Both the position numbers and the translations under genes were made by a program. Below are positions 1 to 64,000 of a stretch of 64,000 bases of DNA, one piece after another. The stretch spans positions 3,518,175-3,582,174 of the forward strand of contig NZ_CP036425.1 of NCBI RefSeq assembly GCF_007747445.1. The letters are read 5' to 3'. This DNA is from Poriferisphaera corsica (GTDB lineage Bacteria; Planctomycetota; Phycisphaerae; Phycisphaerales; Phycisphaeraceae). The notes under the pieces are model-generated. The model did no database searches. It was given only the letters and a program-made list of their open reading frames with translations, and had not been told where the DNA came from. How positions within the stretch are numbered: position 1 is the first letter of the stretch; every line of letters starts with the position of its first letter.

Positions 1-268
1 CAAAGAGATATTGCTCGCCATGCATAGCGACCAGAGCGACAACAACCACAGCCATGGCACCGGTGGCGCCAGAGATCATGCCAGGGCGGCCACCGAAAAT
101 GGCAGTGATGAGGCCAATCATGAATGCGGAATAGAGGCCCATGATTGGCGAGACACCCGCGACAAAAGCAAATGCCACAGCCTCAGGCACGAGCGCCAGT
201 GCGACGGTGATGCCAGAGAGGATGTCGTCTTTGTAGGACGCTGGTTGTTTAAAGAATAAACTGAACAT
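1..268 (-). CDS. SulP family anion permease, N-terminal part (runs off the window)
   Basis: The reading frame starts at the ATG complementary to 266-268 and stays open to base 1, giving 89 residues. The start [15 protein letters not shown] is followed by [20 protein letters not shown] and then [20 protein letters not shown] and [11 protein letters not shown], which is the conserved first membrane segments of SulP (SLC26-like) sulfate, bicarbonate or other anion transporters of the inner membrane. The rest of the transport domain and the usual C-terminal STAS domain lie outside the window, so neither substrate nor completeness can be judged. The family call is firm; the substrate is not inferred. 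Confidence 0.88.
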
Positions 269-864
269 ACGGATTGTTTCTCCAGCGCGATTCGTGCGCA
301 TAATTGGGAAATCTTATTGATCTATCAGCCACCAAACACCCATAAAAACAGCAATATCAGCCATTTACGAATATAAATATCGCTTCGATCGGCATCGGTC
401 AAGAGTGATACCGTCCGCGTTCGCATGCGGCTGTGGATGTCATAAACACAGATACCTTGGGATTTGTGCTCCCCACACAGGCGTCAGGGAATAGGTATGG
501 GGGGGGGCCAAAATATACCCTTGCAGGAGGCTCGGGTCAAAGGTGTGACGCACTGATTCGCAGGACAAATCATCGCGCAAATGGCTGATTTGTAGGCTGT
601 TTACTCTCGATGTGGGCAAATCATGAACTGAGGCATGACACGAATGTCTACCCAACACATAAAGGATATTGACCTCATTCACAATGAAATCCATCTATTC
701 GAGAAGCAAATGCATCATTTTTTGGGAAACAAGTCATTGAAGAGTGTATTTGAAACAGGTTCAAAACCACTCCTATGTATTAAAATAGCATCGTTAAGTT
801 CATCATTTATTAATGATCACATCGACAAAATATGATCCTTTCACATGAGGTCAACGGATTACTG
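269..864. other. intergenic region between divergent SulP and GH43 genes
   Basis: About 600 bases without a supportable gene. It must hold the promoters of both divergent genes, but no clear -35/-10 pair was picked out. There is a G9 tract at 499-507. A 66-codon frame at 635-835 has no ribosome binding site or recognisable product and is not called. Confidence 0.5.
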
Positions 865-2673
865 ATGCGGAAATACTTTATTGCTTTTGTGTTGTCATTG
901 TCTGGGGTGGGTATCGTCCAAGGTAAGAGTACGGATACCTTGGCGTATTGGCGATTTGAGGATGGCAAGCCATTAACGAATCTCAATAATGAGCCAAACG
1001 CTCAACCAGCCACTGGCCAGACGGTGAGTGATGTCACGGGTAACAACAATAGGTTGCGTACATTTAACACGGATGTACGCCGCTACCCACCTGACACTTC
1101 GCCCACATTCTCACAGCGTGTCGGAGCGATCAAGCTCCAGAAAAATATCAGCAACAATCAGTCCATGCATTTCACTGGGATGCAGGATCTTTACACCTTC
1201 GGCGGGCCACTGGAAAAAACCAAACTCAAAGCGTTCACACTTGAAGTCGCAGTTCGCATTCAGAGCATCGGAGTGACCAATGACGAGTTCCAAGTCATTG
1301 TTGGCAAAGATGGGCAGCCGGTGAAAAAGATGGGAAATGCGCCGCTTCAGCTCACGATTGCGGGACGAACCGAAGAAGATACGGTCAAGCATGCTCCTGC
1401 GATACAGATCTTTGACCGTGAAGGTAATTTTCATAATGCAGCGAGCCAAACACCACTGCCCAAAGACGCGTGGGTCTGGTTGGCTGCGGTATGTGATGGC
1501 GAAACACTCAAGCTGTTTGTCGATCGCGGCAAGGGCTACCGTATGGAAGCCAATGTTGACGGTATTAAAGGCGGGCTGATCGAAAGCAAAGGCGGCTGGA
1601 CGATTGGCCGAGGCATGTTTCGTTTGGCACCAGGTCAATGGGTACAGCAAGGATGGATTGATGAGGTTCGAATCACAAGCCGCGCACTGAACGTCCGCGA
1701 GTTTGTCGGCTACAAAAGATCCAAACAAGAGCGTGACCTAGACGAATCTCAAGCAGAGCGGATGTCCAGCGACATCGAAATCCGTGAACTCGTTAAAGAC
1801 ATCGCGGATCCGTGCATGATCAAGGCTGGCGATACGTTCTATATCTCAGGCACAGGCGCCCCGAATGGTTTTGATGCCTACTCATCTAAAGATCTCAAGA
1901 ACTGGAAGAAGCACACAGGGATCTTTAAGAAAACCAAAGATTCATGGGGCACACATTGGTTCTGGGCACCCTCAATTATCCCCAATGGCGAAAAGTTTGA
2001 TCTGTTCTACACAAGCAAAGGCCCGATTCCACACTCAGGCGGCCGCGAATCAATGCGGATTTGTCGCGCTGTAGGCGACAGCCCGTTGGGCCCTTTCAAA
2101 GAAGTTTCTTCTGCGATCAAAGACCCGCTGATCAATATCGGCCTGGCTACAATCGATATCGAAGGCTTCGTCGACGATGATGGGCGACGATACATCTATT
2201 ACGTTTTGGATTATTTAGATGTTGGCAAGAGCCGCATCCTCGTTGCCGAGCTTGGCGATGATGGCCGCGTGATCGGTGAATCTAGTTTCTGTATGGAACC
2301 CGATCTGCCTTGGGAAGGCGGCAACTGGGTCGAAGCCCCCTCGGTCATCAAACATGACGGCTGGTACATCATGTTTTATTCAGGCAATCCGTTTTTCAGC
2401 AACAAATATGCTGTCGGGTATGCCGTTTCACGATCGCCGCGAGGCCCGTGGGTCAAACCGCCAGGCAATCGAATACTGGGCGAAGAGATCGGTATGCCCG
2501 GCCCCGGACATGCTGGCCTACTCAAGCATTCTGACGGATTGTATTACTTCCCCTTCCATGCCTTGATCGGCGAAAACGCGAGACGCGCCACCTTCATGGT
2601 CGGCTTAGAACTCAAACCGACAGGCAATCAGTATGGGTATCGCCCCGTGTTCACCGACATACCCACTCCATAA
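865..2673 (+). CDS. secreted LamG-GH43 family glycoside hydrolase
   Basis: Start chosen at 865, because MRKYFIAFVLSLSGVGIVQG is a clean signal peptide; an in-frame ATG at 832 adds only 11 hydrophilic residues. Residues about 25-230 look like a concanavalin A-like LamG fold (AYWRFEDG, WVWLAAVCDG, WIDEVRITSRAL). Residues about 305-600 are a five-bladed GH43-type domain. The three acidic residues expected in GH43 are visible: Asp in ADPCMIKAGDTFYISGTG (near 315, base), Asp in IDIEGFVDDDGRRYIYY (near 430, pKa modulator) and Glu in NWVEAPSVIKHDGWYIMFYS (near 489, acid). The family cleaves arabinosides, xylosides and galactans by inversion; the substrate cannot be read here. Likely periplasmic or exported. 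A rho-independent terminator follows at 2703-2733. It stands alone, with no other sugar-use gene next to it. Confidence 0.9.
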   Translation: MRKYFIAFVLSLSGVGIVQGKSTDTLAYWRFEDGKPLTNLNNEPNAQPATGQTVSDVTGNNNRLRTFNTDVRRYPPDTSPTFSQRVGAIKLQKNISNNQSMHFTGMQDLYTFGGPLEKTKLKAFTLEVAVRIQSIGVTNDEFQVIVGKDGQPVKKMGNAPLQLTIAGRTEEDTVKHAPAIQIFDREGNFHNAASQTPLPKDAWVWLAAVCDGETLKLFVDRGKGYRMEANVDGIKGGLIESKGGWTIGRGMFRLAPGQWVQQGWIDEVRITSRALNVREFVGYKRSKQERDLDESQAERMSSDIEIRELVKDIADPCMIKAGDTFYISGTGAPNGFDAYSSKDLKNWKKHTGIFKKTKDSWGTHWFWAPSIIPNGEKFDLFYTSKGPIPHSGGRESMRICRAVGDSPLGPFKEVSSAIKDPLINIGLATIDIEGFVDDDGRRYIYYVLDYLDVGKSRILVAELGDDGRVIGESSFCMEPDLPWEGGNWVEAPSVIKHDGWYIMFYSGNPFFSNKYAVGYAVSRSPRGPWVKPPGNRILGEEIGMPGPGHAGLLKHSDGLYYFPFHALIGENARRATFMVGLELKPTGNQYGYRPVFTDIPTP

Positions 2674-2702
2674 GCAGGTTGATACGCACTGTTACATGCG
2701 TG

Positions 2703-2733
2703 AAAGAGGTGTTAACAAAGCACCTCTTTTTTT
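2703..2733 (+). terminator. terminator of the GH43 gene
   Basis: Nine-base stem AAAGAGGTG / CACCTCTTT with a 9-nt loop, followed directly by a T run on the + strand. It lies 30 bases after the GH43 stop and also faces the end of convergent arsS. Confidence 0.85.
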
Positions 2734-2812
2734 ATGCGCGATATTTGCAATAAGTCTTGCGATGCCGCTGATAGATGAAACTTCATTTCAAACCTCTTCA
2801 GTGACGATCACA

Positions 2813-3883
2813 TTAATTTAGCGCACCCGTACAAGAAGAGCCTGCTCCAGCCGTACACCCAAAACAGTGCGATGCTGTTCGGATGTGCCTGCCCAACAAC
2901 TCATCTGGTGTGAATTGCCAAATCTTTTTACTGTTGCGCTCCGTGAAATGCTCCGCATCCAGCTTCTCAGTCTTCGCCGCATTCTGCGGCGGCACAACCG
3001 GCGGCGGGCCATCAAGCGGCATCTGGATCATCTGATTGAAATCGCAATCATAAACCGCCCCCTCATAACCAATCGACACTAACGATCGGCACATCACCGC
3101 CGCAACATTGTCTTTATTATGTGCGCCCTTCAGCTTCTCCATATACGCTTCATATTGCCCATCTCGAATCAATGAATGCTCAAACCGCTTAATCGGCATA
3201 TTTGTGATCGTAAACAAACTGTTAAAATGAATGTTATAGTTCTTCGCAAGCTGATCCTTATAAGCAGCTTCAAGCCCCGGCTGAGCAGGCGGCAAACCAT
3301 AACCAACCGGGTTATAGACCAAATCTAACCGCAAACTAGACTGCGGCATACCATAGCCAAGTGCATTAAGAAGATGCAGCGCTTGAATAGATTCATCAAA
3401 CACGCCAAGCCCGCGTTGCTTATCCACGTTCTCTTGCAGATAACACGGCATGGACGCAACAATCTCCACATGATTGTCAACCAAAAATGCAGGCAAATGT
3501 TCATACCCCGGCTGCAATAAGATCGACAGGTTACAACGATCAAGAATGTGCAACCCTCTGTTTTTAAGTTCAGTAACCAGATATGAAAAATGCGGGTTCA
3601 TCTCCGGTGCGCCTCCAGTCAGATCCGCAACCGATATCTGCAATTGATCGTTGTAAAGATCTAGCCACGTCAAAATATGGTCCATGGTCTGACGAGACAT
3701 AATTTCAGTTCGGCCAGGCCCAGCCTCAACATGGCAATGATGACACGCAAGGTTACACATCTTGCCCAGGTTAAGCTGCAACGTCGTCAATTGATCACGC
3801 ACAAGCTGCTGCCCATCGGCTGCGAGTCTTGATGCAAATTGATCCGGTTGTTCATGAAGGGGAAGGTGAATCGAATGGGTCAT
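2813..3883 (-). CDS. arsS: arsenosugar biosynthesis radical SAM protein ArsS
   Basis: A 356-residue radical SAM enzyme. Residues C43, C47 and C50 in CNLACHHC bind the 4Fe-4S cluster, and LNLGKMCNLACHHCHVEAGP is the ArsS-type context. ADLTGGAPEMNP is the SAM-binding glycine-rich region. The C-terminal half is the DUF3641-type extension (CRSLVSIGYEGAVYDCDFNQ) and ends in CFGCTAGAGSSCTGALN, a Cys-rich tail typical of the family. ArsS adds the deoxyadenosyl group to dimethylarsenite on the way to arsenosugars. No ArsM methyltransferase is adjacent, so the pathway partner must be elsewhere, or the protein may act on another substrate. Some family members carry selenocysteine, but all visible positions here are Cys. 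Confidence in family is high, and in the exact substrate moderate. Confidence 0.88.
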   Translation of the reverse strand: MTHSIHLPLHEQPDQFASRLAADGQQLVRDQLTTLQLNLGKMCNLACHHCHVEAGPGRTEIMSRQTMDHILTWLDLYNDQLQISVADLTGGAPEMNPHFSYLVTELKNRGLHILDRCNLSILLQPGYEHLPAFLVDNHVEIVASMPCYLQENVDKQRGLGVFDESIQALHLLNALGYGMPQSSLRLDLVYNPVGYGLPPAQPGLEAAYKDQLAKNYNIHFNSLFTITNMPIKRFEHSLIRDGQYEAYMEKLKGAHNKDNVAAVMCRSLVSIGYEGAVYDCDFNQMIQMPLDGPPPVVPPQNAAKTEKLDAEHFTERNSKKIWQFTPDELLGRHIRTASHCFGCTAGAGSSCTGALN

Positions 3884-4227
3884 AATGAATCGGCTCGCTG
3901 TTTGTGGTGTCGAATATATCGACCAGGCGTAATCGTGTCGTATCTCTTACGCTCCTATGGGAGCTGCTGCGTCATGTGCTTGGCGAAGGCTTAACCGCTT
4001 ATGTGTATCGTCTTATTCCTGACAGTTTTTGCACGATGGGAGATCCCCTAAATTGGGTACATAACACTGCGGAGAGTCAGGATTCCATGAATTACACCAT
4101 CCAATCAACTCGGGATTGGGGATGAAGGTCGATTACTGGTAAGATACGGGACTGAATTGATACTTGGGGAAGTCTTGCGGGCACACGCCACTGTCTGTAA
4201 CTCCCTCACTAATGAAGGATTAGAAAA
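3884..4227. other. intergenic region between divergent arsS and glycyl-tRNA synthetase
   Basis: About 340 bases holding the promoters of both genes. A ribosome binding site AAGGA lies 8 bases before the synthetase ATG. No T-box or other known leader was recognised. A 73-codon frame at 3904-4125 is not supported. Confidence 0.45.
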
Positions 4228-5829
4228 ATGTCTACTGTCATTGCCCCCGAACAGAAATCGATGGAAGAAATTGTCTCGCTCTGCAAGAGACGCGGCTTCG
4301 TCTACCCCGCCTCCGAAATCTATGGCGGCATCAACGGTTTCTGGGACTACGGCCCACTCGGCACTCAACTCAAAAACAATATCCGCGATTGGTGGTGGAA
4401 GTGCATGGTCGAATGCCCACCCATCGGCCCGGACGGCGACCCCGTCTCCATCGTCGGCCTCGACTCTTCCATCATCCAGAACCCCAAAACATGGGAAGCC
4501 TCCGGCCACGTCGGCGGTTTCTCCGACCCCATGGTCGACTGCACCGAATCCAAAAAACGCTACCGTGCTGACCACCTCGTCTGCGCCGTAGCCAAAGCTG
4601 AAAAAGGCGGTGAAGTCCGTGACCTTGGCTTCCTCGCAGTCATGGACGGCGACACATCCGTAGCCGACTTCGAGAAACGGGCAGGCAAACTCTGCAAAAA
4701 AACTGGCGGCGGCGAACTACTCCCCATCACCCACGATGACCTCGTCGAGTACAACCTGCTCTCTTCAGACCAGCAAACGCTCGTATGGGGTCCAGACGCC
4801 GCCCAACCCGGCACACTCACTGAACCTCGCGAATTCAATCTCATGTTTGAAACCTTCGTCGGCGCCATCCGCAACGAAGATGCAAAAGCATACCTTCGCC
4901 CTGAAACAGCGCAAGGTATCTTCCTCAACTATAAAAACGTCGTCGACACCATGCGTGTCAAAATGCCCTTCGGCATCGCACAGATCGGCAAGTCATTCCG
5001 CAACGAAGTGACGCCCCGTAACTTCATCTTCCGCTCTCGCGAATTCGAGCAGATGGAAATGGAATGGTTCTGCCCACCCGAAGACTCCCTCAAGTGGTAC
5101 GACTTCTGGAAGAACGAACGCATGAAGTGGTGGGAATCACTCGGCATCAACACCGACAACCTCATTTTCCGTGATCATGATGATGACGAGCTTGCCCATT
5201 ACTCCAAAGCTTGTGTCGACGTTGAATACAAGTACCCCTTCACCGCTCCCAAATACGGCGAACTCGAAGGCGTCGCACACCGCGGCTGCTTCGATCTCAC
5301 GCAACACGAAACCCACTCAAAAACCAAAATGCAGTACTTCGATCAAGACCTTCAAGTCCGCCTCCAGAAAGAAGGACTCGACAAGGAAGAGATCAAAAAG
5401 CGCACCAAGTACATCCCCAACGTCATTGAACCTGCAAGCGGCCTGACCCGCGCTGTCCTCGTCCTGCTCTGCGAAGCTTTCACACCAGACGACACACGCG
5501 CTTCAAAAGTCTACATGAAGTTCAAGCCGAAATTTGCTCCCGTCAAAGCCGGCATATTCCCGCTCGTCAACAAAGACGGCATGCCCGAGATCGCACAGAA
5601 CCTTTACATGAAGCTCCGTGAAAAATACACATGCCAATACGACGCCAAGCAGTCCATCGGCAAACGTTACGCACGCATGGACGAAGCCGGCGCCCCATAC
5701 TGCTTCACCATTGATGGCGACACACTCAAAGACCAAACCGTCACCGTCCGCGATCGTGACACGCAAGAACAAACGCGCATCAACATCGACCAAGTCGAAA
5801 AATTCATGGCCGACAAGATGGGCGACTAA
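4228..5829 (+). CDS. glyQS: glycyl-tRNA synthetase, single-chain (alpha2) type
   Basis: A class II aminoacyl-tRNA synthetase of 533 residues, charging tRNA-Gly in the cytoplasm. The start MEEIVSLCKRRGFVYPASEI followed by YGGINGFWDYGPLG is the signature of the alpha2 type found in archaea, eukaryotes and part of the bacteria, not the alpha2-beta2 GlyQ/GlyS type. Motif 2 is seen at IGKSFRNEVTPRNFIFRSRE, motif 3 around PASGLTRAVLVLLCEAF, and the C-terminal anticodon-binding domain runs from about residue 430 (FAPVKAGIFPLV) to the end. Length fits the family. AAGGA at 8 bases upstream supports the start. It is monocistronic, closed by the terminator at 5858-5885. Third-position C is very strong. 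Confidence 0.96.
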   Translation: MSTVIAPEQKSMEEIVSLCKRRGFVYPASEIYGGINGFWDYGPLGTQLKNNIRDWWWKCMVECPPIGPDGDPVSIVGLDSSIIQNPKTWEASGHVGGFSDPMVDCTESKKRYRADHLVCAVAKAEKGGEVRDLGFLAVMDGDTSVADFEKRAGKLCKKTGGGELLPITHDDLVEYNLLSSDQQTLVWGPDAAQPGTLTEPREFNLMFETFVGAIRNEDAKAYLRPETAQGIFLNYKNVVDTMRVKMPFGIAQIGKSFRNEVTPRNFIFRSREFEQMEMEWFCPPEDSLKWYDFWKNERMKWWESLGINTDNLIFRDHDDDELAHYSKACVDVEYKYPFTAPKYGELEGVAHRGCFDLTQHETHSKTKMQYFDQDLQVRLQKEGLDKEEIKKRTKYIPNVIEPASGLTRAVLVLLCEAFTPDDTRASKVYMKFKPKFAPVKAGIFPLVNKDGMPEIAQNLYMKLREKYTCQYDAKQSIGKRYARMDEAGAPYCFTIDGDTLKDQTVTVRDRDTQEQTRINIDQVEKFMADKMGD

Positions 5830-5857
5830 TCACTCACTCCTCCAATAAACCACACAC

Positions 5858-5885
5858 AAGCCTCCTCTCACAGGAGGCTTTTTTT
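5858..5885 (+). terminator. terminator of glycyl-tRNA synthetase gene
   Basis: Perfect 8-base stem AAGCCTCC / GGAGGCTT with a 7-nt loop and five further T. It lies 29 bases after the stop codon. Confidence 0.92.
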
Positions 5886-6310
5886 ATCCTCATTCTGCCC
5901 TGTCTGTCACAAAATGAATACCTCTCCAAGCATCTCCCCAATTCATGAGGGTATAAATCACCAACCGCCATAATGTTCCAAATATAAAACACTTCATCGC
6001 ATAACCGACTGACGACTGCACAAAGAACACATCTGTCATGTAAAAAACACGTCAATAAGACAGTTAGCTCGCATATACAATCCAACACACACGAAAAGTT
6101 TAGGCAACTTCAAATCATCGGGTATAATTTAATTGGCAGCATCGTAAGAATATTATTGCGTTTATTTTGTGGCCTCTCTTGTTTGCTTGGTCGCTATGCA
6201 TCGGTTTTAGCATCAACATCCACTGACCGCATTGCATGCCATTTGGGACAACGATTTTGCCCCAGTGAGCAGTATCAGTGCCGACTCATCAACTAAGGAA
6301 ACTTCAGCAC
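5886..6310. other. intergenic region with a possible promoter
   Basis: About 425 bases without a gene. A perfect -10 hexamer TATAAT lies at 6123-6128, but the match 17 bases upstream (TTAGGC) is poor. If it is the promoter of the following gene, the untranslated leader would be roughly 175 bases. Nothing else was recognised. Confidence 0.35.
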
Positions 6311-7285
6311 ATGAAAATGCAAAACCTGATTGTGACAGGGACAGGATTAATATGCACATTGCTCGCAGGCACCCTCGCCTTCGCTCAAAGCAATGAGCAT
6401 CATGTCATCCATTTCGAAAACCTTGAAAACGGTCAAATTGTCGATCAACCGTTCAAAAATGTCTCCGTCTCAAACGTCAACATGAACAACGGTTACGCTG
6501 TCCAAGCATTCGACACACGCGTCAGTTCGCATAACTACGACGGCCTCTTAGGCGCAGACGGCATCGAACGTAAATGGGCCGGTGGAAATCTCAAAAACAC
6601 CATCGTCATGGGCAACTCGCTCGCTGCTTTACCAACCAACCAAACCTCCACATCTTCCAACACACCCGGCGCCACCGTTAGCTTCGAATTCGCGCACCCC
6701 ATCGATGAGTTTGGCTTCGATATGCTCAACGTACAGCCAACGGATAGACAATCCAAAGCTGTCTTTTACAACGGCAACGATCAAGTCGCAGAAGTCAAAC
6801 TTCGAGACTTCACAAACCCCGCAAAAGATCTCTACGACCCCACAATCGAGTTCGGCAGCCGAACCGCAAACCGCATCCGCCCCATCACCGCTGACGACCT
6901 CAAAACCTCCGAGTTCACACGCGTTGAGTTGCATCTTGCTGAAAACGCAACCGCAATCGACAACATCACATACAAACAATCCAAACCACTTTCCGCAATC
7001 TACCTCAATTTTGCCGCACCACCCGCCTCCACGGAAAGCACCACCACCACCGGCAGCATCGCTACTTCTGCCACGCCTCCTCTGCAGCCCTCAAATCGAC
7101 TCGTTTCGATCCCATCCATCTCAAACCCGCCCACCACTACCAGCGACCCCCAAGAGCCACAGAACCCCGAAGACCCTAAAAAACCTGAACCTCCTGTTAA
7201 TCCACCCATCGTCCCAACCCCAAGTGCCATCGCAGCAGGACTCATCATGCTCAGCACACTCGGCCTAAGACGCAATCGCAAATAG
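6311..7285 (+). CDS. secreted protein with VPTPS-type C-terminal sorting tail
   Basis: Start chosen at 6311, 11 bases after AAGGA and at the head of a signal peptide (MKMQNLIVTGTGLICTLLAG...AFAQS). The mature part begins HHVIHFENLENGQIVDQPFK and looks like a beta-sandwich (PGATVSFEFAHPIDEFGFDM, FTRVELHLAENATAIDNITY), as in proteins with a jelly-roll surface domain. A Thr/Ser/Pro-rich linker follows (about 250-300), then VPTPSAIAAGLIMLSTLGLR and basic residues: a motif, a hydrophobic helix and an Arg-rich end, the layout of PEP-CTERM-type exosortase signals, with PTPS in place of PEP. Function unknown; probably attached to the envelope or exported. The XrtA-type polysaccharide deacetylase downstream fits such a system. 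A terminator follows. Confidence 0.75.
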   Translation: MKMQNLIVTGTGLICTLLAGTLAFAQSNEHHVIHFENLENGQIVDQPFKNVSVSNVNMNNGYAVQAFDTRVSSHNYDGLLGADGIERKWAGGNLKNTIVMGNSLAALPTNQTSTSSNTPGATVSFEFAHPIDEFGFDMLNVQPTDRQSKAVFYNGNDQVAEVKLRDFTNPAKDLYDPTIEFGSRTANRIRPITADDLKTSEFTRVELHLAENATAIDNITYKQSKPLSAIYLNFAAPPASTESTTTTGSIATSATPPLQPSNRLVSIPSISNPPTTTSDPQEPQNPEDPKKPEPPVNPPIVPTPSAIAAGLIMLSTLGLRRNRK

Positions 7286-7307
7286 CAATAGCCACACATC
7301 TGTCGCA

Positions 7308-7335
7308 AGAGTCGGCTTCATGCCGGCTCTTTTTT
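7308..7335 (+). terminator. terminator after the sorting-tail protein
   Basis: Stem AGAGTCGGC / GCCGGCTCT (one T-G pair), 5-nt loop, then TTTTT. It starts 22 bases after the stop codon. Confidence 0.88.
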
Positions 7336-7405
7336 GTGCCGATAAAACACGCCCTCAATTCCTTAGGCGGCAACACAACCCCCTGACCGATAATGATCAC
7401 GTGCA

Positions 7406-8401
7406 ATGCGCGTTTTATGTTCTTGCGCGCAGACAGCCTCCCTAACTCATACACCGGCCAACCTCGTGAACCAATCAATCAACACAACACATACACCATC
7501 AAACACCGCACAATCCTGCTGCGCCATGACCATCGATGTCGAAGAATACTTCCAAATCGAAGCCGCTCACCGCATCGTTAAAATCGAAGACTGGGATCGC
7601 CACGAATCACGCGTCGAACAACAAATGGATCTCCTCCTCGGCCTCTTCGCCGAACACAACATCCAAGCCACACTCTTCACCCTCGGCTGGATCGCCAAAA
7701 AACACCCACTCATGGTTCGCCGCTTCACAGAACTCGGCCACGAAGTCGCTTGCCACGGCAACATGCACCAACGCATCCATCGACTCTCCAAACAAACCTT
7801 CGCGCTCGACCTCCAAACCTCTAAGTCTCGATTAGAAGATGTTACCGGTCAACCGATCCTCGGATACCGCGCCCCCACCTGGTCACTCACACAACAAACC
7901 GCATGGGCCGCTGACGTCATCGCAAACGCAGGCTTCGTCTACGACGCATCCATCTTCCCCACCAAGCACCCACAATACGGTATCCCACACGCGCCCACCA
8001 CGCCATACACACTCAACACACCCGCCAACAAACAACTCACCGAAATCCCACCACTCGTCTGGCGAATCACAAACAACCGCAACCTCCCCGTCGCAGGCGG
8101 CGGTTATTTCCGTCAATTTCCACTAGCCATGATGAAGATGGGCATGCGTCAAGCAATCAAATCTCGCCGCCCCGCCGTCCTCTACTTCCACCCTTGGGAA
8201 TTCGACAAGCAACAACCCAAACTCCCCCTCGGCAAGCTCGGCAAAATACGTACCTATCGTGGTATTAGATCCGCATACAACAAACTAGATCGCATCTGTC
8301 GCTTCGGCAACCACATCAGCCATTGGCAACTCATGCGCGATATCGCCGCCGCCACAACCACAACAACCACCCCTCATTTCAACTTCGAGTCCACAACCTA
8401 A
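7406..8401 (+). CDS. XrtA-system-type polysaccharide deacetylase
   Basis: A NodB-fold deacetylase of the DUF3473-containing group linked with exosortase/EPS loci. The metal ligands are visible: Asp in MTIDVEEYF, and the two His of ACHGNMHQ. Later motifs are GYRAPTWSL, ASIFPTKHPQYGIP, and AVLYFHPWEFD in the C-terminal extension. The enzyme would remove acetyl groups from N-acetylated sugars of an exopolysaccharide. The start is uncertain: ATG 7406 gives 40 residues before the conserved TIDVEEYF, while a GTG at 7466 or the ATG at 7526 would be nearer to usual family length; none has a good ribosome binding site. No exosortase or EPS genes are in the window apart from the neighbouring sorting-tail protein. 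Confidence 0.85.
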   Translation: MRVLCSCAQTASLTHTPANLVNQSINTTHTPSNTAQSCCAMTIDVEEYFQIEAAHRIVKIEDWDRHESRVEQQMDLLLGLFAEHNIQATLFTLGWIAKKHPLMVRRFTELGHEVACHGNMHQRIHRLSKQTFALDLQTSKSRLEDVTGQPILGYRAPTWSLTQQTAWAADVIANAGFVYDASIFPTKHPQYGIPHAPTTPYTLNTPANKQLTEIPPLVWRITNNRNLPVAGGGYFRQFPLAMMKMGMRQAIKSRRPAVLYFHPWEFDKQQPKLPLGKLGKIRTYRGIRSAYNKLDRICRFGNHISHWQLMRDIAAATTTTTTPHFNFESTT

Positions 8402-8548
8402 CCTCCACCCCCCCCCTACTTCATCTCCACACACATACCATATTAGCGATTGCAAACCGTGCTAACTAATTATTAGACAGCATAAAATCAAACGATTAGC
8501 ACAATTATCGTAATACACCAAATCACTAGATAATTGGAATTACCCCAT

Positions 8549-10060
8549 CTATTCCTTCGACTTCTCAATCAAATTCGTCGTTGACTTTCCCTCAACCAAT
8601 TCTATCCGCTGAATAGATCCGCCGTTTTTCTCGACAATATCCCAACCTACAATATCTTCCTTACGCTTGTAATCTGCGCCCTTCGTTAAGATATCCGGGT
8701 TCACCGACTTAATCAGATCGTATGGCGTGTCTTCATCAAACAACACCACACCATCCACACACGCCTGCGACGCAATAATCCGCGCCCGATCATGTTCCTT
8801 CTGCACCGGCCGCCCCGGCCCCTTCAGTCGCTTGACCGAATCATCCGTATTAATCCCCACAATCATCGCATCACCCGTCCGCCGTGATTTCTCCAGATAC
8901 GTCACATGCCCCAAATGCAAAATATCAAAGCAGCCATTGGTAAACACAACCTTCTTACCCTGCTTCTGCATCTTCTTCGCAAACGCAGCCGCCTCCTTCA
9001 GCGTCATCACCTTCCGTTCATAATCCAGCTCACGCGCCACCGCCGTTGTCTGCGAATCAATCGCATCCAAAATCTCCTGCCCCGTCACCGTCGCCGCGCC
9101 AAATTTCTGAACCTTGATCCCCGCCGCTACATTCGCCAGCCATGTCGCAGTCCCCGTATCCGCGCCCGCCGCTAAAAGTGCCGCCAACACCGAAATCACC
9201 ACATCCCCAGCACCCGTCACATCAAACACTTCATGCTGCTCCGCTTTAAACGTCGTCAGCCCCTGAGCTTTCCCCTTCCCGGCAAGCAGTGACATCCCCG
9301 CCGAACCGCGCGTCACCAAAACACTCTGCGCCTTCAATTTCTTCGCCAGTTGCTTCGCCGCTTCCTCAGCCGTCACATCATTCGTGATCGCAAACCCCAC
9401 ATACTGCTCCGTCTCCTTACGGTTCGGCTTCAAAACCGTCGCACCCTTATACTTCGCCCACGGCCGCACCTTCGGATCAACCAACACCGGCACACCTATC
9501 TCCCCCACTCCCTTCGCCGCCTCAATCACTGCTTGGCACACTCTCTCCGTCAACACGCCTTTGTCATAATCCGACAAGATCACCGCATCCGCCCATTTCG
9601 CCGCAGCCTTAACCTGAGTAATCAATTTTTTCTCAATCCCAGCCGCTGGTTCATGTGTCACCTCATGATCCAACCTTACCACCTGCTGCTGCTTCGCAAT
9701 CACGCGCGTCTTCCGCGTCGTCGGTCGGCTCGCATCCGCAATCACACCCACCGGATCAATCGTCAGATTTTTCAGTTCATCCGCAAACAACCGCCCATCC
9801 GGATCATCTCCCGTAATGCAGCACATCCGCACATCACAACCCAACGCCACCAGACACTGCGCCACATTCGCCGCCCCGCCTAATTTCCAATCCTCTTTTT
9901 CCACCTCAAGTACCGGCACCGGCGCCTCCGGCGAGATCCGATCAATCCGACCAATGATATAGCCATCCAGCATCGCATCCCCTACGACCGCAATCTTCTT
10001 ACCCAGCGCCCCGCGAAGAAGCGTTTCAACCTGCTCATTTGATGGCTGCTCAAAGCTCAT
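8549..10060 (-). CDS. hldE: bifunctional heptose-7-phosphate kinase / heptose-1-phosphate adenylyltransferase HldE
   Basis: A 503-residue two-domain enzyme of ADP-heptose synthesis for the LPS inner core, acting in the cytoplasm. The N-terminal ribokinase/PfkB domain (about 1-335) shows VVGDAMLDGYIIG, PEAPVPVLEVE, GGAANVAQCLVALG and the catalytic motif DVTGAGDVVISVLA. The C-terminal nucleotidyltransferase domain (about 365-503) shows VFTNGCFDILHLGHVTYLEK with the HxGH site and GINTDDSVKRLKGPGRPV. Order and length match the fused E. coli type. HldD, the last enzyme of the pathway, is 1.9 kb away on the same strand with a small gene between. The coding strand is G-rich here, as the + strand is C-rich whatever the gene direction. 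Confidence 0.96.
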   Translation of the reverse strand: MSFEQPSNEQVETLLRGALGKKIAVVGDAMLDGYIIGRIDRISPEAPVPVLEVEKEDWKLGGAANVAQCLVALGCDVRMCCITGDDPDGRLFADELKNLTIDPVGVIADASRPTTRKTRVIAKQQQVVRLDHEVTHEPAAGIEKKLITQVKAAAKWADAVILSDYDKGVLTERVCQAVIEAAKGVGEIGVPVLVDPKVRPWAKYKGATVLKPNRKETEQYVGFAITNDVTAEEAAKQLAKKLKAQSVLVTRGSAGMSLLAGKGKAQGLTTFKAEQHEVFDVTGAGDVVISVLAALLAAGADTGTATWLANVAAGIKVQKFGAATVTGQEILDAIDSQTTAVARELDYERKVMTLKEAAAFAKKMQKQGKKVVFTNGCFDILHLGHVTYLEKSRRTGDAMIVGINTDDSVKRLKGPGRPVQKEHDRARIIASQACVDGVVLFDEDTPYDLIKSVNPDILTKGADYKRKEDIVGWDIVEKNGGSIQRIELVEGKSTTNLIEKSKE

Positions 10061-10540
10061 ATCTGTGTCCCTGTGGCCTGAAATCTCAATACAAAACCAT
10101 ATTCTACCGTATGTTACCCCCTCCCCGCCACATGCGACACCATCACCTTTAATTCAATCTCACGCCCCCTCTCCCCCCATACGCTAACCCTCACATCACT
10201 CACCCTGCCCCACTGACCAATCTCCATCCCATTCGCACCCATGTCACTCACCAACCAACATCTCAGGCTCCACCCTCATATTCTCACCCATACCGATAAA
10301 CACACACCCTCAACTTCACCCATCAATCATCCTCACACTGCCATACACCATGACACAATCACACATAAAAACATACACACGCTCTAAAGACATGCATACA
10401 AAAGTGCATGCTTGTAAAAATCACACACACCAAGCTGTATGCAAGTTGCTGGATACCACCCATCAATCTATCTTTCGCATTGACTCTATCTCATACATAT
10501 TAAGAATATTAACTTGAAGCATGCTGACATTCTCACCTTC

Positions 10541-10674
10541 TAACCTACTGCCTCAATTACATAATAACCTGGCAGCCTAATGGCTTTATTGCCTGCCTTC
10601 TGACCTACTGACCTGTAATCTGCTGATCCTATTGCCTACTAACTGGCTTACTGACCTGCTGATCTTTTGGCCTA
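10541..10674. repeat. degenerate short repeat built from CTGACCTACTG-like words
   Basis: The words CTACTGCCT, CTGACCTACTGACCTG, CTGCTGATC, TTGCCTACTAACTGG and TTACTGACCTGCTGATC follow one another every 8 to 12 bases for about 130 bases. No exact unit length is kept, so this looks like an old, decayed simple repeat. No protein frame is kept through it. Confidence 0.55.
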
Positions 10675-10872
10675 CAAATAATCAGACATTCTAAAACACA
10701 CCACACGCTCTAACCCATCGCGCAAGTAAAAGCCGCAACCTTCACAGACCGCGGCCATCAGTCATCACGATAAGTGTACACGTTAATCAAAACGTGCCAT
10801 CAACGCGCCACGACCCAATAAGCAGCGCGCGTCTCTTCCCCTATTGGCCAGTACATGACCACTTAAAACCGA

Positions 10873-10900
10873 TATAGAGCAGTTCGCAAAATGACTTGCC
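10873..10900 (-). repeat. intergenic repeat family C copy
   Basis: On the minus strand this reads GGCAAGTCATTTTGCGAACT then GCTCTATA. It shares GCAAGTCATTT and the terminal CTAxA with 58070-58097, and the GCTCTA end with copies near 24.4, 33.2, 33.3, 45.6 and 51.1 kb. Confidence 0.45.
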
Positions 10901-10998
10901 GTATAAGCAGAAACATCATCGACAGCAGGTTCACTTCTACAAGCAATCAATACGTAACGACCAACTGGCCAACACGGAGAGTATTTACGAAAAACGCT

Positions 10999-11241
10999 CT
11001 AATTGTTATACAACGGCGTATCACCACCGTTTGAACTGACATAATCTTCCATCAAATCCGCACAGATCTGATCGGCCTGATCCGCAGTCAAATCATCCGT
11101 CACCGCGACAACATCCGTAAACTGTTGATCTGTCTCAACATGTGTTTTACGCGCCCCATCAATATCTTCAGTAATACCGATGTACACAATATCTTCATTA
11201 TTCTTCACAATGTAAACGCAAGTATCTCGTAATTGAAGCAT
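10999..11241 (-). CDS. minimal GIY-YIG-like protein, probably not catalytic
   Basis: An 80-residue acidic protein. AGGAG lies about 8 bases before the ATG, good evidence that it is a real gene. The order of motifs follows a GIY-YIG nuclease fold: CVYIVKNNEDIVYIGIT (Y10 in place of the GIY strand, Y20-I21-G22), R31 and H34 in DGARKTH, then ADQICADLMEDYV and a final TPLYNN like the family's closing xPxxN. The helix position where family members carry the metal-binding Glu is Cys in my alignment, so cleavage is doubtful. It sits alone between hldE and hldD, same strand as both. It could be a regulatory DNA-binding remnant, a partner protein, or an unrelated small fold; the family call is by eye only. 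Confidence 0.6.
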   Translation of the reverse strand: MLQLRDTCVYIVKNNEDIVYIGITEDIDGARKTHVETDQQFTDVVAVTDDLTADQADQICADLMEDYVSSNGGDTPLYNN

Positions 11242-11933
11242 CAGAAAGCTCCTGTATCAAAATAGAAATGAACACGTAGCCATCATCAAACGTGCCAGCC
11301 ATGCTCACAGCAAACCCACAAATCAATGCTGCTCAACTCACAACCAGCAGACGTGCGTAATCACCCATCCAAAGGTGCATCCGAAAAAGTACACACGCCT
11401 TGATCGCTCAATCTGACCCTGATTCTTATATCATTCGCTCTTCACCAAAATCCAAAAGAGCGCATTACACTTCAAATATCGACTTAAAATCACAAAATCA
11501 CAAACAAAACAAGCTTCTCAATATTCTCAAGCCAAATAGATCGGCATATCAATCACAAGATTTCAGAACTGCACTCACATTTTAGAGAACTCACCCCGCC
11601 ATGAAAAGACTTTTTTGTACGGTTTCTGAACGGCTACCCTATCCCGTTTCCACCACTACCACTTCAACGCACCAATCCCCCCTCTATTGCGGCCACCACA
11701 AAAAAAACGGCCAACATCACTGCATGCCGTCTCGTTTCAACTCTCTAGAACCCAATGTGTGATTACTTTCCATCCAAACCAATGGAATCAATAACTGCTA
11801 ATCGACATGGAAAGTATATATCACGTATCGGCCCAATGATTCGCACGGAAGGTCATTATAAAAACCCTTTACAACGGTTGCCTGTCCATTCAATGCCAGA
11901 GACCGTATCCGTCTTGGCCATTAAAATATCCTG
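11242..11933. other. non-coding stretch upstream of the GIY-YIG-like gene
   Basis: About 690 AT-richer bases with no supported gene. Two 60-codon frames (11400-11585, 11755-11937) lack ribosome binding sites and recognisable products. It must carry the promoter of the small minus-strand gene and may hold the 3' end of the hldD transcript. Confidence 0.45.
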
Positions 11934-12938
11934 TTAATCATTCAGCTCATCCAAATAAGCCACATACTTCTTAACCCCATCTTCTATCTCGTGAATAGGC
12001 TCCTCATACCCCGTTCCTAAAAGCCGCTGCATCGTTGCCTGTGTGAAATACTGGTATTTCCCCCTCAAATCTTCAGGCATCGGAATAATCTCAATCTTCG
12101 GCTCCAACCCCATTGCCACAAACACAGCCTTCGCAAAATCCAAAAACGTCCGCGCACTCCCTGTTCCCACATTGTACAAACCATTCGCCGCAACCGATGA
12201 CACCGGCGTATCCAGAAAGTGCAACGTCATCCCCACCACATCATCCACAAACACAAAGTCGCGCCGCTGGCATCCATCATCAACCCCCTCCTTATGCGAC
12301 ATAAACAACTTCATCTTCCCCGTTTCTTTTATCTGGTTGTACGTATGGTACGCCACACTCGCCATCCGCCCCTTATGCTGCTCCCGCTGTCCGTACACAT
12401 TAAAAAACTTCAACCCAGCCCAACGCGGCGGTGTCTTCTCTTGCTTCAAAGCCCACAAGTCAAACAAATGCTTCGATTCCCCATAATAATTCAGCGGCTT
12501 ATACACCACCGGATCAACCTCATCCGAATACCCATGCCCACCATCACCATACGTCGCCGCACTCGACGCATACACAAACGCCACGCCCTCCCTCGTACAC
12601 CATTCCCACAACTTCGTCGTGTATTTCAAATTAATCCCCATCACATAATCACGATCCGCCACCGTCGTATCACTACACGCCCCCATATGAATCACCCCAT
12701 CAATCCCCCCTTTCGCCTCATCCGTTTCCAGCCACGCATGCAGATCATGCAAATCCAACCATCGACTGACCTGCATGTCCTTCGTGTACCGATCCTTCTC
12801 AGGCACATTCTTGCTCGCCATCCCACCACGTAACTCCGGGTAATCATCCACAACCACCAAATCGCTCACACCCCGCTCGTTCAGCGTCTTCACAATATTC
12901 GAACCAATAAACCCGTTTGTTCCTGTCACGACGATCAT
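11934..12938 (-). CDS. hldD: ADP-L-glycero-D-manno-heptose-6-epimerase HldD
   Basis: Extended short-chain dehydrogenase of 334 residues. The Rossmann motif TGTNGFIGSNIVKTL starts at residue 5, and the catalytic pair is in YYGESKHLFD (YxxxK). IHMGACSDTT, FVYASSAATYGDG, KFFNVYGQRE and RRDFVFVDDVV are all typical of HldD rather than of UDP-glucose epimerases. It turns ADP-D,D-heptose into the L,D form used for LPS core. Start chosen at 12938, where AGGGAAG sits 5 bases upstream; the frame continues 35 codons further up without a start signal. It completes the pathway begun by HldE at 8549-10060. Confidence 0.95.
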   Translation of the reverse strand: MIVVTGTNGFIGSNIVKTLNERGVSDLVVVDDYPELRGGMASKNVPEKDRYTKDMQVSRWLDLHDLHAWLETDEAKGGIDGVIHMGACSDTTVADRDYVMGINLKYTTKLWEWCTREGVAFVYASSAATYGDGGHGYSDEVDPVVYKPLNYYGESKHLFDLWALKQEKTPPRWAGLKFFNVYGQREQHKGRMASVAYHTYNQIKETGKMKLFMSHKEGVDDGCQRRDFVFVDDVVGMTLHFLDTPVSSVAANGLYNVGTGSARTFLDFAKAVFVAMGLEPKIEIIPMPEDLRGKYQYFTQATMQRLLGTGYEEPIHEIEDGVKKYVAYLDELND

Positions 12939-13225
12939 GCTTACTTCCCTTGCTGTAAAATCATCCAATCCCAACATTCTACCACGCCACGCCCACATCA
13001 CCCACTTCCCACCTCCCCATGCCTCCCTTTCAAAGCTAACCACACCCGCCGTTTATCCAACATCCCCACGCACTTCCGATTCTAAACGTTTCTAGCACTA
13101 GCAACTAGCACTAGCACCCTCCCATACATTTGTGCAAAACGCGCATATCACTGCATTTAACCTCCCATTTTCCTCACCACAAAACTATCTCCTCATCCCA
13201 TATCCGTTACAATGCTCCCATTCTT

Positions 13226-15847
13226 ATGAACCCCGAATCCCCCACCACATCCACAACCACCGATGCCGCACTCGCACCGCCGAGCTCGCCCCCTCACAAT
13301 CTTTTCCAGCGATTCGACCTCCTCATCACTCGCCACGCCCGACTCCTCCTCCCCATCTATTGGCTCCTCCTCGCCATCAGCACCCACATCCCCAAACTCC
13401 ACCTCATCAAACCCGATCCATACGCACCACCCTCAATCTTCCAACTCGATAAATTCCTACACGTCTTCGCCTTCGCCATCCTCACCTACCTCATCATCCG
13501 CGCCCGCCCCCTCACCTCCCGCGCCTCCTTCGCCACCACATCCCTCTTCTCCCTCATCCTCGCCTCCGCCTACGCATTCATCGACGAATACACACAAGCT
13601 TTCGCCGATCGCACCGTCTCCGACGCCGACCTCATCGCCTCACTCTTCGGCATCCTCTCCGTCTACCTCATCACCGTCTCTCCCCTCCCCTACCCCGGTC
13701 AATCCAATTGGCGTATCTGGCCCGCCCGCGCAAGCTGGCTCGTCTTCGCACCCACCCTCCTCATCCTCACTTTCCAAATGTCTGGCAACAAAATCCTCAC
13801 TTGGCTCTACTCCTTCTACGCTCAACCCCATCGCGGACAAGACAAAGACATGCACCTCTTCGCGGGCTTCGCCCTCACCACTCTCCTCGCAGCTTCCGCG
13901 CCCCTCGGCCGATCACGTCCCAAACGCTCCATCCTCATCACCCTCGCCATCATGGCTCTCTCCGCACCCATCATCGAAGTCATCCAAAAATACACAGGTC
14001 GCGGCGTCGAAATCGCCGACGTCTTCAAACACTTCCAAGGCATGATCGCAATCACCGTTCTCTGGGCCATCTATGCCGCCGTTAGATCATTCTCACTCCC
14101 ACACCTCAAACAACCCGCCGCCGCATACCTCCTCACATCCCCAGCATCCCAACCTCACACCTCAAACACAAACACACCCACCTCATCACACACCGAACCC
14201 AAACACTTCATCAACTACGCGCTCATCGTCTCATCCCTCACATTCCTCTCCCGCATCTTCGGCCTAGTCCGCGACGCCATCCTCGCATGGGCACTCGGAC
14301 TCACCTGGATCTCCGACGCATTCTACGTCGCCTTCATCATCCCCAACCTCTTCCGCCGTCTCTTCGGCGAAGGCGCCCTCACCGCCGCTTTCATCCCCCA
14401 CTACACCCGCCTCAATGAATCCGACCCCGTCATCGCACGACGCTTCGCATACCTCATCCTCGCTCTCCTCACATCCTTCCTCGCCGCCATCACAATCCTC
14501 GGCGAAGCCTCCCTCTACCTCGCAAACACCTTCTTCACACACTCCGACAAAACCCACCTCATCCTCAAACTCACCATGATCATGCTCCCCTACATGCCGC
14601 TCGTCTGCGCCGTCGCCATGATCGGAGGCATCCTCCAAGTACACCACCGCTTCGGCCCGCCCGCCGCCGCACCCGTCATCCTCAACCTCACCATGATCGG
14701 CTTCGCCGTCTGCGGCGGACTCATCTTCGCAAACCAACCCAGCGCCTTCGCACCACGCATCGCCACCATCATCGCCTTCGGCGTTCTCACCGCCGGCATC
14801 ATCCAAATCCTCTTCCTACTCCCAACACTCACACACCTCGTCAAACCCACACTCAACTTCCGCTCCACTGCCGAACACCTCCGCTCCATGCTCATCATGA
14901 TGCTCCCCATGCTCATCGGCCTCGCCGTCCTTCAAATCAACACACTTCTCGACACCTTCATCGCGCTCATCTTCTCCACCCCCGACTTCCTCAAAAACCC
15001 CTCCGCCGCCACCACCCTCTTCAACACATCCATCGACTACCCCATGCAGCAAAACTCCGTCTCAGCCCTCTACTACGCACAGCGACTCTACCAATTCCCA
15101 CTCGCAATCTTTGGCATCGCCATCGCCACCGCCATCTTCCCCGCCTTCGCCAAAACCGCCGCCGCCGTCATCCAAGCCTCGCGCACCGGCGACCCCACCG
15201 AACCACATCGCAATCAATTCCAAACTCAACTCCATCACGGCATCCGTCTCACACTCTTCCTCGGACTCCCCGCAGGCATCGGCCTCATCCTCGTCCGTGA
15301 GCCGCTCACCCGACTTCTCTTCGAACGCGGCGAGTTCTCTCCACAAGACACCGCTCGCGTCGCGCACATCCTCATCGGCTACGCCATCGCCATCTGGGCT
15401 TACTCACTCTCCCACGTCCTCACCCGCGCCTACTACGCCCACAAAGACTCACTCACCCCACTCAAAATCTCCGTCTCCATGATCGCCTTCAACCTACTGC
15501 TCAACCTCACCCTCATCTTCCCCTTCGGCACAGCAGGCCTCGCATACTCCACCGCTATCTCCGCCATCTTCCAAGTCGGCCTACTCATCAAAAACATCAC
15601 CCAATACACACCACTCCCCATCGGCAAAACAGTCATCATCGGCATCACACAAACCCTCACCCTCACCTTCCTCATGGCCGTCATCGTCTACGGCCTCATC
15701 CTCTACCTCGACCCCATCTCCCGATCCGCCACCCAATCCGCCATCATCCTCTTCACCACCATCGCCATCGGCGCCGCCACCTACCTCGCCGCCGCCCTCA
15801 TCATCGGCGTCGACGAACTCAAATGGCTCCGCAAAAAATCCGTCTAA
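13226..15847 (+). CDS. murJ: tandem VanZ-like domains fused to MurJ lipid II flippase
   Basis: Start at 13226 gives 873 residues, against about 520 for a normal MurJ. The C-terminal 540 residues are MurJ/MviN: SLTFLSRIFGLVRDAILAWA, YVAFIIPNLFRRLFGEGALT, FIPHYTRLN and about 14 membrane segments. MurJ moves lipid-linked peptidoglycan precursor across the inner membrane. The N-terminal 330 residues hold two VanZ-like units: LDKFLHVFAFAILTYLI...FIDEYTQAFADRTVSDADL, then DKDMHLFAGFALTTLLA...IIEVIQKYTGRGVEIADV. The junction is a Thr/Ser-rich linker. A TACAAT box ends 13 bases before the ATG and there is no ribosome binding site, so the mRNA could be almost leaderless. The frame is unbroken, so the fusion is real at sequence level. 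Neighbours give no further hint. Confidence 0.9.
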   Translation: MNPESPTTSTTTDAALAPPSSPPHNLFQRFDLLITRHARLLLPIYWLLLAISTHIPKLHLIKPDPYAPPSIFQLDKFLHVFAFAILTYLIIRARPLTSRASFATTSLFSLILASAYAFIDEYTQAFADRTVSDADLIASLFGILSVYLITVSPLPYPGQSNWRIWPARASWLVFAPTLLILTFQMSGNKILTWLYSFYAQPHRGQDKDMHLFAGFALTTLLAASAPLGRSRPKRSILITLAIMALSAPIIEVIQKYTGRGVEIADVFKHFQGMIAITVLWAIYAAVRSFSLPHLKQPAAAYLLTSPASQPHTSNTNTPTSSHTEPKHFINYALIVSSLTFLSRIFGLVRDAILAWALGLTWISDAFYVAFIIPNLFRRLFGEGALTAAFIPHYTRLNESDPVIARRFAYLILALLTSFLAAITILGEASLYLANTFFTHSDKTHLILKLTMIMLPYMPLVCAVAMIGGILQVHHRFGPPAAAPVILNLTMIGFAVCGGLIFANQPSAFAPRIATIIAFGVLTAGIIQILFLLPTLTHLVKPTLNFRSTAEHLRSMLIMMLPMLIGLAVLQINTLLDTFIALIFSTPDFLKNPSAATTLFNTSIDYPMQQNSVSALYYAQRLYQFPLAIFGIAIATAIFPAFAKTAAAVIQASRTGDPTEPHRNQFQTQLHHGIRLTLFLGLPAGIGLILVREPLTRLLFERGEFSPQDTARVAHILIGYAIAIWAYSLSHVLTRAYYAHKDSLTPLKISVSMIAFNLLLNLTLIFPFGTAGLAYSTAISAIFQVGLLIKNITQYTPLPIGKTVIIGITQTLTLTFLMAVIVYGLILYLDPISRSATQSAIILFTTIAIGAATYLAAALIIGVDELKWLRKKSV

Positions 15848-15859
15848 CCCCATCCCCCC

Positions 15860-16243
15860 CCTGTTGCGTCACACATCACTTCCAACCCCGCCCCTGACCT
15901 GCAGCACACTCATCACATTCACTTACCATCAAGCCCCGCACCGCCGGTGCGGAGGTGTCCTACAACCAATCCTCAATTGCCTGCAACCTTGTTACGTCAC
16001 ACCCATCTTCCAACCCCGCCCCTGACCTGCAGCGCACTCATCGCATGTACTCAACATCAAGCCCCGCACCGCCGGTGCGGGGGTGTCCTACAACCACACC
16101 TCAATTGCCTGCAACCTTGTTACGTCACACCCATCTTCCAACCCCGTCCCCGACCTGCAGCGCATTGATCACATGTACTCAACATCAAGCCCCGCACCGC
16201 CGGTGCGGGGGTGTCCTACAATCAATCCTCAATTGCCTGCAAC
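15860..16243. repeat. tandem array of three 128-bp units, each with a family A palindrome
   Basis: Three units of exactly 128 bases (384 in all): 15860-15987, 15988-16115, 16116-16243. Each contains TTCCAACCCCG, then GACCTGCAGC, then the palindrome CAAGCCCCGCACC GCC GGTGCGG, then CTCAATTGCCTGCAAC. Units two and three differ by about ten bases; unit one is more diverged, and its palindrome has one broken pair. The unit is not a multiple of three and no protein frame is preserved. It lies just after the murJ stop. Confidence 0.93.
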
Positions 16244-16295
16244 CACCCCATACCCCAACATCAACACCAAAAACCACAACCTCTTTCACTCCTCC

Positions 16296-17153
16296 TCACT
16301 CCTCGCCCCAAACCTCCTTCGTCCTTTCAACATACGCCTCAAAATCTCTCGGCTTCCTTCCCGTCACAATCTCCACCTCACGTGACAAATAATCTTCCGA
16401 CCCATGCGAGATATCCGTCTCCATCCCCGCCAATACGCGCGCATATGCCTCCGCCATCCCCAACACCTCAAACCGCTTCGCCATCTCTCCCTCGCTCAGC
16501 CGCACATGCTCAATCCGCTTCCCAATCGCACCACCAATCAACCCCGCAACCTCATCCAAACTCAAACATTTAGGCCCATTCAAAATCAACTCTCGATTCA
16601 TCGCCGCCTCACCTATTAACGCCTCACACCCCACCGCCGCAATATCTTCCACGTCAATATAACCCACCTTCCCATCACCCATCGCGCTATAAATCCGTCC
16701 CTCCTCAACAATCGTTTGGCAATAATGTTGCTCCGAAAAATTTTGCATAAACCACGTCGGCCGCAACACCGCCCACTCCTCCACATACTTCTCTAAAAAC
16801 GCATGCACGCCCCCCATCATCGGCCCACCCTTCACGATCGGCGACGCGCTCACCAACACAAACCGCTTCACCCCTTCCTCCACCGCCCGCTCAACAAACG
16901 GCCCCACCAAATCCAGCGGCTCTGCCACTTCCTCCGGCCCAACCAAATACGCCGCATCCACCCCTTCAATCACCTCCCCAAACGTCCCCTCATCATGCCA
17001 ATCAAACCTTATCCCCTTCACATGATCACCACATCCTTCCACCCCTACCCCACTTCGCGACGCAACCCGCACACTATACCCACGTTCTGATAACTGCCGC
17101 GCTAATCGCCGCCCAATCTTACCCGTACCACCTGTCAGCAAAATATCGCCCAT
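16296..17153 (-). CDS. NmrA-like NAD(P)-binding oxidoreductase
   Basis: An atypical short-chain dehydrogenase of 285 residues. The Rossmann loop is LLTGGTGKIGRRLARQLSER at the N-terminus; the mid part has VKRFVLVSASPIVKGGP and VLRPTWFMQNFSEQHY, a motif common in NmrA-type and festuclavine-dehydrogenase-like proteins, and YIDVEDIAAVG follows. The normal Tyr-x3-Lys of classical SDRs is not seen. Such proteins are NADPH-dependent reductases or redox sensors; substrate unknown. The ATG at 17153 is preferred to an in-frame GTG at 17171 since GGAG lies 8 bases before it. It is isolated between two repeat-bearing stretches. Confidence 0.8.
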   Translation of the reverse strand: MGDILLTGGTGKIGRRLARQLSERGYSVRVASRSGVGVEGCGDHVKGIRFDWHDEGTFGEVIEGVDAAYLVGPEEVAEPLDLVGPFVERAVEEGVKRFVLVSASPIVKGGPMMGGVHAFLEKYVEEWAVLRPTWFMQNFSEQHYCQTIVEEGRIYSAMGDGKVGYIDVEDIAAVGCEALIGEAAMNRELILNGPKCLSLDEVAGLIGGAIGKRIEHVRLSEGEMAKRFEVLGMAEAYARVLAGMETDISHGSEDYLSREVEIVTGRKPRDFEAYVERTKEVWGEE

Positions 17154-17356
17154 GACATAATCTCCATTCACAAAACCGCCCCTACTTCATTCGTCACAAC
17201 CGTCCACTCAATATTAAAACCCACCTCCTCACGATTCCACCCTATGCCCGATCAGCCAGCAAGCACGCAAGTCTTTTTACACCCTCCAACACAACCCTCT
17301 TTCAAGCCCGCACCAATCGCCTGCAACCCTACCTTTCCTCAACAAACGGCTCACTC

Positions 17357-17386
17357 CAAGCCCGCCACCGCTGGTGGCGGGTTGTC
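17357..17386 (+). repeat. family A palindrome copy
   Basis: CAAG, arm CCCGCCACC, centre GCT, arm GGTGGCGGG, then TTGTC. The stem is perfect, but its inner bases differ from the copies in the tandem array. The associated box TTAATCGCCTACAAC follows at 17401-17415. Confidence 0.85.
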
Positions 17387-17590
17387 CTGCAGCCCAACAC
17401 TTAATCGCCTACAACTTCCCCTCCACCTCCCAACATCTCCCTCAACAACCCGCAGCAAAAAAAAACATACCGCGCGCACAAAACCAAAAACTCCCTCAAA
17501 AACCGCCTCGTTTTTCATCATTCACGAAGCGTTTTTCACCAAAACTTACCCTTTCTCACACATAACGCGCCCATTTTCTGAAAAAACGCA

Positions 17591-17631
17591 TACGGGTAAA
17601 TCACTAATTCGCCACATCTGTGCGCACAAAC
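17591..17631 (+). repeat. repeat family D copy 1
   Basis: A 41-base block starting TACGGGTAAATCACTAA and ending GTGCGCACAAAC. A block of the same length with matching ends occurs inverted at 60617-60657. Confidence 0.65.
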
Positions 17632-17783
17632 CCGCCACACCATTTTCATAACTTCTTACTTTTCACATCCAACTTCACAATTTCAATCATCCACTCGACT
17701 AACCCGCGAATAGAACCATCTAAAAACCAACCTTAAATCAAAATTTTAAAACCAACTTTCAAACAAAACGTGCGCGCCATCAA

Positions 17784-17817
17784 CAAAAAAACACCCGCAA
17801 ACATTCGTTCACGGGTG
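17784..17817 (-). terminator. terminator of the lipoprotein gene
   Basis: On the minus strand: CACCCG, a 14-nt loop, CGGGTG, then a run of seven T. It begins 33 bases after the stop codon. Confidence 0.8.
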
Positions 17818-17849
17818 CGTTCATTCAAATCAAATTTCACAGCCAACAA

Positions 17850-18695
17850 TTACTTCTCGTCAGCCACGATCCCCTTCTCACCGTCTGCCGCATGATCTTC
17901 AACATCCGCCGTCGTTTCCGCAACATCCGAAACATCAGTTTCAGAGGCCTCAGCATTGATCGCCGCATGATTCTCTTGATCTTTCACCGCCTCAGCATCA
18001 TCTGCTTCATGCTTGATCGATTCTGGCTCAGGCTGACGCATGATCTTAATCGGCAACTGGGTTGAAAACACCGCGCCGGTATCTGCTTGCCGCAATGTGA
18101 CCCGCAGCGTTCCATCAAACGTGCCCATCGGCATATCCGATGGCAAATCGGCCCGCAATGTGTAATGCGTCCCAGTAAAATTCGAGCGATACGATTCGCG
18201 CCACTCTTTCGCATTAATACGCTTCTCAACGATCATCCGCGGCTCACCATCATCGGGAATCAGAACAACTTGCATCGTTCCAACACCCGCGACCGGCAAC
18301 ATCCGACCAAACTGATCTTCCGTCTGCACATACGCAACAACCTGCGTATCGCCGACCGCACCATCATCGCTGATCGAACCGCTGTACCTGCCAAGTTTAA
18401 TACGGCTCAGAACCGGCGGCTCAGCGCCGGGAATCGGCTCCTTGCCCGCATTGATCTGCTGTCGAAGCGCTTTCGCTTCCGATATACGCAGTTCCAACTG
18501 CTCGTCCAGTTCCTTCACCTGCTTACGCAGTTCAAGGTTCTCTTCGATGACTTCGCTGACTTTCTTGTCACCGCCGCCGATCTTCACGCTACAGCCGGAC
18601 AATATCACCGCGGCACACAACAGCATCAGCACACTCATCATCGATCGATGACTGAAAATCATACGTTGATCATGTTGCGTATTCACGCTGGTCAT
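17850..18695 (-). CDS. coiled-coil lipoprotein of unknown function
   Basis: A 281-residue protein with a lipoprotein signal: a hydrophobic stretch MMSVLMLLCAAVILSGC, the lipobox LSGC making Cys the first mature residue. A heptad-like coiled coil follows (VSEVIEENLELRKQVKELDE and on, about 45-80). The middle (about 95-215) looks like an all-beta domain (VVAYVQTEDQFGRMLPVAGV, LRADLPSDMPMGTFDGTLRV), and the C-terminus is an acidic Glu/Asp/Ala tail. AAAGGGA precedes the ATG. It would be anchored in the outer or inner membrane facing the periplasm. Transcribed in the same direction as clpP, 79 bases downstream of it, so perhaps cotranscribed. No family recognised. Confidence 0.75.
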   Translation of the reverse strand: MTSVNTQHDQRMIFSHRSMMSVLMLLCAAVILSGCSVKIGGGDKKVSEVIEENLELRKQVKELDEQLELRISEAKALRQQINAGKEPIPGAEPPVLSRIKLGRYSGSISDDGAVGDTQVVAYVQTEDQFGRMLPVAGVGTMQVVLIPDDGEPRMIVEKRINAKEWRESYRSNFTGTHYTLRADLPSDMPMGTFDGTLRVTLRQADTGAVFSTQLPIKIMRQPEPESIKHEADDAEAVKDQENHAAINAEASETDVSDVAETTADVEDHAADGEKGIVADEK

Positions 18696-18774
18696 GCGTC
18701 GTCCCTTTATTCAGCTGCATCGCAACTGATGATCGCTTTATAGCCTAATGACGCCTATTCGCGTCTTTTGGCAA

Positions 18775-19377
18775 TTAGTCGTTGTCAGTTGGCAAGTGCT
18801 TGAGAACATCGTCAGCACAACCATACTCAACAGCGGCTTGAGCGTCGAGCCATTTGTCGCGTTCACAATCACGCGCGATGGTGTCGAAGTCCTGGCCGGT
18901 GTGATCGCACATCACGTTGTACAGGCGTTCACGTGTCTTGAGCATTTCAGCGGCCTGAATCGACAGGTCGGTCGCTTGTCCTTCACTTACGCCGCCGAGT
19001 AGTGGCTGGTGAAGCAGCACGCGGCTGTTGGGGAGCATGTGCCGAGAACCCTTGGCGCCAGCCATGAATAGGACGGAGCCCATTGAGGCGGCGAGGCCGA
19101 TGCAGTAGGTCTGGACTTTGGGTCGGATGAACTGCATGGTGTCATAGACACCCATACCAGCGGTCACAGACCCACCGGGACTGTTGACGTAGAAGTGGAT
19201 GTCGCTGTTGGGGTCTTCGTTGGAAAGGAACAAAAGCTGGGCGACAACAAGGTTCGCGGTTTCATCGGTCACGGCGCCGCCGAGGAAAATAATTCGGTCT
19301 TTGAGCAGACGTGAATAGATGTCGTAAACCCGCTCGCCGCGGCCGGTCTTTTCGATAACTGTGGGTACCAGAGGCAT
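18775..19377 (-). CDS. clpP: ATP-dependent Clp protease proteolytic subunit ClpP
   Basis: A 200-residue serine protease subunit that forms the barrel chamber working with ClpX or ClpA. The catalytic triad is visible: S98 in [10 protein letters not shown]123 in NSRVLLHQP and D174 in ARDCERDKW. The oxyanion and fold motifs [20 protein letters not shown] and [19 protein letters not shown] are normal. Length is typical. The usual clpP-clpX pair is not present: no ATPase gene follows; a lipoprotein gene lies downstream instead. Confidence 0.97.
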
Positions 19378-19799
19378 TCTCGTTCCTTTTATGCGATTTT
19401 TGGTATCAGCTTCTTTGTGTATTTATCCATTTAAATTGGATGCGGCCCGATATTATTGGCCATTGATCCAAGACTGTCGTGATTATCGATTGCGTTCTTG
19501 CGGACTATCAACAAGTGATGCGGGCGCATGATCGCCGAAAATCTCCAAACAGATATTGATATATCGGCCAGTATGATACACCGTCCCAATATTATCTGCC
19601 GGATCAGGCAAGGTCCTGATAATTTAACAACATCCCTGTCTACTAATCTATTTCTTGCGGATGCGAAAGTGGCTTCAATCTAAATATGAAAAAACCTGCA
19701 TATGGCAGGTTTTTGTGCTTTATTTTCCTCATTCAGCAGGAGAAGCGTTCATTGGATTCGCTGGTGAGTGATTGCATATTCTTTTGACGCTTATTCGCT
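19378..19799. other. intergenic region upstream of clpP
   Basis: About 420 bases. It should carry the clpP promoter; a short sequence GATATTGATATATCGGCC at 19552-19569 is AT-rich and partly palindromic. The terminator at 19690-19714 closes the remnant to its right. Nothing else recognised. Confidence 0.4.
19690..19714 (-). terminator. terminator behind the pseudopilin remnant
   Basis: Stem AACCTGC / GCAGGTT with a 5-nt loop. On the minus strand six T follow. T also follow on the + strand, so it may act both ways. Confidence 0.75.
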
Positions 19800-20057
19800 T
19801 TAAGGTTTTGGGTTGCGATTGGCCTCGATGCAGTCCTGCCAAGTCATGCCGGATTGTGTTTTGATGTTTTCGAGTTCCTGTATGAAATCATCGGGATCAA
19901 ATTTTTCGACATGGCCATCAACAAATAAATTTGAAATATTTTGATTCTTATTGTTGGTTCATCGTAACGGATTGAGATCTGAGTGGGAATCATCAATGCG
20001 TGGAATCTTATGAAAGAAGATATGTGGTGAACGGCGATTGATGCTGGGATCGATATA
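19800..20057 (-). pseudogene. C-terminal remnant of a pseudopilin-like gene with one in-frame TGA
   Basis: One minus-strand frame of 86 codons runs from 20057 to the TAA at 19800-19802, broken only by a TGA at 19959-19961. After the stop it reads NQNISNLFVDGHVEKFDPDD, the H-x-DG-type end of DUF1559-like pseudopilins, and ends SGMTWQDCIEANRNPKP. That tail closely matches GGMTWQDCIEATRNPKPW in the 765-codon frame at 24468. Before the TGA it reads SINRRSPHIFFHKIPRID, plausible as the same domain. There is no start codon or prepilin helix, because the upstream part is occupied by the terminator of the glycosidase gene. A dead fragment of a duplicated gene is the simplest reading. Confidence 0.72.
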
Positions 20058-20104
20058 AAAAGTAAGGTGACCGGCACAGGGTGGATATGCCGATCACCTA
20101 CTTT
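20056..20104 (-). terminator. terminator of the GH71/99-like gene
   Basis: Long imperfect hairpin: 16-17 bases from AAGTAGGTGATCGGCA to TGCCGGTCACCTTACTT on the minus strand, one bulged base, 11-nt loop, followed by TTT. It lies about 56 bases after the stop. Confidence 0.8.
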
Positions 20105-20159
20105 ATTTATGGTTTAGGATAAAGCTCGCGACAGCTCGTATTGCTGAGCTTTTCTTGAG

Positions 20160-21410
20160 TTAGTTCTTGAGCAGTTTTGATTGTTCTGCTTTAGGGAACT
20201 CAGCTTTTTGCTGCGGAGTCATGTTGTTGATGAACTCCTGCAACGGTGCGCGATTGTCTTTGAGATCGACGGGGCGACCGGTTTGGTTGCTCCACCATTT
20301 TTCGATGGCGTCAAGGTAGTCGAAGCCAAACTCGCGGGAGGGCTCGATGGCGGTAGCTTCTTCCCAATCGTTCCAAGTCATGAGTTGGATGAGTTCGGGG
20401 TTGCCTTCACTTGCGCGGGACATGGTGTATTCGAGGATATCGTTGCCATTGCGTTCGAGAACACGGGGACCACCACCCCAACCCCAGACGTTGGTTGTAT
20501 CGAAGCCGGGACAAATGACGGTCATGAAGAAATCAAGTTTGTTTTGAGCTTTGAGGTTGTTAGCGGTTTGACTGAAATGCTTGAAGTCCTGATCCCAATG
20601 ATCGCGGTTTGGCTTGAACCACATGAATGCAGATTGAAGCGGGCCGTGAAGGTCGGGGCGGTCGAGGTTTTGACGGCAGAAGTAGAGGTTGTTATTGAGT
20701 GAGGTGTAGATCTGTTGCCATTCATCGGCGAGGATCTGTCGCGGGCCGAGGTCATCTTCGCCCCAGTAATTGAATTGCATGACGAAGGGCTTGTTGTTTC
20801 GTTTGAGGTAAGCGGGGTGGGTGCCGTAATTGGTGAGGATGTAGTCGAGGTCGGCAGTTGCGGTCTTGACGATCTCGCTGCGAGATTTGGGGTCACGGTA
20901 TGGAGCCCAATTGATTTTCTCTTCGTAACAGATGGCGATTTTGAAATCGAGGTTTTCTGCTTCTTCGAGGAGAATTGGGATGATGCGATCGGAGTCGGGG
21001 GTATCGGGGCCGTACCAGATGACGACGAAAGCTTTTACGCCGATAGCTTGTGCGGTTTTGATGTGGTAACGGATGACAGAGCGATCGTACGAACTGTAGG
21101 GGCCGATGGCGGGGTAGTAGACGGATGAGATTTGGCGTTGGCCGTTATCTAACTTGGTGTTAGGGTCACGGCGATGAGCGGGATCATCCCAGCGCCAGTG
21201 TTGCCAAATTTTGTTGCTGGGCTGATTTTCGGGGGTTACTGCGAACCAGGGCATGTAGTGAGCGATGAGATGCGGGCCGTTGCCGGCGACATTCCACTCT
21301 GCCTTGTTTTGTAGGGTTTGTGCGTGTAGTGAGGTTGTGAGGAGCGTGAGGGCGAGGCTGATGATGATTGTCAGAGAGGGGATTGGGTACTGCTTCAATG
21401 TGGGCCTCAT
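20160..21410 (-). CDS. secreted GH71/GH99-like glycosidase
   Basis: A 416-residue exported protein with a signal peptide (SLTIIISLALTLLTTSLHAQ). The mature part starts GPHLIAHYMPWFAV and shows KAFVVIWYGPD, KIAICYEEKINW, KPFVMQFNYWG and LIQLMTWNDWEEATAIEPS, the last being the closing strand of the (beta/alpha)8 barrel in GH71/GH99-type proteins (endo-mannosidases and alpha-glucanases). The Glu residues of EEK and WEEAT are candidate catalytic sites. The ATG overlaps the TGA of the pseudopilin gene as ATGA, so the two are translationally coupled. Probably a polysaccharide-degrading member of the LacI cassette. The precise family is uncertain. Confidence 0.8.
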   Translation of the reverse strand: MRPTLKQYPIPSLTIIISLALTLLTTSLHAQTLQNKAEWNVAGNGPHLIAHYMPWFAVTPENQPSNKIWQHWRWDDPAHRRDPNTKLDNGQRQISSVYYPAIGPYSSYDRSVIRYHIKTAQAIGVKAFVVIWYGPDTPDSDRIIPILLEEAENLDFKIAICYEEKINWAPYRDPKSRSEIVKTATADLDYILTNYGTHPAYLKRNNKPFVMQFNYWGEDDLGPRQILADEWQQIYTSLNNNLYFCRQNLDRPDLHGPLQSAFMWFKPNRDHWDQDFKHFSQTANNLKAQNKLDFFMTVICPGFDTTNVWGWGGGPRVLERNGNDILEYTMSRASEGNPELIQLMTWNDWEEATAIEPSREFGFDYLDAIEKWWSNQTGRPVDLKDNRAPLQEFINNMTPQQKAEFPKAEQSKLLKN

Positions 21411-22132
21411 TTCCATTTCCAGTGATCGCCGGTGTCGTTGTTGTATGGGGTGTCGCCACGGAACTTGTCGACTTCATCGAATTGGAGGAATTCGACGTGG
21501 ACATCGGAGAAGCCGTAGTTGCCGCCGCGATCGGGGTGGACTTTACCGGGGAGGAAATCCATGCCTTCGTTCTCGGCGATGCCGACTTTGGTTGCTGAGC
21601 CTTCGATGCCGGGACGGTCGTAGATTTCACCGATCATGAAGACGTGAAGCGGAATGTTCTCGAATTTTTCTGTACCGAGATCGTTGTAGGTCACGCCGAC
21701 TGCGGTGTAGTTAGGCCAAGGTGTTTTGTAGCCATTGTCGGAGAGCCAGACGTGGTTCCACTTCATGGAGTTGACGCCGTAGGACCGGTTTTGAATGTCG
21801 ATGAGATTGTCACGACGGTTGACATCATCACTGGGGCATTCAAAAACTTCGCCGCTGCCGAGTAGGTCTTGATCGAGCATAAATTTTGACCAGTCGATGT
21901 AATCGCCGTCATCGATCAGGTTCATAGGAGGGAGGTGTCCCTCGTGATTTTCGCTGTAGATGAACAGAGCAGTCATGACGTTGCGGATGTTTGAGCCACA
22001 GGCGATTTGCTGGGCGGTTCTACGTGCGGCGCCGAGGGCGGGCAAAAGGATACCGATCAGCAATGCAATGATTGATATAACTACGAGAAGTTCAATTAGG
22101 GTGAAGCCTTTGTTACGGCGGATAAATTTCAT
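21407..22132 (-). CDS. type II pseudopilin-like protein (prepilin N-terminus, DxHVE end)
   Basis: A 241-residue protein starting MKFIRRNKGFTLIELLVVIS: prepilin peptidase site G/FTLIE with the Glu at +5, then a hydrophobic helix ending GILLPALGAARRTAQQIACG. The C-terminal part has the family's DG-like end in YGFSDVHVEFLQF, close to the H-x9-DG motif common in planctomycete pseudopilins. After cleavage by a prepilin peptidase such proteins are inserted in the inner membrane or built into short pseudopili of type II secretion-like machines; these large planctomycete families have no proven role. Overlaps the glycosidase by ATGA and lies 200 bases after the PEP-CTERM gene. Confidence 0.9.
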   Translation of the reverse strand: MKFIRRNKGFTLIELLVVISIIALLIGILLPALGAARRTAQQIACGSNIRNVMTALFIYSENHEGHLPPMNLIDDGDYIDWSKFMLDQDLLGSGEVFECPSDDVNRRDNLIDIQNRSYGVNSMKWNHVWLSDNGYKTPWPNYTAVGVTYNDLGTEKFENIPLHVFMIGEIYDRPGIEGSATKVGIAENEGMDFLPGKVHPDRGGNYGFSDVHVEFLQFDEVDKFRGDTPYNNDTGDHWKWK

Positions 22133-22332
22133 CGACGCACTCCCTGCATTAGATAGGACATATTGTCATGTAAAAAAGACGCGTGGTCACGGCTCTTTCG
22201 AGCGAAGATCGAAAAAAATCGATAAGGCTCTGTGTTGAATCTCAAAGCCGCAACCACCCGTCCAGGCTGCAAAATAAGGTGTGAAATGATGGTGTGATAC
22301 AAATGAATGTTGGCTATATCACGTTAGTCATA

Positions 22333-22905
22333 TCACGAACTGCGACGTCGCAGCATCAACAACCCGCCAGCACCGAGAAGCAGCATGGAAGCAGGCTCGG
22401 GTACGGCTTGCGCAGAAATTTGATCGAAGGTGTATGAGGCTTCGGCGGCGGCCCAAGGCAAGATACGGATCTGCAGGACGTAGCTTGCGGCGTTTGCGGG
22501 AAGAGTGCCGATGGCGACATCGAAATTGATGGGCGTTTCGGCGTTTGTATCGGGTAGGACGAGTGATTGACCGACATAATCACCGGCGGCATCGAAGTAG
22601 ATGGCGTTGATGTTGATGTAGTCGTTGTCTGCGGGCTCGTGAGCGGTGATGGTGACGAGTGAATCGGTGAGTGAGATTTTAGCGCCGCCAAGATCGCTCC
22701 ATGTGATGCCTGAATCTGTGGATGCACCAGCAGATTTACTGAAGACAACTTGGCCGGAGCCGTTGTCAGCAGCGGATGCGGCACCAAAAGCGGCGCTGAA
22801 CATATCCGCATTATCCATGTTGTCGATGACTGCGGCGTTTACACCTGTTGTCATCAACGCTCCGATTGATAAAACACCCATTAATTTTTTACTATTCTTC
22901 AACAT
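22333..22905 (-). CDS. PEP-CTERM sorting domain protein
   Basis: A 190-residue exported protein. Start at the ATG 22905, 8 bases after GGAGG. A signal peptide (KLMGVLSIGALMTTGVNAA) is followed by a small beta-rich domain (VVFSKSAGASTDSGITWSDL, SLTDSLVTITAHEPADNDYI), then VPEPASMLLLGAGGLLMLRR, a textbook PEP-CTERM signal: PEP, transmembrane helix, Arg cluster. An exosortase would cut it and anchor or release the protein. Function of the domain unknown; the pattern of a glycan-binding jelly roll is possible. It lies between the LacI regulator and the pseudopilin on the same strand, so probably in the same operon. Confidence 0.92.
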   Translation of the reverse strand: MLKNSKKLMGVLSIGALMTTGVNAAVIDNMDNADMFSAAFGAASAADNGSGQVVFSKSAGASTDSGITWSDLGGAKISLTDSLVTITAHEPADNDYININAIYFDAAGDYVGQSLVLPDTNAETPINFDVAIGTLPANAASYVLQIRILPWAAAEASYTFDQISAQAVPEPASMLLLGAGGLLMLRRRSS

Positions 22906-22961
22906 CAACCAATCCTCCGTTTTCGTGTTTGGTTTTTTGAAATGATCCTTAATTCGCTTCG

Positions 22962-23984
22962 TTAAATAGACAGATTTACGACTGAATCACGCTCGATGAG
23001 TTGCGTTTCGAGCTTGATATCTATGACTTGAGTAGAATCTTTATCTTCGACTTGTTTGATGATGTTATCGACGGCGATTTTGGCCATTTCGGCGAGCGGC
23101 TGGCGGACGACGGTTTGCGGTGGGGTGAGGTATTGATAGATGGGGACATCTTCGAGTGAGATGGTTGAGATGTCGCGGCCGATTTGTTTGCTAAGTACGT
23201 TGCTGAGAATGTGAATGGCTTCGAGGCTGACATCTTCGGAGAAATTGAGGATGCCAGTGACGCCGCGTTGACACCATCGAGAGAGGATGTCGTAGACGGG
23301 TTGTTCGATGGTGTAGCAGATGCGCGAGGGATCGACGATGAGGCCGGCTTCGTTCATAACGTCGCAGAAGGCGGCGGTGCGTTCACATGAGCCCCATTCG
23401 CCGCGTTCGATTTCCATGAATGCGATCTCGCGGTGACCCTGCTGGAGGAGGTATTTGCAGGCCATTTCGGCTTGCTGGTAGTGATCGGCGTAAACGGAGC
23501 CGATGCCGTGCTCGACCATGGGTTTGTTGATGGAGACGATGGGGAGGTTGGGGATTGAGGTGAGTTCGGTGAGGCGTTGATCGAAGACGATGCCGATGAC
23601 ACCGTCGATGTGAGCTTCGTATGCAAGTTCGATATTGCCGATGTCGATGAGTTCGACGGCCATGCCACGGCTGGCGAGTTCCTGCGAGACGAGAGAGGTC
23701 ATGGCGGAGACGTAGCCGATGGGCATGGCGGGTGAGTATCGTCCGGTGATGACGGCAACGCAGCGGTGTGAGACTTTGGGGACGAAGCCGAGGGAGCGGC
23801 TGCTTGCGAGGACTTTTTTCCGTAGATCGCTGCCGACGGATGGGTGACGGTTCAATACACGCGAGACTGTGCCGAGGGAGACGTTGGCGTGCTTGGCGAC
23901 ATCTGAGATTGAGATCGTACCGTTGGCGGAAGCGCGGCGTGCGGTTTTGCGTTTGGTCTTTTTAGATGTGGTGGCACGACTCAT
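22962..23984 (-). CDS. LacI family transcriptional regulator
   Basis: A 340-residue repressor: an N-terminal helix-turn-helix and hinge (ISISDVAKHANVSLGTVSRV then LNRHPSVGSDLRKKVLASSR) after a Lys/Arg-rich leader, and a periplasmic-binding-protein-like sugar-sensing domain (VAVITGRYSPAMPIGYVSAM, GVIGIVFDQRL, CKYLLQQGHREIAFME, ISTISLEDVPIYQYLTPPQT). Start chosen at 23984, with GGAG 6 bases upstream; ATGs at 23996 and 24005 are also possible. Members bind a sugar and then leave their operator. The twin palindrome at 24120-24175 upstream is its likely operator. The gene heads the cassette PEP-CTERM protein, pseudopilin, glycosidase, so it most likely controls itself and those genes. Confidence 0.92.
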   Translation of the reverse strand: MSRATTSKKTKRKTARRASANGTISISDVAKHANVSLGTVSRVLNRHPSVGSDLRKKVLASSRSLGFVPKVSHRCVAVITGRYSPAMPIGYVSAMTSLVSQELASRGMAVELIDIGNIELAYEAHIDGVIGIVFDQRLTELTSIPNLPIVSINKPMVEHGIGSVYADHYQQAEMACKYLLQQGHREIAFMEIERGEWGSCERTAAFCDVMNEAGLIVDPSRICYTIEQPVYDILSRWCQRGVTGILNFSEDVSLEAIHILSNVLSKQIGRDISTISLEDVPIYQYLTPPQTVVRQPLAEMAKIAVDNIIKQVEDKDSTQVIDIKLETQLIERDSVVNLSI

Positions 23985-24119
23985 TACAAACTCCATTAAC
24001 TTCATCCCCCCCCTTTTTATCACTTTTGAGTCATCCCAATGACCCAAAAGATTTCCCTGCCCTATCAACCACTGCGGCCCGACTCTTTGATCGACCTGAC
24101 AGCATATTTCCAAGTCTTA

Positions 24120-24175
24120 TGAAATATTTCACCGTATTATAACAGCACATAAATATGATGCAATGAAATATTTCA
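24120..24175. promoter_or_regulatory. twin palindromic operator upstream of the LacI-type gene
   Basis: The perfect 12-base palindrome TGAAATATTTCA occurs at 24120-24131 and again at 24164-24175, with 44 bases from start to start, about four helical turns. Two identical palindromes in phase, ahead of a LacI-type gene, fit an autoregulated operator with looping or cooperative binding. The sequence between is AT-rich and probably contains the promoter. Confidence 0.75.
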
Positions 24176-24327
24176 TTATATTAAGTTTCTTGTATCTCTT
24201 TACGCCACAGCGGTTTACCCTGCCTGCTTATCCAAATTAGGTTATTTTAGCGCAAATTGCGTGGTTATTTGCTACAAATTTCCAATAAGCTGGATTAAGC
24301 ATTTGCACATTTACAGGTTTGCTGTGA

Positions 24328-24361
24328 GCTTATTGGCGCGCCGCGAGGTGTCGCGGCGGCT
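24328..24361. repeat. family B GC-rich palindrome, copy 1
   Basis: GCTTATTGGCGCGCCGCGAG then GTGTCGCGGCGGCTA; stem GCCGCGA / TCGCGGC around a GGTG loop. Nearly the same sequence is at 60906-60941. Confidence 0.75.
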
Positions 24362-24376
24362 AGTGATTGTTGTCAG

Positions 24377-24398
24377 TAATGATGCAAACAGCTCTAGA
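24377..24398 (+). repeat. intergenic repeat family C copy
   Basis: TAATGATGCAAACAGCTCTAGA, matching 33334-33355 at 20 of 22 bases. Confidence 0.7.
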
Positions 24399-24401
24399 GA
24401 T

Positions 24402-24430
24402 AAAAAAACTGGCCACTCGAGGTGGCCAGT
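24402..24430 (-). terminator. terminator of the 754-residue envelope protein gene
   Basis: Perfect 9-base stem ACTGGCCAC / GTGGCCAGT with a 5-nt loop, and on the minus strand a run of seven T. Confidence 0.92.
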
Positions 24431-24467
24431 TGGGTCGTTTTTTCTATTAAAAGCTCATTTGAGCGTC

Positions 24468-26729
24468 TTATTTTGTGAGCTTGCTTTTGTGTTTTTTATG
24501 CTCTTCTTCGCTCCAAGGCTTTGGATTGCGTGTGGCTTCGATGCAGTCCTGCCAAGTCATGCCGCCGGTTTGGTCTTCGATTTTTTCGAGTTCTTTCATG
24601 AAGTTCTCTCCGTTATGCCACTCAACGTGGTTGTCGTTGTAGACGATGCTGCCGCCGTTGAAGCCGGTGACTTCAGGGTCAAGGAAGCCTGCGACACGGA
24701 GCGTATTGAGATCTTCTTTAAGGTTGGGGACGAAGATGAAGTCTGTGTTGGCGAGTACCCAAGCACGTTGCTGATCACTTGACCAGACGTCGAAATCTTT
24801 GGGCGGGGTTTTGCCTGCGATTGGCGAGAGGATGTATTCAATCGTGAAGTAGTTACCATCGACGAGGTCGTAGAGGTCGTTGGTATACCGGCCACGATTA
24901 GATTGAGCATACATGACGAGCGATTGGTGCAGGCCACGCATTTGTGTGTTGGTTTGCATTTGGCGAGCGGTACGACGAGAGGCGCCGAGAGCGGGGAGCA
25001 TGATACCTGCTCCCATGGCTGCGCCGGGAAGACCACCCATCATGGCGCCGTGCGGGCTCATGAATTCTGCGGTTGGGAATGGTGTGACAGAGCGTGAAAA
25101 GTAGCCTTGCTCATTGGTCCAGCTTGCGCCGCCCATTGGCTTCATGAAACGCATGATGCGGTTAAGTGGGGGGATGAGGCCGACGACATCATTGCCATTC
25201 CCCATGCCGCTGAAGGTCATGGCCATCTGGCTGAGCTGAAGGTATTGCTGATACATGCCGGGAGCGGTTTGCTGCAGGTCGGCATACATGATGCTGCTGA
25301 GAGGCTGGCCGGCAAACTGTTTGCGGATCATGTCGAATTGCGCGTTGTCGACGATCGTGCCGTTGTCGGAGCTGATCTGATCACCGGCAACCATGACGGC
25401 TTGAGGGTTGAGTGCGAAGATGAGGCAGTCATTTTTCACAGCGATTGCAGGGGAAAGAATCATGACCGGGAGGGTATGGATGGTCATGCCTTCTTCTTGG
25501 ATTTGACGGATGGTGAATTGCATTGGGCCGTCATTGTTTTTTGTGATTTGCTGATTGGCAAACGCAACGAGTTTGTCGATGGTGGCGGCGAGTTTAGAGC
25601 CGTCTTTGACTTTGTTCGTGACACATATGCCGAGGATGTTGGGGACGCCGACGCCGGGATCGGTGTACATGGCCCAGGTGTTGCCGAGCTGCTTGATGAC
25701 ATCGGATTCGACATCAACACCGGTCATGGCTCGAGCCATGGCGATGCCTTGATTGAATTGCGATTCAGCTTCGGGTTCCATTTTGAAGGCGAATTGTTTG
25801 ATGCCTTCAACAAGCTTGGCAATATCGAATTTGACGACCTGCATGTAGGTGGCGGTCATGGGGACGACGGCGAGATCCTCGTCGGAGATGGGGTCGGTTT
25901 CAAGGTTTTTAAGCAGACCTTTGCGCTCACCTTCAGTGAAGATGGCCGTGACGTGTTCCCAGTCTTTGCCGAGGATACCGGCTCGGAAGCCGACGCTGTC
26001 GATGCCGAGGATGCCGAGTTCATCAAGGATGATGATGGGATCTGGGCCGCCTTGCATTTGAGAGATTTCGAAGACGCCTTGTTCGCCGAGTAAAGCGAGG
26101 AGGCCTTGAACGTCGAGCATGCCGACGATCATGGCTTTGCTTTGTCCGGCGGCGATGAGTTTCTTAAAGCTGTCGTTATTGGTGATGGCGTCGTGCGAGC
26201 CGTAATCTTGTAGTCCTGCATCGGCTTGTCCACCGACGATCATGCCGAAGATTTCATCGTTGTCGATGATTTGAACAATGCCTTGGTCTGAGCCACCGCT
26301 CATCATGTTGAACATCTGCATGCTGCCGAGGAGTTGCGCTTTTTCGGTTTCGCTTTTACAGATGAGGCCGACTTCGATGGGGATATCCATGCGGAGACCG
26401 CCACGGACGTAGATGGCGACATCGGTTTTGCTGAGAGATTTGATGAGGCCAACGACCATGTTGACTTGCATCGCGGCTTGGGGGTTGCCGTTTTCTTCAG
26501 CGACGATCTTGCCAATCAGTTCAGCGACTTGATCGATCTGCTTTTCGAGGCCGATTTTTTCGGCAATCTTGGCGGCATTGGAGTTGGTGTAGACATCGCC
26601 CATGGAGGTGCCACATTCCCATCCAAAATAGGCAACGGAATCGGCGGGGACGAAGCGACGCAGATCGTCGGCATGCACATTCAATACGCATGCAAACAAC
26701 ATCATCAAAATAACGAGAATACGTTTCAT
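24468..26729 (-). CDS. exported DUF3352-like protein with a pseudopilin-like C-terminal module
   Basis: A 753-residue protein. Start chosen at 26729: GGGAG lies 8 bases upstream and MKRILVILMMLFACVLNVHA is a signal peptide. The first 540 residues (RRFVPADSVAYFGWEC, LSKTDVAIYVRGGL, TYMQVVKFDIAKLVEGIKQF, NTWAMYTDPGVGVPNILGIC) resemble DUF3352-type periplasmic proteins. From about residue 560 the sequence changes to GAAMGAGIMLPALGASRRTA with TNTQMRGLHQSLVMYAQSNR, which is the second half of a pseudopilin helix and its following domain, ending GGSIVYNDNHVEWHNGENF. The usual prepilin cleavage site is missing because this module is internal. The tail TGGMTWQDCIEATRNPKPWS recurs in the remnant at 19800. 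Function unknown. Confidence 0.8.
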   Translation of the reverse strand: MKRILVILMMLFACVLNVHADDLRRFVPADSVAYFGWECGTSMGDVYTNSNAAKIAEKIGLEKQIDQVAELIGKIVAEENGNPQAAMQVNMVVGLIKSLSKTDVAIYVRGGLRMDIPIEVGLICKSETEKAQLLGSMQMFNMMSGGSDQGIVQIIDNDEIFGMIVGGQADAGLQDYGSHDAITNNDSFKKLIAAGQSKAMIVGMLDVQGLLALLGEQGVFEISQMQGGPDPIIILDELGILGIDSVGFRAGILGKDWEHVTAIFTEGERKGLLKNLETDPISDEDLAVVPMTATYMQVVKFDIAKLVEGIKQFAFKMEPEAESQFNQGIAMARAMTGVDVESDVIKQLGNTWAMYTDPGVGVPNILGICVTNKVKDGSKLAATIDKLVAFANQQITKNNDGPMQFTIRQIQEEGMTIHTLPVMILSPAIAVKNDCLIFALNPQAVMVAGDQISSDNGTIVDNAQFDMIRKQFAGQPLSSIMYADLQQTAPGMYQQYLQLSQMAMTFSGMGNGNDVVGLIPPLNRIMRFMKPMGGASWTNEQGYFSRSVTPFPTAEFMSPHGAMMGGLPGAAMGAGIMLPALGASRRTARQMQTNTQMRGLHQSLVMYAQSNRGRYTNDLYDLVDGNYFTIEYILSPIAGKTPPKDFDVWSSDQQRAWVLANTDFIFVPNLKEDLNTLRVAGFLDPEVTGFNGGSIVYNDNHVEWHNGENFMKELEKIEDQTGGMTWQDCIEATRNPKPWSEEEHKKHKSKLTK

Positions 26730-27016
26730 TTGGGATCTCCCAGAAGCTATTAGCGTAGCCAGCAAATGGTGAAAACTGGCGGAAAATTAAAAATGACTAT
26801 TGGCCTATGATACCTAATCAAGGGCGGTTGCACCTGAATACTGCTCTTCTATGACATGAGACGGATGCATGACTCTGGTTTTTCTCATATTTTTCAATTT
26901 CTTGAAGATTTGTAAAGATTGCTGCTGAAATGTGTATGTGATGGGTACGTCATATCTATACCGTTGGTGGGCGGTGAGAGGGGGATTTTGTTGAATCAAT
27001 TTTCCGGAGTGATTAC

Positions 27017-28327
27017 ATGTCAAAAACATCAAGATTGGTCACTGTAGAAGATGATCAAAGGGAGCCGTTCCCGAAGTACCGCGATTTATGGATATATCGT
27101 ATGACGACGAAGCGGAAGCAGACGTTGGCAATCCTGCTTGCGGGGCCGCTACTTGTCGCGATTTATTTGTTGGTCTGGTTTGGGTTGTATGTACGAGCGG
27201 AGATGGCGTTCAACAATATGCCGATGTATCGGAGTGGTGATGAGATCAATGCGTATTACGATATGCATGGGGATGTTGATTTGGGAAGGGTGTTTGGTGA
27301 GAAGTTGGGGAAGTTAAAATTGCCACAGGAGATGACGGAGAAGATTTCGATATTTAATCGTAAAGCGGAGTACCCTTTTGATGTGCCGTTGTATGTTCGT
27401 GGTGGGGTGAAGCCGATAGGTGAGGTTGAGTCGATAGGTGAGGTTGAGGCGATGCCGGGGGATGTGCGCGCGGCGGCGGAGGGATTGCTGAAAGTGAATG
27501 GGGAGGTGTTGGATTATTTGGATCAGTTGCCGGATGATGTGGGAGCGGCGCGGTTTCCGAGTGATTTCAATGAGGTGCTTGGGCCACTGATGCCACACTT
27601 AAGGAGAATGCGAAGTTTAACGAGATTGATCAAGGTGCGGATCGTTTTAAATTATCATGATGAGGATCATGAAACGATTTTTCAGGATTTAAAGAATCTG
27701 GTGAAGCTGTCGCGGATGCTTGAGGCGGAGCCGCATCAGATCAGTCAGTTGGTGCGGGTTTCGATCAATGCGAAGGGAACCTATCCGATGATTAGTGTGA
27801 CAATGGGGCATGAGATTTTGGATCAATCGCAATTAGAGAAATTGCTTCAAATGATTCGAAATGAAGGGTTTGATTTAAATTTAATGATGACGGATGCGAT
27901 TTTGTCGGATGCATTTACGATGATGCAATTGTTTGATGAGTTGGGTGAGGTTCAGGAATATGTGTTGCCAGAAGGGTATTTGTTTCATGGGTTTGATCCG
28001 GTGCCGTTTTGGCAATACACGCACGTGAAACAGATTGATCGGTATAAGACGGTTCAGCTTTATGCGGGTTTATTGGATGAGACCCAAAACCAGACGTACC
28101 AATACAGCAAGATGGAGGATCAGTTTTTGGATTCGTTAGGCGATTTGGAGCTAGTACTCCGTTCGACAAGTCTGGCTGGGCCGGCGTACCGAACGCTGTG
28201 CAAGGCAGAACAAGGGCGGGAGGGGATGTTGAAATCATTGAAAGATAATATTTATTATTTTAAGCATGGGAAGTATCCAGAGGATGAGATGGAGGGTCGT
28301 GAAAACAGTCCGAAACATTTAGAATAG
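27017..28327 (+). CDS. single-pass membrane protein of unknown function
   Basis: A 436-residue protein; CGGAG lies 8 bases before the ATG. One transmembrane helix (LAILLAGPLLVAIYLLVWFG, about 37-56) leaves a 35-residue cytoplasmic end and a large outer domain. That domain is mostly helical (LMPHLRRMRSLTRLIKVRIV, TIFQDLKNLVKLSRMLEAEP) without Cys pairs or known motifs. A short in-frame duplication gives GEVESIGEVEA (two nearly equal 18-base units at 27419-27454). It is followed 4 bases later by a zinc-ribbon reading frame, suggesting an operon. No family recognised. Confidence 0.75.
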   Translation: MSKTSRLVTVEDDQREPFPKYRDLWIYRMTTKRKQTLAILLAGPLLVAIYLLVWFGLYVRAEMAFNNMPMYRSGDEINAYYDMHGDVDLGRVFGEKLGKLKLPQEMTEKISIFNRKAEYPFDVPLYVRGGVKPIGEVESIGEVEAMPGDVRAAAEGLLKVNGEVLDYLDQLPDDVGAARFPSDFNEVLGPLMPHLRRMRSLTRLIKVRIVLNYHDEDHETIFQDLKNLVKLSRMLEAEPHQISQLVRVSINAKGTYPMISVTMGHEILDQSQLEKLLQMIRNEGFDLNLMMTDAILSDAFTMMQLFDELGEVQEYVLPEGYLFHGFDPVPFWQYTHVKQIDRYKTVQLYAGLLDETQNQTYQYSKMEDQFLDSLGDLELVLRSTSLAGPAYRTLCKAEQGREGMLKSLKDNIYYFKHGKYPEDEMEGRENSPKHLE

Positions 28328-28331
28328 ATGC

Positions 28332-28658
28332 ATGCAAACGGAGTTTGAATTAAAAGGCGAGGCATTGCGGGATGGTATTCCAATGACGAGCCAGCGTGGA
28401 GATGCAATCTATTACATCTATCGCACGATTAGGCGTCATCCAGTCGTATATCCGGAATGCAGAAAATGCGGATATGCTGCGGTTCATTTGAGGGCGGGCA
28501 AAGATGGGGACGTGCATTGCCCGGAGTGTGGGGCAAATTTATCGAAGACGGGGTGCTTACCATCTCAGTCTGAATTTCCGCTTGCGATAACGTATGGGTT
28601 TAATTTGATATATTTTTACGGTGATCGTGGTAGCAGTCTTTGGAGCAATCGGGTTTGA
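28332..28658 (+). CDS. zinc-ribbon N-terminal part of a probably frameshifted membrane protein
   Basis: A 108-residue frame. It carries a four-Cys zinc ribbon CRKCGYAA ... CPECGANL (about 43-73), then the start of a membrane helix PLAITYGFNLIYFY, and then a short non-hydrophobic end that looks out of frame. Its last 38 bases overlap the next gene, whose frame supplies the second half of a membrane helix (VVAVFGAIGF). Reading 28332 with a one-base shift near 28619 would give zinc ribbon, full helix and a large outer domain, similar to the zinc-ribbon membrane proteins elsewhere here. Either a broken gene, a sequence error, or two coupled genes. The ATG is 4 bases after the preceding stop. Confidence 0.6.
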   Translation: MQTEFELKGEALRDGIPMTSQRGDAIYYIYRTIRRHPVVYPECRKCGYAAVHLRAGKDGDVHCPECGANLSKTGCLPSQSEFPLAITYGFNLIYFYGDRGSSLWSNRV

Positions 28659-29532
28659 TTCATGGGTGTATGACACTTACAGGCAGCGGATTGGTGATCG
28701 CTTTACGGTTTATCGTGAATATACGCGCGGGCCTGTACACTATCGAGATCAGAAAATTCGCCGTGAGATTGTTTTACAGATTGATACGATAAGTGAACCA
28801 TTTAATCGGTTTCCGAAACCGGCAAAGGTAATGACATGGCTTGACCACCCGCCGGTGCTGACGGCTGTTGATTTTTATGTTCGTGAGCAGTCGATCATAG
28901 AACAAAGATGGCGTGGGGAGATGCGATTTGCAGCACCAAAAGAATTTCTATTGTTTAATCATGTGGATGATACGGTGGCGATTGTACCGCATGAAGTGTT
29001 TGATTTTTACCATGAATTGACGGTGAATCCTGAGCCGCGGCCGTATCACATTCATTCGGGTGAGACGAACTGTTTGCTATTGCTGAGTGGGATGCGGCCT
29101 CGGGTGAATGATTACTTTATTCGGTATGCGACGGATCGGAGCCAGTTGCCGGAGGTGGGATGGGTACCGCTTAGCAAGGAGGCGGTGTTGGGGTATCTGA
29201 AGCGAGTTGAATTGTTTGAGGGGGCGATGGCACATGAGAAACTGGCGGAGGACTTGATGAGGTATGCGACGATTGGGAAGACGCAGCGACTCGCGTTTAT
29301 GGATGCGACATTTAGTGCGGATTATTTGGGAGACTTTAAAGGTGGCTCAAGTGGGCGGAGCAAAGGCGGACAGAATTTGAAGGGATGTGATGCGGCGGAT
29401 AATTGGCGAATTTCACCGACTTTTTATGCGGTTTGTGTTTGTATTACTCTGTTGCCATTGTTTATGCTGCATCTATATCGTCGAAGACTAACGAGACAAT
29501 TCTATTCCGCTCGTGTTGACGCGATGATATAA
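28621..29532 (+). CDS. membrane protein of unknown function, probably the second part of 28332
   Basis: A 303-residue frame beginning with GTG and the half-helix VIVVAVFGAIGFDSWVYDTY. The outer part is about 230 residues with mixed alpha/beta character (REIVLQIDTISEPFNRFPKP, VDFYVREQSIIEQRW) and a second helix near the C-terminus (FYAVCVCITLLPLFMLHLYR), so both ends would be inside. No ribosome binding site is seen before the GTG. The link with the zinc-ribbon frame just upstream is described there. Next come minus-strand genes, so this ends the operon begun at 27017. Confidence 0.6.
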   Translation: MIVVAVFGAIGFDSWVYDTYRQRIGDRFTVYREYTRGPVHYRDQKIRREIVLQIDTISEPFNRFPKPAKVMTWLDHPPVLTAVDFYVREQSIIEQRWRGEMRFAAPKEFLLFNHVDDTVAIVPHEVFDFYHELTVNPEPRPYHIHSGETNCLLLLSGMRPRVNDYFIRYATDRSQLPEVGWVPLSKEAVLGYLKRVELFEGAMAHEKLAEDLMRYATIGKTQRLAFMDATFSADYLGDFKGGSSGRSKGGQNLKGCDAADNWRISPTFYAVCVCITLLPLFMLHLYRRRLTRQFYSARVDAMI

Positions 29533-29566
29533 ATGAGTGAATCGTTTTGTATACTCTAACTTATTA

Positions 29567-31117
29567 TTAGACTTGTTTTGCGTAAGATGCGGCTTGCTTG
29601 CCGGCTTCGCGGCCGGTGACGGCACCTTTGATGAGGCCGGAACCGGTGGGGTAGGCGTAGTAGAAATAGTCGCCGGTGGCTTCACCGCAGCCAAAGAGAC
29701 CGGGGATTGGGTGCATGTTGCTGGCGAGGATTTGGCAATGGGTATTTGAGGCGAGCCCGCCGAAGGTAAAGGTGACACCGGGAACGACGGGGTAGATGGA
29801 AAATGGTTTTTCTTTAATAGGCAAGGCCCAGTTGGTTTTGGGGAGATCCAGTCCCTTGGTTGACTGGCTATCGAGCTGGGTCGGGTCATACATGTGGGTG
29901 TTGTGTTTCGCGGCTTTATTAAATGCTTCGATGGTTTTCATGAATGCATCGGGTGCGATACCTGCTTGTTCGGCCAGGGTTTTGAGATCGTTGCCTTGAA
30001 AGAATTGTTTTTGTTCGGCATAGAGAGGTTCGCGATACGTTGCGCCACGGGCGTCGAAAACCTGGTAGCCGATTTGATCGGGCTGATCGAGAAGTGCGCG
30101 GCCGACGTCGACATAGATTTGATTGTTCCAGTGCGAGCCTTCATCGATGAAACGATGGCCCTGCTTGTTAACGGTGATACCCCATGAAAAGGCGAGTCGG
30201 TTGGTACGTTCGCAGGTGTTGAGGCCGCCGGTGAATGGGGAATCGGGGTCGATGGGTGTGATGTGTGCGCCGGCGTAGTGGCCAACCATTGCGGCTCCGG
30301 CGTTGACGGCTGCGAAGATCATTTCGCCGGTGTTGAATTTCACGCATCGTTGCCTGAGGTCACACCAACGTGATCCGAGGAATTGCGAACGTCTGGCAGA
30401 GGAAGCTTCGAATCCGCCTGATCCGATGACGACTGTGCCGTGGAATTTACAAAGTGTGCCGGATTGATCACGAGCAACGACGCCAACGACGTGACCTTTG
30501 TCGTTGGTGATGAGGTCTTCAGCGGGCATCTCATAGTGTACTTCGGCACCTTTGGATTTGGCGTATGCAAGTTCTGGCTGAACCATGCCGGCACCGCCTT
30601 TGACGGCTTGAATGACGACCCCGCCGCGATAGGTACGCTTTTGCGAGCCATGCTGTTTTGTGAGATCGAATTGCGAAAGATATTCGGCGAGTTCGAAGCG
30701 TACACCGCGGTCTTTGAGCCAATGAATGATGTCGAGTGATTGATTGGTAAACCATTCGACTAACTCGGGGTTAGGTCGGCCATGACCGGTTTTGTGGATG
30801 ACTTCGTATATAAATTTATCATTGGGATACGGTTCAATCTCAATACTTGACCATTCATTATCCGTATAGCTTTGATCGAGTATCTCACGGATTTGATTGG
30901 GGTCGGTGAAGGAGACGCGGAGTGCTGCGGTAGTGAGACGGGTGTTGCCACCGAACTCAGGTTTTGGCGCTTTTTCAAGGATCGTGACAGACGCTCCGTG
31001 GTCGAGTGCTGACATCGCGGCGGAGAGTGCTGCATTACCTGTCCCCAGAACGATAACTTTATTTTTGTGCTTGTTTTGCATTGCTTTGCCATTATCGTCA
31101 TGGTTCATCGCGATCAT
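29567..31117 (-). CDS. FAD-dependent dehydrogenase, tricarballylate dehydrogenase (TcuA)-like
   Basis: A 516-residue flavoprotein of the fumarate reductase / succinate dehydrogenase family. The FAD dinucleotide motif is VIVLGTGNAALSAAMSALDH, near residue 20, followed by the ADP-ribose Glu in SVTILEKAPKPEFGGNTRLT. Later parts fit: VVIGSGGFEASS, GITVNKQGHRFIDEGSHW, and the C-terminal FAD loop GLFGCGEATGDYFYYAYPTG with GSGLIKGAVTGREAGKQAA. TcuA oxidises tricarballylate to cis-aconitate, but relatives (fumarate reductases, ketosteroid dehydrogenases) share this frame. No TcuB or transporter is adjacent. Start could also be at 31108. No ribosome binding site visible. Confidence 0.82.
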   Translation of the reverse strand: MIAMNHDDNGKAMQNKHKNKVIVLGTGNAALSAAMSALDHGASVTILEKAPKPEFGGNTRLTTAALRVSFTDPNQIREILDQSYTDNEWSSIEIEPYPNDKFIYEVIHKTGHGRPNPELVEWFTNQSLDIIHWLKDRGVRFELAEYLSQFDLTKQHGSQKRTYRGGVVIQAVKGGAGMVQPELAYAKSKGAEVHYEMPAEDLITNDKGHVVGVVARDQSGTLCKFHGTVVIGSGGFEASSARRSQFLGSRWCDLRQRCVKFNTGEMIFAAVNAGAAMVGHYAGAHITPIDPDSPFTGGLNTCERTNRLAFSWGITVNKQGHRFIDEGSHWNNQIYVDVGRALLDQPDQIGYQVFDARGATYREPLYAEQKQFFQGNDLKTLAEQAGIAPDAFMKTIEAFNKAAKHNTHMYDPTQLDSQSTKGLDLPKTNWALPIKEKPFSIYPVVPGVTFTFGGLASNTHCQILASNMHPIPGLFGCGEATGDYFYYAYPTGSGLIKGAVTGREAGKQAASYAKQV

Positions 31118-31264
31118 AAATGGGTGTTCTCATGATCTGAAAGCGAAATAACTACGACATTCCCACAATAAGACAGTTCGGTCTCTTGGTTACAGATTGA
31201 TACTCAACTTGGAACCGCTGACCTGCTAACATATCTAGCACACGAGAAACACGAGATCAGCATC

Positions 31265-32188
31265 ATGAACACGCCCGCACACTCCCGAGATACAGCAGGC
31301 TCGAATTTATCCACCACATCGGATGAGCTTCAGGCTGCTAATCAGCGCGCACCTAAGAGCGCGTCTTATATAGATCACTCTGATTTGGCTCATTCATCGA
31401 ATTCCAGGTTAGCGATCATGACGCTTTGGAAGCGGGAAATGGTCACATTTTTCCGGGCGAAATCGCGGCTGGCGACGGCGCTTGCGTTCCCGGTGATGTT
31501 GTGGCTTATGCTGGGATTTGGGTTGAATAGCTCATTTGCTCCCCCGGCCTCTGAGGAAGCTGCTATAGGTGTCGCGGGAGGGATTGGGTATTTAGCCTAT
31601 TTCTTCCCGGGGATCATTGTGATGGTGCTGCTGTTCACGGCGATTTTCTCAACAATCAGTGTCATTGATGATCGTAAATCTGGGTTTTTGCAGGGGGTTA
31701 TGGTCGCCCCGGTTTCGAGGACGGCGATTGTGTTGGGCAAGATTCTTGGGGGCGCGACTGTAGCGGTGGTTCAAGCTTTTATCCTGACTGCATTGATCTG
31801 GCCGTTTATGGATGCGCCGCAGGCGAGTGTTTGGGGATTGATCCCAGCGGCAGCGGCGATGATCGTGGTGGCCATTTCGTTGACTGCATTAGGGCTGGCC
31901 ATTGCCTGGCCTATGGATTCGACAGCTGCGTTTCATGGGATCATGAATGTGCTACTGATGCCGATGTGGTTTTTATGCGGGGCGCTCTTTCCACTGGCTG
32001 GCGCACCGATCGGATTGAAAATTTTGATGCTGATCAATCCATTAACCTACGGATACACAATCGTTTGCGCACATTTGATTGGGGTTGAATCGGGGACGAT
32101 TCCGTTGTGGCTAGCCTGGGTGGTCACGATCGTGTTTACTGCGGTATTAATCGGGTTGTGTGCTAAAGTGGCGAATAAGCGGGCTTGA
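31265..32188 (+). CDS. ABC-2 type transporter permease
   Basis: A 307-residue inner-membrane protein with a 45-residue polar N-terminal extension and six predicted helices (LATALAFPVMLWLMLGFGLN, YFFPGIIVMVLLFTAIFSTI, VAVVQAFILTALIWPFMDAP, IPAAAAMIVVAISLTALGLA, IMNVLLMPMWFLCGALFPLA, LAWVVTIVFTAVLIGLCAKV). FLQGVMVAPVSRTAIVLGK is the coupling-helix region of ABC-2 permeases. No ATPase gene is in the window, so its partner is elsewhere. The next gene, 80 bases on, is an SCO-type copper protein, an association seen in cytochrome oxidase assembly loci. Confidence 0.88.
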   Translation: MNTPAHSRDTAGSNLSTTSDELQAANQRAPKSASYIDHSDLAHSSNSRLAIMTLWKREMVTFFRAKSRLATALAFPVMLWLMLGFGLNSSFAPPASEEAAIGVAGGIGYLAYFFPGIIVMVLLFTAIFSTISVIDDRKSGFLQGVMVAPVSRTAIVLGKILGGATVAVVQAFILTALIWPFMDAPQASVWGLIPAAAAMIVVAISLTALGLAIAWPMDSTAAFHGIMNVLLMPMWFLCGALFPLAGAPIGLKILMLINPLTYGYTIVCAHLIGVESGTIPLWLAWVVTIVFTAVLIGLCAKVANKRA

Positions 32189-32268
32189 GTCGCGGTTGAG
32201 ATACGGGGAAAGGTGAGAGGGAAGTGGGGACAAACAGATTGAGCGCCTGTAAGTTCGAGGCTATGAAT

Positions 32269-32988
32269 ATGCAAACATCAGACAACAATGAAGAGATTGA
32301 TCACAGTCGGTCTTTGGGACGGATACGTGGGCTGCAACGTTTTACGGTTTGGGTGGTCGCGTTGCTTGCGCTTGCGGGAACGGCGGTGATGACTTTGAGT
32401 GTGCTGCGTGACGGGGCGCCGGGGGCGAGGAATCGGATTTCAGATGTGAGTCCTGAGGGGAAGGTGCCGCTGCTTTTGGACGCACCGAATTGGGAGCTCA
32501 CGGATGCTTTCAATCAAACTGTAAGTCAGGATGATTACAGAGGTAAGGTGGTGATTTATGATTTTATATTTACAGAGTGCGCGTTGGTGTGCCCCATCAT
32601 GTCGATGCGGATGGCGGAAGTACAAGACACGCTAAAGAAAGCGGGTGTACAGGATCAGGTGCGGTTTGTGAGTATGTCGGTGGATGGGAAGAACGATACG
32701 CCGGAGGTGCTGAACCGGTATGGGTATGATGACGAAGTGGGCGTGGGAGCGGATCCGGCAATGTGGCATTTCGTAACTGGTGACCAGCAAAAGGTTTGGG
32801 AGATCGTTGAGAAACAATTTTTGTTGCCACTTGAGAATCAGCCTGAGGTGACGGGGATGCCGATTGCACATAGTGCGAAGTTTGTGTTGGTGGATAAACA
32901 GGGGCGGATCTACAACTATTATGACCTTGATCACAGTGAGGAGCGGAGTGCGCTGCTGGCTGATATTGAGCGGTTAATGCGCGAATAG
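32269..32988 (+). CDS. SCO1/SenC family copper chaperone-like protein
   Basis: A 239-residue protein with one N-terminal anchor helix (FTVWVVALLALAGTAVMTLS) and a periplasmic thioredoxin fold. The copper ligands are visible: CALVC (CxxxC) in FIFTECALVCPIMSMRMAEV and the distal His in MPIAHSAKFVLVDKQGRI. Members carry copper to, or reduce, the CuA site of cytochrome c oxidase. Start chosen at 32269, with GAGG 8 bases upstream; the frame is open from a GTG at 32224. It follows the ABC-2 permease in an apparent operon; no oxidase subunit genes are nearby. Confidence 0.92.
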   Translation: MQTSDNNEEIDHSRSLGRIRGLQRFTVWVVALLALAGTAVMTLSVLRDGAPGARNRISDVSPEGKVPLLLDAPNWELTDAFNQTVSQDDYRGKVVIYDFIFTECALVCPIMSMRMAEVQDTLKKAGVQDQVRFVSMSVDGKNDTPEVLNRYGYDDEVGVGADPAMWHFVTGDQQKVWEIVEKQFLLPLENQPEVTGMPIAHSAKFVLVDKQGRIYNYYDLDHSEERSALLADIERLMRE

Positions 32989-33379
32989 CTGCTTTTGATG
33001 GGTAGCTGTGCGAGCGGTGTGAGGAGTTTTTGCGCGCGAATTTGGCTGAGAGCTTGAAGATTTTCAGAGGCGATTGGATAAGGGAAAGGACGATAAGTGT
33101 ATAGTGGGGCGGGTGATTAAAACGCGCTGCACTAAAAAACGCTTCACTAACGCGTTGGCCAATCACATGATTGCGGATATGCATGGCGTGGTGGCTGCGT
33201 TTGAATACATGATGACCTAATGCAGTATCTAGAGCGTCTTGCGTCATTATTTACTCGGTGGCAGTATGCCGTTATATGAAAAGGCTATTTTCGTAGGCTG
33301 CTGCCGATTGTGGCTTTGAGTTGATATGGCAATTAATGACGCAAACGGCTCTAGACGAACTGTGGTGAAAGATTGTGAT
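32989..33379. other. intergenic region with an inverted pair of family C repeats
   Basis: About 390 bases. TAATGACGCAAGACGCTCTA lies on the minus strand at 33229-33249 and TAATGACGCAAACGGCTCTA on the + strand at 33334-33354; the 85 bases between contain CGGTGGCAG and CTGCTGCCG, which can partly pair. This has the look of a small non-autonomous element. The next gene's frame opens inside the right copy, one reason for choosing its start at 33380. Confidence 0.6.
33229..33354. repeat. small element bounded by inverted family C repeats
   Basis: See the inverted pair at 33229-33249 and 33334-33354; total length 126 bases. The ends TAATGACGCAA...GCTCTAG agree at 17 of 21 positions. Confidence 0.55.
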
Positions 33380-34285
33380 ATGAAGAAGGATGCCAAGAAT
33401 TTGGAATTTACGCCGCCCCGGTTAGACCAGGTCAGGGATTTGTTTGAGCGAAATCGGCCAGAACAGGATTCGTTGTGGCTGGTGAGGTTACCGCTATTTG
33501 TTGGTGTGGGTGTGATTGTACTGCTGATGTTGACGAACAATTTGGCTTTGACCATCTTGTTGTGGGGTGTGTTTTTGGGGGTGTTTGGTGTGGCGATGTG
33601 GCGGGTGAGATGGATGCGAAAGCTAGAACGCGAAGGAATGAGGGTGGATGAACTGGCGATGCGACGGAAATATGTGGAGGCGTTACGGGGTGCATGGACA
33701 CTGCTTCCGCAGGCAAGACGGCGGCATGGGTTGTATATGCGGATGGCTAATGTGATTGCGCATTGTTTGGGTGAATTAAAGTGTTATGAAGCCAGTGCGG
33801 AGGCATATGACCAATTAATAGAGCGGCTGCCGTTGGAGGGTGATGGGGTGAAACAATTGCGCGTGTTCCGAGCGATTGCGTGGCTCATGGAGGATCGATT
33901 GGCAGATGCTGATAGTGCGCTACGGGCGATGCGGGGGGTGAAAGATGATTACAAAGGAACCATCTTGGGGGCAACGGTCGCGTATGCGGAACTGCTACAA
34001 TGCGTGAAGACATTTCACTTTGAAGAAGGATTTTTATTATCTAATCGATTGTTAGATGACATCCGGCCAATGGGAATTGAGGCGGGGTACGGACATGCCC
34101 TGATGGCGACATGCTGTTACGAGATGTCAAAACGCGCGACCGGTGATGAAGAGAGAGCGGGGTTAATGGAGAAAGCCAAGACCTGGTGGAGAAATGCGGT
34201 GTGTCTGATGCGTGAAGAGCATTTATTAAGCCGATTGCCTGCTGAAGTAAAGAGCGGGAAGGAGATGTTTCGTTCTGGGGCTTAG
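33380..34285 (+). CDS. membrane protein with TPR-like helical repeats
   Basis: A 301-residue protein from the ATG at 33380 (the frame is open 18 codons further up, but that part lies in a repeat). Two adjacent hydrophobic helices (LPLFVGVGVIVLLMLTNNLA, LTILLWGVFLGVFGVAMWRV) near the N-terminus are followed by a helical cytoplasmic part: YVEALRGAWTLLPQARRRHG, ECYEASAEAYDQLIERLP-like units and ADADSALRAMRG suggest three to five TPR-like pairs. The next gene has the same build (two helices then TPR-like repeats), and the two may be distant paralogs. Function unknown; a scaffold role is possible. Confidence 0.65.
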   Translation: MKKDAKNLEFTPPRLDQVRDLFERNRPEQDSLWLVRLPLFVGVGVIVLLMLTNNLALTILLWGVFLGVFGVAMWRVRWMRKLEREGMRVDELAMRRKYVEALRGAWTLLPQARRRHGLYMRMANVIAHCLGELKCYEASAEAYDQLIERLPLEGDGVKQLRVFRAIAWLMEDRLADADSALRAMRGVKDDYKGTILGATVAYAELLQCVKTFHFEEGFLLSNRLLDDIRPMGIEAGYGHALMATCCYEMSKRATGDEERAGLMEKAKTWWRNAVCLMREEHLLSRLPAEVKSGKEMFRSGA

Positions 34286-34360
34286 TGGCGATTGAATTGG
34301 GTTTAAACAATTCGAAATGCCCCATGATATACACATCGAATGAAGCGCGTTTGAGGTAAG

Positions 34361-35248
34361 ATGAAACAAGGTATGGATCATAAACAACAGAACAAGCAAG
34401 TGATAAGCCGGGTCGATTTTTCGGAAGAAGAATTGGCAAAACAGCTCAAGGTAGATGGGCTATTACGCTGGGGATCGTTGGCGATTCTGGGCGGCGTGTT
34501 TGTATGGTTTTTACTGTTTGGCCCAAGCGGTCAAGGTGAAAATGGGGGAAGCGGTTTTGAAGGGAGTGGGCTGCTGATGGTGCTTCTGATTGTGGGCTGG
34601 TTCATGTTGAATTCGGTGAACGCACGAACGGGACGAGAACTGGGTCAGATATCGGGGCTGGTGGATCGCGACCCGGGAAGAGTGATGGTGTGGGCGGGGA
34701 TGGCGTTAAAAAGGAAGCCGCTTTTGAAGTGGGTTCGGCTGATGATATATCACCGGCTGGCAATGGTGCGTCACAGACAAGGTCATTACGTGGAATCCGC
34801 GGCGATCTGTCGCGGGGTACTGAAGCATGGATTGGGGCCGGCTGAGGGATCCAGAGGGCATCTGCTGCTGATCTGGGCTGAGGCGTCAATAGAATTAAGA
34901 GACATGACTGGTGCCTATGAGGCGCTTAGGCAATTGCATGGGATGCGGTTATCTTTATTGGAAGGGCTACAGCGGCTGTGCTTGCAGATTCGGTATGAAG
35001 TTATTGTGGGAAATGATGCGGCAGCGGTGGGTAATCTGGATAACAAACTGGAAATGCTGGAGTTGTTGCCGGCAGCTCAGTGCGGCGTGGTGCATCGATT
35101 GCTTGCAGTCGCTGCGGAGCGGATTGGCGAAGCTGAGATGGCGGAGTATTTGAACAAACGTGCGAGACTGCTGTGTACTGAAAAGCAGTTAGAGGGATTG
35201 GGAATGTCGGTGGTGAATCGGCCACTGAGCAGGGAGGCTAGTTTATAA
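34361..35248 (+). CDS. membrane protein with TPR-like repeats, similar in build to its neighbour
   Basis: A 295-residue protein starting at 34361 behind GAGG. Two hydrophobic helices (GSLAILGGVFVWFLLFGP and GLLMVLLIVGWFMLNSVNAR) are joined by a Gly-rich loop outside the membrane. The C-terminal 200 residues are helical repeats: MIYHRLAMVRHRQGHYVESA, LLIWAEASIELRDMTGAYEA, VHRLLAVAAERIGEAEMAEY. It follows the previous TPR-like gene by 75 bases in the same direction. No catalytic motif or known family seen. Confidence 0.68.
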   Translation: MKQGMDHKQQNKQVISRVDFSEEELAKQLKVDGLLRWGSLAILGGVFVWFLLFGPSGQGENGGSGFEGSGLLMVLLIVGWFMLNSVNARTGRELGQISGLVDRDPGRVMVWAGMALKRKPLLKWVRLMIYHRLAMVRHRQGHYVESAAICRGVLKHGLGPAEGSRGHLLLIWAEASIELRDMTGAYEALRQLHGMRLSLLEGLQRLCLQIRYEVIVGNDAAAVGNLDNKLEMLELLPAAQCGVVHRLLAVAAERIGEAEMAEYLNKRARLLCTEKQLEGLGMSVVNRPLSREASL

Positions 35249-35320
35249 AAAATGCAGGTGTGTGGATGAAAGTAGGTGGGATTGGCAGATGTGTGGCGGC
35301 GGGTGTGTTATGATTTGCGG

Positions 35321-36409
35321 ATGCTATTTCTAGGAAATCTATTGCCTGAGGTTTGGTTTGCGGATACGCATGGTTTGCTGTTAATGGCGATCGTGGTGTT
35401 TGCGATGTTCTGCGTGATCAAAGGGGCGGATTGGCTGGTCGAAGGGGCGGCAGGGATCGCGAAGAGATTGGGGATGCCTGAAGTCATTATTGGGGCAACG
35501 ATTGTAAGTTTGGGAACGACAACGCCTGAGGCTGCGGTGAGTGTATTAGCGGCTTGGTCTGGGGATGCGGGGCTGGCATTAGGGAACGGCGTTGGCTCAA
35601 TCATTGCAGATACAGGGCTGATCTTCGGGGTTGGATGTTTGATGTGCGCTTTACCGGCTGATCGCTTTGTGCTCAGTAGACAAGGGTGGGTACAGTTCGG
35701 GGCCGGTTTGTTGCTAGCGTTACTATGTGTGGGGGCTTATATGATCATGGGGGATGAGGCGGTATTAGGGCGATGGGTGGGCGTATTGCTAGTCGGGCTA
35801 TTGGTAGGCTATCTTGTGATTAGCGTGAAGTGGTCACGGATGCACCCGCATGGCGAACCGAGGCTTGTCTCAGAGGAAGAGACAGTTGAAGCGAGAGGAT
35901 ATGAAGAACGGAGCAAAGAGGATCGTGGCGTGGGGGTATTGCTGGGAATGGGTCTGGCGGGGCTGGTTTTGGTCATATTTTCAGGTGATGGCTTGGTACA
36001 AGCGGTGACAGTGCTGGCAGAGAAAGCGGGGATTCCGCAGGTGGTAATCGCGTCTACATTGGTTGCTTTTGGTACAAGCTTGCCTGAGCTTGTTGTGGGC
36101 GTAACAGCGATCCGAAAGGGGCATGCTGAACTGCTGGTGGGGAATGTGATTGGTGCAGATATTTTGAATGTACTGTTTGTGATTGGCGTAAGTGCGATGG
36201 CTGCGCCATTGGGTATTGTGGACATGAAGGCGAATGTACCAGAGATCTTCTTGTATATGCATCTGCCGGTGATGGTAGGAATGCTGGTGCTGATGCGCAT
36301 ATTTATAGCAGGCAGCGTAAAGACAGGCGCGTTCAAGCGTTGGATGGGTGTTCCGTTGGTGGCGGGGTATGTGTTCTTTGTTGGCCTTCAGTATTGGCTG
36401 TCTGCTTAA
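35321..36409 (+). CDS. CaCA family Na+/Ca2+ exchanger-like antiporter
   Basis: A 362-residue inner-membrane protein with about ten helices. The two alpha repeats that form the ion path are clear: GATIVSLGTTTPEAAVSVLA in the N-half and ASTLVAFGTSLPELVVGVTA in the C-half, each followed by a GN-x-x-G(S/A) element (GNGVGSIIADT, GNVIGADILN). The middle hydrophilic loop is short and Glu-rich. Members exchange Ca2+ for Na+ or H+. The ATG at 35321 is preferred; an in-frame GTG at 35276 lacks a ribosome binding site, as does the ATG. A TATGAT box lies 12 bases before the ATG. No terminator follows. Confidence 0.88.
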   Translation: MLFLGNLLPEVWFADTHGLLLMAIVVFAMFCVIKGADWLVEGAAGIAKRLGMPEVIIGATIVSLGTTTPEAAVSVLAAWSGDAGLALGNGVGSIIADTGLIFGVGCLMCALPADRFVLSRQGWVQFGAGLLLALLCVGAYMIMGDEAVLGRWVGVLLVGLLVGYLVISVKWSRMHPHGEPRLVSEEETVEARGYEERSKEDRGVGVLLGMGLAGLVLVIFSGDGLVQAVTVLAEKAGIPQVVIASTLVAFGTSLPELVVGVTAIRKGHAELLVGNVIGADILNVLFVIGVSAMAAPLGIVDMKANVPEIFLYMHLPVMVGMLVLMRIFIAGSVKTGAFKRWMGVPLVAGYVFFVGLQYWLSA

Positions 36410-36700
36410 GTTTACGTTGACGTCGGATGTGGGATGTGAGTGAAGTAAAGCCGAGAGGCGCAATGTATTGTTGCGGCTGCTGGTTGGGTTGTCGATCGGA
36501 TTGTTTTTCATCTTCTGGCATGATGCATCCTTTCTGTTTACGTATCTATTTTGCAGATAGAACAAAAGGGAAACAGATGCAGATATTGCAAATGTTGTGG
36601 AGTACAGTGCGATTTCTACGGGGTGTACTGGTTGATTCTTAAAGAAAGTGTGCTGGTTTGCGCCTGAGGGGGTATCAGCCTTCTAGAAAAAACATTTTCA
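36410..36700. other. intergenic region downstream of the exchanger gene
   Basis: Nothing recognised besides an unsupported 71-codon frame at 36427-36642. The regulatory region of the MocR gene follows. Confidence 0.4.
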
Positions 36701-36789
36701 GGTACAGATACAGTGTGATATAATTGATACCAGTACAGTTTATATAAAAATAAACTGTACCGGTCACTTCACAGGCAAGGTGTGCCTGT
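36701..36789 (+). promoter_or_regulatory. promoter and operator of the MocR-type regulator
   Basis: Extended -10 element TGTGATATAAT at 36714-36724. Just downstream is a perfect 11-base inverted repeat GTACAGTTTAT / ATAAACTGTAC at 36733-36760 with a 6-base spacer. A direct repeat of the half-site core, GGTACAG, lies at 36701-36707, upstream of the -10. GTACAG half-sites in direct and inverted arrangement are usual for MocR regulators. A hairpin ACAGGCA / TGCCTGT follows at 36771-36789 in the leader. Confidence 0.7.
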
Positions 36790-36874
36790 TGGGCAATAAA
36801 CGTATGACTTAGGATATACATATCCTCTTTGAGGCTGAATTTGTGCCGAATGGTTCTGATCGAAAGGCGAAACG

Positions 36875-38404
36875 ATGAGCCCGATTGAAACGTTAAAGAA
36901 GAACAGCCCGTTGACGCGCGGGGAAGGCGGGGCGCTGTATGAACAATTGGCGGATCGGATTGAGGGAATGATTGTTGAGGGGGTGTTGCTGCCGGGCGAT
37001 CGTGTGCCTTCAGTGAGAAAATTGAAACAGCAGTTTGGTGTAAGTATGTCGACGGTATTAGAGGCGTGCCGCTTACTGGAAGATCGGGGGCTGGTCAGTG
37101 CGCGGCCACAGAGTGGGCATTATGTCCGAGAGAATGTAACGGGAAAAAAACTGGACGAGCCAAGCGATAGTCGACCAAAGGCAAGAGCGGTGAAGGTCGA
37201 CCGTGCGATGTCGTTGAAATTAAAATTATCCATTGAAGATGAATCAATACTTCATTTTGGCGCAGCAGTGCCGAACACAAATTGCTTTCCTCAAAAAACA
37301 ATGAATCGATTAATTGGCCAAGCATTGCGTGAAGAAAGTGAATTAGTTCATAAGTACAACACACCGCGCGGTGTGGAAGAATTTCGCAAAGCGGTATGTA
37401 AGCGCATGATGTACGGTGGTATTTCGGTTGGGCCTGAAGATGTGTTAGTCACTAATGGCACCAAAGAAAGTGTATATTTAGCGCTTAAGGCAGTAACGAA
37501 ACCTGGAGATACAGTTGCGGTAGAAAGCCCTACATACTTCGATTTGATTGTAACGTTAGAAAGTTTACACCTTAAGATTTTACCATTGGCGACAAGCCCA
37601 AGAGATGGGGTCAATTTTGATAGCTTAGGCAAAGCACTGCAAATGAAGCAGATTCAAGCAGTCGTGCTGATCACTAATTTCAGCAATCCGCTTGGCGTGT
37701 GCATGAGCGACTCAAGGAAGAAGGCGTTAGCAGGAATGCTGGAGCGATACGATGTGCCTTTAATTGAGGATGATATTTACGGTGATCTGTGTTTCGGTGA
37801 AGAACGGCCTAAGACTGTGAAGGCTTATGACAAATGCGATCATGTGATTTATTGTTCGTCGTTTAGTAAAACAATTTCCCCTGGGATGCGTGTCGGGTGG
37901 ATCGTGCCGGGCAAATATCAGGCGAAGGTTGAGCAGATTAAATTAGCGATCAATCAGGCTGCTCCGACATTAGGGCAGATCGCGATGGCTAAATACTTGA
38001 ATGGAGGAGGGTATGAGCGGCATCTGCGCAAATTAAGAAAAGTATATCAACAGCAAACAGGGTTAATGCTGCAATACTTATCACAATATTTCCCAGAAGG
38101 AACCAAAGTGAGTCAGCCAACGGGCGGACATGTGCTCTGGGTGGAGATGCCTGTGGGTGTGGATTCAGTACGGCTGCATGATGAGGCGATTAAAGAAGGA
38201 ATTGCGATTGCACCGGGCCCGATTTTCAGCCCACGTGAAGAAGATTTTTTGAACTGCATGCGGATCAACACAGGCCTGCCATGGAGCGAACGGATTGAGC
38301 CGGCTATCAAGCGATTAGGCGAATTAGCTGTCGAACAATTGTGGCGAAGTGGCGTGAGAAAGAAAGCAGTACCACGAAAAGGGAAACTGAGCGGATTGGT
38401 GTAA
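36875..38404 (+). CDS. MocR family regulator (GntR helix-turn-helix fused to aminotransferase)
   Basis: A 509-residue fusion. N-terminal GntR domain: ALYEQLADRIEGMIVEGVLL, PGDRVPSVRKLKQQFGVSMS and RLLEDRGLVSARPQSGHYV (about 20-88). From about 120 on it is a fold-type I aminotransferase: TNGTKESVYLALKAVTKPGD, VVLITNFSNPLGVCM and the PLP lysine in YCSSFSKTISPGMRVGWIVP (Lys near 331). MocR proteins use the PLP domain to sense an amino compound and control nearby or own transcription. Target pathway unknown (PdxR, GabR and TauR are named relatives). The operator in front implies autoregulation. No transport or enzyme gene is divergently placed. Confidence 0.92.
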   Translation: MSPIETLKKNSPLTRGEGGALYEQLADRIEGMIVEGVLLPGDRVPSVRKLKQQFGVSMSTVLEACRLLEDRGLVSARPQSGHYVRENVTGKKLDEPSDSRPKARAVKVDRAMSLKLKLSIEDESILHFGAAVPNTNCFPQKTMNRLIGQALREESELVHKYNTPRGVEEFRKAVCKRMMYGGISVGPEDVLVTNGTKESVYLALKAVTKPGDTVAVESPTYFDLIVTLESLHLKILPLATSPRDGVNFDSLGKALQMKQIQAVVLITNFSNPLGVCMSDSRKKALAGMLERYDVPLIEDDIYGDLCFGEERPKTVKAYDKCDHVIYCSSFSKTISPGMRVGWIVPGKYQAKVEQIKLAINQAAPTLGQIAMAKYLNGGGYERHLRKLRKVYQQQTGLMLQYLSQYFPEGTKVSQPTGGHVLWVEMPVGVDSVRLHDEAIKEGIAIAPGPIFSPREEDFLNCMRINTGLPWSERIEPAIKRLGELAVEQLWRSGVRKKAVPRKGKLSGLV

Positions 38405-38407
38405 TTC

Positions 38408-40267
38408 CTACGGGGTCTTTTGTGATTCAAAAAGAGGGTAGGCTTGGGAAGGTGCGGCGAATTGGTTGAAGAAAACGATTTGGAAATGGCCGTCTTTGTC
38501 GGTATTGATGATGTAGCCGGCGGGGACAGCTCCGTAGCGGTATGGCAAAGAAGATGAGTTGGGGTCGTGATGCGGATTGATGAGCTGAAGCATGTCTAGA
38601 TCTGCATGCAAATCTTGATGATAGTCAACTAAATGAGCAATGGGATGGGCGATGATTTCTTCGACGCATTGCTTGACGGATTCGAGAGTTGGAGGGGTGT
38701 CGGGTTTGATTGAAGTTTTGACGTTTGATTTTTGGAACTGAGAAGCCACGTGTTGTAATAGTTGGTGGTTGAGGTGTTGGGGCTCATTATCATGTGAGTT
38801 GAGAAGTTGCCAGAGGCCTGAGTAGAAATAGCGTTGCTCGCTGGCGAGTTGAAATGGGTGCAAGCGAGTCGATGAGGAGGGGATTGAATCGGTGCTGTTG
38901 TATTTAACGATGTATACGGCGAAGGCAATGATCGCGAGGGATAAAATATATTTGAGCTTTGCGGTCGTGATGGGTTTGTCGCCGATGAAAAGTATGAGAA
39001 TGAAGGGTATTGCGAAGACGAGGGTAGCGAGATTGATTGCCTTGATCGATGCGGCAGCGGTGGAATGATATTTTGGCAGATAAGGTGAAGCGATTATATT
39101 TGTCAGATACGCATCGTCTTTCATTTCGCCGGGCTGGAAAGTGCGGCTTAGCTTGGTGAGCATAACAAGCGGCTTGGCGCGGTCTTCGGCGATGACATAA
39201 AAAGTGTGATCATCCTCGGAAGATCGCGTTTGAGCCAGAACTTGTTTGATCGTATCGATGTAAGGCGGATAAAAAAGTTGGATTTCTGATTCGGTTGTAT
39301 GTGAGTCATGAAAGTAGCCATAATTTTCAAACGGCTCAAAATTAATGGCGGCGGCGCGTTGAGGCTGAAAGCCATCGGCGGACATTTTTTGGTGAGCGAA
39401 GATATAAAGGTCGATGGCACAAGCTTCATTTTCGACGGCGGTGAGTGCGAGGGGGTAAACGGGAGTTGCGGTTTTGAAGGTAAAATTGAGCGGTGTGGGT
39501 GAAAAAGCGAATTGGTTTTTATATTGAGGTTTGAGTGTGATGCATGCAAAGTTCCAGTTTTGACTGACATATTTTTCGATGACGGGCTGAGCTTCGGAAG
39601 GTATGCGGTAGTTGTTATCGTTTAGATAGTCGATAAGGGCGGCAGAGGTTTGGGAGGTGATTGTGGTGATGTTGTATGGGCCGACGGATTGACGTGAAGT
39701 GATGTCGATATTGGGGGGTATGACGGAAAGAGAACGGCGAGCAGCACCTAATGCGGGCAAAAATATGGTGATCAACACAAACACGCAAACGCAAACGAAA
39801 AGCGCGTTCCAGAACACCACTTTTCGAGCGGCGGCTTTTGAATCATGCTGACGCTTGAGGGCTTGATATCGGTAGATACCGATGATGTAGAATAGTGTTA
39901 GAAATGCGATGCCGATGTAATAATGCGTGATTTCTGATTCAGAGATGACGTATGGTCTTGTTTTAATTTGCAGTGATTCAAAAAAGTTGGGGTCGGCTAC
40001 GGTGATGGTCGGTGTGGCGGGAAGGGGAACAACCCATGTGAATTCAGCGGGGATATCTTGAGGTTGTTTTTCGGTGATGAAATGCGTCTGGATGATGAGG
40101 GATTGAGTTTGGGTTTGATCGTTGTAGATGATGATGGCTTGCTGCTCGGGGACGGGGAGTTTCGCGAAATTGGGGCGTGCGAAAATTTTGCCATCTGCAT
40201 GAACAACCTGCGGTGATAGGCAAAGTGAAATCAAAACGAGAATCATGAATGTGATTAGGTGACGCAT
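38408..40267 (-). CDS. DUF2330-like envelope protein with a pseudopilin-style LPALGAARR segment
   Basis: A 619-residue exported protein: signal peptide (FMILVLISLCLSPQVVHA), then ADGKIFARPNFAKLPVPEQQ AIIIYND, and FTWVVPLPATPTITVADPNF, typical of DUF2330 proteins. Later NYRIPSEAQPVIEKYVSQNW fits the same family. Helices occur at about 118-135, at 158-185 and near 440-475. The middle helix ends in LITIFLPALGAARRSLSV, which is like the end of pseudopilin helices here, though no cleavage site is near. GGAG lies 7 bases before the ATG. Function unknown. Its stop is 3 bases from the convergent MocR gene's stop. Confidence 0.75.
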   Translation of the reverse strand: MRHLITFMILVLISLCLSPQVVHADGKIFARPNFAKLPVPEQQAIIIYNDQTQTQSLIIQTHFITEKQPQDIPAEFTWVVPLPATPTITVADPNFFESLQIKTRPYVISESEITHYYIGIAFLTLFYIIGIYRYQALKRQHDSKAAARKVVFWNALFVCVCVFVLITIFLPALGAARRSLSVIPPNIDITSRQSVGPYNITTITSQTSAALIDYLNDNNYRIPSEAQPVIEKYVSQNWNFACITLKPQYKNQFAFSPTPLNFTFKTATPVYPLALTAVENEACAIDLYIFAHQKMSADGFQPQRAAAINFEPFENYGYFHDSHTTESEIQLFYPPYIDTIKQVLAQTRSSEDDHTFYVIAEDRAKPLVMLTKLSRTFQPGEMKDDAYLTNIIASPYLPKYHSTAAASIKAINLATLVFAIPFILILFIGDKPITTAKLKYILSLAIIAFAVYIVKYNSTDSIPSSSTRLHPFQLASEQRYFYSGLWQLLNSHDNEPQHLNHQLLQHVASQFQKSNVKTSIKPDTPPTLESVKQCVEEIIAHPIAHLVDYHQDLHADLDMLQLINPHHDPNSSSLPYRYGAVPAGYIINTDKDGHFQIVFFNQFAAPSQAYPLFESQKTP

Positions 40268-40343
40268 TGCACTGCTCCGGAAAAGTGGTTGGCGATGCGT
40301 TCATGATATGCTATACGCAATGTACTACAAAGTCATATTAATT

Positions 40344-41435
40344 CTAATCTTCCAGTGCGAATAGATCTGCGGGGTTTTGTGACGTGCTGATCCGAAGGCC
40401 AAGATGCTGTGCCGCGGCTGTGGTAAGTTGGCGGCCTTTGCGTGTGCGAGCAAGGAAACCGATTTGCAAAAGGTACGGCTCAACAACTTCCTCAAGTGTA
40501 CCAGCGTCTTCGCCAAGTGTTGCGGCGATCGCCTCGAGTCCGACAGGACCGCCGTCATAAACATCGGCGATAACCTGCATATATTTACGGTCGAGATCGT
40601 CAATACCAAGGCTATCAATACCCTCAAGGCTAAGCGCCGCATCGACAACAGCCGGGGTGAGTTCGCCACCAGCTTTAACCTGTGTAAAGTCACGAACACG
40701 CCGAAGTAAGCGATTTGCAATACGAGGTGTACCTCGTGAACGAGAGGCAATCGCGCATAATGCGTTCAGAATATCAGATGAAAGGTTAGAAGTATCGCCA
40801 ATAGATTCTAAGTCACTATTAGACGGTATAAGATTCATGAGGCGAGCCGAGCGCGTGAGGATGGCAAGAAGGTCAGACTCAGAATAGAACTCAAGATTAT
40901 GCGTGATACCAAAGCGAGAACGCATGGGGCCCGAGATCATACCAGCTCGAGTGGTTGCACCGATGAGCGTAAAAGGTTTGATGGGCAAAGTTATGGTTTT
41001 AGCGTGCATCCCCTGATCGATCTGAACATCGATTTTGAAATCTTCCATCGCTGAATAGAGGTATTCTTCCAATGAAATCTGGAGGCGATGAATTTCGTCA
41101 ACAAAGAGAACATCGTGTGGTTGAAGTTTGGTGAGGATGCCGACAAGATCACCGGGCTTGGTAAGAGCGGGGCCTGCGGTGACGGTGACGTGGGTGTCCA
41201 TTTCGTTGGCAATGATATGAGCCAGAGTGGTCTTTCCGAGCCCGGGAGGGCCATGAAGCAGAACATGCTCCATTGGCTCTTTGCGCTGCTTGACGGCAGC
41301 GAGTGTAATTGAAAGTTTTTCGACAAGCTTGGGTTGGCCGACATAATCATGGAGCGATTCCGGCCGCAGTGAGAGGTTAAAGGTTTCCTCTTGTTGCGTG
41401 GTGGTCGCGGCGGAGATGATACGTTCTTTGGCCAT
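40344..41435 (-). CDS. ruvB: Holliday junction branch migration helicase RuvB
   Basis: A 363-residue AAA+ motor which with RuvA drives Holliday junctions in recombination repair. Walker A GPPGLGKT at residues 62-69, Walker B VLFVDEIHRL, sensor 1 GATTRAGMISGPMRSRFGI (with the arginine finger region), and the C-terminal winged helix with YLLQIGFLARTRKGRQLTTA. The start SLRPESLHDYVGQPKLVEKL is typical. Length is normal. ruvA and ruvC are not next to it. No clear ribosome binding site. Confidence 0.97.
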   Translation of the reverse strand: MAKERIISAATTTQQEETFNLSLRPESLHDYVGQPKLVEKLSITLAAVKQRKEPMEHVLLHGPPGLGKTTLAHIIANEMDTHVTVTAGPALTKPGDLVGILTKLQPHDVLFVDEIHRLQISLEEYLYSAMEDFKIDVQIDQGMHAKTITLPIKPFTLIGATTRAGMISGPMRSRFGITHNLEFYSESDLLAILTRSARLMNLIPSNSDLESIGDTSNLSSDILNALCAIASRSRGTPRIANRLLRRVRDFTQVKAGGELTPAVVDAALSLEGIDSLGIDDLDRKYMQVIADVYDGGPVGLEAIAATLGEDAGTLEEVVEPYLLQIGFLARTRKGRQLTTAAAQHLGLRISTSQNPADLFALED

Positions 41436-41614
41436 GCGTACTCGCGGGTAAAATGATCGTTGGTGTTAATGAACAAAGACTATTTTAGCAAAAAGTTAGG
41501 GTTGCTGCCCCTCGAAAAAGCCGCAAATTGCTGATGTAAATCACGTAACAAGGAAACTGAACTGATTAGTTCGCAACTGCAATCAATGTGCAAAGTTCGA
41601 CGAGAACAAGAGGA

Positions 41615-43873
41615 TTATCCGATGAGGTTTTTGCCTTTGTCCTCATCATCTTCAGACACTTGGTTGCCGTGGACGATGATTGGGTCGATTTCGCCTTCGA
41701 TATTAACGTTACCGTTGGGATCGATAACACAAACTGGAATCTTATTCGCTTTCCAGTCTGCAAGCGGAAGGAGGGGCCAACGCTGGGGCGTGCTGCGGTT
41801 CGGCTCAACAGTAATATAAGCACCACCAGGAGCAAGGCGGTCAATAATTAAACGTGGGCCTGATAACAGATAGCCCATTGCTACCGCACCGCGCGGGTAG
41901 AAAGCAAGCTGATTATTGACGTAAGTGTCAATGTAGCCGAACGATTGGTATCGCGTATTGGACATGATCTGCATGTCCCAATAGCACTGGGCATGACCGG
42001 CTGGAATCCGCAGATAAACAGCAAGATGATCACGCCACATATTTTGCGAAACCCAAACATTATCAGGTTCAGCAGAAGTGTGTCCATTACCGTACTGAGA
42101 GTTATTCTCTCGGATCGCAGCAACGATGTCGGTTTTAACACGCTTGAGATCGAGAATATCAGGCTGCCCAATGATGTGCGGAAGGAAAGTACCGTTCGCA
42201 GAATAGATGGAATAGGCATCCCAGCCAGAATCTTGATTAAAGGTTACCATCTCGCCGGTTGCATCATCGATCATACCGAATGAATTTTTTTCAAGGCAGA
42301 CCGCATAATGATCAACCAGCCAAGCAGAGCGTTCAATTTTCGTAATCGCATCTTCCGCGATTTCTTCACACTCTTTGGCTAACTCCTTGTTAGGCGTTTG
42401 CTGAAGAATCGTTGAGACCGCACGAAGTGCAGCAACGCGCTTGACTGCAAGATAAGTCTGCTTTTTCGCGAACTGAGTTGCGTGATTCGCATCATCAATC
42501 GTGTTCGCATTGCCTTCAGAAGTGAATCCAGATCCATCCCGATCCACATATTTGAGATATGTCGCAAGTCGTTCGATGAGGCCTTGATGACGATGCGCGA
42601 CAGAGCGGTCGGCCGTCCAGTGCATATATGCCTGCAAAACAAGGAGGAATGAAGTCGCTTCCTCAACAGGCATGTCGTGCGGATAAGCTTGGCCAGTGAT
42701 TTGAGTCCCAACCCCAAGATCGTGTGGCATATACGAACCACCTGAGGGTTCGTGTGGAATTTCAAAAGCTGCCCATTGATCAATCTGCATCGCAAGCAAC
42801 CGCGGCCAAAGCGTGAGATACCAAAGCGAAACATTATACTCAACATCCAGCGCCGAATGATAGGTACAGTTACCTTCCCAAACAGAGAACCACTGCTTCA
42901 TCGGCCCTTTCTGGTCACGGATATCACACCAGAATGTGCTGCCAAGGAACGAGTGGAAAGACTGATTGATCAGATGACGACGAGCCCCACGTAGCGGGGC
43001 CTGTTCCATGATTTTTTCAAAACGTCGTGAATGCGCAAGCCAATCATCGCGATTAGCCACAGCGTCAGCCATAACCTCGTTGACGTCTAACCAATGGCTG
43101 CAATAGCGGTAGGTTGCGTCACGCATTTCAGAACCGTCTTGAACTTTCAGAATCGGATCACGTGTGTAGGCTGCCCAGATCAATCGCCACTTAATACCTG
43201 ATCCCGATTCGGAGATCGGAATTTCATACTCAAGCCCTACCCCATCATCGCCCGCAAACGCTTCATCCATGACCTCGCACCCCGGATTGAGGGATAGGAT
43301 GCGTTCCTGAACATGAACCGGATCCAGTTCTGCACCTTCTTTTGAAGAAGGACCATCCTGCGGGATCAAGTCATTTTCATAAGCAAGGTTGATCTGACCA
43401 TTCTTACCACCCTCACCCACCTTGACCGAAAGCTCGGTGTCGGGACGTTTGATACGGATAAAGAGTTTAACGCGCTCCGGACGTTCACCGCGATGCTCGC
43501 GCCAACGCCAACGATCGATTGGGTGGACACGCATTTCAAGATAAAACGCGGGAAGCAAACACAATTTTTCATCTTGCGGGTAGAAGATACTGTGAACATT
43601 AAACTCGAAGCGAAGACGATAATCTTCTGAGTAACCGCGGTAGGTGATGGAATTAACGCGTTCGAATTGTTCACAGTTACAGAGCTCTTTACCATCAACT
43701 GTAAATGGGAGCACGCGACGTGTACCGTCAGGCTCAACAAGGCCAACCTGCAAGTCAAGAGGCTTATCAAGTAAACGCCCCATCGCGCTATGCAACACCC
43801 GCTTCTTATAAGGTTCAAATAAGAACCCGAAGCGGCTACCCAACCTTGCCATTGTCCACGTCATTAATTGCAT
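41615..43873 (-). CDS. large (alpha/alpha)6-barrel enzyme, DUF4965 or GH116-like
   Basis: A 752-residue protein without a signal peptide, so cytoplasmic. The first 300 residues are beta-rich (LRFEFNVHSIFYPQDEKLCL, IKWRLIWAAYTRDPI). The C-terminal 430 residues alternate helices and carry motifs of an alpha/alpha toroid: TYHSALDVEYNVSLWYLTLW, GGSYMPHDLGVGTQITGQAY with PHDMPVEEATSFLLVLQAYM, TYLKYVDRDGSGFTSEGNA and NQDSGWDAYSIYSANGTFLP. PHDLG...MPVEE is like the glutaminase-type DUF4965 and some glycosidases (GH116, GH52), where acidic residues on this face act on sugars. The reaction here is not assigned. Single gene with no partner; ruvB is next and unrelated. Confidence 0.65.
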   Translation of the reverse strand: MQLMTWTMARLGSRFGFLFEPYKKRVLHSAMGRLLDKPLDLQVGLVEPDGTRRVLPFTVDGKELCNCEQFERVNSITYRGYSEDYRLRFEFNVHSIFYPQDEKLCLLPAFYLEMRVHPIDRWRWREHRGERPERVKLFIRIKRPDTELSVKVGEGGKNGQINLAYENDLIPQDGPSSKEGAELDPVHVQERILSLNPGCEVMDEAFAGDDGVGLEYEIPISESGSGIKWRLIWAAYTRDPILKVQDGSEMRDATYRYCSHWLDVNEVMADAVANRDDWLAHSRRFEKIMEQAPLRGARRHLINQSFHSFLGSTFWCDIRDQKGPMKQWFSVWEGNCTYHSALDVEYNVSLWYLTLWPRLLAMQIDQWAAFEIPHEPSGGSYMPHDLGVGTQITGQAYPHDMPVEEATSFLLVLQAYMHWTADRSVAHRHQGLIERLATYLKYVDRDGSGFTSEGNANTIDDANHATQFAKKQTYLAVKRVAALRAVSTILQQTPNKELAKECEEIAEDAITKIERSAWLVDHYAVCLEKNSFGMIDDATGEMVTFNQDSGWDAYSIYSANGTFLPHIIGQPDILDLKRVKTDIVAAIRENNSQYGNGHTSAEPDNVWVSQNMWRDHLAVYLRIPAGHAQCYWDMQIMSNTRYQSFGYIDTYVNNQLAFYPRGAVAMGYLLSGPRLIIDRLAPGGAYITVEPNRSTPQRWPLLPLADWKANKIPVCVIDPNGNVNIEGEIDPIIVHGNQVSEDDEDKGKNLIG

Positions 43874-44214
43874 AGGTTTAAATTCCCAGAGCCCTGAACG
43901 ATCACAGGTATTTTACCAATTCGCGATAAGTATGCTGTGAATTGTGCCAGCGAACCAGAACAGATGAAAGGGGGCGAGTCATCTACGTCATCGTGGGAAG
44001 ACATGCCAAGTGATCAACCATCTGTGAGGTACTCATGTTTCTCCTCTAAAGATTACTCAATTGAGAGCGAATCGTCACGTTTGTGCAAGCATAAACACAA
44101 TACTCATACCCACACCGGTCAATCATCGTCCGAATAACTGCGGTACTGCAGTATATCTCACGCATTGAGAAAAATCGCAAAAAGCCCGCTACTTCCCTCA
44201 ATTCACACATGTCC
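43874..44214. other. intergenic region between the (alpha/alpha)6 gene and cysteine desulfurase
   Basis: About 340 bases holding the promoter of the minus-strand gene at 41615-43873. No gene or repeat recognised. Confidence 0.4.
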
Positions 44215-45444
44215 TCAAATCGGCATCGTACGCTGCAACCGCGTCACCACTGCCACAACGGTCTCAATTGCATCCTCAATTTCTGCCTCGGTCGTATACC
44301 GGCTAAGCGAGAAGCGAACCGACCCGTGAGCCAAGGGTTCAGCAATTCCCATTGCGCGTAACACAGGACTAGCTTCTAAACTCCCACTACTGCACGCCGC
44401 CCCCGCACTGGCACACACACCTTTCTCACTCAACCCCACCAAAATTGCCTCCGCTTCAAGTCCTCGAAACGCGATGTTTGTCGTGTTCCACAAACGCTCT
44501 GCCCCCACGCAATTAACCACAGCCAACGGCTCTGTGCTCACGTCATTCAACTTCTCCAGCACCGATCGCTCAAAATGATCTCGCAAACCACGTAAGCGCT
44601 CAATACCATCAGCATCACCCACAAACGCACGCGCCAAATCTGCCGCTACACCCATTCCCACAATACCAATCGTGTTCTCAGTCCCAGCCCGTCGCTCACG
44701 TTCCTGCGGGCCACCTTTCTGCTGAGCCTTTAACCGAATCCCCGTCCGCAACCACAACACCCCCACACCCTTGGGCCCGTGAAACTTATGGCTCGCCAAC
44801 GTCAGCATATCCAGGTTCATCGCCTGCACATCCACTAACAACTTGCCCACGGCTTGTGTCGCATCCACATGAAAAACAATCTTCGTCCTGATCTGCTGAC
44901 GATCCGTCCAATCACGGGCTCGCTGTATCGCATCTGAAATCCCCTCCATATCCTGAATCGTACCCGTCTCATTATTGGCCCACTGGATCGTTATCAGGAT
45001 ATTCGCCGGCAACGCCTCTGCTCCAGCCACATCCTTGATCGCCTGCTCTAGTTGATTCGAATCGACCAAACCATCGATATCAGTTGGCAATTTAACAACC
45101 ACACAACCTTGCCTATCTAGAAAATCGACAGGCCCATGCACCGCAGAATGCTCGACCTGCGTCGTAATGATCGCCGACGGGGCTCCTGCAGGATTGATCA
45201 ACCCCAGCACCGCTAAATTATTCGCTTCAGTACCACCAGATGTGAAAATGAGTTCCGCAGGGCGACCACCAATAAGCCTTGCAACCTGCGTTCGCGCCAA
45301 TTCCAAACGCTGACGTACAGATTGCCCAAACCGGTGTACTGACGATGGGTTCGCCCAACCACTCTGGCTCATTTCTAACATCGCTTGCGTCACAGGCTCC
45401 GCAGGCATCGTTGTCGCATTATTATCGAGGTAGATCCAATCCAT
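44215..45444 (-). CDS. iscS: cysteine desulfurase, IscS/NifS type
   Basis: A 409-residue PLP enzyme giving sulfur from cysteine for Fe-S clusters and tRNA thiolation. Start chosen at 45444, the family's usual YLDNNATTMP being right behind it; the open frame continues 51 codons upstream. Motifs: FTSGGTEANNLAVLG, TQVEHSAVHGP, HVDATQAVGK, PLP lysine in ASHKFHGPKGVGVLW and the active cysteine in CASAGAACSSGSLEASPVLR. The CSSG loop points to group I (IscS/NifS), not SufS. The Fe-S assembly partners (iscU, iscR) are not adjacent. It is followed by the PAS kinase on the same strand, upstream. Confidence 0.94.
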   Translation of the reverse strand: MDWIYLDNNATTMPAEPVTQAMLEMSQSGWANPSSVHRFGQSVRQRLELARTQVARLIGGRPAELIFTSGGTEANNLAVLGLINPAGAPSAIITTQVEHSAVHGPVDFLDRQGCVVVKLPTDIDGLVDSNQLEQAIKDVAGAEALPANILITIQWANNETGTIQDMEGISDAIQRARDWTDRQQIRTKIVFHVDATQAVGKLLVDVQAMNLDMLTLASHKFHGPKGVGVLWLRTGIRLKAQQKGGPQERERRAGTENTIGIVGMGVAADLARAFVGDADGIERLRGLRDHFERSVLEKLNDVSTEPLAVVNCVGAERLWNTTNIAFRGLEAEAILVGLSEKGVCASAGAACSSGSLEASPVLRAMGIAEPLAHGSVRFSLSRYTTEAEIEDAIETVVAVVTRLQRTMPI

Positions 45445-45638
45445 CACCTTATTGTAGCCACGAGTTTCATAACCCCCTAATCCGCAGCAATCCGGAGCGG
45501 AATCACCGTCAAAACAAACCACCCCAATCAACCATTCAGAGCATTTAGCATAGTAACTCGCCACAGAAACAGAACCATCAGCAGGTTCGCAACACATATG
45601 CAGGAAATAGGCAACAGCCTGCTAATCAGCGCAAAAAT

Positions 45639-45660
45639 ATTTACGATAAATGCTCTACAG
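45639..45660 (+). repeat. intergenic repeat family C copy
   Basis: TATTTACGATAAATGCTCTA, matching TATTTACGAAAAACGCTCTA at 10982-11001 in 18 of 20 bases. Confidence 0.5.
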
Positions 45661-45662
45661 CT

Positions 45663-46805
45663 CTATATAAAACTACCTGCAAATGTACCCGGATCAACCG
45701 TTTCAATCTCCAGTGGAAACTCAAGAATATGATGATTGATATTGCCGTTCACAAACAGTTCACACTTTCCGCCTAGCTCATATTCCACAAAACCACGCAC
45801 GAGTTCTTCTGCCAATTTCGCGTAGTCATGCCTCCCACGCTCTCCATCCTTAATATGGCTGAAATTCTGCCGCCACGTCAACCGCAGAGTATGCCGATCT
45901 GGCTCACGCAGTACCTCCCAGATCAATTTCAATGTCCCTTTCACCCGGTGAATCGGAATGGCCTGCCCCTCAATATTATAAACCTCAAGCAGCGCCAAAA
46001 TCAGCGGCATCACCTGCCTCGGCTTCAACATCACCGCCGGCCCATCAATCACCACATTCAGCTTCCGTGAAATCATGTAATCCCGCGGCACAGCCAACCC
46101 ACGAAGCAAATCTCGAAAATCAATATCACCCCATCCCGTCTGAGCCAGCGCATCATGCACCATGCTCATCACCTGAATACGTCGTTGCATCGCATTCGCA
46201 AAACCATCCACCGTCTTACTCCGTTGGCTGGTCAGCTTCAACAAACTCAGCAAACCTGCCAAGTTGTTCCTCACACGATGATTCACTTCCATAACCAACT
46301 GACGGTTAGAGTTCGCCAAACGCTGATAATGTTCTTTCGATTCACGCAGCGATTGCTCCGAACCCATCCGCTCTGTGATATCTCGACAAACTCCCACCGT
46401 AAACGTGTGCGTCCCATCATCATTAAAAATCGGTGTCGATCGGCAACGAAACCAAACAATATCACCACGTGCATTAATAATGCGATAATTAATGTCCGTT
46501 GGCTCAGCATTCCTCACATCCGCGTAAAGCTGCTGAAAAATATCAATATCGTGTGGATGCACCATATTTCGAAACTTGTTGAAATCATCAAGTATCGTTG
46601 AGCTGTCGTAGCCCGTAATCTTCTGATACGCCGGCGACACATACACCGATCGCTGATTGATGACATCAAATACCCAAAACAAGTCATCAATATTCTCAAT
46701 GAGCATCTCGAAATACTTATTCTTATTCGCAAGCACATCGCTCGTCAGCTTGCTCACATCATCATGCTCAATGGATGTTATCTCTTGCCCAGCATCGCTT
46801 GGCAT
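45663..46805 (-). CDS. PAS domain histidine kinase-like protein with degenerate ATPase domain
   Basis: A 380-residue soluble protein. A PAS fold (about 25-150; LFWVFDVINQRSVYVSPAYQ KITGYDSS and VGVCRDITERMG) is followed by a HisKA_2-type dimerisation helix with the phospho-acceptor His in VMEVNHRVRNNLAGLLSLLK (about residue 176). The expected ATP-binding part (about 240-370) keeps the overall pattern (LAEELVRGFVEYELGGKCEL) but lacks a clear ELVTNA N-box and the Gly-x-Gly lid loop, so kinase activity is doubtful. Start at 46805, with GGGAG 7 bases upstream, rather than a TTG at 46826. No response regulator gene is adjacent. It may be a signal-sensing pseudokinase. Confidence 0.8.
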   Translation of the reverse strand: MPSDAGQEITSIEHDDVSKLTSDVLANKNKYFEMLIENIDDLFWVFDVINQRSVYVSPAYQKITGYDSSTILDDFNKFRNMVHPHDIDIFQQLYADVRNAEPTDINYRIINARGDIVWFRCRSTPIFNDDGTHTFTVGVCRDITERMGSEQSLRESKEHYQRLANSNRQLVMEVNHRVRNNLAGLLSLLKLTSQRSKTVDGFANAMQRRIQVMSMVHDALAQTGWGDIDFRDLLRGLAVPRDYMISRKLNVVIDGPAVMLKPRQVMPLILALLEVYNIEGQAIPIHRVKGTLKLIWEVLREPDRHTLRLTWRQNFSHIKDGERGRHDYAKLAEELVRGFVEYELGGKCELFVNGNINHHILEFPLEIETVDPGTFAGSFI

Positions 46806-47093
46806 ATCACCGCTCCCTGATAACAAGATTCATACACCGCAACGACTCTCATATGCAGACACGTCATCGTAACGACTGCCATACACAATTGGCAACTAAA
46901 ATTGTATTGATTATCAGAGAATCCTGAGACAGGTAAACCTTTGTTGAGCGATAGGTTAGCACGCTCCAGACTATAGCCCGGACTTCGCACCATCCCCACC
47001 ACAAACACACATACTCGCACACCCCGCCCACCCTGTTATCATACTGTTCCCGTTCTGGCCGATCCGCTCGGTTCTCGCCGGGCCTGTGACCAG
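46806..47093. other. intergenic region between the divergent PAS kinase and lysA
   Basis: About 290 bases with both promoters. GGCC...GGGCC at 47058-47083 can form a weak hairpin upstream of the lysA leader. No gene recognised. Confidence 0.4.
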
Positions 47094-47141
47094 TTTCGTC
47101 CGTGGAGACGCATTTTATGCTGTGGTGTGGACGAAAAGGAG
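47094..47141 (+). promoter_or_regulatory. lysA leader hairpin next to the ribosome binding site
   Basis: TTTCGTCC at 47094-47101 pairs perfectly with GGACGAAA at 47129-47136, and GCATTTTATGC forms a small inner hairpin at 47110-47120. The AGGAG of lysA follows at once (47137-47141). The structure could limit ribosome access. It is not a lysine riboswitch: too short and lacking the class's core. Confidence 0.45.
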
Positions 47142-47150
47142 CTTTTTCTC

Positions 47151-48452
47151 ATGGATTCATTTAACTACAAAAACGGTTCTCTCTTCTGCGAATCTGTCAA
47201 CGTCGACAAGCTCGTCGACCAAGTCGGTTCCCCCGCCTACATCTACTCCGCAGAAACCTTCCGTAACCACTACACCGCCCTTCGCGACGCTTTCGCCGAG
47301 GTCGACCCCATCATTTGCTACTCGATCAAATCCTGTGGCAACCTCCACATCATCAAACTCTTGGACTCACTCGGCTGTGGCATGGACACCGTCTCAGGCG
47401 GCGAAGTCTTCCGCGCCAAACAAGCCGGCGCCGACATGTCCAAAATCGTCTACGCCGGTGTAGGCAAAACCGATGCCGAAATCACCCTCGGCATCAACGA
47501 AGGCATCGGCTGGTTCAACATCGAATCAGAAGAAGAATTTGAAAACATCGCCCGCATCGCCGAAACCCTTGGCAAGCAAGCTCACGGTGCTCTTCGCGTC
47601 AACCCAGACATCTACGACCCAAAGACACACGTTAAAACCAACACGGGTAAAAAAGAAACCAAGTTCGGCGTCGACATCGAGCGCGCCAAGCAATTCTTCC
47701 GTTCCTACGGCAAAAACCAGCACTGCCGCCTCGACGCCATCCACCTCCACATTGGATCACCCATTTACTCACCTGATCCCTATGTCATGGCCATCGAAAA
47801 AGCACTCGTCCTCATCGACGAACTCCGCGCCGAAGGCTTCGAAGTCAACACACTCGACATCGGCGGCGGTTACGCAGCCGACTACGAAACAGGCAAATCG
47901 CCCTCATACAAAACATACGCCGACGCCATCGTTCCGCTCATCAAAGGCAAAGACCTCAAAATCATCATCGAGCCCGGCCGCACCATCTCCGGCAACTCAG
48001 GCATACTCGTCGGCGATGTCCAATACATCAAACAAGGCGGCAACAAAAAGTTCGCCATCCTCAACACCGGCATGCACCACCTCCTCCGCCCTGCCATGTA
48101 CGAAGCATTCCACTTCGTCTGGCCAACCGCCGTCGCACCCGAACACATGGTCACCGCACGTACCGACAACATGGATCTGCCCAACCTCGAAAAATTCGAC
48201 GTCGTTGGCCCCATCTGTGAATCCTCAGACACCATCGCCAAAGAACGCATGATCCCCGCCGTCAAACGCGGCGACCGCATCGCCATCTTCACCGCTGGCG
48301 CCTACGGCATGGTCATGGCCTCAAACTACAACGCCATGCCCCGCCCCGTCGAAGTCCTCGTCGATGGCACAGACGCCACCATCATCCGCAAACGCGAAAC
48401 CTACAACGACGTCGTCGCCCTCGAACGCGACACCGAGCAAGTCCTGCTCTAA
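47151..48452 (+). CDS. lysA: diaminopimelate decarboxylase LysA
   Basis: A 433-residue PLP enzyme (alanine racemase-type barrel plus beta domain) forming lysine from meso-diaminopimelate. Start at 47151, with AAGGAG 9 bases before. The PLP lysine is in ICYSIKSCGNLHII; other motifs are GMDTVSGGEVFRA, RVNPDI...KFGVDIERA, LHLHIGSPIYSPDPYV, LDIGGGYAADY, the phosphate loop EPGRTISGNSGIL, and the partner-chain cysteine in VGPICESSDTIAKE. Length is normal. Monocistronic, closed by the terminator 48492-48525. Confidence 0.95.
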   Translation: MDSFNYKNGSLFCESVNVDKLVDQVGSPAYIYSAETFRNHYTALRDAFAEVDPIICYSIKSCGNLHIIKLLDSLGCGMDTVSGGEVFRAKQAGADMSKIVYAGVGKTDAEITLGINEGIGWFNIESEEEFENIARIAETLGKQAHGALRVNPDIYDPKTHVKTNTGKKETKFGVDIERAKQFFRSYGKNQHCRLDAIHLHIGSPIYSPDPYVMAIEKALVLIDELRAEGFEVNTLDIGGGYAADYETGKSPSYKTYADAIVPLIKGKDLKIIIEPGRTISGNSGILVGDVQYIKQGGNKKFAILNTGMHHLLRPAMYEAFHFVWPTAVAPEHMVTARTDNMDLPNLEKFDVVGPICESSDTIAKERMIPAVKRGDRIAIFTAGAYGMVMASNYNAMPRPVEVLVDGTDATIIRKRETYNDVVALERDTEQVLL

Positions 48453-48491
48453 ACAACAATTTTCCCCACAAGAAATACCAACCTAACCACA

Positions 48492-48525
48492 CAAGCCCGC
48501 ACGCTCAGCGTGTGGGTTCTTTTTT
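48492..48525 (+). terminator. lysA terminator, a variant of the family A palindrome
   Basis: CAAG, arm CCCGCACGC, loop TCA, arm GCGTGTGGG (one G-U pair), TTC and six T. Its CAAGCCC start and stem match the intergenic palindrome family, but the ACC-GYY-GGT centre is changed. A sister without T run is at 52448-52477. Confidence 0.88.
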
Positions 48526-48847
48526 GATAACCACCTAACACTCGCCTTCTCAAGCCTCGCACCGCTGGTGCGGGGGTGTCATCCCATCCAATGCCACCCA
48601 CTTTCCATCCATCCCCCCGATCACCCCGATCATCCCTCACCTTTCCCCATTTCTGCTAATTTCCGCCTCCATCACCCCTCTTCTAGCAATCTCCCTTGCA
48701 TCCAACCCACACAAGTGCAAAATAGACCTGACCTTGTGATTGAAATAAATACGAATCACCTACGTCATACTAAACGGATACAGGGCATACACCTGTCCTA
48801 TATCCATTCGTCCCGGGCCACATCAACGGTTTTTCCAAGAGGTTGTC
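48526..48847. other. intergenic region upstream of the FHA-GspE gene
   Basis: About 320 bases. Contains a family A palindrome at 48551-48580 and CCC-rich sequence after it. The GspE-like gene has AGAGG 7 bases before its ATG. No other feature. Confidence 0.5.
48551..48580 (+). repeat. family A palindrome copy
   Basis: CAAG, CCTCGCACC, GCT, GGTGCGGGG, GTGTC. One T-G pair in the stem. Confidence 0.85.
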
Positions 48848-50650
48848 ATGCCACACATCGAAGTCGCACTACCCACAGGCATCAAACGTCTCACCCTTCC
48901 CACCACCTTCGGCAAGATCGTCACCATCGGTCGCAGCGCCGACAACGCGATCCCATTACCACACGACAATCTCGCCTCACGTCACCACGCTTCCATCACC
49001 CTCACCCCCGGCGGATACGTACTCGCCGACCACAACTCCTCCAACGGAACCCTCATCCAAGGCTTTGAAATCGTCAAAGTCGACCTCAACCACGGCATGT
49101 ACTTCCAAATCGGCAACACCCAATTCCGATTCCTCGAAGCTATCCCCGAACAAGCTGAAGCATTCCCCCAACCAACCACCGCCGCTGACCGCGCTTCCAC
49201 AGCTGCCGCAGCCACACAGCAGCCATCTGCCGCAACAACATCCTCCGCAGCCGGAGGCATCAAACTCAACCTCTCCGATCCCGTCGAATTCGACGACGAT
49301 CAGCTCGCAACTGATCCATATGCCGATGATGACGACCCCTACAACGAACCAGACGCCACCCCAACCTACGCCATCGGCTCAATCCCCGCACTCGCAACCA
49401 TCGGCCGCCACGTCCCATTCGACGCCTCCGCCATCGCACTCATCAACGCACGCGCTCAAATCGTCCACGATGCCGACGCCGACGACCAAGCCACCGCCGA
49501 AACACTCCAAATCCTCCGCATGCTTGTCTTTGGCTGCGTCCGTTCCGGAGCCTCCGACATCCACATCGAGCCCAAACGTGAAGGCAGCCTCATGCGTCTC
49601 CGTATCGACGGTGCCATGGTCGAAGTTTGTGCCATCACAACCGAAACCATGCGGCGCATCTTCTCACTCGTCAAAGTCCTCGGCGACATCGACATCTCCA
49701 AAAAATCAATCGTCCAGGAAGGTCACTTCTCCTCCAAAGTCCCCGGCCGCCGCATCGACTACCGCGTCTCTTTCACCCCCTCAATGTTTGGCCAGAAACT
49801 CGTCCTGCGTGTCCTAGACCCCGTTAACTCACCTCAACGCCTCCGCGATCTCGACCTCCCCGGCTGGATGTTCAACAACATCAAAGACGTTTCCAAGCAA
49901 AACACCGGCATGGTGCTCATGTGCGGCCCCACAGGCTCCGGCAAAACAACAACCCTCTACTCCATCCTCCGCCAAATCAACGCACAAATCCGCAACGTCA
50001 TCACCATCGAGGATCCCATCGAGTACGAGCTTCCCGGCATCACCCAGATCCCCGTCGACGATGGCCGCGAACAAACCTTCAACTCACTCCTCCGATCGTG
50101 CCTTCGCCAGGACCCCGACGTCATCGTCGTCGGCGAAATTCGCGACGCTGAAACCGCCACAACCGCCATGCAAGCCGCAACCACCGGCCACCTCGTCCTC
50201 TCAACCACTCACTCCAAAGACACCATCGGCACCGTCTTCCGCCTCCTCGACCTCGGCTGCGAACCCTACCTCGTCGCATCCACACTGAACATCGTCCTCG
50301 CACAACGCCTCGTACGTTCGCTCTGCCCACACTGTAAAGAGAAACGCAAAGCCACCTCCAACCAGATCCTCAAAATCGGCCGCACCATCGAAGGGGTCCC
50401 CCCACTACACGTACCTGTCGGATGCCCCCAGTGTTTCGGCACAGGCTACGCAGGACGCCGCGGCGTCTTCGAACTCCTCGTCGCAAACGACGAACTCCGC
50501 GACATCATCCTCAACAACCCCAACATGACCTCCATCAACAAAGCCCTCGAGATGACCATGTTCCGCTCACTCCGGGATGCAGGCATCGAGCTCATCATGA
50601 ACGGCGAAACCTCATGGGATGAAGTCGCACGCGTGGTTGGTTTCGAATAA
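48848..50650 (+). CDS. GspE/PilB-type secretion ATPase with an N-terminal FHA domain
   Basis: A 600-residue protein. Residues 1-100 are an FHA phosphothreonine-binding domain: VTIGRSADNAIPLPH, ASRHHASITL, SSNGTLIQG. An Ala/Pro linker follows; from about 190 it is a type II secretion / type IV pilus ATPase: VRSGASDIHIEPK, Walker A GPTGSGKTTTLYS, Asp box ITIEDPIEYEL, Walker B VIVVGEIRDAETA, His box TTGHLVLSTTHSKDTIGTVF, and the zinc clamp CPHC ... CPQC. Such ATPases extend pilus or pseudopilus fibres. The usual N1 domain is replaced by FHA, so assembly may be switched by Ser/Thr kinase signals. No gspF or other secretion genes are adjacent. A terminator follows. Confidence 0.92.
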   Translation: MPHIEVALPTGIKRLTLPTTFGKIVTIGRSADNAIPLPHDNLASRHHASITLTPGGYVLADHNSSNGTLIQGFEIVKVDLNHGMYFQIGNTQFRFLEAIPEQAEAFPQPTTAADRASTAAAATQQPSAATTSSAAGGIKLNLSDPVEFDDDQLATDPYADDDDPYNEPDATPTYAIGSIPALATIGRHVPFDASAIALINARAQIVHDADADDQATAETLQILRMLVFGCVRSGASDIHIEPKREGSLMRLRIDGAMVEVCAITTETMRRIFSLVKVLGDIDISKKSIVQEGHFSSKVPGRRIDYRVSFTPSMFGQKLVLRVLDPVNSPQRLRDLDLPGWMFNNIKDVSKQNTGMVLMCGPTGSGKTTTLYSILRQINAQIRNVITIEDPIEYELPGITQIPVDDGREQTFNSLLRSCLRQDPDVIVVGEIRDAETATTAMQAATTGHLVLSTTHSKDTIGTVFRLLDLGCEPYLVASTLNIVLAQRLVRSLCPHCKEKRKATSNQILKIGRTIEGVPPLHVPVGCPQCFGTGYAGRRGVFELLVANDELRDIILNNPNMTSINKALEMTMFRSLRDAGIELIMNGETSWDEVARVVGFE

Positions 50651-50693
50651 ATCACCCATCGACAAAACCGCTTTTTGTTAATTCAAATCACAC

Positions 50694-50720
50694 AAGGCCA
50701 AGCACACGCTTGGCCTTTTT
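50694..50720 (+). terminator. terminator of the FHA-GspE gene
   Basis: Perfect 10-base stem AAGGCCAAGC / GCTTGGCCTT with 4-nt loop, then TTT. It starts 44 bases after the stop. Confidence 0.92.
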
Positions 50721-51237
50721 CTATCCACCCATTAGCTAAATACTATTACCTAATGCTTCTCCCCATTCATGACTATAAAACATCCGCATTGATACTTATA
50801 TGACCTTCTCGCTCAACGTAATCAACCACTTTTCCACCTCTTCTCCACCACAACATGCTACCCTCTTAAACGCACACCAACGCTCAACATTTTCTCCACG
50901 CCTCCGGCATTCCCCACACCAAACACCCTATGATTCTGTTGAAATATACCGGTAAAAACAGTCAGGAAAAGAAGTTTGGCAATAACAAAGGATTTCACTA
51001 ACTTCTAATTCCAATTTTGCCGAAAAAACATTTGCACCCATGTCGATGCGCTATTAGCATTGATTAGAGCGGTTTGCGAATCCTCTTGGTCAACACGACT
51101 GAGTCGCAACGGCAACTGGCACACCAGCCTTTCTTTTCGCCGCAACGACCTATAACAGTCCCAAACCAATTGAACACGTAATCCGTTTCGAGGCGCGTGT
51201 GTATTTTGACTAGTTTCCTACCTCATTGGGGGTTGCT
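50721..51237. other. intergenic region ahead of the small 94-residue gene
   Basis: About 520 bases. A family C box TTAGAGCGGTTTGCGAA is at 51064-51080. No coding or RNA gene recognised. Confidence 0.45.
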
Positions 51238-51522
51238 ATGCAGCTTAAGATTTACTGGGACGAAAAAGATCACGACTGGCTATACGAAGTCAACGACGAA
51301 CCTCCTCGACGTCTGGCTTCCACCGGCATTCATATGCCCCATGGTGCCATCAAGTCCGACTTTTCACATGCAGCAGCCAAACTCGCCGAACATCTCCACT
51401 ACGATGCCGACGACTTTGACCATTATCGCAAGATGACCGTCTACCACGGCCGCGAAAAGGTCGCACGCTTCCGCTACAACGACGACAACGACTGGACCAT
51501 ACTGCCACTCAGCATCAACTAA
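51238..51522 (+). CDS. small conserved-looking acidic protein of unknown function
   Basis: A 94-residue protein starting MQLKIYWDEKDHDWLYEVND; a GGGGG stretch lies 6-10 bases before the ATG. It is rich in Asp, His, Tyr and Trp (DADDFDHYRKMTVYHGREKV and FRYNDDNDWTILPLSIN) and looks like a small beta-alpha-beta domain without Cys or signal peptide. A strong terminator after it supports a separate transcript. No family recognised. Confidence 0.7.
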   Translation: MQLKIYWDEKDHDWLYEVNDEPPRRLASTGIHMPHGAIKSDFSHAAAKLAEHLHYDADDFDHYRKMTVYHGREKVARFRYNDDNDWTILPLSIN

Positions 51523-51605
51523 CCTCCCCCACTCACTCATTCCTCAACCCAACATCGCCAGCTATGCTGTGCCCCAGTCCCCAACAAACAGAACAACAAC
51601 TACGA

Positions 51606-51638
51606 AAACAGCACCGATCCCAAACCGGTGCTGTTTTT
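51606..51638 (+). terminator. terminator of the small 94-residue gene
   Basis: Perfect 11-base stem AAACAGCACCG / CGGTGCTGTTT, 9-nt loop, T tail. It starts 83 bases after the stop. Confidence 0.88.
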
Positions 51639-51707
51639 CTTTAACATTCATTTATCAACGGGCGACTCGATTCTTCCGCATCACGTTTAAATCTGACATA
51701 TTCTTTT

Positions 51708-51737
51708 CAAGCCCGCCACCGCTGGTGGCAGGGTGTT
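51708..51737 (+). repeat. family A palindrome copy
   Basis: CAAG, CCCGCCACC, GCT, GGTGGCAGG, GTGTT. One C-A mismatch against the copy at 17357. Confidence 0.8.
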
Positions 51738-51809
51738 TGGAAAATATACGCTCAGTATCTCAATCGAAACAACATTCTTAACGATGCCATCTCCAAAGCA
51801 TGATCGGCA

Positions 51810-52364
51810 CTACTCATCAATCCCCAAATCCGCCTTCGTAAACAGCGCATCAAACCCGTACCCTGCCCCCTCAACATTTTCACGCGCCCCTTCTTGCCGA
51901 TCGATCGTCGCGATGATCTTGACAACCTTCACCCCAAACTCACCTTCCAGCAACTTCGCCGCCTCCAGCACCTGACCACCTGTCGTTGCCACATCTTCCA
52001 GAATCACCACATTCTCCCCCTTCTCCAGCTTCCCTTCCAACTGTTTCGCTGTGCCGTAATCCTTCTTCTGATTTCGAATCAGCACCGTTGGCTTCCCAGA
52101 GTAAATCGCCGTCGCCGACACGATCGGGATCCCGCCCAGCTCCGCGCCCGCCAAGCGATTCACCGTTAAACCTTCTGCTGCCTCGATCGCTTTCACCTTC
52201 TCAGCAAAAGCCTGTCCCAACGCAGCTAACACATCGCCCTGCGTCTCGAACAGATATTTATCGAGGTAATACTTCGATTTGCGCCCACTTCGCAGTGTGA
52301 AATCACCGTGAAGCAATGCCACATCCGCGATCCGTTTTGCTAATTCTTCATGAGTCATGCCCAT
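51810..52364 (-). CDS. pyrE: orotate phosphoribosyltransferase PyrE
   Basis: A 184-residue type I phosphoribosyltransferase making OMP from orotate and PRPP in pyrimidine synthesis. The PRPP loop is NVVILEDVATTGGQVLEAAK, and the flexible loop Lys region is VLIRNQKKDYGTAKQLEGKL; LRSGRKSKYYLDKYLFETQG and LAGAELGGIPIVSATAIYSG are typical. Start at 52364; a G-rich stretch about 10 bases upstream may serve as ribosome binding site; an ATG 2 codons later is possible. Monocistronic. Confidence 0.93.
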   Translation of the reverse strand: MGMTHEELAKRIADVALLHGDFTLRSGRKSKYYLDKYLFETQGDVLAALGQAFAEKVKAIEAAEGLTVNRLAGAELGGIPIVSATAIYSGKPTVLIRNQKKDYGTAKQLEGKLEKGENVVILEDVATTGGQVLEAAKLLEGEFGVKVVKIIATIDRQEGARENVEGAGYGFDALFTKADLGIDE

Positions 52365-52717
52365 ACTATACAATCCCCCCCCACTTTCGTCCTGCCCCCG
52401 TAAGCCAACCCCCTCCCCTCGGAAGTAGGACCATCGCAAAAGCGTTCACAAGCCCGCACGCTCCGTGTGTGGGATATCATCACAACCTCATCCTCATTTA
52501 AACACACATTCACCAAGCCCTTCATCAAGCCCATGACCGCCGGTTATGGGAGAGGGGGGGGGGAGGGGGGGGTGTTGTTCAACTCATCGCTCACTCACAC
52601 ATGCAATCCCAAACTGAAACAACTCAACTCTCCGGGGAAGAGAGGGAAGGGAGCTTTTTGCACATAGGTACACCCCCCAGTTGCGGCAATCCCCCACCCC
52701 CTCCCATACTGGTAACC
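52365..52717. other. intergenic region with two palindromes and a broken G tract
   Basis: About 350 bases. Variant palindrome 52448-52477 (CAAGCCCGCACGCTCCGTG then TGTGGG), family A copy 52526-52550 followed directly by G10-A-G8 (52554-52572). The region between pyrE and the SDR gene carries both divergent promoters, none recognised. Confidence 0.6.
52526..52550 (+). repeat. family A palindrome copy next to a G tract
   Basis: CAAG, CCCATGACC, GCC, GGTTATGGG; one G-U pair. The normal GGTGTC tail is missing, replaced by AGA and the G tract. Confidence 0.8.
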
Positions 52718-53551
52718 ATGATTCGCGATCTTAAAGACAAAGTTATCGTCATCACCGGCGCCTCATCAGGCATCGGCGCCGCCACCGCCATCGCCTGTGC
52801 CAACCTCGGCATGAACGTCGTCCTCTCCGCAAGACGCACCGACAAACTCGAAACGCTCGCCGAAAACATCAATAAGAAGTCACCCAACCGCGCCATCGCC
52901 ATCTCCTGTGATGTCGCCCATGACGAGCCGGTCCAAAAACTCTTCGCCAAAACCCACGAACACTTCGGCCGCCTCGACGTCGTCTTCGCCAACGCAGGCT
53001 ACGGCATATTCGCCTCTGTCCTCGACACCAACGATCAGGAACACCGCCACCTCTTCGAAGTCAACTACTTCGGCACAGTCCGCACCATCAAAGAATCATT
53101 CCCCTACCTCGAAAGCACACCCAACTCGCTCCGCCAGTACCTCATCACCTCCTCCGTCGTCTCCGAAGTCGGCATCCCCATGTTCGGCCCATACGCCGCT
53201 ACAAAAGCCGCACAAGACGGCCTCGCTTCCGCACTCCGAGCCGAACTCGCCGTCAAAGATTTCTTCGTCACCTCCATCCACCCCGCCGGCACATCCTCCG
53301 AATTCTTCGACGTCGTCGACGACATCTCCGCCGAAAAGCCAGCCGCTCAAAACACACCCAAACACATCATGCAAACCCCTCAGCAAGTTGCCGCAAAAAT
53401 CACCCGCGCCATCCAAAAACCCACCGCCGAGGTTTGGCCCATGCGCTCCGTCCACTGGGGCGTCTCATTCGCCACCCTCTTCCCTCGCCTCCGCTCCCAC
53501 GTCCTCAAAGGCCACGCCAAAAAACTCATCGCCTCATCCCCTCCCTCTTAA
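52718..53551 (+). CDS. short-chain dehydrogenase/reductase
   Basis: A 277-residue classical SDR. The NAD(P) motif TGASSGIGAATAIACANLG, the LDVVFANAGYG strand, catalytic Ser in YLITSSVVSEVG and the YAATKAAQDGL pair (Tyr, Lys) are all present; the R in SARRTDKL after strand 2 favours NADP. Start at 52718 (MIRDLKDKVIVITGASSGIG); the open frame goes 39 codons further up through the G tract and is not preferred. No ribosome binding site. Substrate unknown. A family A palindrome follows 30 bases after the stop. Confidence 0.9.
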   Translation: MIRDLKDKVIVITGASSGIGAATAIACANLGMNVVLSARRTDKLETLAENINKKSPNRAIAISCDVAHDEPVQKLFAKTHEHFGRLDVVFANAGYGIFASVLDTNDQEHRHLFEVNYFGTVRTIKESFPYLESTPNSLRQYLITSSVVSEVGIPMFGPYAATKAAQDGLASALRAELAVKDFFVTSIHPAGTSSEFFDVVDDISAEKPAAQNTPKHIMQTPQQVAAKITRAIQKPTAEVWPMRSVHWGVSFATLFPRLRSHVLKGHAKKLIASSPPS

Positions 53552-53581
53552 GACAACTTTCACACACCCAATTCCCTCCAC

Positions 53582-53611
53582 CAAGCCCACGACCGCCGGT
53601 CGTGGGGTGTC
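53582..53611 (+). repeat. family A palindrome copy with trailing box
   Basis: CAAG, CCCACGACC, GCC, GGTCGTGGG, GTGTC, perfect stem. The box TTCAATCGCCTGCAAC follows at 53623-53638, as in the tandem array. Confidence 0.88.
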
Positions 53612-53762
53612 TTCAAATACCCTTCAATCGCCTGCAACACCACCTCTTCCCTCCCCTTCTTCGCTTGCATCATCAGTCCACAATCCCACATCCAAAACCA
53701 TCCTGCCCTAATCACCCATTAGACATCCTTTTTCGAGTACAACCCATCAAACCGTCCTTCAT

Positions 53763-54410
53763 TCACATCTCCCTCTCGCGGCAACTTCCACCCAATTCCC
53801 GCTCTCCCGCTTCACTCCTTCGCATATACTGCCAAATCCTCACAACATTCAGCCCCGTATTCATCCACGGCGTCACCGTCGCCAACAACACAAACAACGT
53901 CGCAAACCCCACCAAATCAAACGGCCTTCCCAACAACAAACCACCACACACACCCATCACTACTGTCAACAGCAACCACACGCCCAACATCACCCGCAAC
54001 CATTTCCCCTCACACTCCAGATAATCAATCCGCCAACCCATCCGCCAATCCCAAACATCCTCCCGCATCAGCCGCACTTCCCCCTTCGGCCAAACCCACC
54101 CACACTCCGAACACCGCCCATCCTCACACGCCCGCACATCATACCCACACTTCCCACAAACTCCCGGCCCATCTACCCACCTCCTCAACGCCTCATCCTC
54201 CCCCACATCACTCACCCATTTCCAAAACGCAGCCACACCAAACCCAACCCCCACAAGCCCCAACACCATCGCCACATACTTCACCTCCCAACTCATTTCC
54301 CACAGCCACCACCCTCCACCAAAACAAACCACCGCCAACAAACAATGCTGCGCAATCCGCCGATCACGCGCCCGCTTAAACAACCGCCGTTCACGCTGTT
54401 CCTTACTCAT
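53763..54410 (-). CDS. zinc-ribbon membrane protein, paralog 1
   Basis: A 215-residue protein: basic cytoplasmic N-terminus, two helices (about 20-65), a zinc ribbon VCGKCGYDVRACEDGRCSEC with GWVWP, the following DVWDWRMGWRIDYLE, then two helices (LRVMLGVWLLLTVVMGVCGG, DLVGFATLFVLLATVTPWMN) and a basic tail. The ribbon lies in the loop between helix pairs, so it is probably cytoplasmic. Overlaps the gene upstream by 8 bases (ATGAGTAA), so the pair is coupled. Same layout as 54403-55308 and 61066-61806. Function unknown. Confidence 0.8.
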   Translation of the reverse strand: MSKEQRERRLFKRARDRRIAQHCLLAVVCFGGGWWLWEMSWEVKYVAMVLGLVGVGFGVAAFWKWVSDVGEDEALRRWVDGPGVCGKCGYDVRACEDGRCSECGWVWPKGEVRLMREDVWDWRMGWRIDYLECEGKWLRVMLGVWLLLTVVMGVCGGLLLGRPFDLVGFATLFVLLATVTPWMNTGLNVVRIWQYMRRSEAGERELGGSCREREM

Positions 54411-55308
54411 ACCTTACCTCATCCCCACCATCCAACTTCCAAACCATATATACCCCAATCCGCCAAAGATTCACCACATGATGCAAACACGACACCCCGA
54501 CAATCATCCAAACCAGACCCATGATCACGCTCCACCGCTCCTGCCCCGACAACCCAAAACTCATCGCCCCCATTCCAACATACCCCACAATCATCAGCAC
54601 TAACATCCCCGCCGATCGCCTCACATCCTCCAAATACACAATCCGCCAGTTCCCTTGTTTCCACCACGCCCAAACATCGCGCCGTTCAACGCGCTGCCCC
54701 AGGATCTCACCATCATCATCAACCCGTGGCAACATCCACCCACACTCCGAACACACATCACCACCACCGCGCGAAACATCATACCCACACCGACCACACC
54801 GCCCCCGATCATCCAGCCACGCCCAAACATAATGATGCTCCGGAAATTCACGCACCGCCATATAAAAGGCCATCACCCCATACATCCCACCCATGAGCCC
54901 AAAAAAAATCCCCAAACTTTGTAGCGTCGGATGGAACCACATCAAAAACATCGCCAAACCTGACTCGACCACACACACCCAACTATACTTCCACACCGTC
55001 CGCCGCCGCACGTCCTCCACCACATAAATTTCATCTACTCCTCCCCGCTCACCTCGCCATCCTTTCCGCAGCCCCATCCCCAACGAAACCACGCCAAACC
55101 CAACCAGAATCAACATCACCAACTGAAACCTACCCCCAGGCACGCCCCACGAAACCGAAAACACCTCCGCCAATACAAAAAAGAACACACTCCTCAACGT
55201 GTATTCATTCAAATACCACCGGCTATTCCCTCCCATATTTTTGCAATTCTTATTTTCATCCCCATGGCCTACATCGCGCACTCGCTCTACATTTCCCATG
55301 TCACTCAT
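54403..55308 (-). CDS. zinc-ribbon membrane protein, paralog 2
   Basis: A 301-residue protein; GAGGG lies 8 bases before the ATG. Helices at about 40-80 and 110-160, then the zinc ribbon RCGRCGYDVSRGGGDVCSEC GWMLP, the shared element DVWAWWKQGNWRIVYLEDVR, and two more helices (AGMLVLMIVGYVGMGAMSFG, SVIMGLVWMIVGVSCLHHVV). The element is nearly identical to that in 61066-61806 (DVWCWWKKGNWQIVYLEED), so this piece is under selection. Coupled with the smaller paralog. Function unknown. Confidence 0.82.
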   Translation of the reverse strand: MSDMGNVERVRDVGHGDENKNCKNMGGNSRWYLNEYTLRSVFFFVLAEVFSVSWGVPGGRFQLVMLILVGFGVVSLGMGLRKGWRGERGGVDEIYVVEDVRRRTVWKYSWVCVVESGLAMFLMWFHPTLQSLGIFFGLMGGMYGVMAFYMAVREFPEHHYVWAWLDDRGRCGRCGYDVSRGGGDVCSECGWMLPRVDDDGEILGQRVERRDVWAWWKQGNWRIVYLEDVRRSAGMLVLMIVGYVGMGAMSFGLSGQERWSVIMGLVWMIVGVSCLHHVVNLWRIGVYMVWKLDGGDEVRYE

Positions 55309-55459
55309 CGAAATACCCTCGGAAAAAGATAGAAATCAATCTCCCCACATCATACCAATAGCCCATCCGCTTGCCCTCCCCACATCAAAACCAATCCCCA
55401 GCATTCCTAGCACCAGTATGAGCAACTCACATAAACTTCCCCGAGGAGAGGAGGGGGGA

Positions 55460-56011
55460 TTAGTCACAACACCCTTGCAACAAGTTCCCACACTTCGGAC
55501 AATAAAATGCCTGATTTTTTTCCACACCAGCAACGTTACACATCGGGCAGACAACCGCCGGGTCTAACCCATGCTTAGCCTCACCCTCTCTCTTATCGTC
55601 TCTCTTCTTGCACATCTGCTTTTCTTTACCTTCCCCTCTTCCGCACCCACTACCACACCCCTCAAACTCTGCATCCAATCCCGCTACCTCATCCGCCGCT
55701 TTACCAAACTTCGCCCACAATTCGCTCGCATCAATCAACGGTTCTGGCCCCGCCGGCCCATCATACTGACCCGGCCACATCTCAGGATGTTCATCCGTCG
55801 AACAATGCATCAAGGGATCGTCTTCTCTCACTTCACTGGTCTCCTGCTTTTTCACCTCTTCTTCATCATGACGTACCTCCCCATTTCCCCCCAACGTCTC
55901 TCCTCCTTTTAATCCTTCCCCCTGCCCTGCATCAACGGCACCAAAACCGTCCTTCCCTTCATCCTCAAACCGTTCTGGTTTCGCTCTAGCAATCATCGCT
56001 ATCCCAATCAT
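55460..56011 (-). CDS. C-terminal zinc-ribbon protein of unknown function
   Basis: A 183-residue hydrophilic, acidic protein. The last 40 residues carry VCPMCNVAGVEKNQAFYCPK CGNLLQGCCD, a CxxC...CxxC zinc ribbon with extra Cys, and the middle has GCGSGCGRGEGKEKQMCKKR. The N-terminal 120 residues are low-complexity Glu/Gly-rich. It follows the next gene upstream by 18 bases, in one operon. The coding case rests on the ribbon and the continuous frame in a C-rich region; no signal peptide. A + strand frame of 113 codons opposite was judged a shadow. Confidence 0.6.
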   Translation of the reverse strand: MIGIAMIARAKPERFEDEGKDGFGAVDAGQGEGLKGGETLGGNGEVRHDEEEVKKQETSEVREDDPLMHCSTDEHPEMWPGQYDGPAGPEPLIDASELWAKFGKAADEVAGLDAEFEGCGSGCGRGEGKEKQMCKKRDDKREGEAKHGLDPAVVCPMCNVAGVEKNQAFYCPKCGNLLQGCCD

Positions 56012-56029
56012 CTATTCGTCAGTTAGCCA

Positions 56030-56725
56030 CTATGCCGTCTTCTTCCCCAAAGGCACAAACCCCAGCCCCAGCGCCAACGCCACCAACACCACCGTGAAAA
56101 ATACAGGCACCTGCATAATCAACACCGGCCGCGCCACCATGATCGCGATCCAACCCGCCAACAACACATACCTCACCTTCACCAACTGCCCCAACTGCCA
56201 CGGCAACGCATACCCCTCTGCCGTCTTCCGTGGCAACAACTGCGTTTCAATCACACCCAACACAATCACACCAATCACCAGCGACGATGCCAACCCGACC
56301 AAATGAAACAAATACTTTAGCTCCGCCTCCCGCGCCGCCAGTTCAAGCTTACTCATCTGCTGACTCATCACCTGCGGCACCATCCGATCCACAACCCCCT
56401 CAAGATCACTCACACTGCTCCCCTCACCCTGCTTCGCGCTAAGCTGCTCTCGCAACTGCGCCCGCACCTGTTCCTCAGCCGCCTCCTCGTTCGCCTTCAA
56501 CCCCTGATACCGCAAAACCTCTTGTGTGTTCCCAATAAACAGATCGTTATAAACCTTCGGCGACACCTGCTTCAAACCTCCCGGGCCCAGCGCCAAACCA
56601 ATCAGCAACCCCGCAATCAGAACATACAGATCGCGATGATCCCCAAACGGCAGCCTCCGCAGCAACTCATCCTTCATCACAGACTTCCCCTGCCCCCGCG
56701 CGCCTTGTCCTTGTGTATCGCTCAT
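56030..56725 (-). CDS. four-helix membrane protein of unknown function
   Basis: A 231-residue protein from ATG 56725 (GAGG 5 bases before); an ATG at 56740 is too close to the next signal. A hydrophilic start, one helix (LYVLIAGLLIGLALGPGGL), a 90-residue helical outer part rich in Glu, Gln and Lys (EEAAEEQVRAQLREQLSAKQ), then three helices (YLFHLVGLASSLVIGVIVLG, VRYVLLAGWIAIMVARPVLI, VPVFFTVVLVALALGLGFVP). Operon with the zinc-ribbon gene. No family recognised. Confidence 0.72.
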   Translation of the reverse strand: MSDTQGQGARGQGKSVMKDELLRRLPFGDHRDLYVLIAGLLIGLALGPGGLKQVSPKVYNDLFIGNTQEVLRYQGLKANEEAAEEQVRAQLREQLSAKQGEGSSVSDLEGVVDRMVPQVMSQQMSKLELAAREAELKYLFHLVGLASSLVIGVIVLGVIETQLLPRKTAEGYALPWQLGQLVKVRYVLLAGWIAIMVARPVLIMQVPVFFTVVLVALALGLGFVPLGKKTA

Positions 56726-56903
56726 TGCCGCCTCATCCATCCTTAGATTTATTTCTCTAGATCCATAACGTCCTTCGCCCCATCATAACCCTCTCAACCC
56801 TTATTAAACAGCCTTTTTTACCCCCCTTAAATATCCACCCTCGTTTCTTAGCAACAATAACCAATAACCCAATCCGCAAGATTGTTTATAACTCAAATTC
56901 GCC

Positions 56904-56934
56904 TCAAGCCTATGACCACCGGTCATGGGGTGTC
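56904..56934 (+). repeat. family A palindrome copy
   Basis: CAAG, CCTATGACC, ACC, GGTCATGGG, GTGTC; one T-G pair. The central base triplet is ACC, not GCC or GCT. Confidence 0.82.
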
Positions 56935-56977
56935 TCCTCCCAAACAATGAGCATATGCCTGCAAAACCCAAACACAC

Positions 56978-57009
56978 AAAAACAGAGCCCGGCTACAAGC
57001 CGAACTCTG
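56978..57009 (-). terminator. terminator of the 137-residue protein gene
   Basis: 12-base stem CAGAGTTCGGCT / AGCCGGGCTCTG with two T-G pairs and 3-nt loop, then five T on the minus strand. Confidence 0.85.
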
Positions 57010-57140
57010 ATTAACGACATCATCAATTTCTTCCCCCGCTATTCTGACACAAACTCCTGTGCCACGCACAACAACATCCTTCCCGCATTCCTTTGCCCTC
57101 TCCCTCCAACAGAGAGAAAACAATGTCCGTAACGCAAATC

Positions 57141-57554
57141 TTATCCAAAAAACTCAAGCGGATTCGTTCGGTCCGACCAGTTTCCTTCTGCAATCGCATC
57201 ACATCTCACGCGTTCCAGAATCCGCGATAGCTCATCTGCCAATCGATCGATTCTGTCCGAATTCAACATGTCACGCCGCGACAGAATATCTCCCGTCTCA
57301 TACGCCACATAATCATGATCCATCAAGACACGGCGGATCGCCTGTTTATGCTGACTCATCGCCACATGATGCGACTGCCGCACCATCTGTAACAATTCTG
57401 GCAACGAGTTCATCAACGTACAACGTGTACCGTCCATACGTCTGCTACCGCCCCGCATCAACTCGCCAACCAGCCCTTCATGGGCTTCACTCTCATGCTC
57501 AAAGAGCCTGCGGAGTTTTTCCAAATCGCCTGTCATTTCATATGTGCCCAGCAT
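57141..57554 (-). CDS. small soluble helical protein of unknown function
   Basis: A 137-residue protein. Start at 57554, the ATG behind AGGGG; a TTG 18 bases upstream is less likely. Predicted mostly helical and charged: GDLEKLRRLFEHESEAHEGL, RCTLMNSLPELLQMVRQSHH, DRIDRLADELSRILERVRCD. No Cys pair, signal peptide or catalytic motif. A strong terminator follows at a distance of 130 bases. It stands alone. No family recognised. Confidence 0.65.
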   Translation of the reverse strand: MLGTYEMTGDLEKLRRLFEHESEAHEGLVGELMRGGSRRMDGTRCTLMNSLPELLQMVRQSHHVAMSQHKQAIRRVLMDHDYVAYETGDILSRRDMLNSDRIDRLADELSRILERVRCDAIAEGNWSDRTNPLEFFG

Positions 57555-58069
57555 GCTAAAAGCCCCTTTCAATCTCTGATTCGCTGCCGCTCAATCCAGC
57601 AGCCACGCATACGTTTTCCGTTTTCCAACTCTCATTACGTAATCTTAGAATAGCCGTACGTGCAATCTACTATCTGTCACAAAACGGATATAAGTACTTA
57701 CCTCAAGCCGCTAACGTATCAGTCAACACCGACACGACTTAACGACATCAATTTGTATACAGGCCAAACAAACCACCCAAATAAACCCTTACGCCGCCCT
57801 CTTTCAACAACCAATCCGCACCATCTCTCCCCTTCAGCAGCTTTATCCTTTGAACAAAACCGCTCGATATCTCATCAACAATCAACCCGATCGACCATCA
57901 CTTAACATCTATAAAATACGGATTTCGTACAACAAAACAATCCATATTCTCCCTCCCTAACAGCCCATTAGATCCAGTTGCATCATCACGTACCACATGT
58001 CCTGCGAAACAATCTGAAGCAGGCTCATGTGAGAAGCGTTTTTTACACAACGACCCACTGGTTAGCGAA

Positions 58070-58097
58070 GCAAGTCATTTCGTAGGACGCGCTAGAG
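58070..58097 (+). repeat. intergenic repeat family C copy
   Basis: GCAAGTCATTTCGTAGGACG then CGCTAGAG; GCAAGTCATTT is shared with the inverted copy at 10873-10900. Confidence 0.45.
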
Positions 58098-58451
58098 CCG
58101 CGTACATCGCACTCTAATCTCATCTCTGGCCGCTAGGCTCCACAACAACTTGTATGAATAATCACAAGACTTGATCTACAACCGGAGCAGCCTATCAGCG
58201 AACAATATCTAAAATCAGCGTCATCGGCCCAATGCTCAACATATGCATCATTTCGCAAGACGCCTTAAAGTGGAACTTAGATGACCACTTTGTTTTATTA
58301 TCAGCTTTTCCCTTCAAACCGCAACAAAAAATGACAAACCTTTTTAACAATGCTCACGAACCACACCTCAAAACGGCCCATGATCCGCATTCTAAACACA
58401 TCCACCACGCATCACCCATACCCCAGCATCATCTTGCCGCACTTCCCCAAT

Positions 58452-58477
58452 AAAAAAGCCCGACCAAAGCCGAGCTT
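58452..58477 (-). terminator. terminator of the anti-sigma-like gene
   Basis: Stem AAGCTCGGC / GTCGGGCTT (two wobble pairs), 4-nt loop, T run on the minus strand. Confidence 0.82.
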
Positions 58478-58529
58478 CTCATCATTCTAATTCACTTTTA
58501 CTTCATCTAATCGACGATTAGGTCCATCA

Positions 58530-59633
58530 TCAAGGCACCAAGAACACATCACCAGTCGATGTCGGCGTTTCACGCCCCGTATAAACCTCAACTCCTGATG
58601 CGCCCCAGATATTATCCAGCGTACCTGCCCCATCCCCTTCTTCCTGCATCACATACGGCGACGTCAGCCATTCAACCACGCCTCCCGCTTGCAAAATATT
58701 CTGACCACGCGAATCATGCTGACGTGACGATGCGCTTGGCTCAACATCCTCATCAAACTTCAGCGCGCCCGTCTTATCATCAAACACAAACCGCGGATTC
58801 TTGTCCGCCAAGATCACCATCTTCGGTAAATCATCCGCTCTCGCAGGCTTCTTCCCATACATATTCTGATACGAATACGACACCGCACGCGGCGAATTCC
58901 AATCAAAATGACCCGCCGTCATCGTGCCGTCCGCCGGAGCATTTGCATTACTCACGCAATTCAACTCACGCGGCTGCACATACTTACCGCGAGCCAACAA
59001 ATACAGATGCGCCGAGTTTGAAGTAATCTCACCCTGATCGCGTCCCGATTTGCCGACGTTCCACCAAAGTGAACCCGGGCTCGCTGATAAGGCAGGCAAA
59101 GCGCCCGCGTTATCCGTTGCATACTGACCAAACGCGCCGCCCAAACCTTGCAGGTTCGAAGCACATGCCGCCTGATAAGCCGTCTGCTGCTGATTGTTAA
59201 TCGCTGGGATCAGAAGCGATGCACCGATGACAAACACCGCTGCCGCACTCACGATCTGACGCCATGAAATGCCAAGCGTACGACGTGGCTGCGACAGCAT
59301 ATCAATCTGTGCCGCGAAGCGTTCACGCTGTTTTGCCTGCTCGATAAATGCAAGTGTATTCACCGTCAGATCTTCCGACACATCGTCGGCAGGATACTGA
59401 CCCAATACATTCAACAAGCCCGCCATTTTCTCCGCACGCTCTTTCGAACCAGCCGGCATCGGGCCGTCTGTGATGCTGAACCCCACTTCAGCATCGCTCT
59501 GACCATCAGCCGCCTTGTCCGCTGCGTTGCGATTGGCCAACAATGCATCTAATACATCGCCGTCCTGCTCGCTGAGGCGGTAAACCTTGATATCCTCAGG
59601 CGCTCGGTTTGAATTGTCTGGTGTCTCTGGCAT
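58530..59633 (-). CDS. putative anti-sigma factor with a pseudopilin-like periplasmic domain
   Basis: A 367-residue membrane protein. The first 120 residues are hydrophilic (cytoplasmic), a helix follows (IVSAAAVFVIGASLLIPAIN), and the outer domain begins QTAYQAACASNLQGLGGAFG with QYATDNAGALP, which is the DUF1559-like pattern directly after a pseudopilin helix. The position, 21 bases after an ECF sigma gene, and the soluble-helix-outer layout point to an anti-sigma factor; no ZAS Cys/His motif is visible, however. Start at ATG 59633, or GTG 59642. It may sense the state of the envelope or secretion system through the pseudopilin-like part. Role inferred from context. Confidence 0.68.
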   Translation of the reverse strand: MPETPDNSNRAPEDIKVYRLSEQDGDVLDALLANRNAADKAADGQSDAEVGFSITDGPMPAGSKERAEKMAGLLNVLGQYPADDVSEDLTVNTLAFIEQAKQRERFAAQIDMLSQPRRTLGISWRQIVSAAAVFVIGASLLIPAINNQQQTAYQAACASNLQGLGGAFGQYATDNAGALPALSASPGSLWWNVGKSGRDQGEITSNSAHLYLLARGKYVQPRELNCVSNANAPADGTMTAGHFDWNSPRAVSYSYQNMYGKKPARADDLPKMVILADKNPRFVFDDKTGALKFDEDVEPSASSRQHDSRGQNILQAGGVVEWLTSPYVMQEEGDGAGTLDNIWGASGVEVYTGRETPTSTGDVFLVP

Positions 59634-59654
59634 ATTGCTCACGACTCTCGTCCC

Positions 59655-60281
59655 CTAACCTCGTTGTTTATAACGTACCTTCCATAACTGAGAGAATGTT
59701 CCCACTGCTGAATGCAATCTCGACTTAACCGTCCCCAGGGGGATCGCTAGAATTTCCGCGATCTCTTTGTAAGCAAGCTGGTTAAAGTACGCCAGCGTCA
59801 AGACTTCCCGTAAATGGTCCGGCATCGATTGCACGAGCTCACGCACCAATTCGCTTTGTTCTGCGTCCAGTGCGTTCTGATCCGGGATTGGGATATCTGC
59901 TTCGAGCAGATCCACAAATGACCGGCTGTCATCCCCGCTCGAATCAATCATCGCGGAGAGTGAGGCGGCTTGTCGCCTGTTATTCTTACGTAAGTAATCC
60001 CGTGCTTTGTTCGCGGCAATTGTAAAAAGCCACGGTTTAAATCGTTTGGTTATGTCGAATGTATCGGCTGAGAGGTGTATTTGGAGGAAGGCTTCCTGGA
60101 AGATGTCCTCGGCGGCGGCGCGGTTGCCGCAGAATCGGATGAGGAAATGGAAGAGTTCCTGGCGATAGCGCTCGATAAGTTCTTCGAAGCAATGGGTTTG
60201 CCCGGATCTGTAGTTTGCAACCAATTGCTCGTCTGTGAGTTTCTCGGCCAATCGTGGTTCCTCAAGAGCGCACTGCGTCAT
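59655..60281 (-). CDS. ECF RNA polymerase sigma factor
   Basis: A 208-residue sigma factor of the extracytoplasmic function type. Region 2: FEELIERYRQELFHFLIRFC with AAEDIFQEAFLQIHLS and FKPWLFTIAANKARDYLRKN; a linker; region 4: SMPDHLREVLTLAYFNQLAY KEIAEILAIPLGTVKSRLHS. Start at ATG 60281; no good ribosome binding site; the frame is open 39 codons further up. The 12-21-base gap to the membrane protein downstream suggests one operon with its anti-sigma factor. Targets unknown. Confidence 0.92.
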   Translation of the reverse strand: MTQCALEEPRLAEKLTDEQLVANYRSGQTHCFEELIERYRQELFHFLIRFCGNRAAAEDIFQEAFLQIHLSADTFDITKRFKPWLFTIAANKARDYLRKNNRRQAASLSAMIDSSGDDSRSFVDLLEADIPIPDQNALDAEQSELVRELVQSMPDHLREVLTLAYFNQLAYKEIAEILAIPLGTVKSRLHSAVGTFSQLWKVRYKQRG

Positions 60282-60616
60282 GGTGTGATTGTACGGGATG
60301 TTACAGGATAATTGGGGTGCAATGCGAGTATTTGAGGCTGATTGTGGAATCAAAACAGTGCTTATGGCTGCTTGGCTCATATTGCGTCCCGAAATCATGG
60401 TTGGTGTTCACACTGGCGAGAAGGCCTGAACTGATCAATGGCGATGAGCCGACTTGGCTGCCTGACCTGCCAGTTGTACGTATTTGCCCGAAGGCGGGTT
60501 CATGGAAATCGCATCAGAAAGATGAAGATTTGGGTACACATAGGCAACAGATTTAGCGCGTTAAACTGGGTGTTTTTGTGCGCACAAGAGCGTTTCATAA
60601 CAGGGGTGCGCGGCGC

Positions 60617-60657
60617 GTTTGTGCGCACGAATCTTCGAATTTAGTGACTTACCCGTA
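60617..60657 (-). repeat. repeat family D copy 2
   Basis: On the minus strand starts TACGGGTAAGTCACTAAATT and ends GTGCGCACAAAC; 41 bases, as long as the + strand copy at 17591-17631. The middle differs. Confidence 0.65.
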
Positions 60658-60905
60658 ACCTAAACGTGCGAAGAATGAACAGAAACAAACGAACTTTGAC
60701 AATTATTAGTTGATAACCACGCGCTAACTGATTTTTCCGCGCGAGTGGGAAAAGCGTAAAACGCGCGTTTGTGCGCATCCTAAAAGATTTTCAGTCTCAA
60801 GATGGCGTAACGTGCTATGCGGCATGAAGAGGTGAGTTGGTCATTATTGATGACATTTTATAATCACGTCACTGCAAACGATCACATCTGTGCTGGTCTG
60901 ATGTA

Positions 60906-60941
60906 AGCTGATTGGCGCGCCGCGAAGTGTCGCGGCGGCTA
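60906..60941. repeat. family B GC-rich palindrome, copy 2
   Basis: AGCTGATTGGCGCGCCGCGA then AGTGTCGCGGCGGCTA, differing from the 24328-24361 copy at two or three positions. Confidence 0.75.
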
Positions 60942-61065
60942 CTTTTGTTTCGCCAGAACATCATGCAAGTTGCGTTGTTCGCGGGTCAAGAATTGGGAAG
61001 GAACATGGTAAGATATGTGTCGTCGCTTTGCGTTACAGTATCTATCTATTGATTAGTCTTCATGC

Positions 61066-61806
61066 ATGATTTCTGGGCCAGCTATGAGTTTTACTTTGAT
61101 ATTTGTGATATGCGGTATTGTTTTGGGCCTGGCTATCGGCATGGTTCCGGTCTACTTGACGAATCGGTATCAACGCCGAAAGGCGATGGGGGAGATATCA
61201 GTTGAGAAGCAGAAGAAGAATACGGTGACTTATCACGTTGGATTTGGCGTGTGGTTTATGGGGTTGGGTTTACTGCAACTGAATTCGAGACGGGGCGAAG
61301 AAATACCGTGGTGGGTTTGGATGTGGATTGCTAGCGCACTCATGTATTTTATCGCAGCGTACCGGTTGTATGTGAAGGAAGCGAAGCCGATCGAGTACGA
61401 TCGGGTTTATAAGAATGATCCGACAAAATGCGGGAAGTGTGGGTATGACGTGGTGCATATTCAGTCGGCGTCGTGCCCGGAGTGTGGGTGGACGTTGCCG
61501 AATTTGGATGAAGTGAGATTGCAGTCGCATGATGTTTGGTGTTGGTGGAAAAAGGGGAACTGGCAGATTGTTTATCTGGAAGAGGATATGCGGAAGAAAG
61601 CGCAGCGAGGATTTTATGTGACCGTAGTCATGGAAGTAATCGTGGCATGTGTTATTGGATTATGGTTACTAAGCAAGGAAGGCGGTTGGCATTCATTCAG
61701 TGTTCCAGTAATTTTTCTAGTGTTTCTGTCGCTGTTGTCCATTCATAAATTTATCAATGTGCATCGTATTCGAAAGTATTATGAGCGAGTGGATGGAGAA
61801 AAATGA
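61066..61806 (+). CDS. zinc-ribbon membrane protein, paralog 3
   Basis: A 246-residue protein. Helices: LIFVICGIVLGLAIGMVPVY, then VGFGVWFMGLGLLQLN and WWVWMWIASALMYFIAAYRL, the zinc ribbon KCGKCGYDVVHIQSASCPEC GWTLP, the element DVWCWWKKGNWQIVYLEED, then two helices (TVVMEVIVACVIGLWLL, VIFLVFLSLLSIHKFINVHR). Shares layout and the linker element with the pair at 53763-55308, so a real family. Start at 61066 or 61084, no ribosome binding site. Isolated between repeats and the BCCT gene. Function unknown. Confidence 0.8.
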   Translation: MISGPAMSFTLIFVICGIVLGLAIGMVPVYLTNRYQRRKAMGEISVEKQKKNTVTYHVGFGVWFMGLGLLQLNSRRGEEIPWWVWMWIASALMYFIAAYRLYVKEAKPIEYDRVYKNDPTKCGKCGYDVVHIQSASCPECGWTLPNLDEVRLQSHDVWCWWKKGNWQIVYLEEDMRKKAQRGFYVTVVMEVIVACVIGLWLLSKEGGWHSFSVPVIFLVFLSLLSIHKFINVHRIRKYYERVDGEK

Positions 61807-61855
61807 AGTTGAAATATAAGATTGCGTTTTATTAGTGTTTGGTTGATGAGGTTGC

Positions 61856-61886
61856 AAACACCCCAGCACCGGCGGTGCTGGGTTTG
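61856..61886 (-). repeat. family A palindrome copy, inverted
   Basis: On the minus strand CAAA, CCCAGCACC, GCC, GGTGCTGGG, GTGTTT; perfect 9-base stem. It lies 20 bases from a G22 tract. Confidence 0.85.
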
Positions 61887-61906
61887 ATGGTGGTATGCGT
61901 GCGTAT

Positions 61907-61928
61907 GGGGGGGGGGGGGGGGGGGGGG
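61907..61928 (+). repeat. homopolymer G22
   Basis: Twenty-two consecutive G between ATGCGTGCGTAT and AGCACG. No gene overlaps it; it sits between the end of the zinc-ribbon gene and the end of the BCCT gene. Confidence 0.9.
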
Positions 61929-61946
61929 AGCACGATTAGTCAATAA

Positions 61947-61981
61947 GAAAACGGCATCACTTTGACTGAAAGTGATGCCGT
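61947..61981 (-). terminator. terminator of the BCCT transporter gene
   Basis: Perfect 13-base stem ACGGCATCACTTT / AAAGTGATGCCGT, about 5-nt loop; TTTTC follows on the minus strand. 33 bases after the stop. Confidence 0.9.
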
Positions 61982-62013
61982 GGGCTTTTATCTAACTTAT
62001 GGTTAGTTGAGTG

Positions 62014-63831
62014 TTATTGCTTGCGAGCTCGGGGTTGGTGGATGCGCGGGACTTCTTCGCGGGTTAGGGTGCGGAAGAGTGACCATGCGGCCATGAGGAG
62101 GATAATTGAGAATGGAAGGGCGGCGATGATTGAGGCTGCTTGGAGGGCGTTGAGTCCGCCTGCGGCGAGGAGGAGTGCGGCGACGAGGCCTTCGGAGATA
62201 GCCCAGAAGAGTCGTGTACCGACGGGTGGGTCGGGGTTGCCGCCAGATGCGATGATGTCGATGACCATCGATGCGGAGTCGGAGGAGGTGACGAAGAAAA
62301 GGATGATGCAGAGCGTTGCGATGCCAGCACCGATGACGACGAGTAGTTTAGACTCGAAGATGCCATCAATCATGGCGAAGAGGACGGTGGGAAGGGTTGA
62401 GATTTTTTGCGTGTTGTCATCGGTAACGATGTCGGAAGAAAGATACTCGACAGCGGTAAGCTGTTTGGTTTCGGTTTTGAAGGTTCCGTCTGGGTTTTCG
62501 AGAAGCTTGCCGTCTGCACCTTTGACTGCGACGTTGAACTCGGGGAGGTATTCACCTTGAAGCGAGTCGCGTAGTTCGGTGTTTTGGGCTTTTTGCTCGT
62601 ATTCGAGGTGGGTTTGATGTTGGCGAAGGGTTGTGGAGCCGAAGGCGGTCATCCAGATAATGGAGACGGCTGTTGGCAGGAGGAGCGTGCCGAGGACGAA
62701 CTCGCGGATGGTACGACCTTTGGAGATCCGTGCGATGAACATGCCGACGAATGGTGACCATGCGATCCACCATGCCCAGTAGAAGACGGTCCACGCGGTG
62801 GCCCAGTTGCGACCTTCTTCGGAGAATGCGCCGGTGCGGAGTGATGATGAGGGGAGGAGTTGGAGGTATGCGCCGGTGTTGTCGAGTGTGGATGAGATGA
62901 ATGCGATGACGCCCGAGCCGATGATGACGATGAGCATGAGGACGGCGGCGAGTGCGATGTTGAGTTCGGAGAGGCGGCGGATGCCTGTGGCGAGGCCGGT
63001 GACGACGGAGATGGTGGCGATGGCGGTGATGCCGGCGATGATGAAGTATTGGATGGGTAGTGAGATGGGTGTGCCGAAGAGGAAGGAGAGGCCGGCGTTG
63101 ACTTGTTGAGCGCCGATGCCGAGGGAGGTGGCGACACCGGTGAGTGTTGCGATGATGGCGAGCACGTCGATGGCGTCGCCGGTGAAACCCCAGACGCGGT
63201 CGCCGAGGATTGGATGGAGGATTGAACGGAATGAGAGGGGCATGTCACGTCGGAAGCCGAAGTATGCGAGGGCGAGGCCGACGACGGCGTAGAGCGCCCA
63301 AGGGTGGAGTCCCCAGTGGAAGATGGTGACGGCCATGGCGATGCGTTCGTTGTCGAAGCCTTCGGCGAAGCCGGGAGGTGTTGCGTTGAAGTGATAGATG
63401 GGTTCTGCGACAGACCAGAAGAGGAGGCCGATGCCCATACCGGCGGAGAAGAGCATGGCGAACCATGAGAGGGTTGAGAATTCGGGGGGTGAGTTGTCCT
63501 TGGAAAGGCGGATGCGTCCGAAGCGAGAGAAGGCGAGCCAGAGTGCGAAGAGGACGAAGCCGGTCATGGTCATGACGTAGAGCCAACCGACGTGCTCGCC
63601 GATCCAGTTGCGGATGGAGACGAATGAAGATTCGAGGTTGGCGTTGGGGACGAAGAGCGTGAGCGCGACGAGTGCGAGGACGATGAGAGCGCCGACGGGG
63701 AAGACGACGGGATGCATTTCGAAATGCGGGCCGAAGCTGACGGAAGGCAGCTCGGGGACGTCGATGTTTTGCGGTGCGTGGTTCTGGTTTTCGTGGGACG
63801 GGTTAGGAGACGACGTATCGTCGGAGAGCAT
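62014..63831 (-). CDS. BCCT family betaine/choline/carnitine transporter
   Basis: A 605-residue inner-membrane transporter with about 12 helices. The signature WFAMLFSAGMGIGLLFWSVA EPIYHF and the FYWAWWIAWSPFVGMFIARI SKGRTIREFV segment are diagnostic; the Gly-rich GMGIGL path and the Trp box (TVFYWAWWIAW) are kept. GxG-type Na+ coupling is usual. An inserted hydrophilic loop (about residues 405-465, YEQKAQNTELRDSLQGEYLP) between helices is longer than normal. The N-terminus is hydrophilic (45 residues), and there is no long regulatory tail. Imports compatible solutes against salt stress; exact substrate not assigned. AGGTC lies 5 bases before the ATG. Confidence 0.95.
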   Translation of the reverse strand: MLSDDTSSPNPSHENQNHAPQNIDVPELPSVSFGPHFEMHPVVFPVGALIVLALVALTLFVPNANLESSFVSIRNWIGEHVGWLYVMTMTGFVLFALWLAFSRFGRIRLSKDNSPPEFSTLSWFAMLFSAGMGIGLLFWSVAEPIYHFNATPPGFAEGFDNERIAMAVTIFHWGLHPWALYAVVGLALAYFGFRRDMPLSFRSILHPILGDRVWGFTGDAIDVLAIIATLTGVATSLGIGAQQVNAGLSFLFGTPISLPIQYFIIAGITAIATISVVTGLATGIRRLSELNIALAAVLMLIVIIGSGVIAFISSTLDNTGAYLQLLPSSSLRTGAFSEEGRNWATAWTVFYWAWWIAWSPFVGMFIARISKGRTIREFVLGTLLLPTAVSIIWMTAFGSTTLRQHQTHLEYEQKAQNTELRDSLQGEYLPEFNVAVKGADGKLLENPDGTFKTETKQLTAVEYLSSDIVTDDNTQKISTLPTVLFAMIDGIFESKLLVVIGAGIATLCIILFFVTSSDSASMVIDIIASGGNPDPPVGTRLFWAISEGLVAALLLAAGGLNALQAASIIAALPFSIILLMAAWSLFRTLTREEVPRIHQPRARKQ

Positions 63832-64000
63832 ATGAGACCTTAATTTTGGATTGGGTTCCTAATAAAGCTGTGATTGCAGTTGCGAGGAATTGAGAGGTGA
63901 GGGGTGGGAGATAAAGCGGGATCACGGCAGAAAAGGAAGACAGCACGGGATGTGCTGTGCAAGCGTCAGATGTTGAACCCAAAATGCGTTTGCTCCGGCT

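Follow-up and report, generated by a model that had tools for sequence, protein, structure and literature searches.

Introduction

The closest published kind of system to the one described here is class 3 of the TnpA-Y1 transposases, with which we compared it through the published description (Quentin et al. 2018, PMC6006769). There, class 3 is listed with 178 aa, occurs in Planctomycetes and shows extended N-terminal conservation, with the motifs YV[VI][AENY]EQ (Y----Q) and NHVH; its genes are flanked by atypical hairpins with a CnGA foot, which are sometimes present in high copy number. GTAG-tagged REPs, which go with group 2 and 3 RAYTs, form a second point of reference (Nunvar 2010, PMC2817692; Di Nocera 2013, PMC3733652; Corneloup 2021, PMC8266576). 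As described in these papers, in S. maltophilia the group 3 REP forms a perfect 8-bp stem with a 3-nt loop, and a qualitative remark of 2010 holds that modified REPs keep their pairing (PMC2817692).

Here we describe a family of short palindromes in Poriferisphaera corsica, observed in a 64-kb window (the whole stretch of DNA that was analysed) and then across the genome, together with a candidate transposase. The kind of system is already known; the present one differs by its foot, its solo copies, its 3' tail and a transposase that is mostly of the Y-x3-H type. With the GTAG-tagged REPs, as presented in the sources above (PMC2817692, PMC3733652, PMC8266576), it shares a short GC-rich palindrome, a RAYT gene between inverted copies, and a position between tandem or convergent genes with occasional intragenic copies, repair genes included, but it has no GT(A/G)G head, its copies are almost all solo, some with a 15-nt tail, and its transposase belongs to another subfamily. 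Stems of 8–9 bp and intragenic copies are also features of the CGTC-tagged REPs and the Rickettsia RPEs covered in PMC3733652. CGTC is, however, found at neither end of the P. corsica element, and the CGTC repeats were reported there without a dedicated transposase, whereas the P. corsica family has a candidate. In the TIRtrons/TIRYTs of the same source, too, a Y1 transposase gene lies between inverted repeats, some of which are also dispersed, but in P. corsica each repeat is a lone short hairpin, and there are about 160 of them.

The palindrome family in the window and in the genome

All ten copies reported in the preliminary description were recovered (Table 1): the pattern CAAGCC-N4-ACCRCYGGT-N4-GGGTG, allowing up to three mismatches, had exactly 10 matches in the window and none in 100 shuffles. 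Because the copies at 15930, 16058 and 16186 form one tandem array, the ten represent about eight independent events. A search of the window against Rfam at gathering thresholds gave no match.

Table 1. Palindrome copies and associated tails in the window (positions within the window)
Feature	Position	Strand	Basis
REP copy, stem class CCGC, first of three tandem copies	15930..15957	+	pattern match
3' tail TCAATTGCCTGCAAC of 15930 copy	15973..15987	+	tail motif match
REP copy, class CCGC, tandem copy 2, 128-nt period	16058..16085	+	pattern match
3' tail of 16058 copy	16101..16115	+	tail motif match
REP copy, class CCGC, tandem copy 3	16186..16213	+	pattern match
3' tail of 16186 copy	16229..16243	+	tail motif match
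Probable deletion derivative: shortened 5' foot CAAGCCCGCA fused to tail CCAATCGCCTGCAAC	17303..17327	+	orphan tail, genome 3535487
REP copy, class CGCC, 1 mismatch	17357..17384	+	pattern match
3' tail TTAATCGCCTACAAC of 17357 copy	17401..17415	+	tail motif match
REP copy, class TCGC/GCGG, one T-G pair	48551..48578	+	pattern match
REP copy, class CGCC/GGCA, one C-A mismatch	51708..51735	+	pattern match
Degenerate REP copy, 3 mismatches, class CATG, without right foot, followed by poly-G tract	52526..52553	+	pattern match
REP copy, class CACG, 30 nt past end of short-chain dehydrogenase ORF	53582..53609	+	pattern match
3' tail TCAATCGCCTGCAAC of 53582 copy	53624..53638	+	tail motif match
REP copy, class TATG/CATG, one T-G pair, ACC loop	56905..56932	+	pattern match
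REP copy, class CAGC, inverted, 1 mismatch	61859..61886	-	pattern match

The genome-wide search proposed in the preliminary description revealed further copies, 160 in total at up to two mismatches (87 forward, 73 reverse), while a reversed control gave 0. We examined 151 of them in detail with their flanks, covering 499 kb of sequence. These are spread over the whole chromosome, with 4 to 17 copies per sixteenth. The element can fold into a 9-bp stem with a 3-nt loop and has near-perfect dyad symmetry, and its ends are (T)CAAG and GGGTGT[T/C]; in the CAAG foot, C is present in 150 copies, each A in 151 and G in 144, and a T precedes it in 115. The follow-on motif TCAAT(T/C)GCCTGCAAC, first noted in several window copies, is real: at up to four mismatches it occurs in 54 of the 151 copies, with an offset of +14 to +17 past the 28-mer in 53 of these; controls gave 0, 7 and 0.

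Inverted doublets (REPINs, BIMEs) are usual for RAYT systems. The P. corsica copies are almost all solo, with a single inverted pair less than 400 nt apart among the 151, and two adjoining inverted copies are not the unit here. By strand, the record's first half holds 45 plus and 29 minus copies and its second half 36 and 41, which gives no clear bias in orientation relative to replication as judged by record halves rather than a mapped origin. Among 250 other genomes (60 relatives and 198 from the phylum, 8 in both), matches at up to one mismatch were found only in a genome of the same genus, G001 (2 copies), and in G199 (one 1-mismatch match).

A RAYT gene bordered by copies of the family

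A RAYT-type transposase, for which the preliminary description had suggested looking, is encoded in the genome and bordered by copies of the palindrome family. The candidate HUH/Y1 ORF (genome positions 3329508–3330050, 180 aa) lies 188 kb before the window. Its match to Pfam Y1_Tnp is barely above the cut-off (23.1 bits against 23), and its score against NCBIfam NF047646, the REP-associated tyrosine transposase, is 17.5 bits, far below the cut-off of 80. A PDB search with the single sequence gave no match and a family profile was needed, for which the best solved-structure match was TnpA_REP 4er8 (E 1.3e-4).

The one inverted pair of copies follows the RAYT stop codon. The outer-foot pattern CAAGCC-N17-GGGTG has 117 matches in the 499 kb, of which 116 are known copies; the remaining match, at 3329449, lies 31 nt before the RAYT start and retains the foot only, its stem being unpaired. 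With 0.24 matches expected by chance per 499 kb, a match within 100 nt of the RAYT gene has a chance of about 1e-4.

The palindromes are very probably a REP family: elements about 28 to 59 nt long, not autonomous, which would fold as single-stranded DNA hairpins and be multiplied by RAYT. The preliminary description had left the choice between an RNA or cruciform structure and a REP-like mobile unit. The latter fits best because of the high copy number, the mostly intergenic location, the expansion in one species and the RAYT gene flanked by its own copies; an RNA function as the driver is unsupported. In the broad sense of the term, REPs are just such high-copy, mostly intergenic palindromes accompanied by an HUH/Y1 gene that copies flank. 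We infer the mobility of the element from sequence, no copy having been seen moving.

Covariation of the stem

The inner stem trinucleotides CGC, GCC, ATG, ACG and AGC do change together on both arms, as first claimed from the window. In an alignment of 41 copies, 40 of them distinct, four inner stem pairs covary: 98.6% of cells are paired against 82.6% in shuffles, doubly changed cells number 61 against a shuffled mean of 17.1 (0 of 500 shuffles as high), and the covariation score is 0.440 against at most 0.092 for slid partners. The same alignment showed no excess of pairs changed on both sides (4 against 3.9 shuffled) or of further pair types (9 against 8.4). Across the 151 copies, the inner four pairs are perfect in 118 (shuffled mean 20), and foot and tip are nearly invariant across stem classes. 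Covariation is thus above chance, which removes an objection foreseen in the preliminary description.

Perfectly paired stem classes number at least ten, some of them represented by one copy (CTTG, CGAC, CGTC/GACG). Such a variety could also result from template switching at imperfect palindromes, in which case pairing would be kept without selection, covariation would be a mutational by-product and the spread of the element would be unrelated to hairpin binding; palindrome correction would, we infer, yield double changes in a single event. We consider this explanation unlikely. Mismatched or G-T positions occur in the variable stem of 33 of the 151 copies, so that correction would have to be inefficient, mutation alone does not explain a near-fixed foot and tip across classes, and the association with RAYT also speaks against it.

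Genomic placement

The initial claim that all copies are intergenic holds for the nine window copies tested, none of which overlaps a gene call. Genome-wide, however, 7 of the 151 lie inside gene calls, while 140 are intergenic and 4 are at edges (147 placeable), the calls coming from our own codon-usage heuristic rather than standard annotation. With the orientation of each copy as reference, 53 copies lie in a convergent and 12 in a divergent context; of those between tandem genes, 50 are co-oriented and 25 opposed. Placement is biased towards gene 3' ends and the sense direction (p = 0.005); the gap-length null was built from stretches chosen around copies. Comparison with G001 at AlaRS and at a nuclease gene yielded no clean empty site: the AlaRS copy replaces other sequence, with a net gain of 6 nt, and the nuclease-gene copy, examined in detail, belongs to a composite insertion of about 170 nt.

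The intergenic position of 140 of the 147 placeable copies and the bias to 3' ends would suit structured RNA elements or terminators, hairpins that work at mRNA 3' ends in termination or stabilisation and whose pairing is selected in the transcript. This is nevertheless quite unlikely. A T-run directly follows the stem in just 1 of 151 copies, which led us to reject intrinsic terminators as the explanation and answers the concern, raised with the first description, that terminators alone might account for the copies. When the surrounding 300 nt were scanned by a crude method, terminator-like hairpins in the sense orientation stood upstream of 36 copies and downstream of 9. G-T exceeded A-C positions by 23 to 16, which is not significant (p = 0.34), and the same is true among exact copies (17 against 9, p = 0.17). 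Furthermore, in the genomes searched the family occurs in one species, apart from two copies in the sister species; copies also border a transposase gene, and 25 tandem copies are antisense.

Dispersal over the chromosome and near-perfect dyad symmetry would also be expected of a double-stranded palindrome that is bound by a dimeric host protein of the nucleoid or partition type and has accumulated as a functional site. Binding sites of dimers keep their bases, whereas here the inner arm bases vary while pairing stays; with the asymmetric foot, the one-sided tail and the near absence of the element from the sister species G001, this makes such a protein very unlikely. That an IS200/IS605 transposase rather than RAYT spread the elements is hardly credible: enzymes of this kind also use hairpins and the genome contains a second Y1_Tnp ORF at 580601, but this IS200/IS605 remnant is a truncated 85-aa fragment with no copy in its 1.5-kb flanks (nearest at 574656 and 720825 among the 151 examined), and G001 has an IS200-type match of its own yet only 2 palindromes at up to one mismatch.

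Proposed mechanism

If the palindromes are a REP family, RAYT would bind the hairpin exposed in single-stranded form. It would recognise (T)CAAGCC at the 5' foot and ACC-RCY-GGT at the tip, perhaps also GGGTGT with the tail on the 3' side, while in the mid-stem pairing alone would matter and the sequence would be free. By cutting and joining single strands, RAYT would let copies land in exposed single-stranded DNA, and these would persist mainly downstream of genes, where they may do little harm. We propose that different stem classes arose because a hairpin would remain a substrate whatever its middle sequence, provided that the two arms pair there. The fuller proposal, that a distinct planctomycete RAYT subfamily moves solo hairpins of about 59 nt and at least ten classes by reading foot, tip and tail, with a requirement for structure only in the middle, seems to us evenly balanced between holding and failing. 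If true, about 150 natural sequences would document that a single-strand transposase can require structure alone in the middle of its hairpin, with a unit that is not a REPIN doublet. To our knowledge, hairpin recognition by RAYTs is known from a few in vitro cases in Proteobacteria; natural covariation allows a prediction of the bases that are read and of those for which pairing suffices. The large picture is unchanged, such systems having been known before.

RAYT relatives in Planctomycetota

Of 167 relatives of the RAYT, we kept the 80 from named genomes, 76 of which have full flanks. RAYT relatives occur across Planctomycetota, 76 of the 80 being labelled as planctomycetes. Among 90 distinct homologs, two of them truncated, the HxH residues are conserved in 88 and 89, W in 89 and Y in 87, and most carry a Y-[IV]-x-x-H motif (H in 75, Q in 8). 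Pfam Y1_Tnp was matched by 35 of 73 homologs, and NF047646 by 47 of 73 at E 0.01 or better, an E value and not the curated cut-off. For homolog L173, 44% identical to RAYT and modelled in its place, neither Pfam nor NCBIfam gave a match at E 0.01, and the predicted structure has the IS200/TnpA_REP fold (Z 11.9 to IS608, 10.9 to 4er8).

Measured against the published description of class 3 (PMC6006769), the resemblance lies in length (180 against 178 aa), planctomycete distribution, extended N-terminal conservation and flanking hairpins. The relatives differ in having mostly Y-[IV]-x-x-H rather than YV[VI][AENY]EQ and in variable residues around HxH where the class has NHVH; the exact class 3 Y motif was not seen among 12 distant paralogs. 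The CnGA foot given for the class precedes AGCCC in 22 of 72 feet in the relatives, both strands of each palindrome being counted, and the P. corsica family has the foot TCAAG with GGGTGT on the right side, not CnGA with GGGCTT. The subfamily differs in its foot and in the residue next to the catalytic tyrosine, and the named relatives can serve for studying the co-evolution of transposase and hairpin.

Strong hairpins were found within 250 nt of 28 of 76 RAYT loci, compared with 2 of 72 and 5 of 75 control loci, and were absent from the other 48 at the threshold used. A palindrome was common to both sides of the gene in 11 of 80 relatives, and 27 of 44 flanking hairpins had an AAGCC/GGCTT foot. 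The pattern AAGCCC...GGGCTT does not require RAYT, since G001 has 35 such palindromes and no RAYT match. Its median number was 29 across 30 genomes that have a RAYT match below 1e-10, the own genome among them, against 8 across 27 genomes that have none, a difference that persisted when the own genome was excluded (p = 1e-6).

Distribution and anatomy of the palindromes

All ten palindromes reported for the window in the preliminary description were present, and CAAGCC-N4-ACCRCYGGT-N4-GGGTG at up to three mismatches returned exactly those ten (shuffles, 0 of 100). The copies at 15930, 16058 and 16186 form one tandem array with a period of 128 nt, and the copy at 52526 is degenerate. The family extends beyond the window, as the 4,291,168-base chromosome holds 160 copies at up to two mismatches, 87 on one strand and 73 on the other (reversed pattern, 0); detailed statistics refer to 151 of these 160, and the sequence read amounts to 499 kb. 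Among 250 other genomes searched at up to one mismatch, the sister species G001 had two copies and one distant genome a single one-mismatch match.

The conserved block begins with a T before CAAG (115 of 151 copies) and ends in GGGTGT(T/C), and the main predicted single-stranded DNA fold of three single copies was a 9-bp hairpin. The motif TCAAT(T/C)GCCTGCAAC, noted earlier behind several copies, proved to be a tail at fixed spacing 3' of 54 of the 151 when four mismatches are allowed (0, 7 and 0 in the controls), so that the larger unit measures about 59 nt. At up to two mismatches, 38 of the 47 tail matches in the 499 kb lie at that place behind a copy. Tails occur among the five commonest stem classes, with only 3 of 28 among copies with a TGCC left arm.

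Genome-wide, 140 of the 151 copies lie between our heuristic gene calls; seven overlap such calls and four lie at edges. With each copy taken in its own orientation, convergent gaps hold more copies than expected (53 versus 34) and divergent gaps fewer (12 versus 26), and in tandem contexts sense orientation exceeds antisense (50 versus 25, p = 0.005).

Several other elements were observed. Long poly-G runs adjoin copies at window positions 61907-61928 and ~52555-52575. A copy at genome position 844578 (locus L071), missed by the pattern and picked up by a covariance model, has a loop of ~11 nt instead of 3 nt, with both arms still paired. A second intergenic unit, poly-C with CCCCCCTGTTCGT and then AACTTCCAANCCCGCCCYTGACYTGCAGCGCA, is frequently found upstream of palindromes (CCCCCCTGTTCGT: 24 exact occurrences in 499 kb; reversed control, 0). 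Other small units, CTAATCATCGATTAG / CTAAY-N4-CATTAG, occur genome-wide (e.g. loci L006 and L028 and the 4073763 region), and a further hairpin, AATAGCCGCCGCGAC..., has seven exact occurrences in 499 kb.

Covariation of the stems

The covariation claimed for the stems was borne out in an alignment of 41 copies (40 distinct; nine stem pairs; 500 shuffles). Standard pairing was kept in 98.6% of stem cells (82.6% when shuffled), and 61 cells had both sides changed, against a shuffled mean of 17.1 and with 0 of 500 shuffles as high. The covariation score was 0.440 with true partners; with slid partners the signal was lost (at most 0.092). In the same 41-copy test, neither the doubly changed pairs (4) nor the further pair types (9) exceeded the shuffles. 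It is the inner four pairs that change; there is little variation at the tip (ACC/GGT) or in the outer CC/GG, a result that the pattern used for searching favours. All four inner pairs are perfect in 118 of the 151 copies, whereas shuffling the arms leaves 20 on average, and this count is unbiased by the search because the pattern leaves the four positions free. The inner arms show 38 combinations among the 151 copies, most commonly CACG (30), TGCC (24), CGCC (19), CATG (16) and CCGC (13). As the excess of G-T pairs (23) over A-C mismatches (16) is slight (p = 0.34, 151 copies), neither a selected strand nor selection on RNA can be named. The strongest rival explanation for the covariation itself is template switching, which could also create paired changes.

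A candidate transposase among family copies

A RAYT-type transposase, proposed in the preliminary description as a check, was sought by a Y1_Tnp search of the genome, which gave two places. One is an 85-residue fragment; the other is an ORF with palindromes of the present family around it (candidate RAYT). It carries HAH at residues 99-101, W144, and Y165 followed by I-K-R-H. Taken alone it is a weak member, because it scores 23.1 bits against Pfam Y1_Tnp (cut-off 23) and 17.5 bits against the NCBIfam REP-associated tyrosine transposase (cut-off 80). Directly 3' of it lie two family palindromes in inverted orientation, the sole inverted pair within 400 nt among the 151 copies. The outer foot alone (CAAGCC-N17-GGGTG) gave 117 matches in 499 kb, namely 116 known copies and one extra beside RAYT, the chance expectation being 0.24 in all 499 kb and ~1e-4 within 100 nt of RAYT. 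The inner arms of this extra match are unpaired, so it is at best a decayed copy. With the inverted pair 3' and the foot match 5', the candidate sits between family copies, like RAYT genes.

Coordinates of the features discussed
Feature	Position	Details
RAYT ORF, 180 residues	genome 3329508-3330050	188 kb before the window; Y1_Tnp search
Extra foot match	genome 3329449	minus strand; 31 nt before RAYT ORF; outer-foot search
Second repeat unit (poly-C/CCCCCCTGTTCGT/AACTTCCAANCCCGCCCYTGACYTGCAGCGCA)	window 15879-15908, 16007-16036, 16135-16164	also elsewhere in the genome
Nuclease gene with palindrome copies	genome 573126-576183	L021/L069; G001 homolog in L172
Palindrome in alanyl-tRNA synthetase (Pfam tRNA-synt_2c)	genome 2181377	L147

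Relatives of the transposase

A RAYT match at E 1e-3 or better is encoded in 34 of 61 genomes (our genome and 60 relatives). From a scan of named genomes, 80 of 167 RAYT relatives were kept, 76 of them labelled planctomycete by their submitters. A strong hairpin lies within 250 nt of the gene in 28 of 76 full-flank loci (none in 48), compared with 2/72 and 5/75 in control windows further out, one palindrome is common to both flanks in 11 of 80 loci, and 27 of 44 flanking hairpins carry AAGCC/GGCTT; these counts include some loci from identical or near genomes. AAGCCC...GGGCTT palindromes have a median of 29 in 30 genomes with the transposase (our own included) against 8 in 27 without, with four weak-match genomes excluded and kinship uncorrected. 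The excess persists without our own genome (p = 1e-6) and in genomes at least 90% complete (p = 3e-5). The sister genome G001 holds 35 such palindromes without a RAYT match; the read stretches of our own genome hold two, resembling ordinary terminators. In another relative, G039, 25 listed 28-mers have 15 compensatory, 13 mismatched and 2 G-T cells, which indicates that pairing there is kept less strictly than in our genome.

Four positions past the tyrosine, 75 of 90 distinct homologs have H and 8 have Q. The predicted model (pLDDT 90.7) of one homolog, L173, 44% identical to RAYT, matched the IS608 transposase over 105 residues (Z 11.9, rmsd 2.5) and TnpA_REP 4er8 over 126 residues (Z 10.9, rmsd 3.5), a tie when matches differing by at most 1 in Z are so treated. 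With the family profile, the best relative of solved structure was TnpA_REP 4er8 (E 1.3e-4), and at E 0.01 (73 homologs) the REP-transposase model took 47 and the IS200 model 12. Distant planctomycete Y1 transposase paralogs (L255, L256, L258) are flanked by palindromes of other sequence (CCGGGACCGG..., GGGTCGGCTATATAGCCGACCC); the phylum may therefore harbour several pairings of hairpin and transposase.

Mechanism and relation to known systems

REPs with RAYTs are a known kind of system. According to PMC8266576, the upper stem-loop has a structural, non-specific role for the E. coli RAYT, and the S. maltophilia REP has a perfect 8-bp stem with a 3-nt loop, in which stem mismatches affected or nearly abolished cleavage. 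The fixed and free positions of our palindromes fit this biochemistry. We infer that RAYT would read the foot, the tip and possibly the tail, and would require the middle stem merely to be paired. Source copies would then diversify and later copies decay; the 33 copies whose inner stems pair imperfectly are consistent with such decay. Precedents are the planctomycete TnpA-Y1 genes of class 3, which have atypical hairpins (PMC6006769), and varied REPs keeping complementarity, remarked on in 2010 (PMC2817692). Among the top matches listed from an open-access library, we found no description of this consensus or of a REP family in this group. Judged only against those matches, the new features are the foot, solo units that carry a tail, covariation as measured here, and a Y-x3-H subfamily linked to AAGCC palindromes.

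Copies inside genes

Six of the seven intragenic copies lie within ORFs of more than 200 residues. A single gene, which we take to be AddB-like, holds three copies, all in the same frame, and its G001 homolog matches a Pfam PD-(D/E)XK nuclease. The one of these copies that was examined closely belongs to an in-frame insertion of ~170 nt relative to G001. Several in-frame composite insertions of palindrome and other repeat units were seen in this gene, and the sister homolog has some other repeat units, seemingly without the palindrome. REPs within recombination and repair genes have already been described (PMC3733652). Two intragenic copies fall within ORFs that match ParB_N and a terminase domain, but weakly and below the cut-off. 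The palindrome in the alanyl-tRNA synthetase gene replaces other sequence rather than being a full-length addition, and adds a net 6 nt relative to G001.
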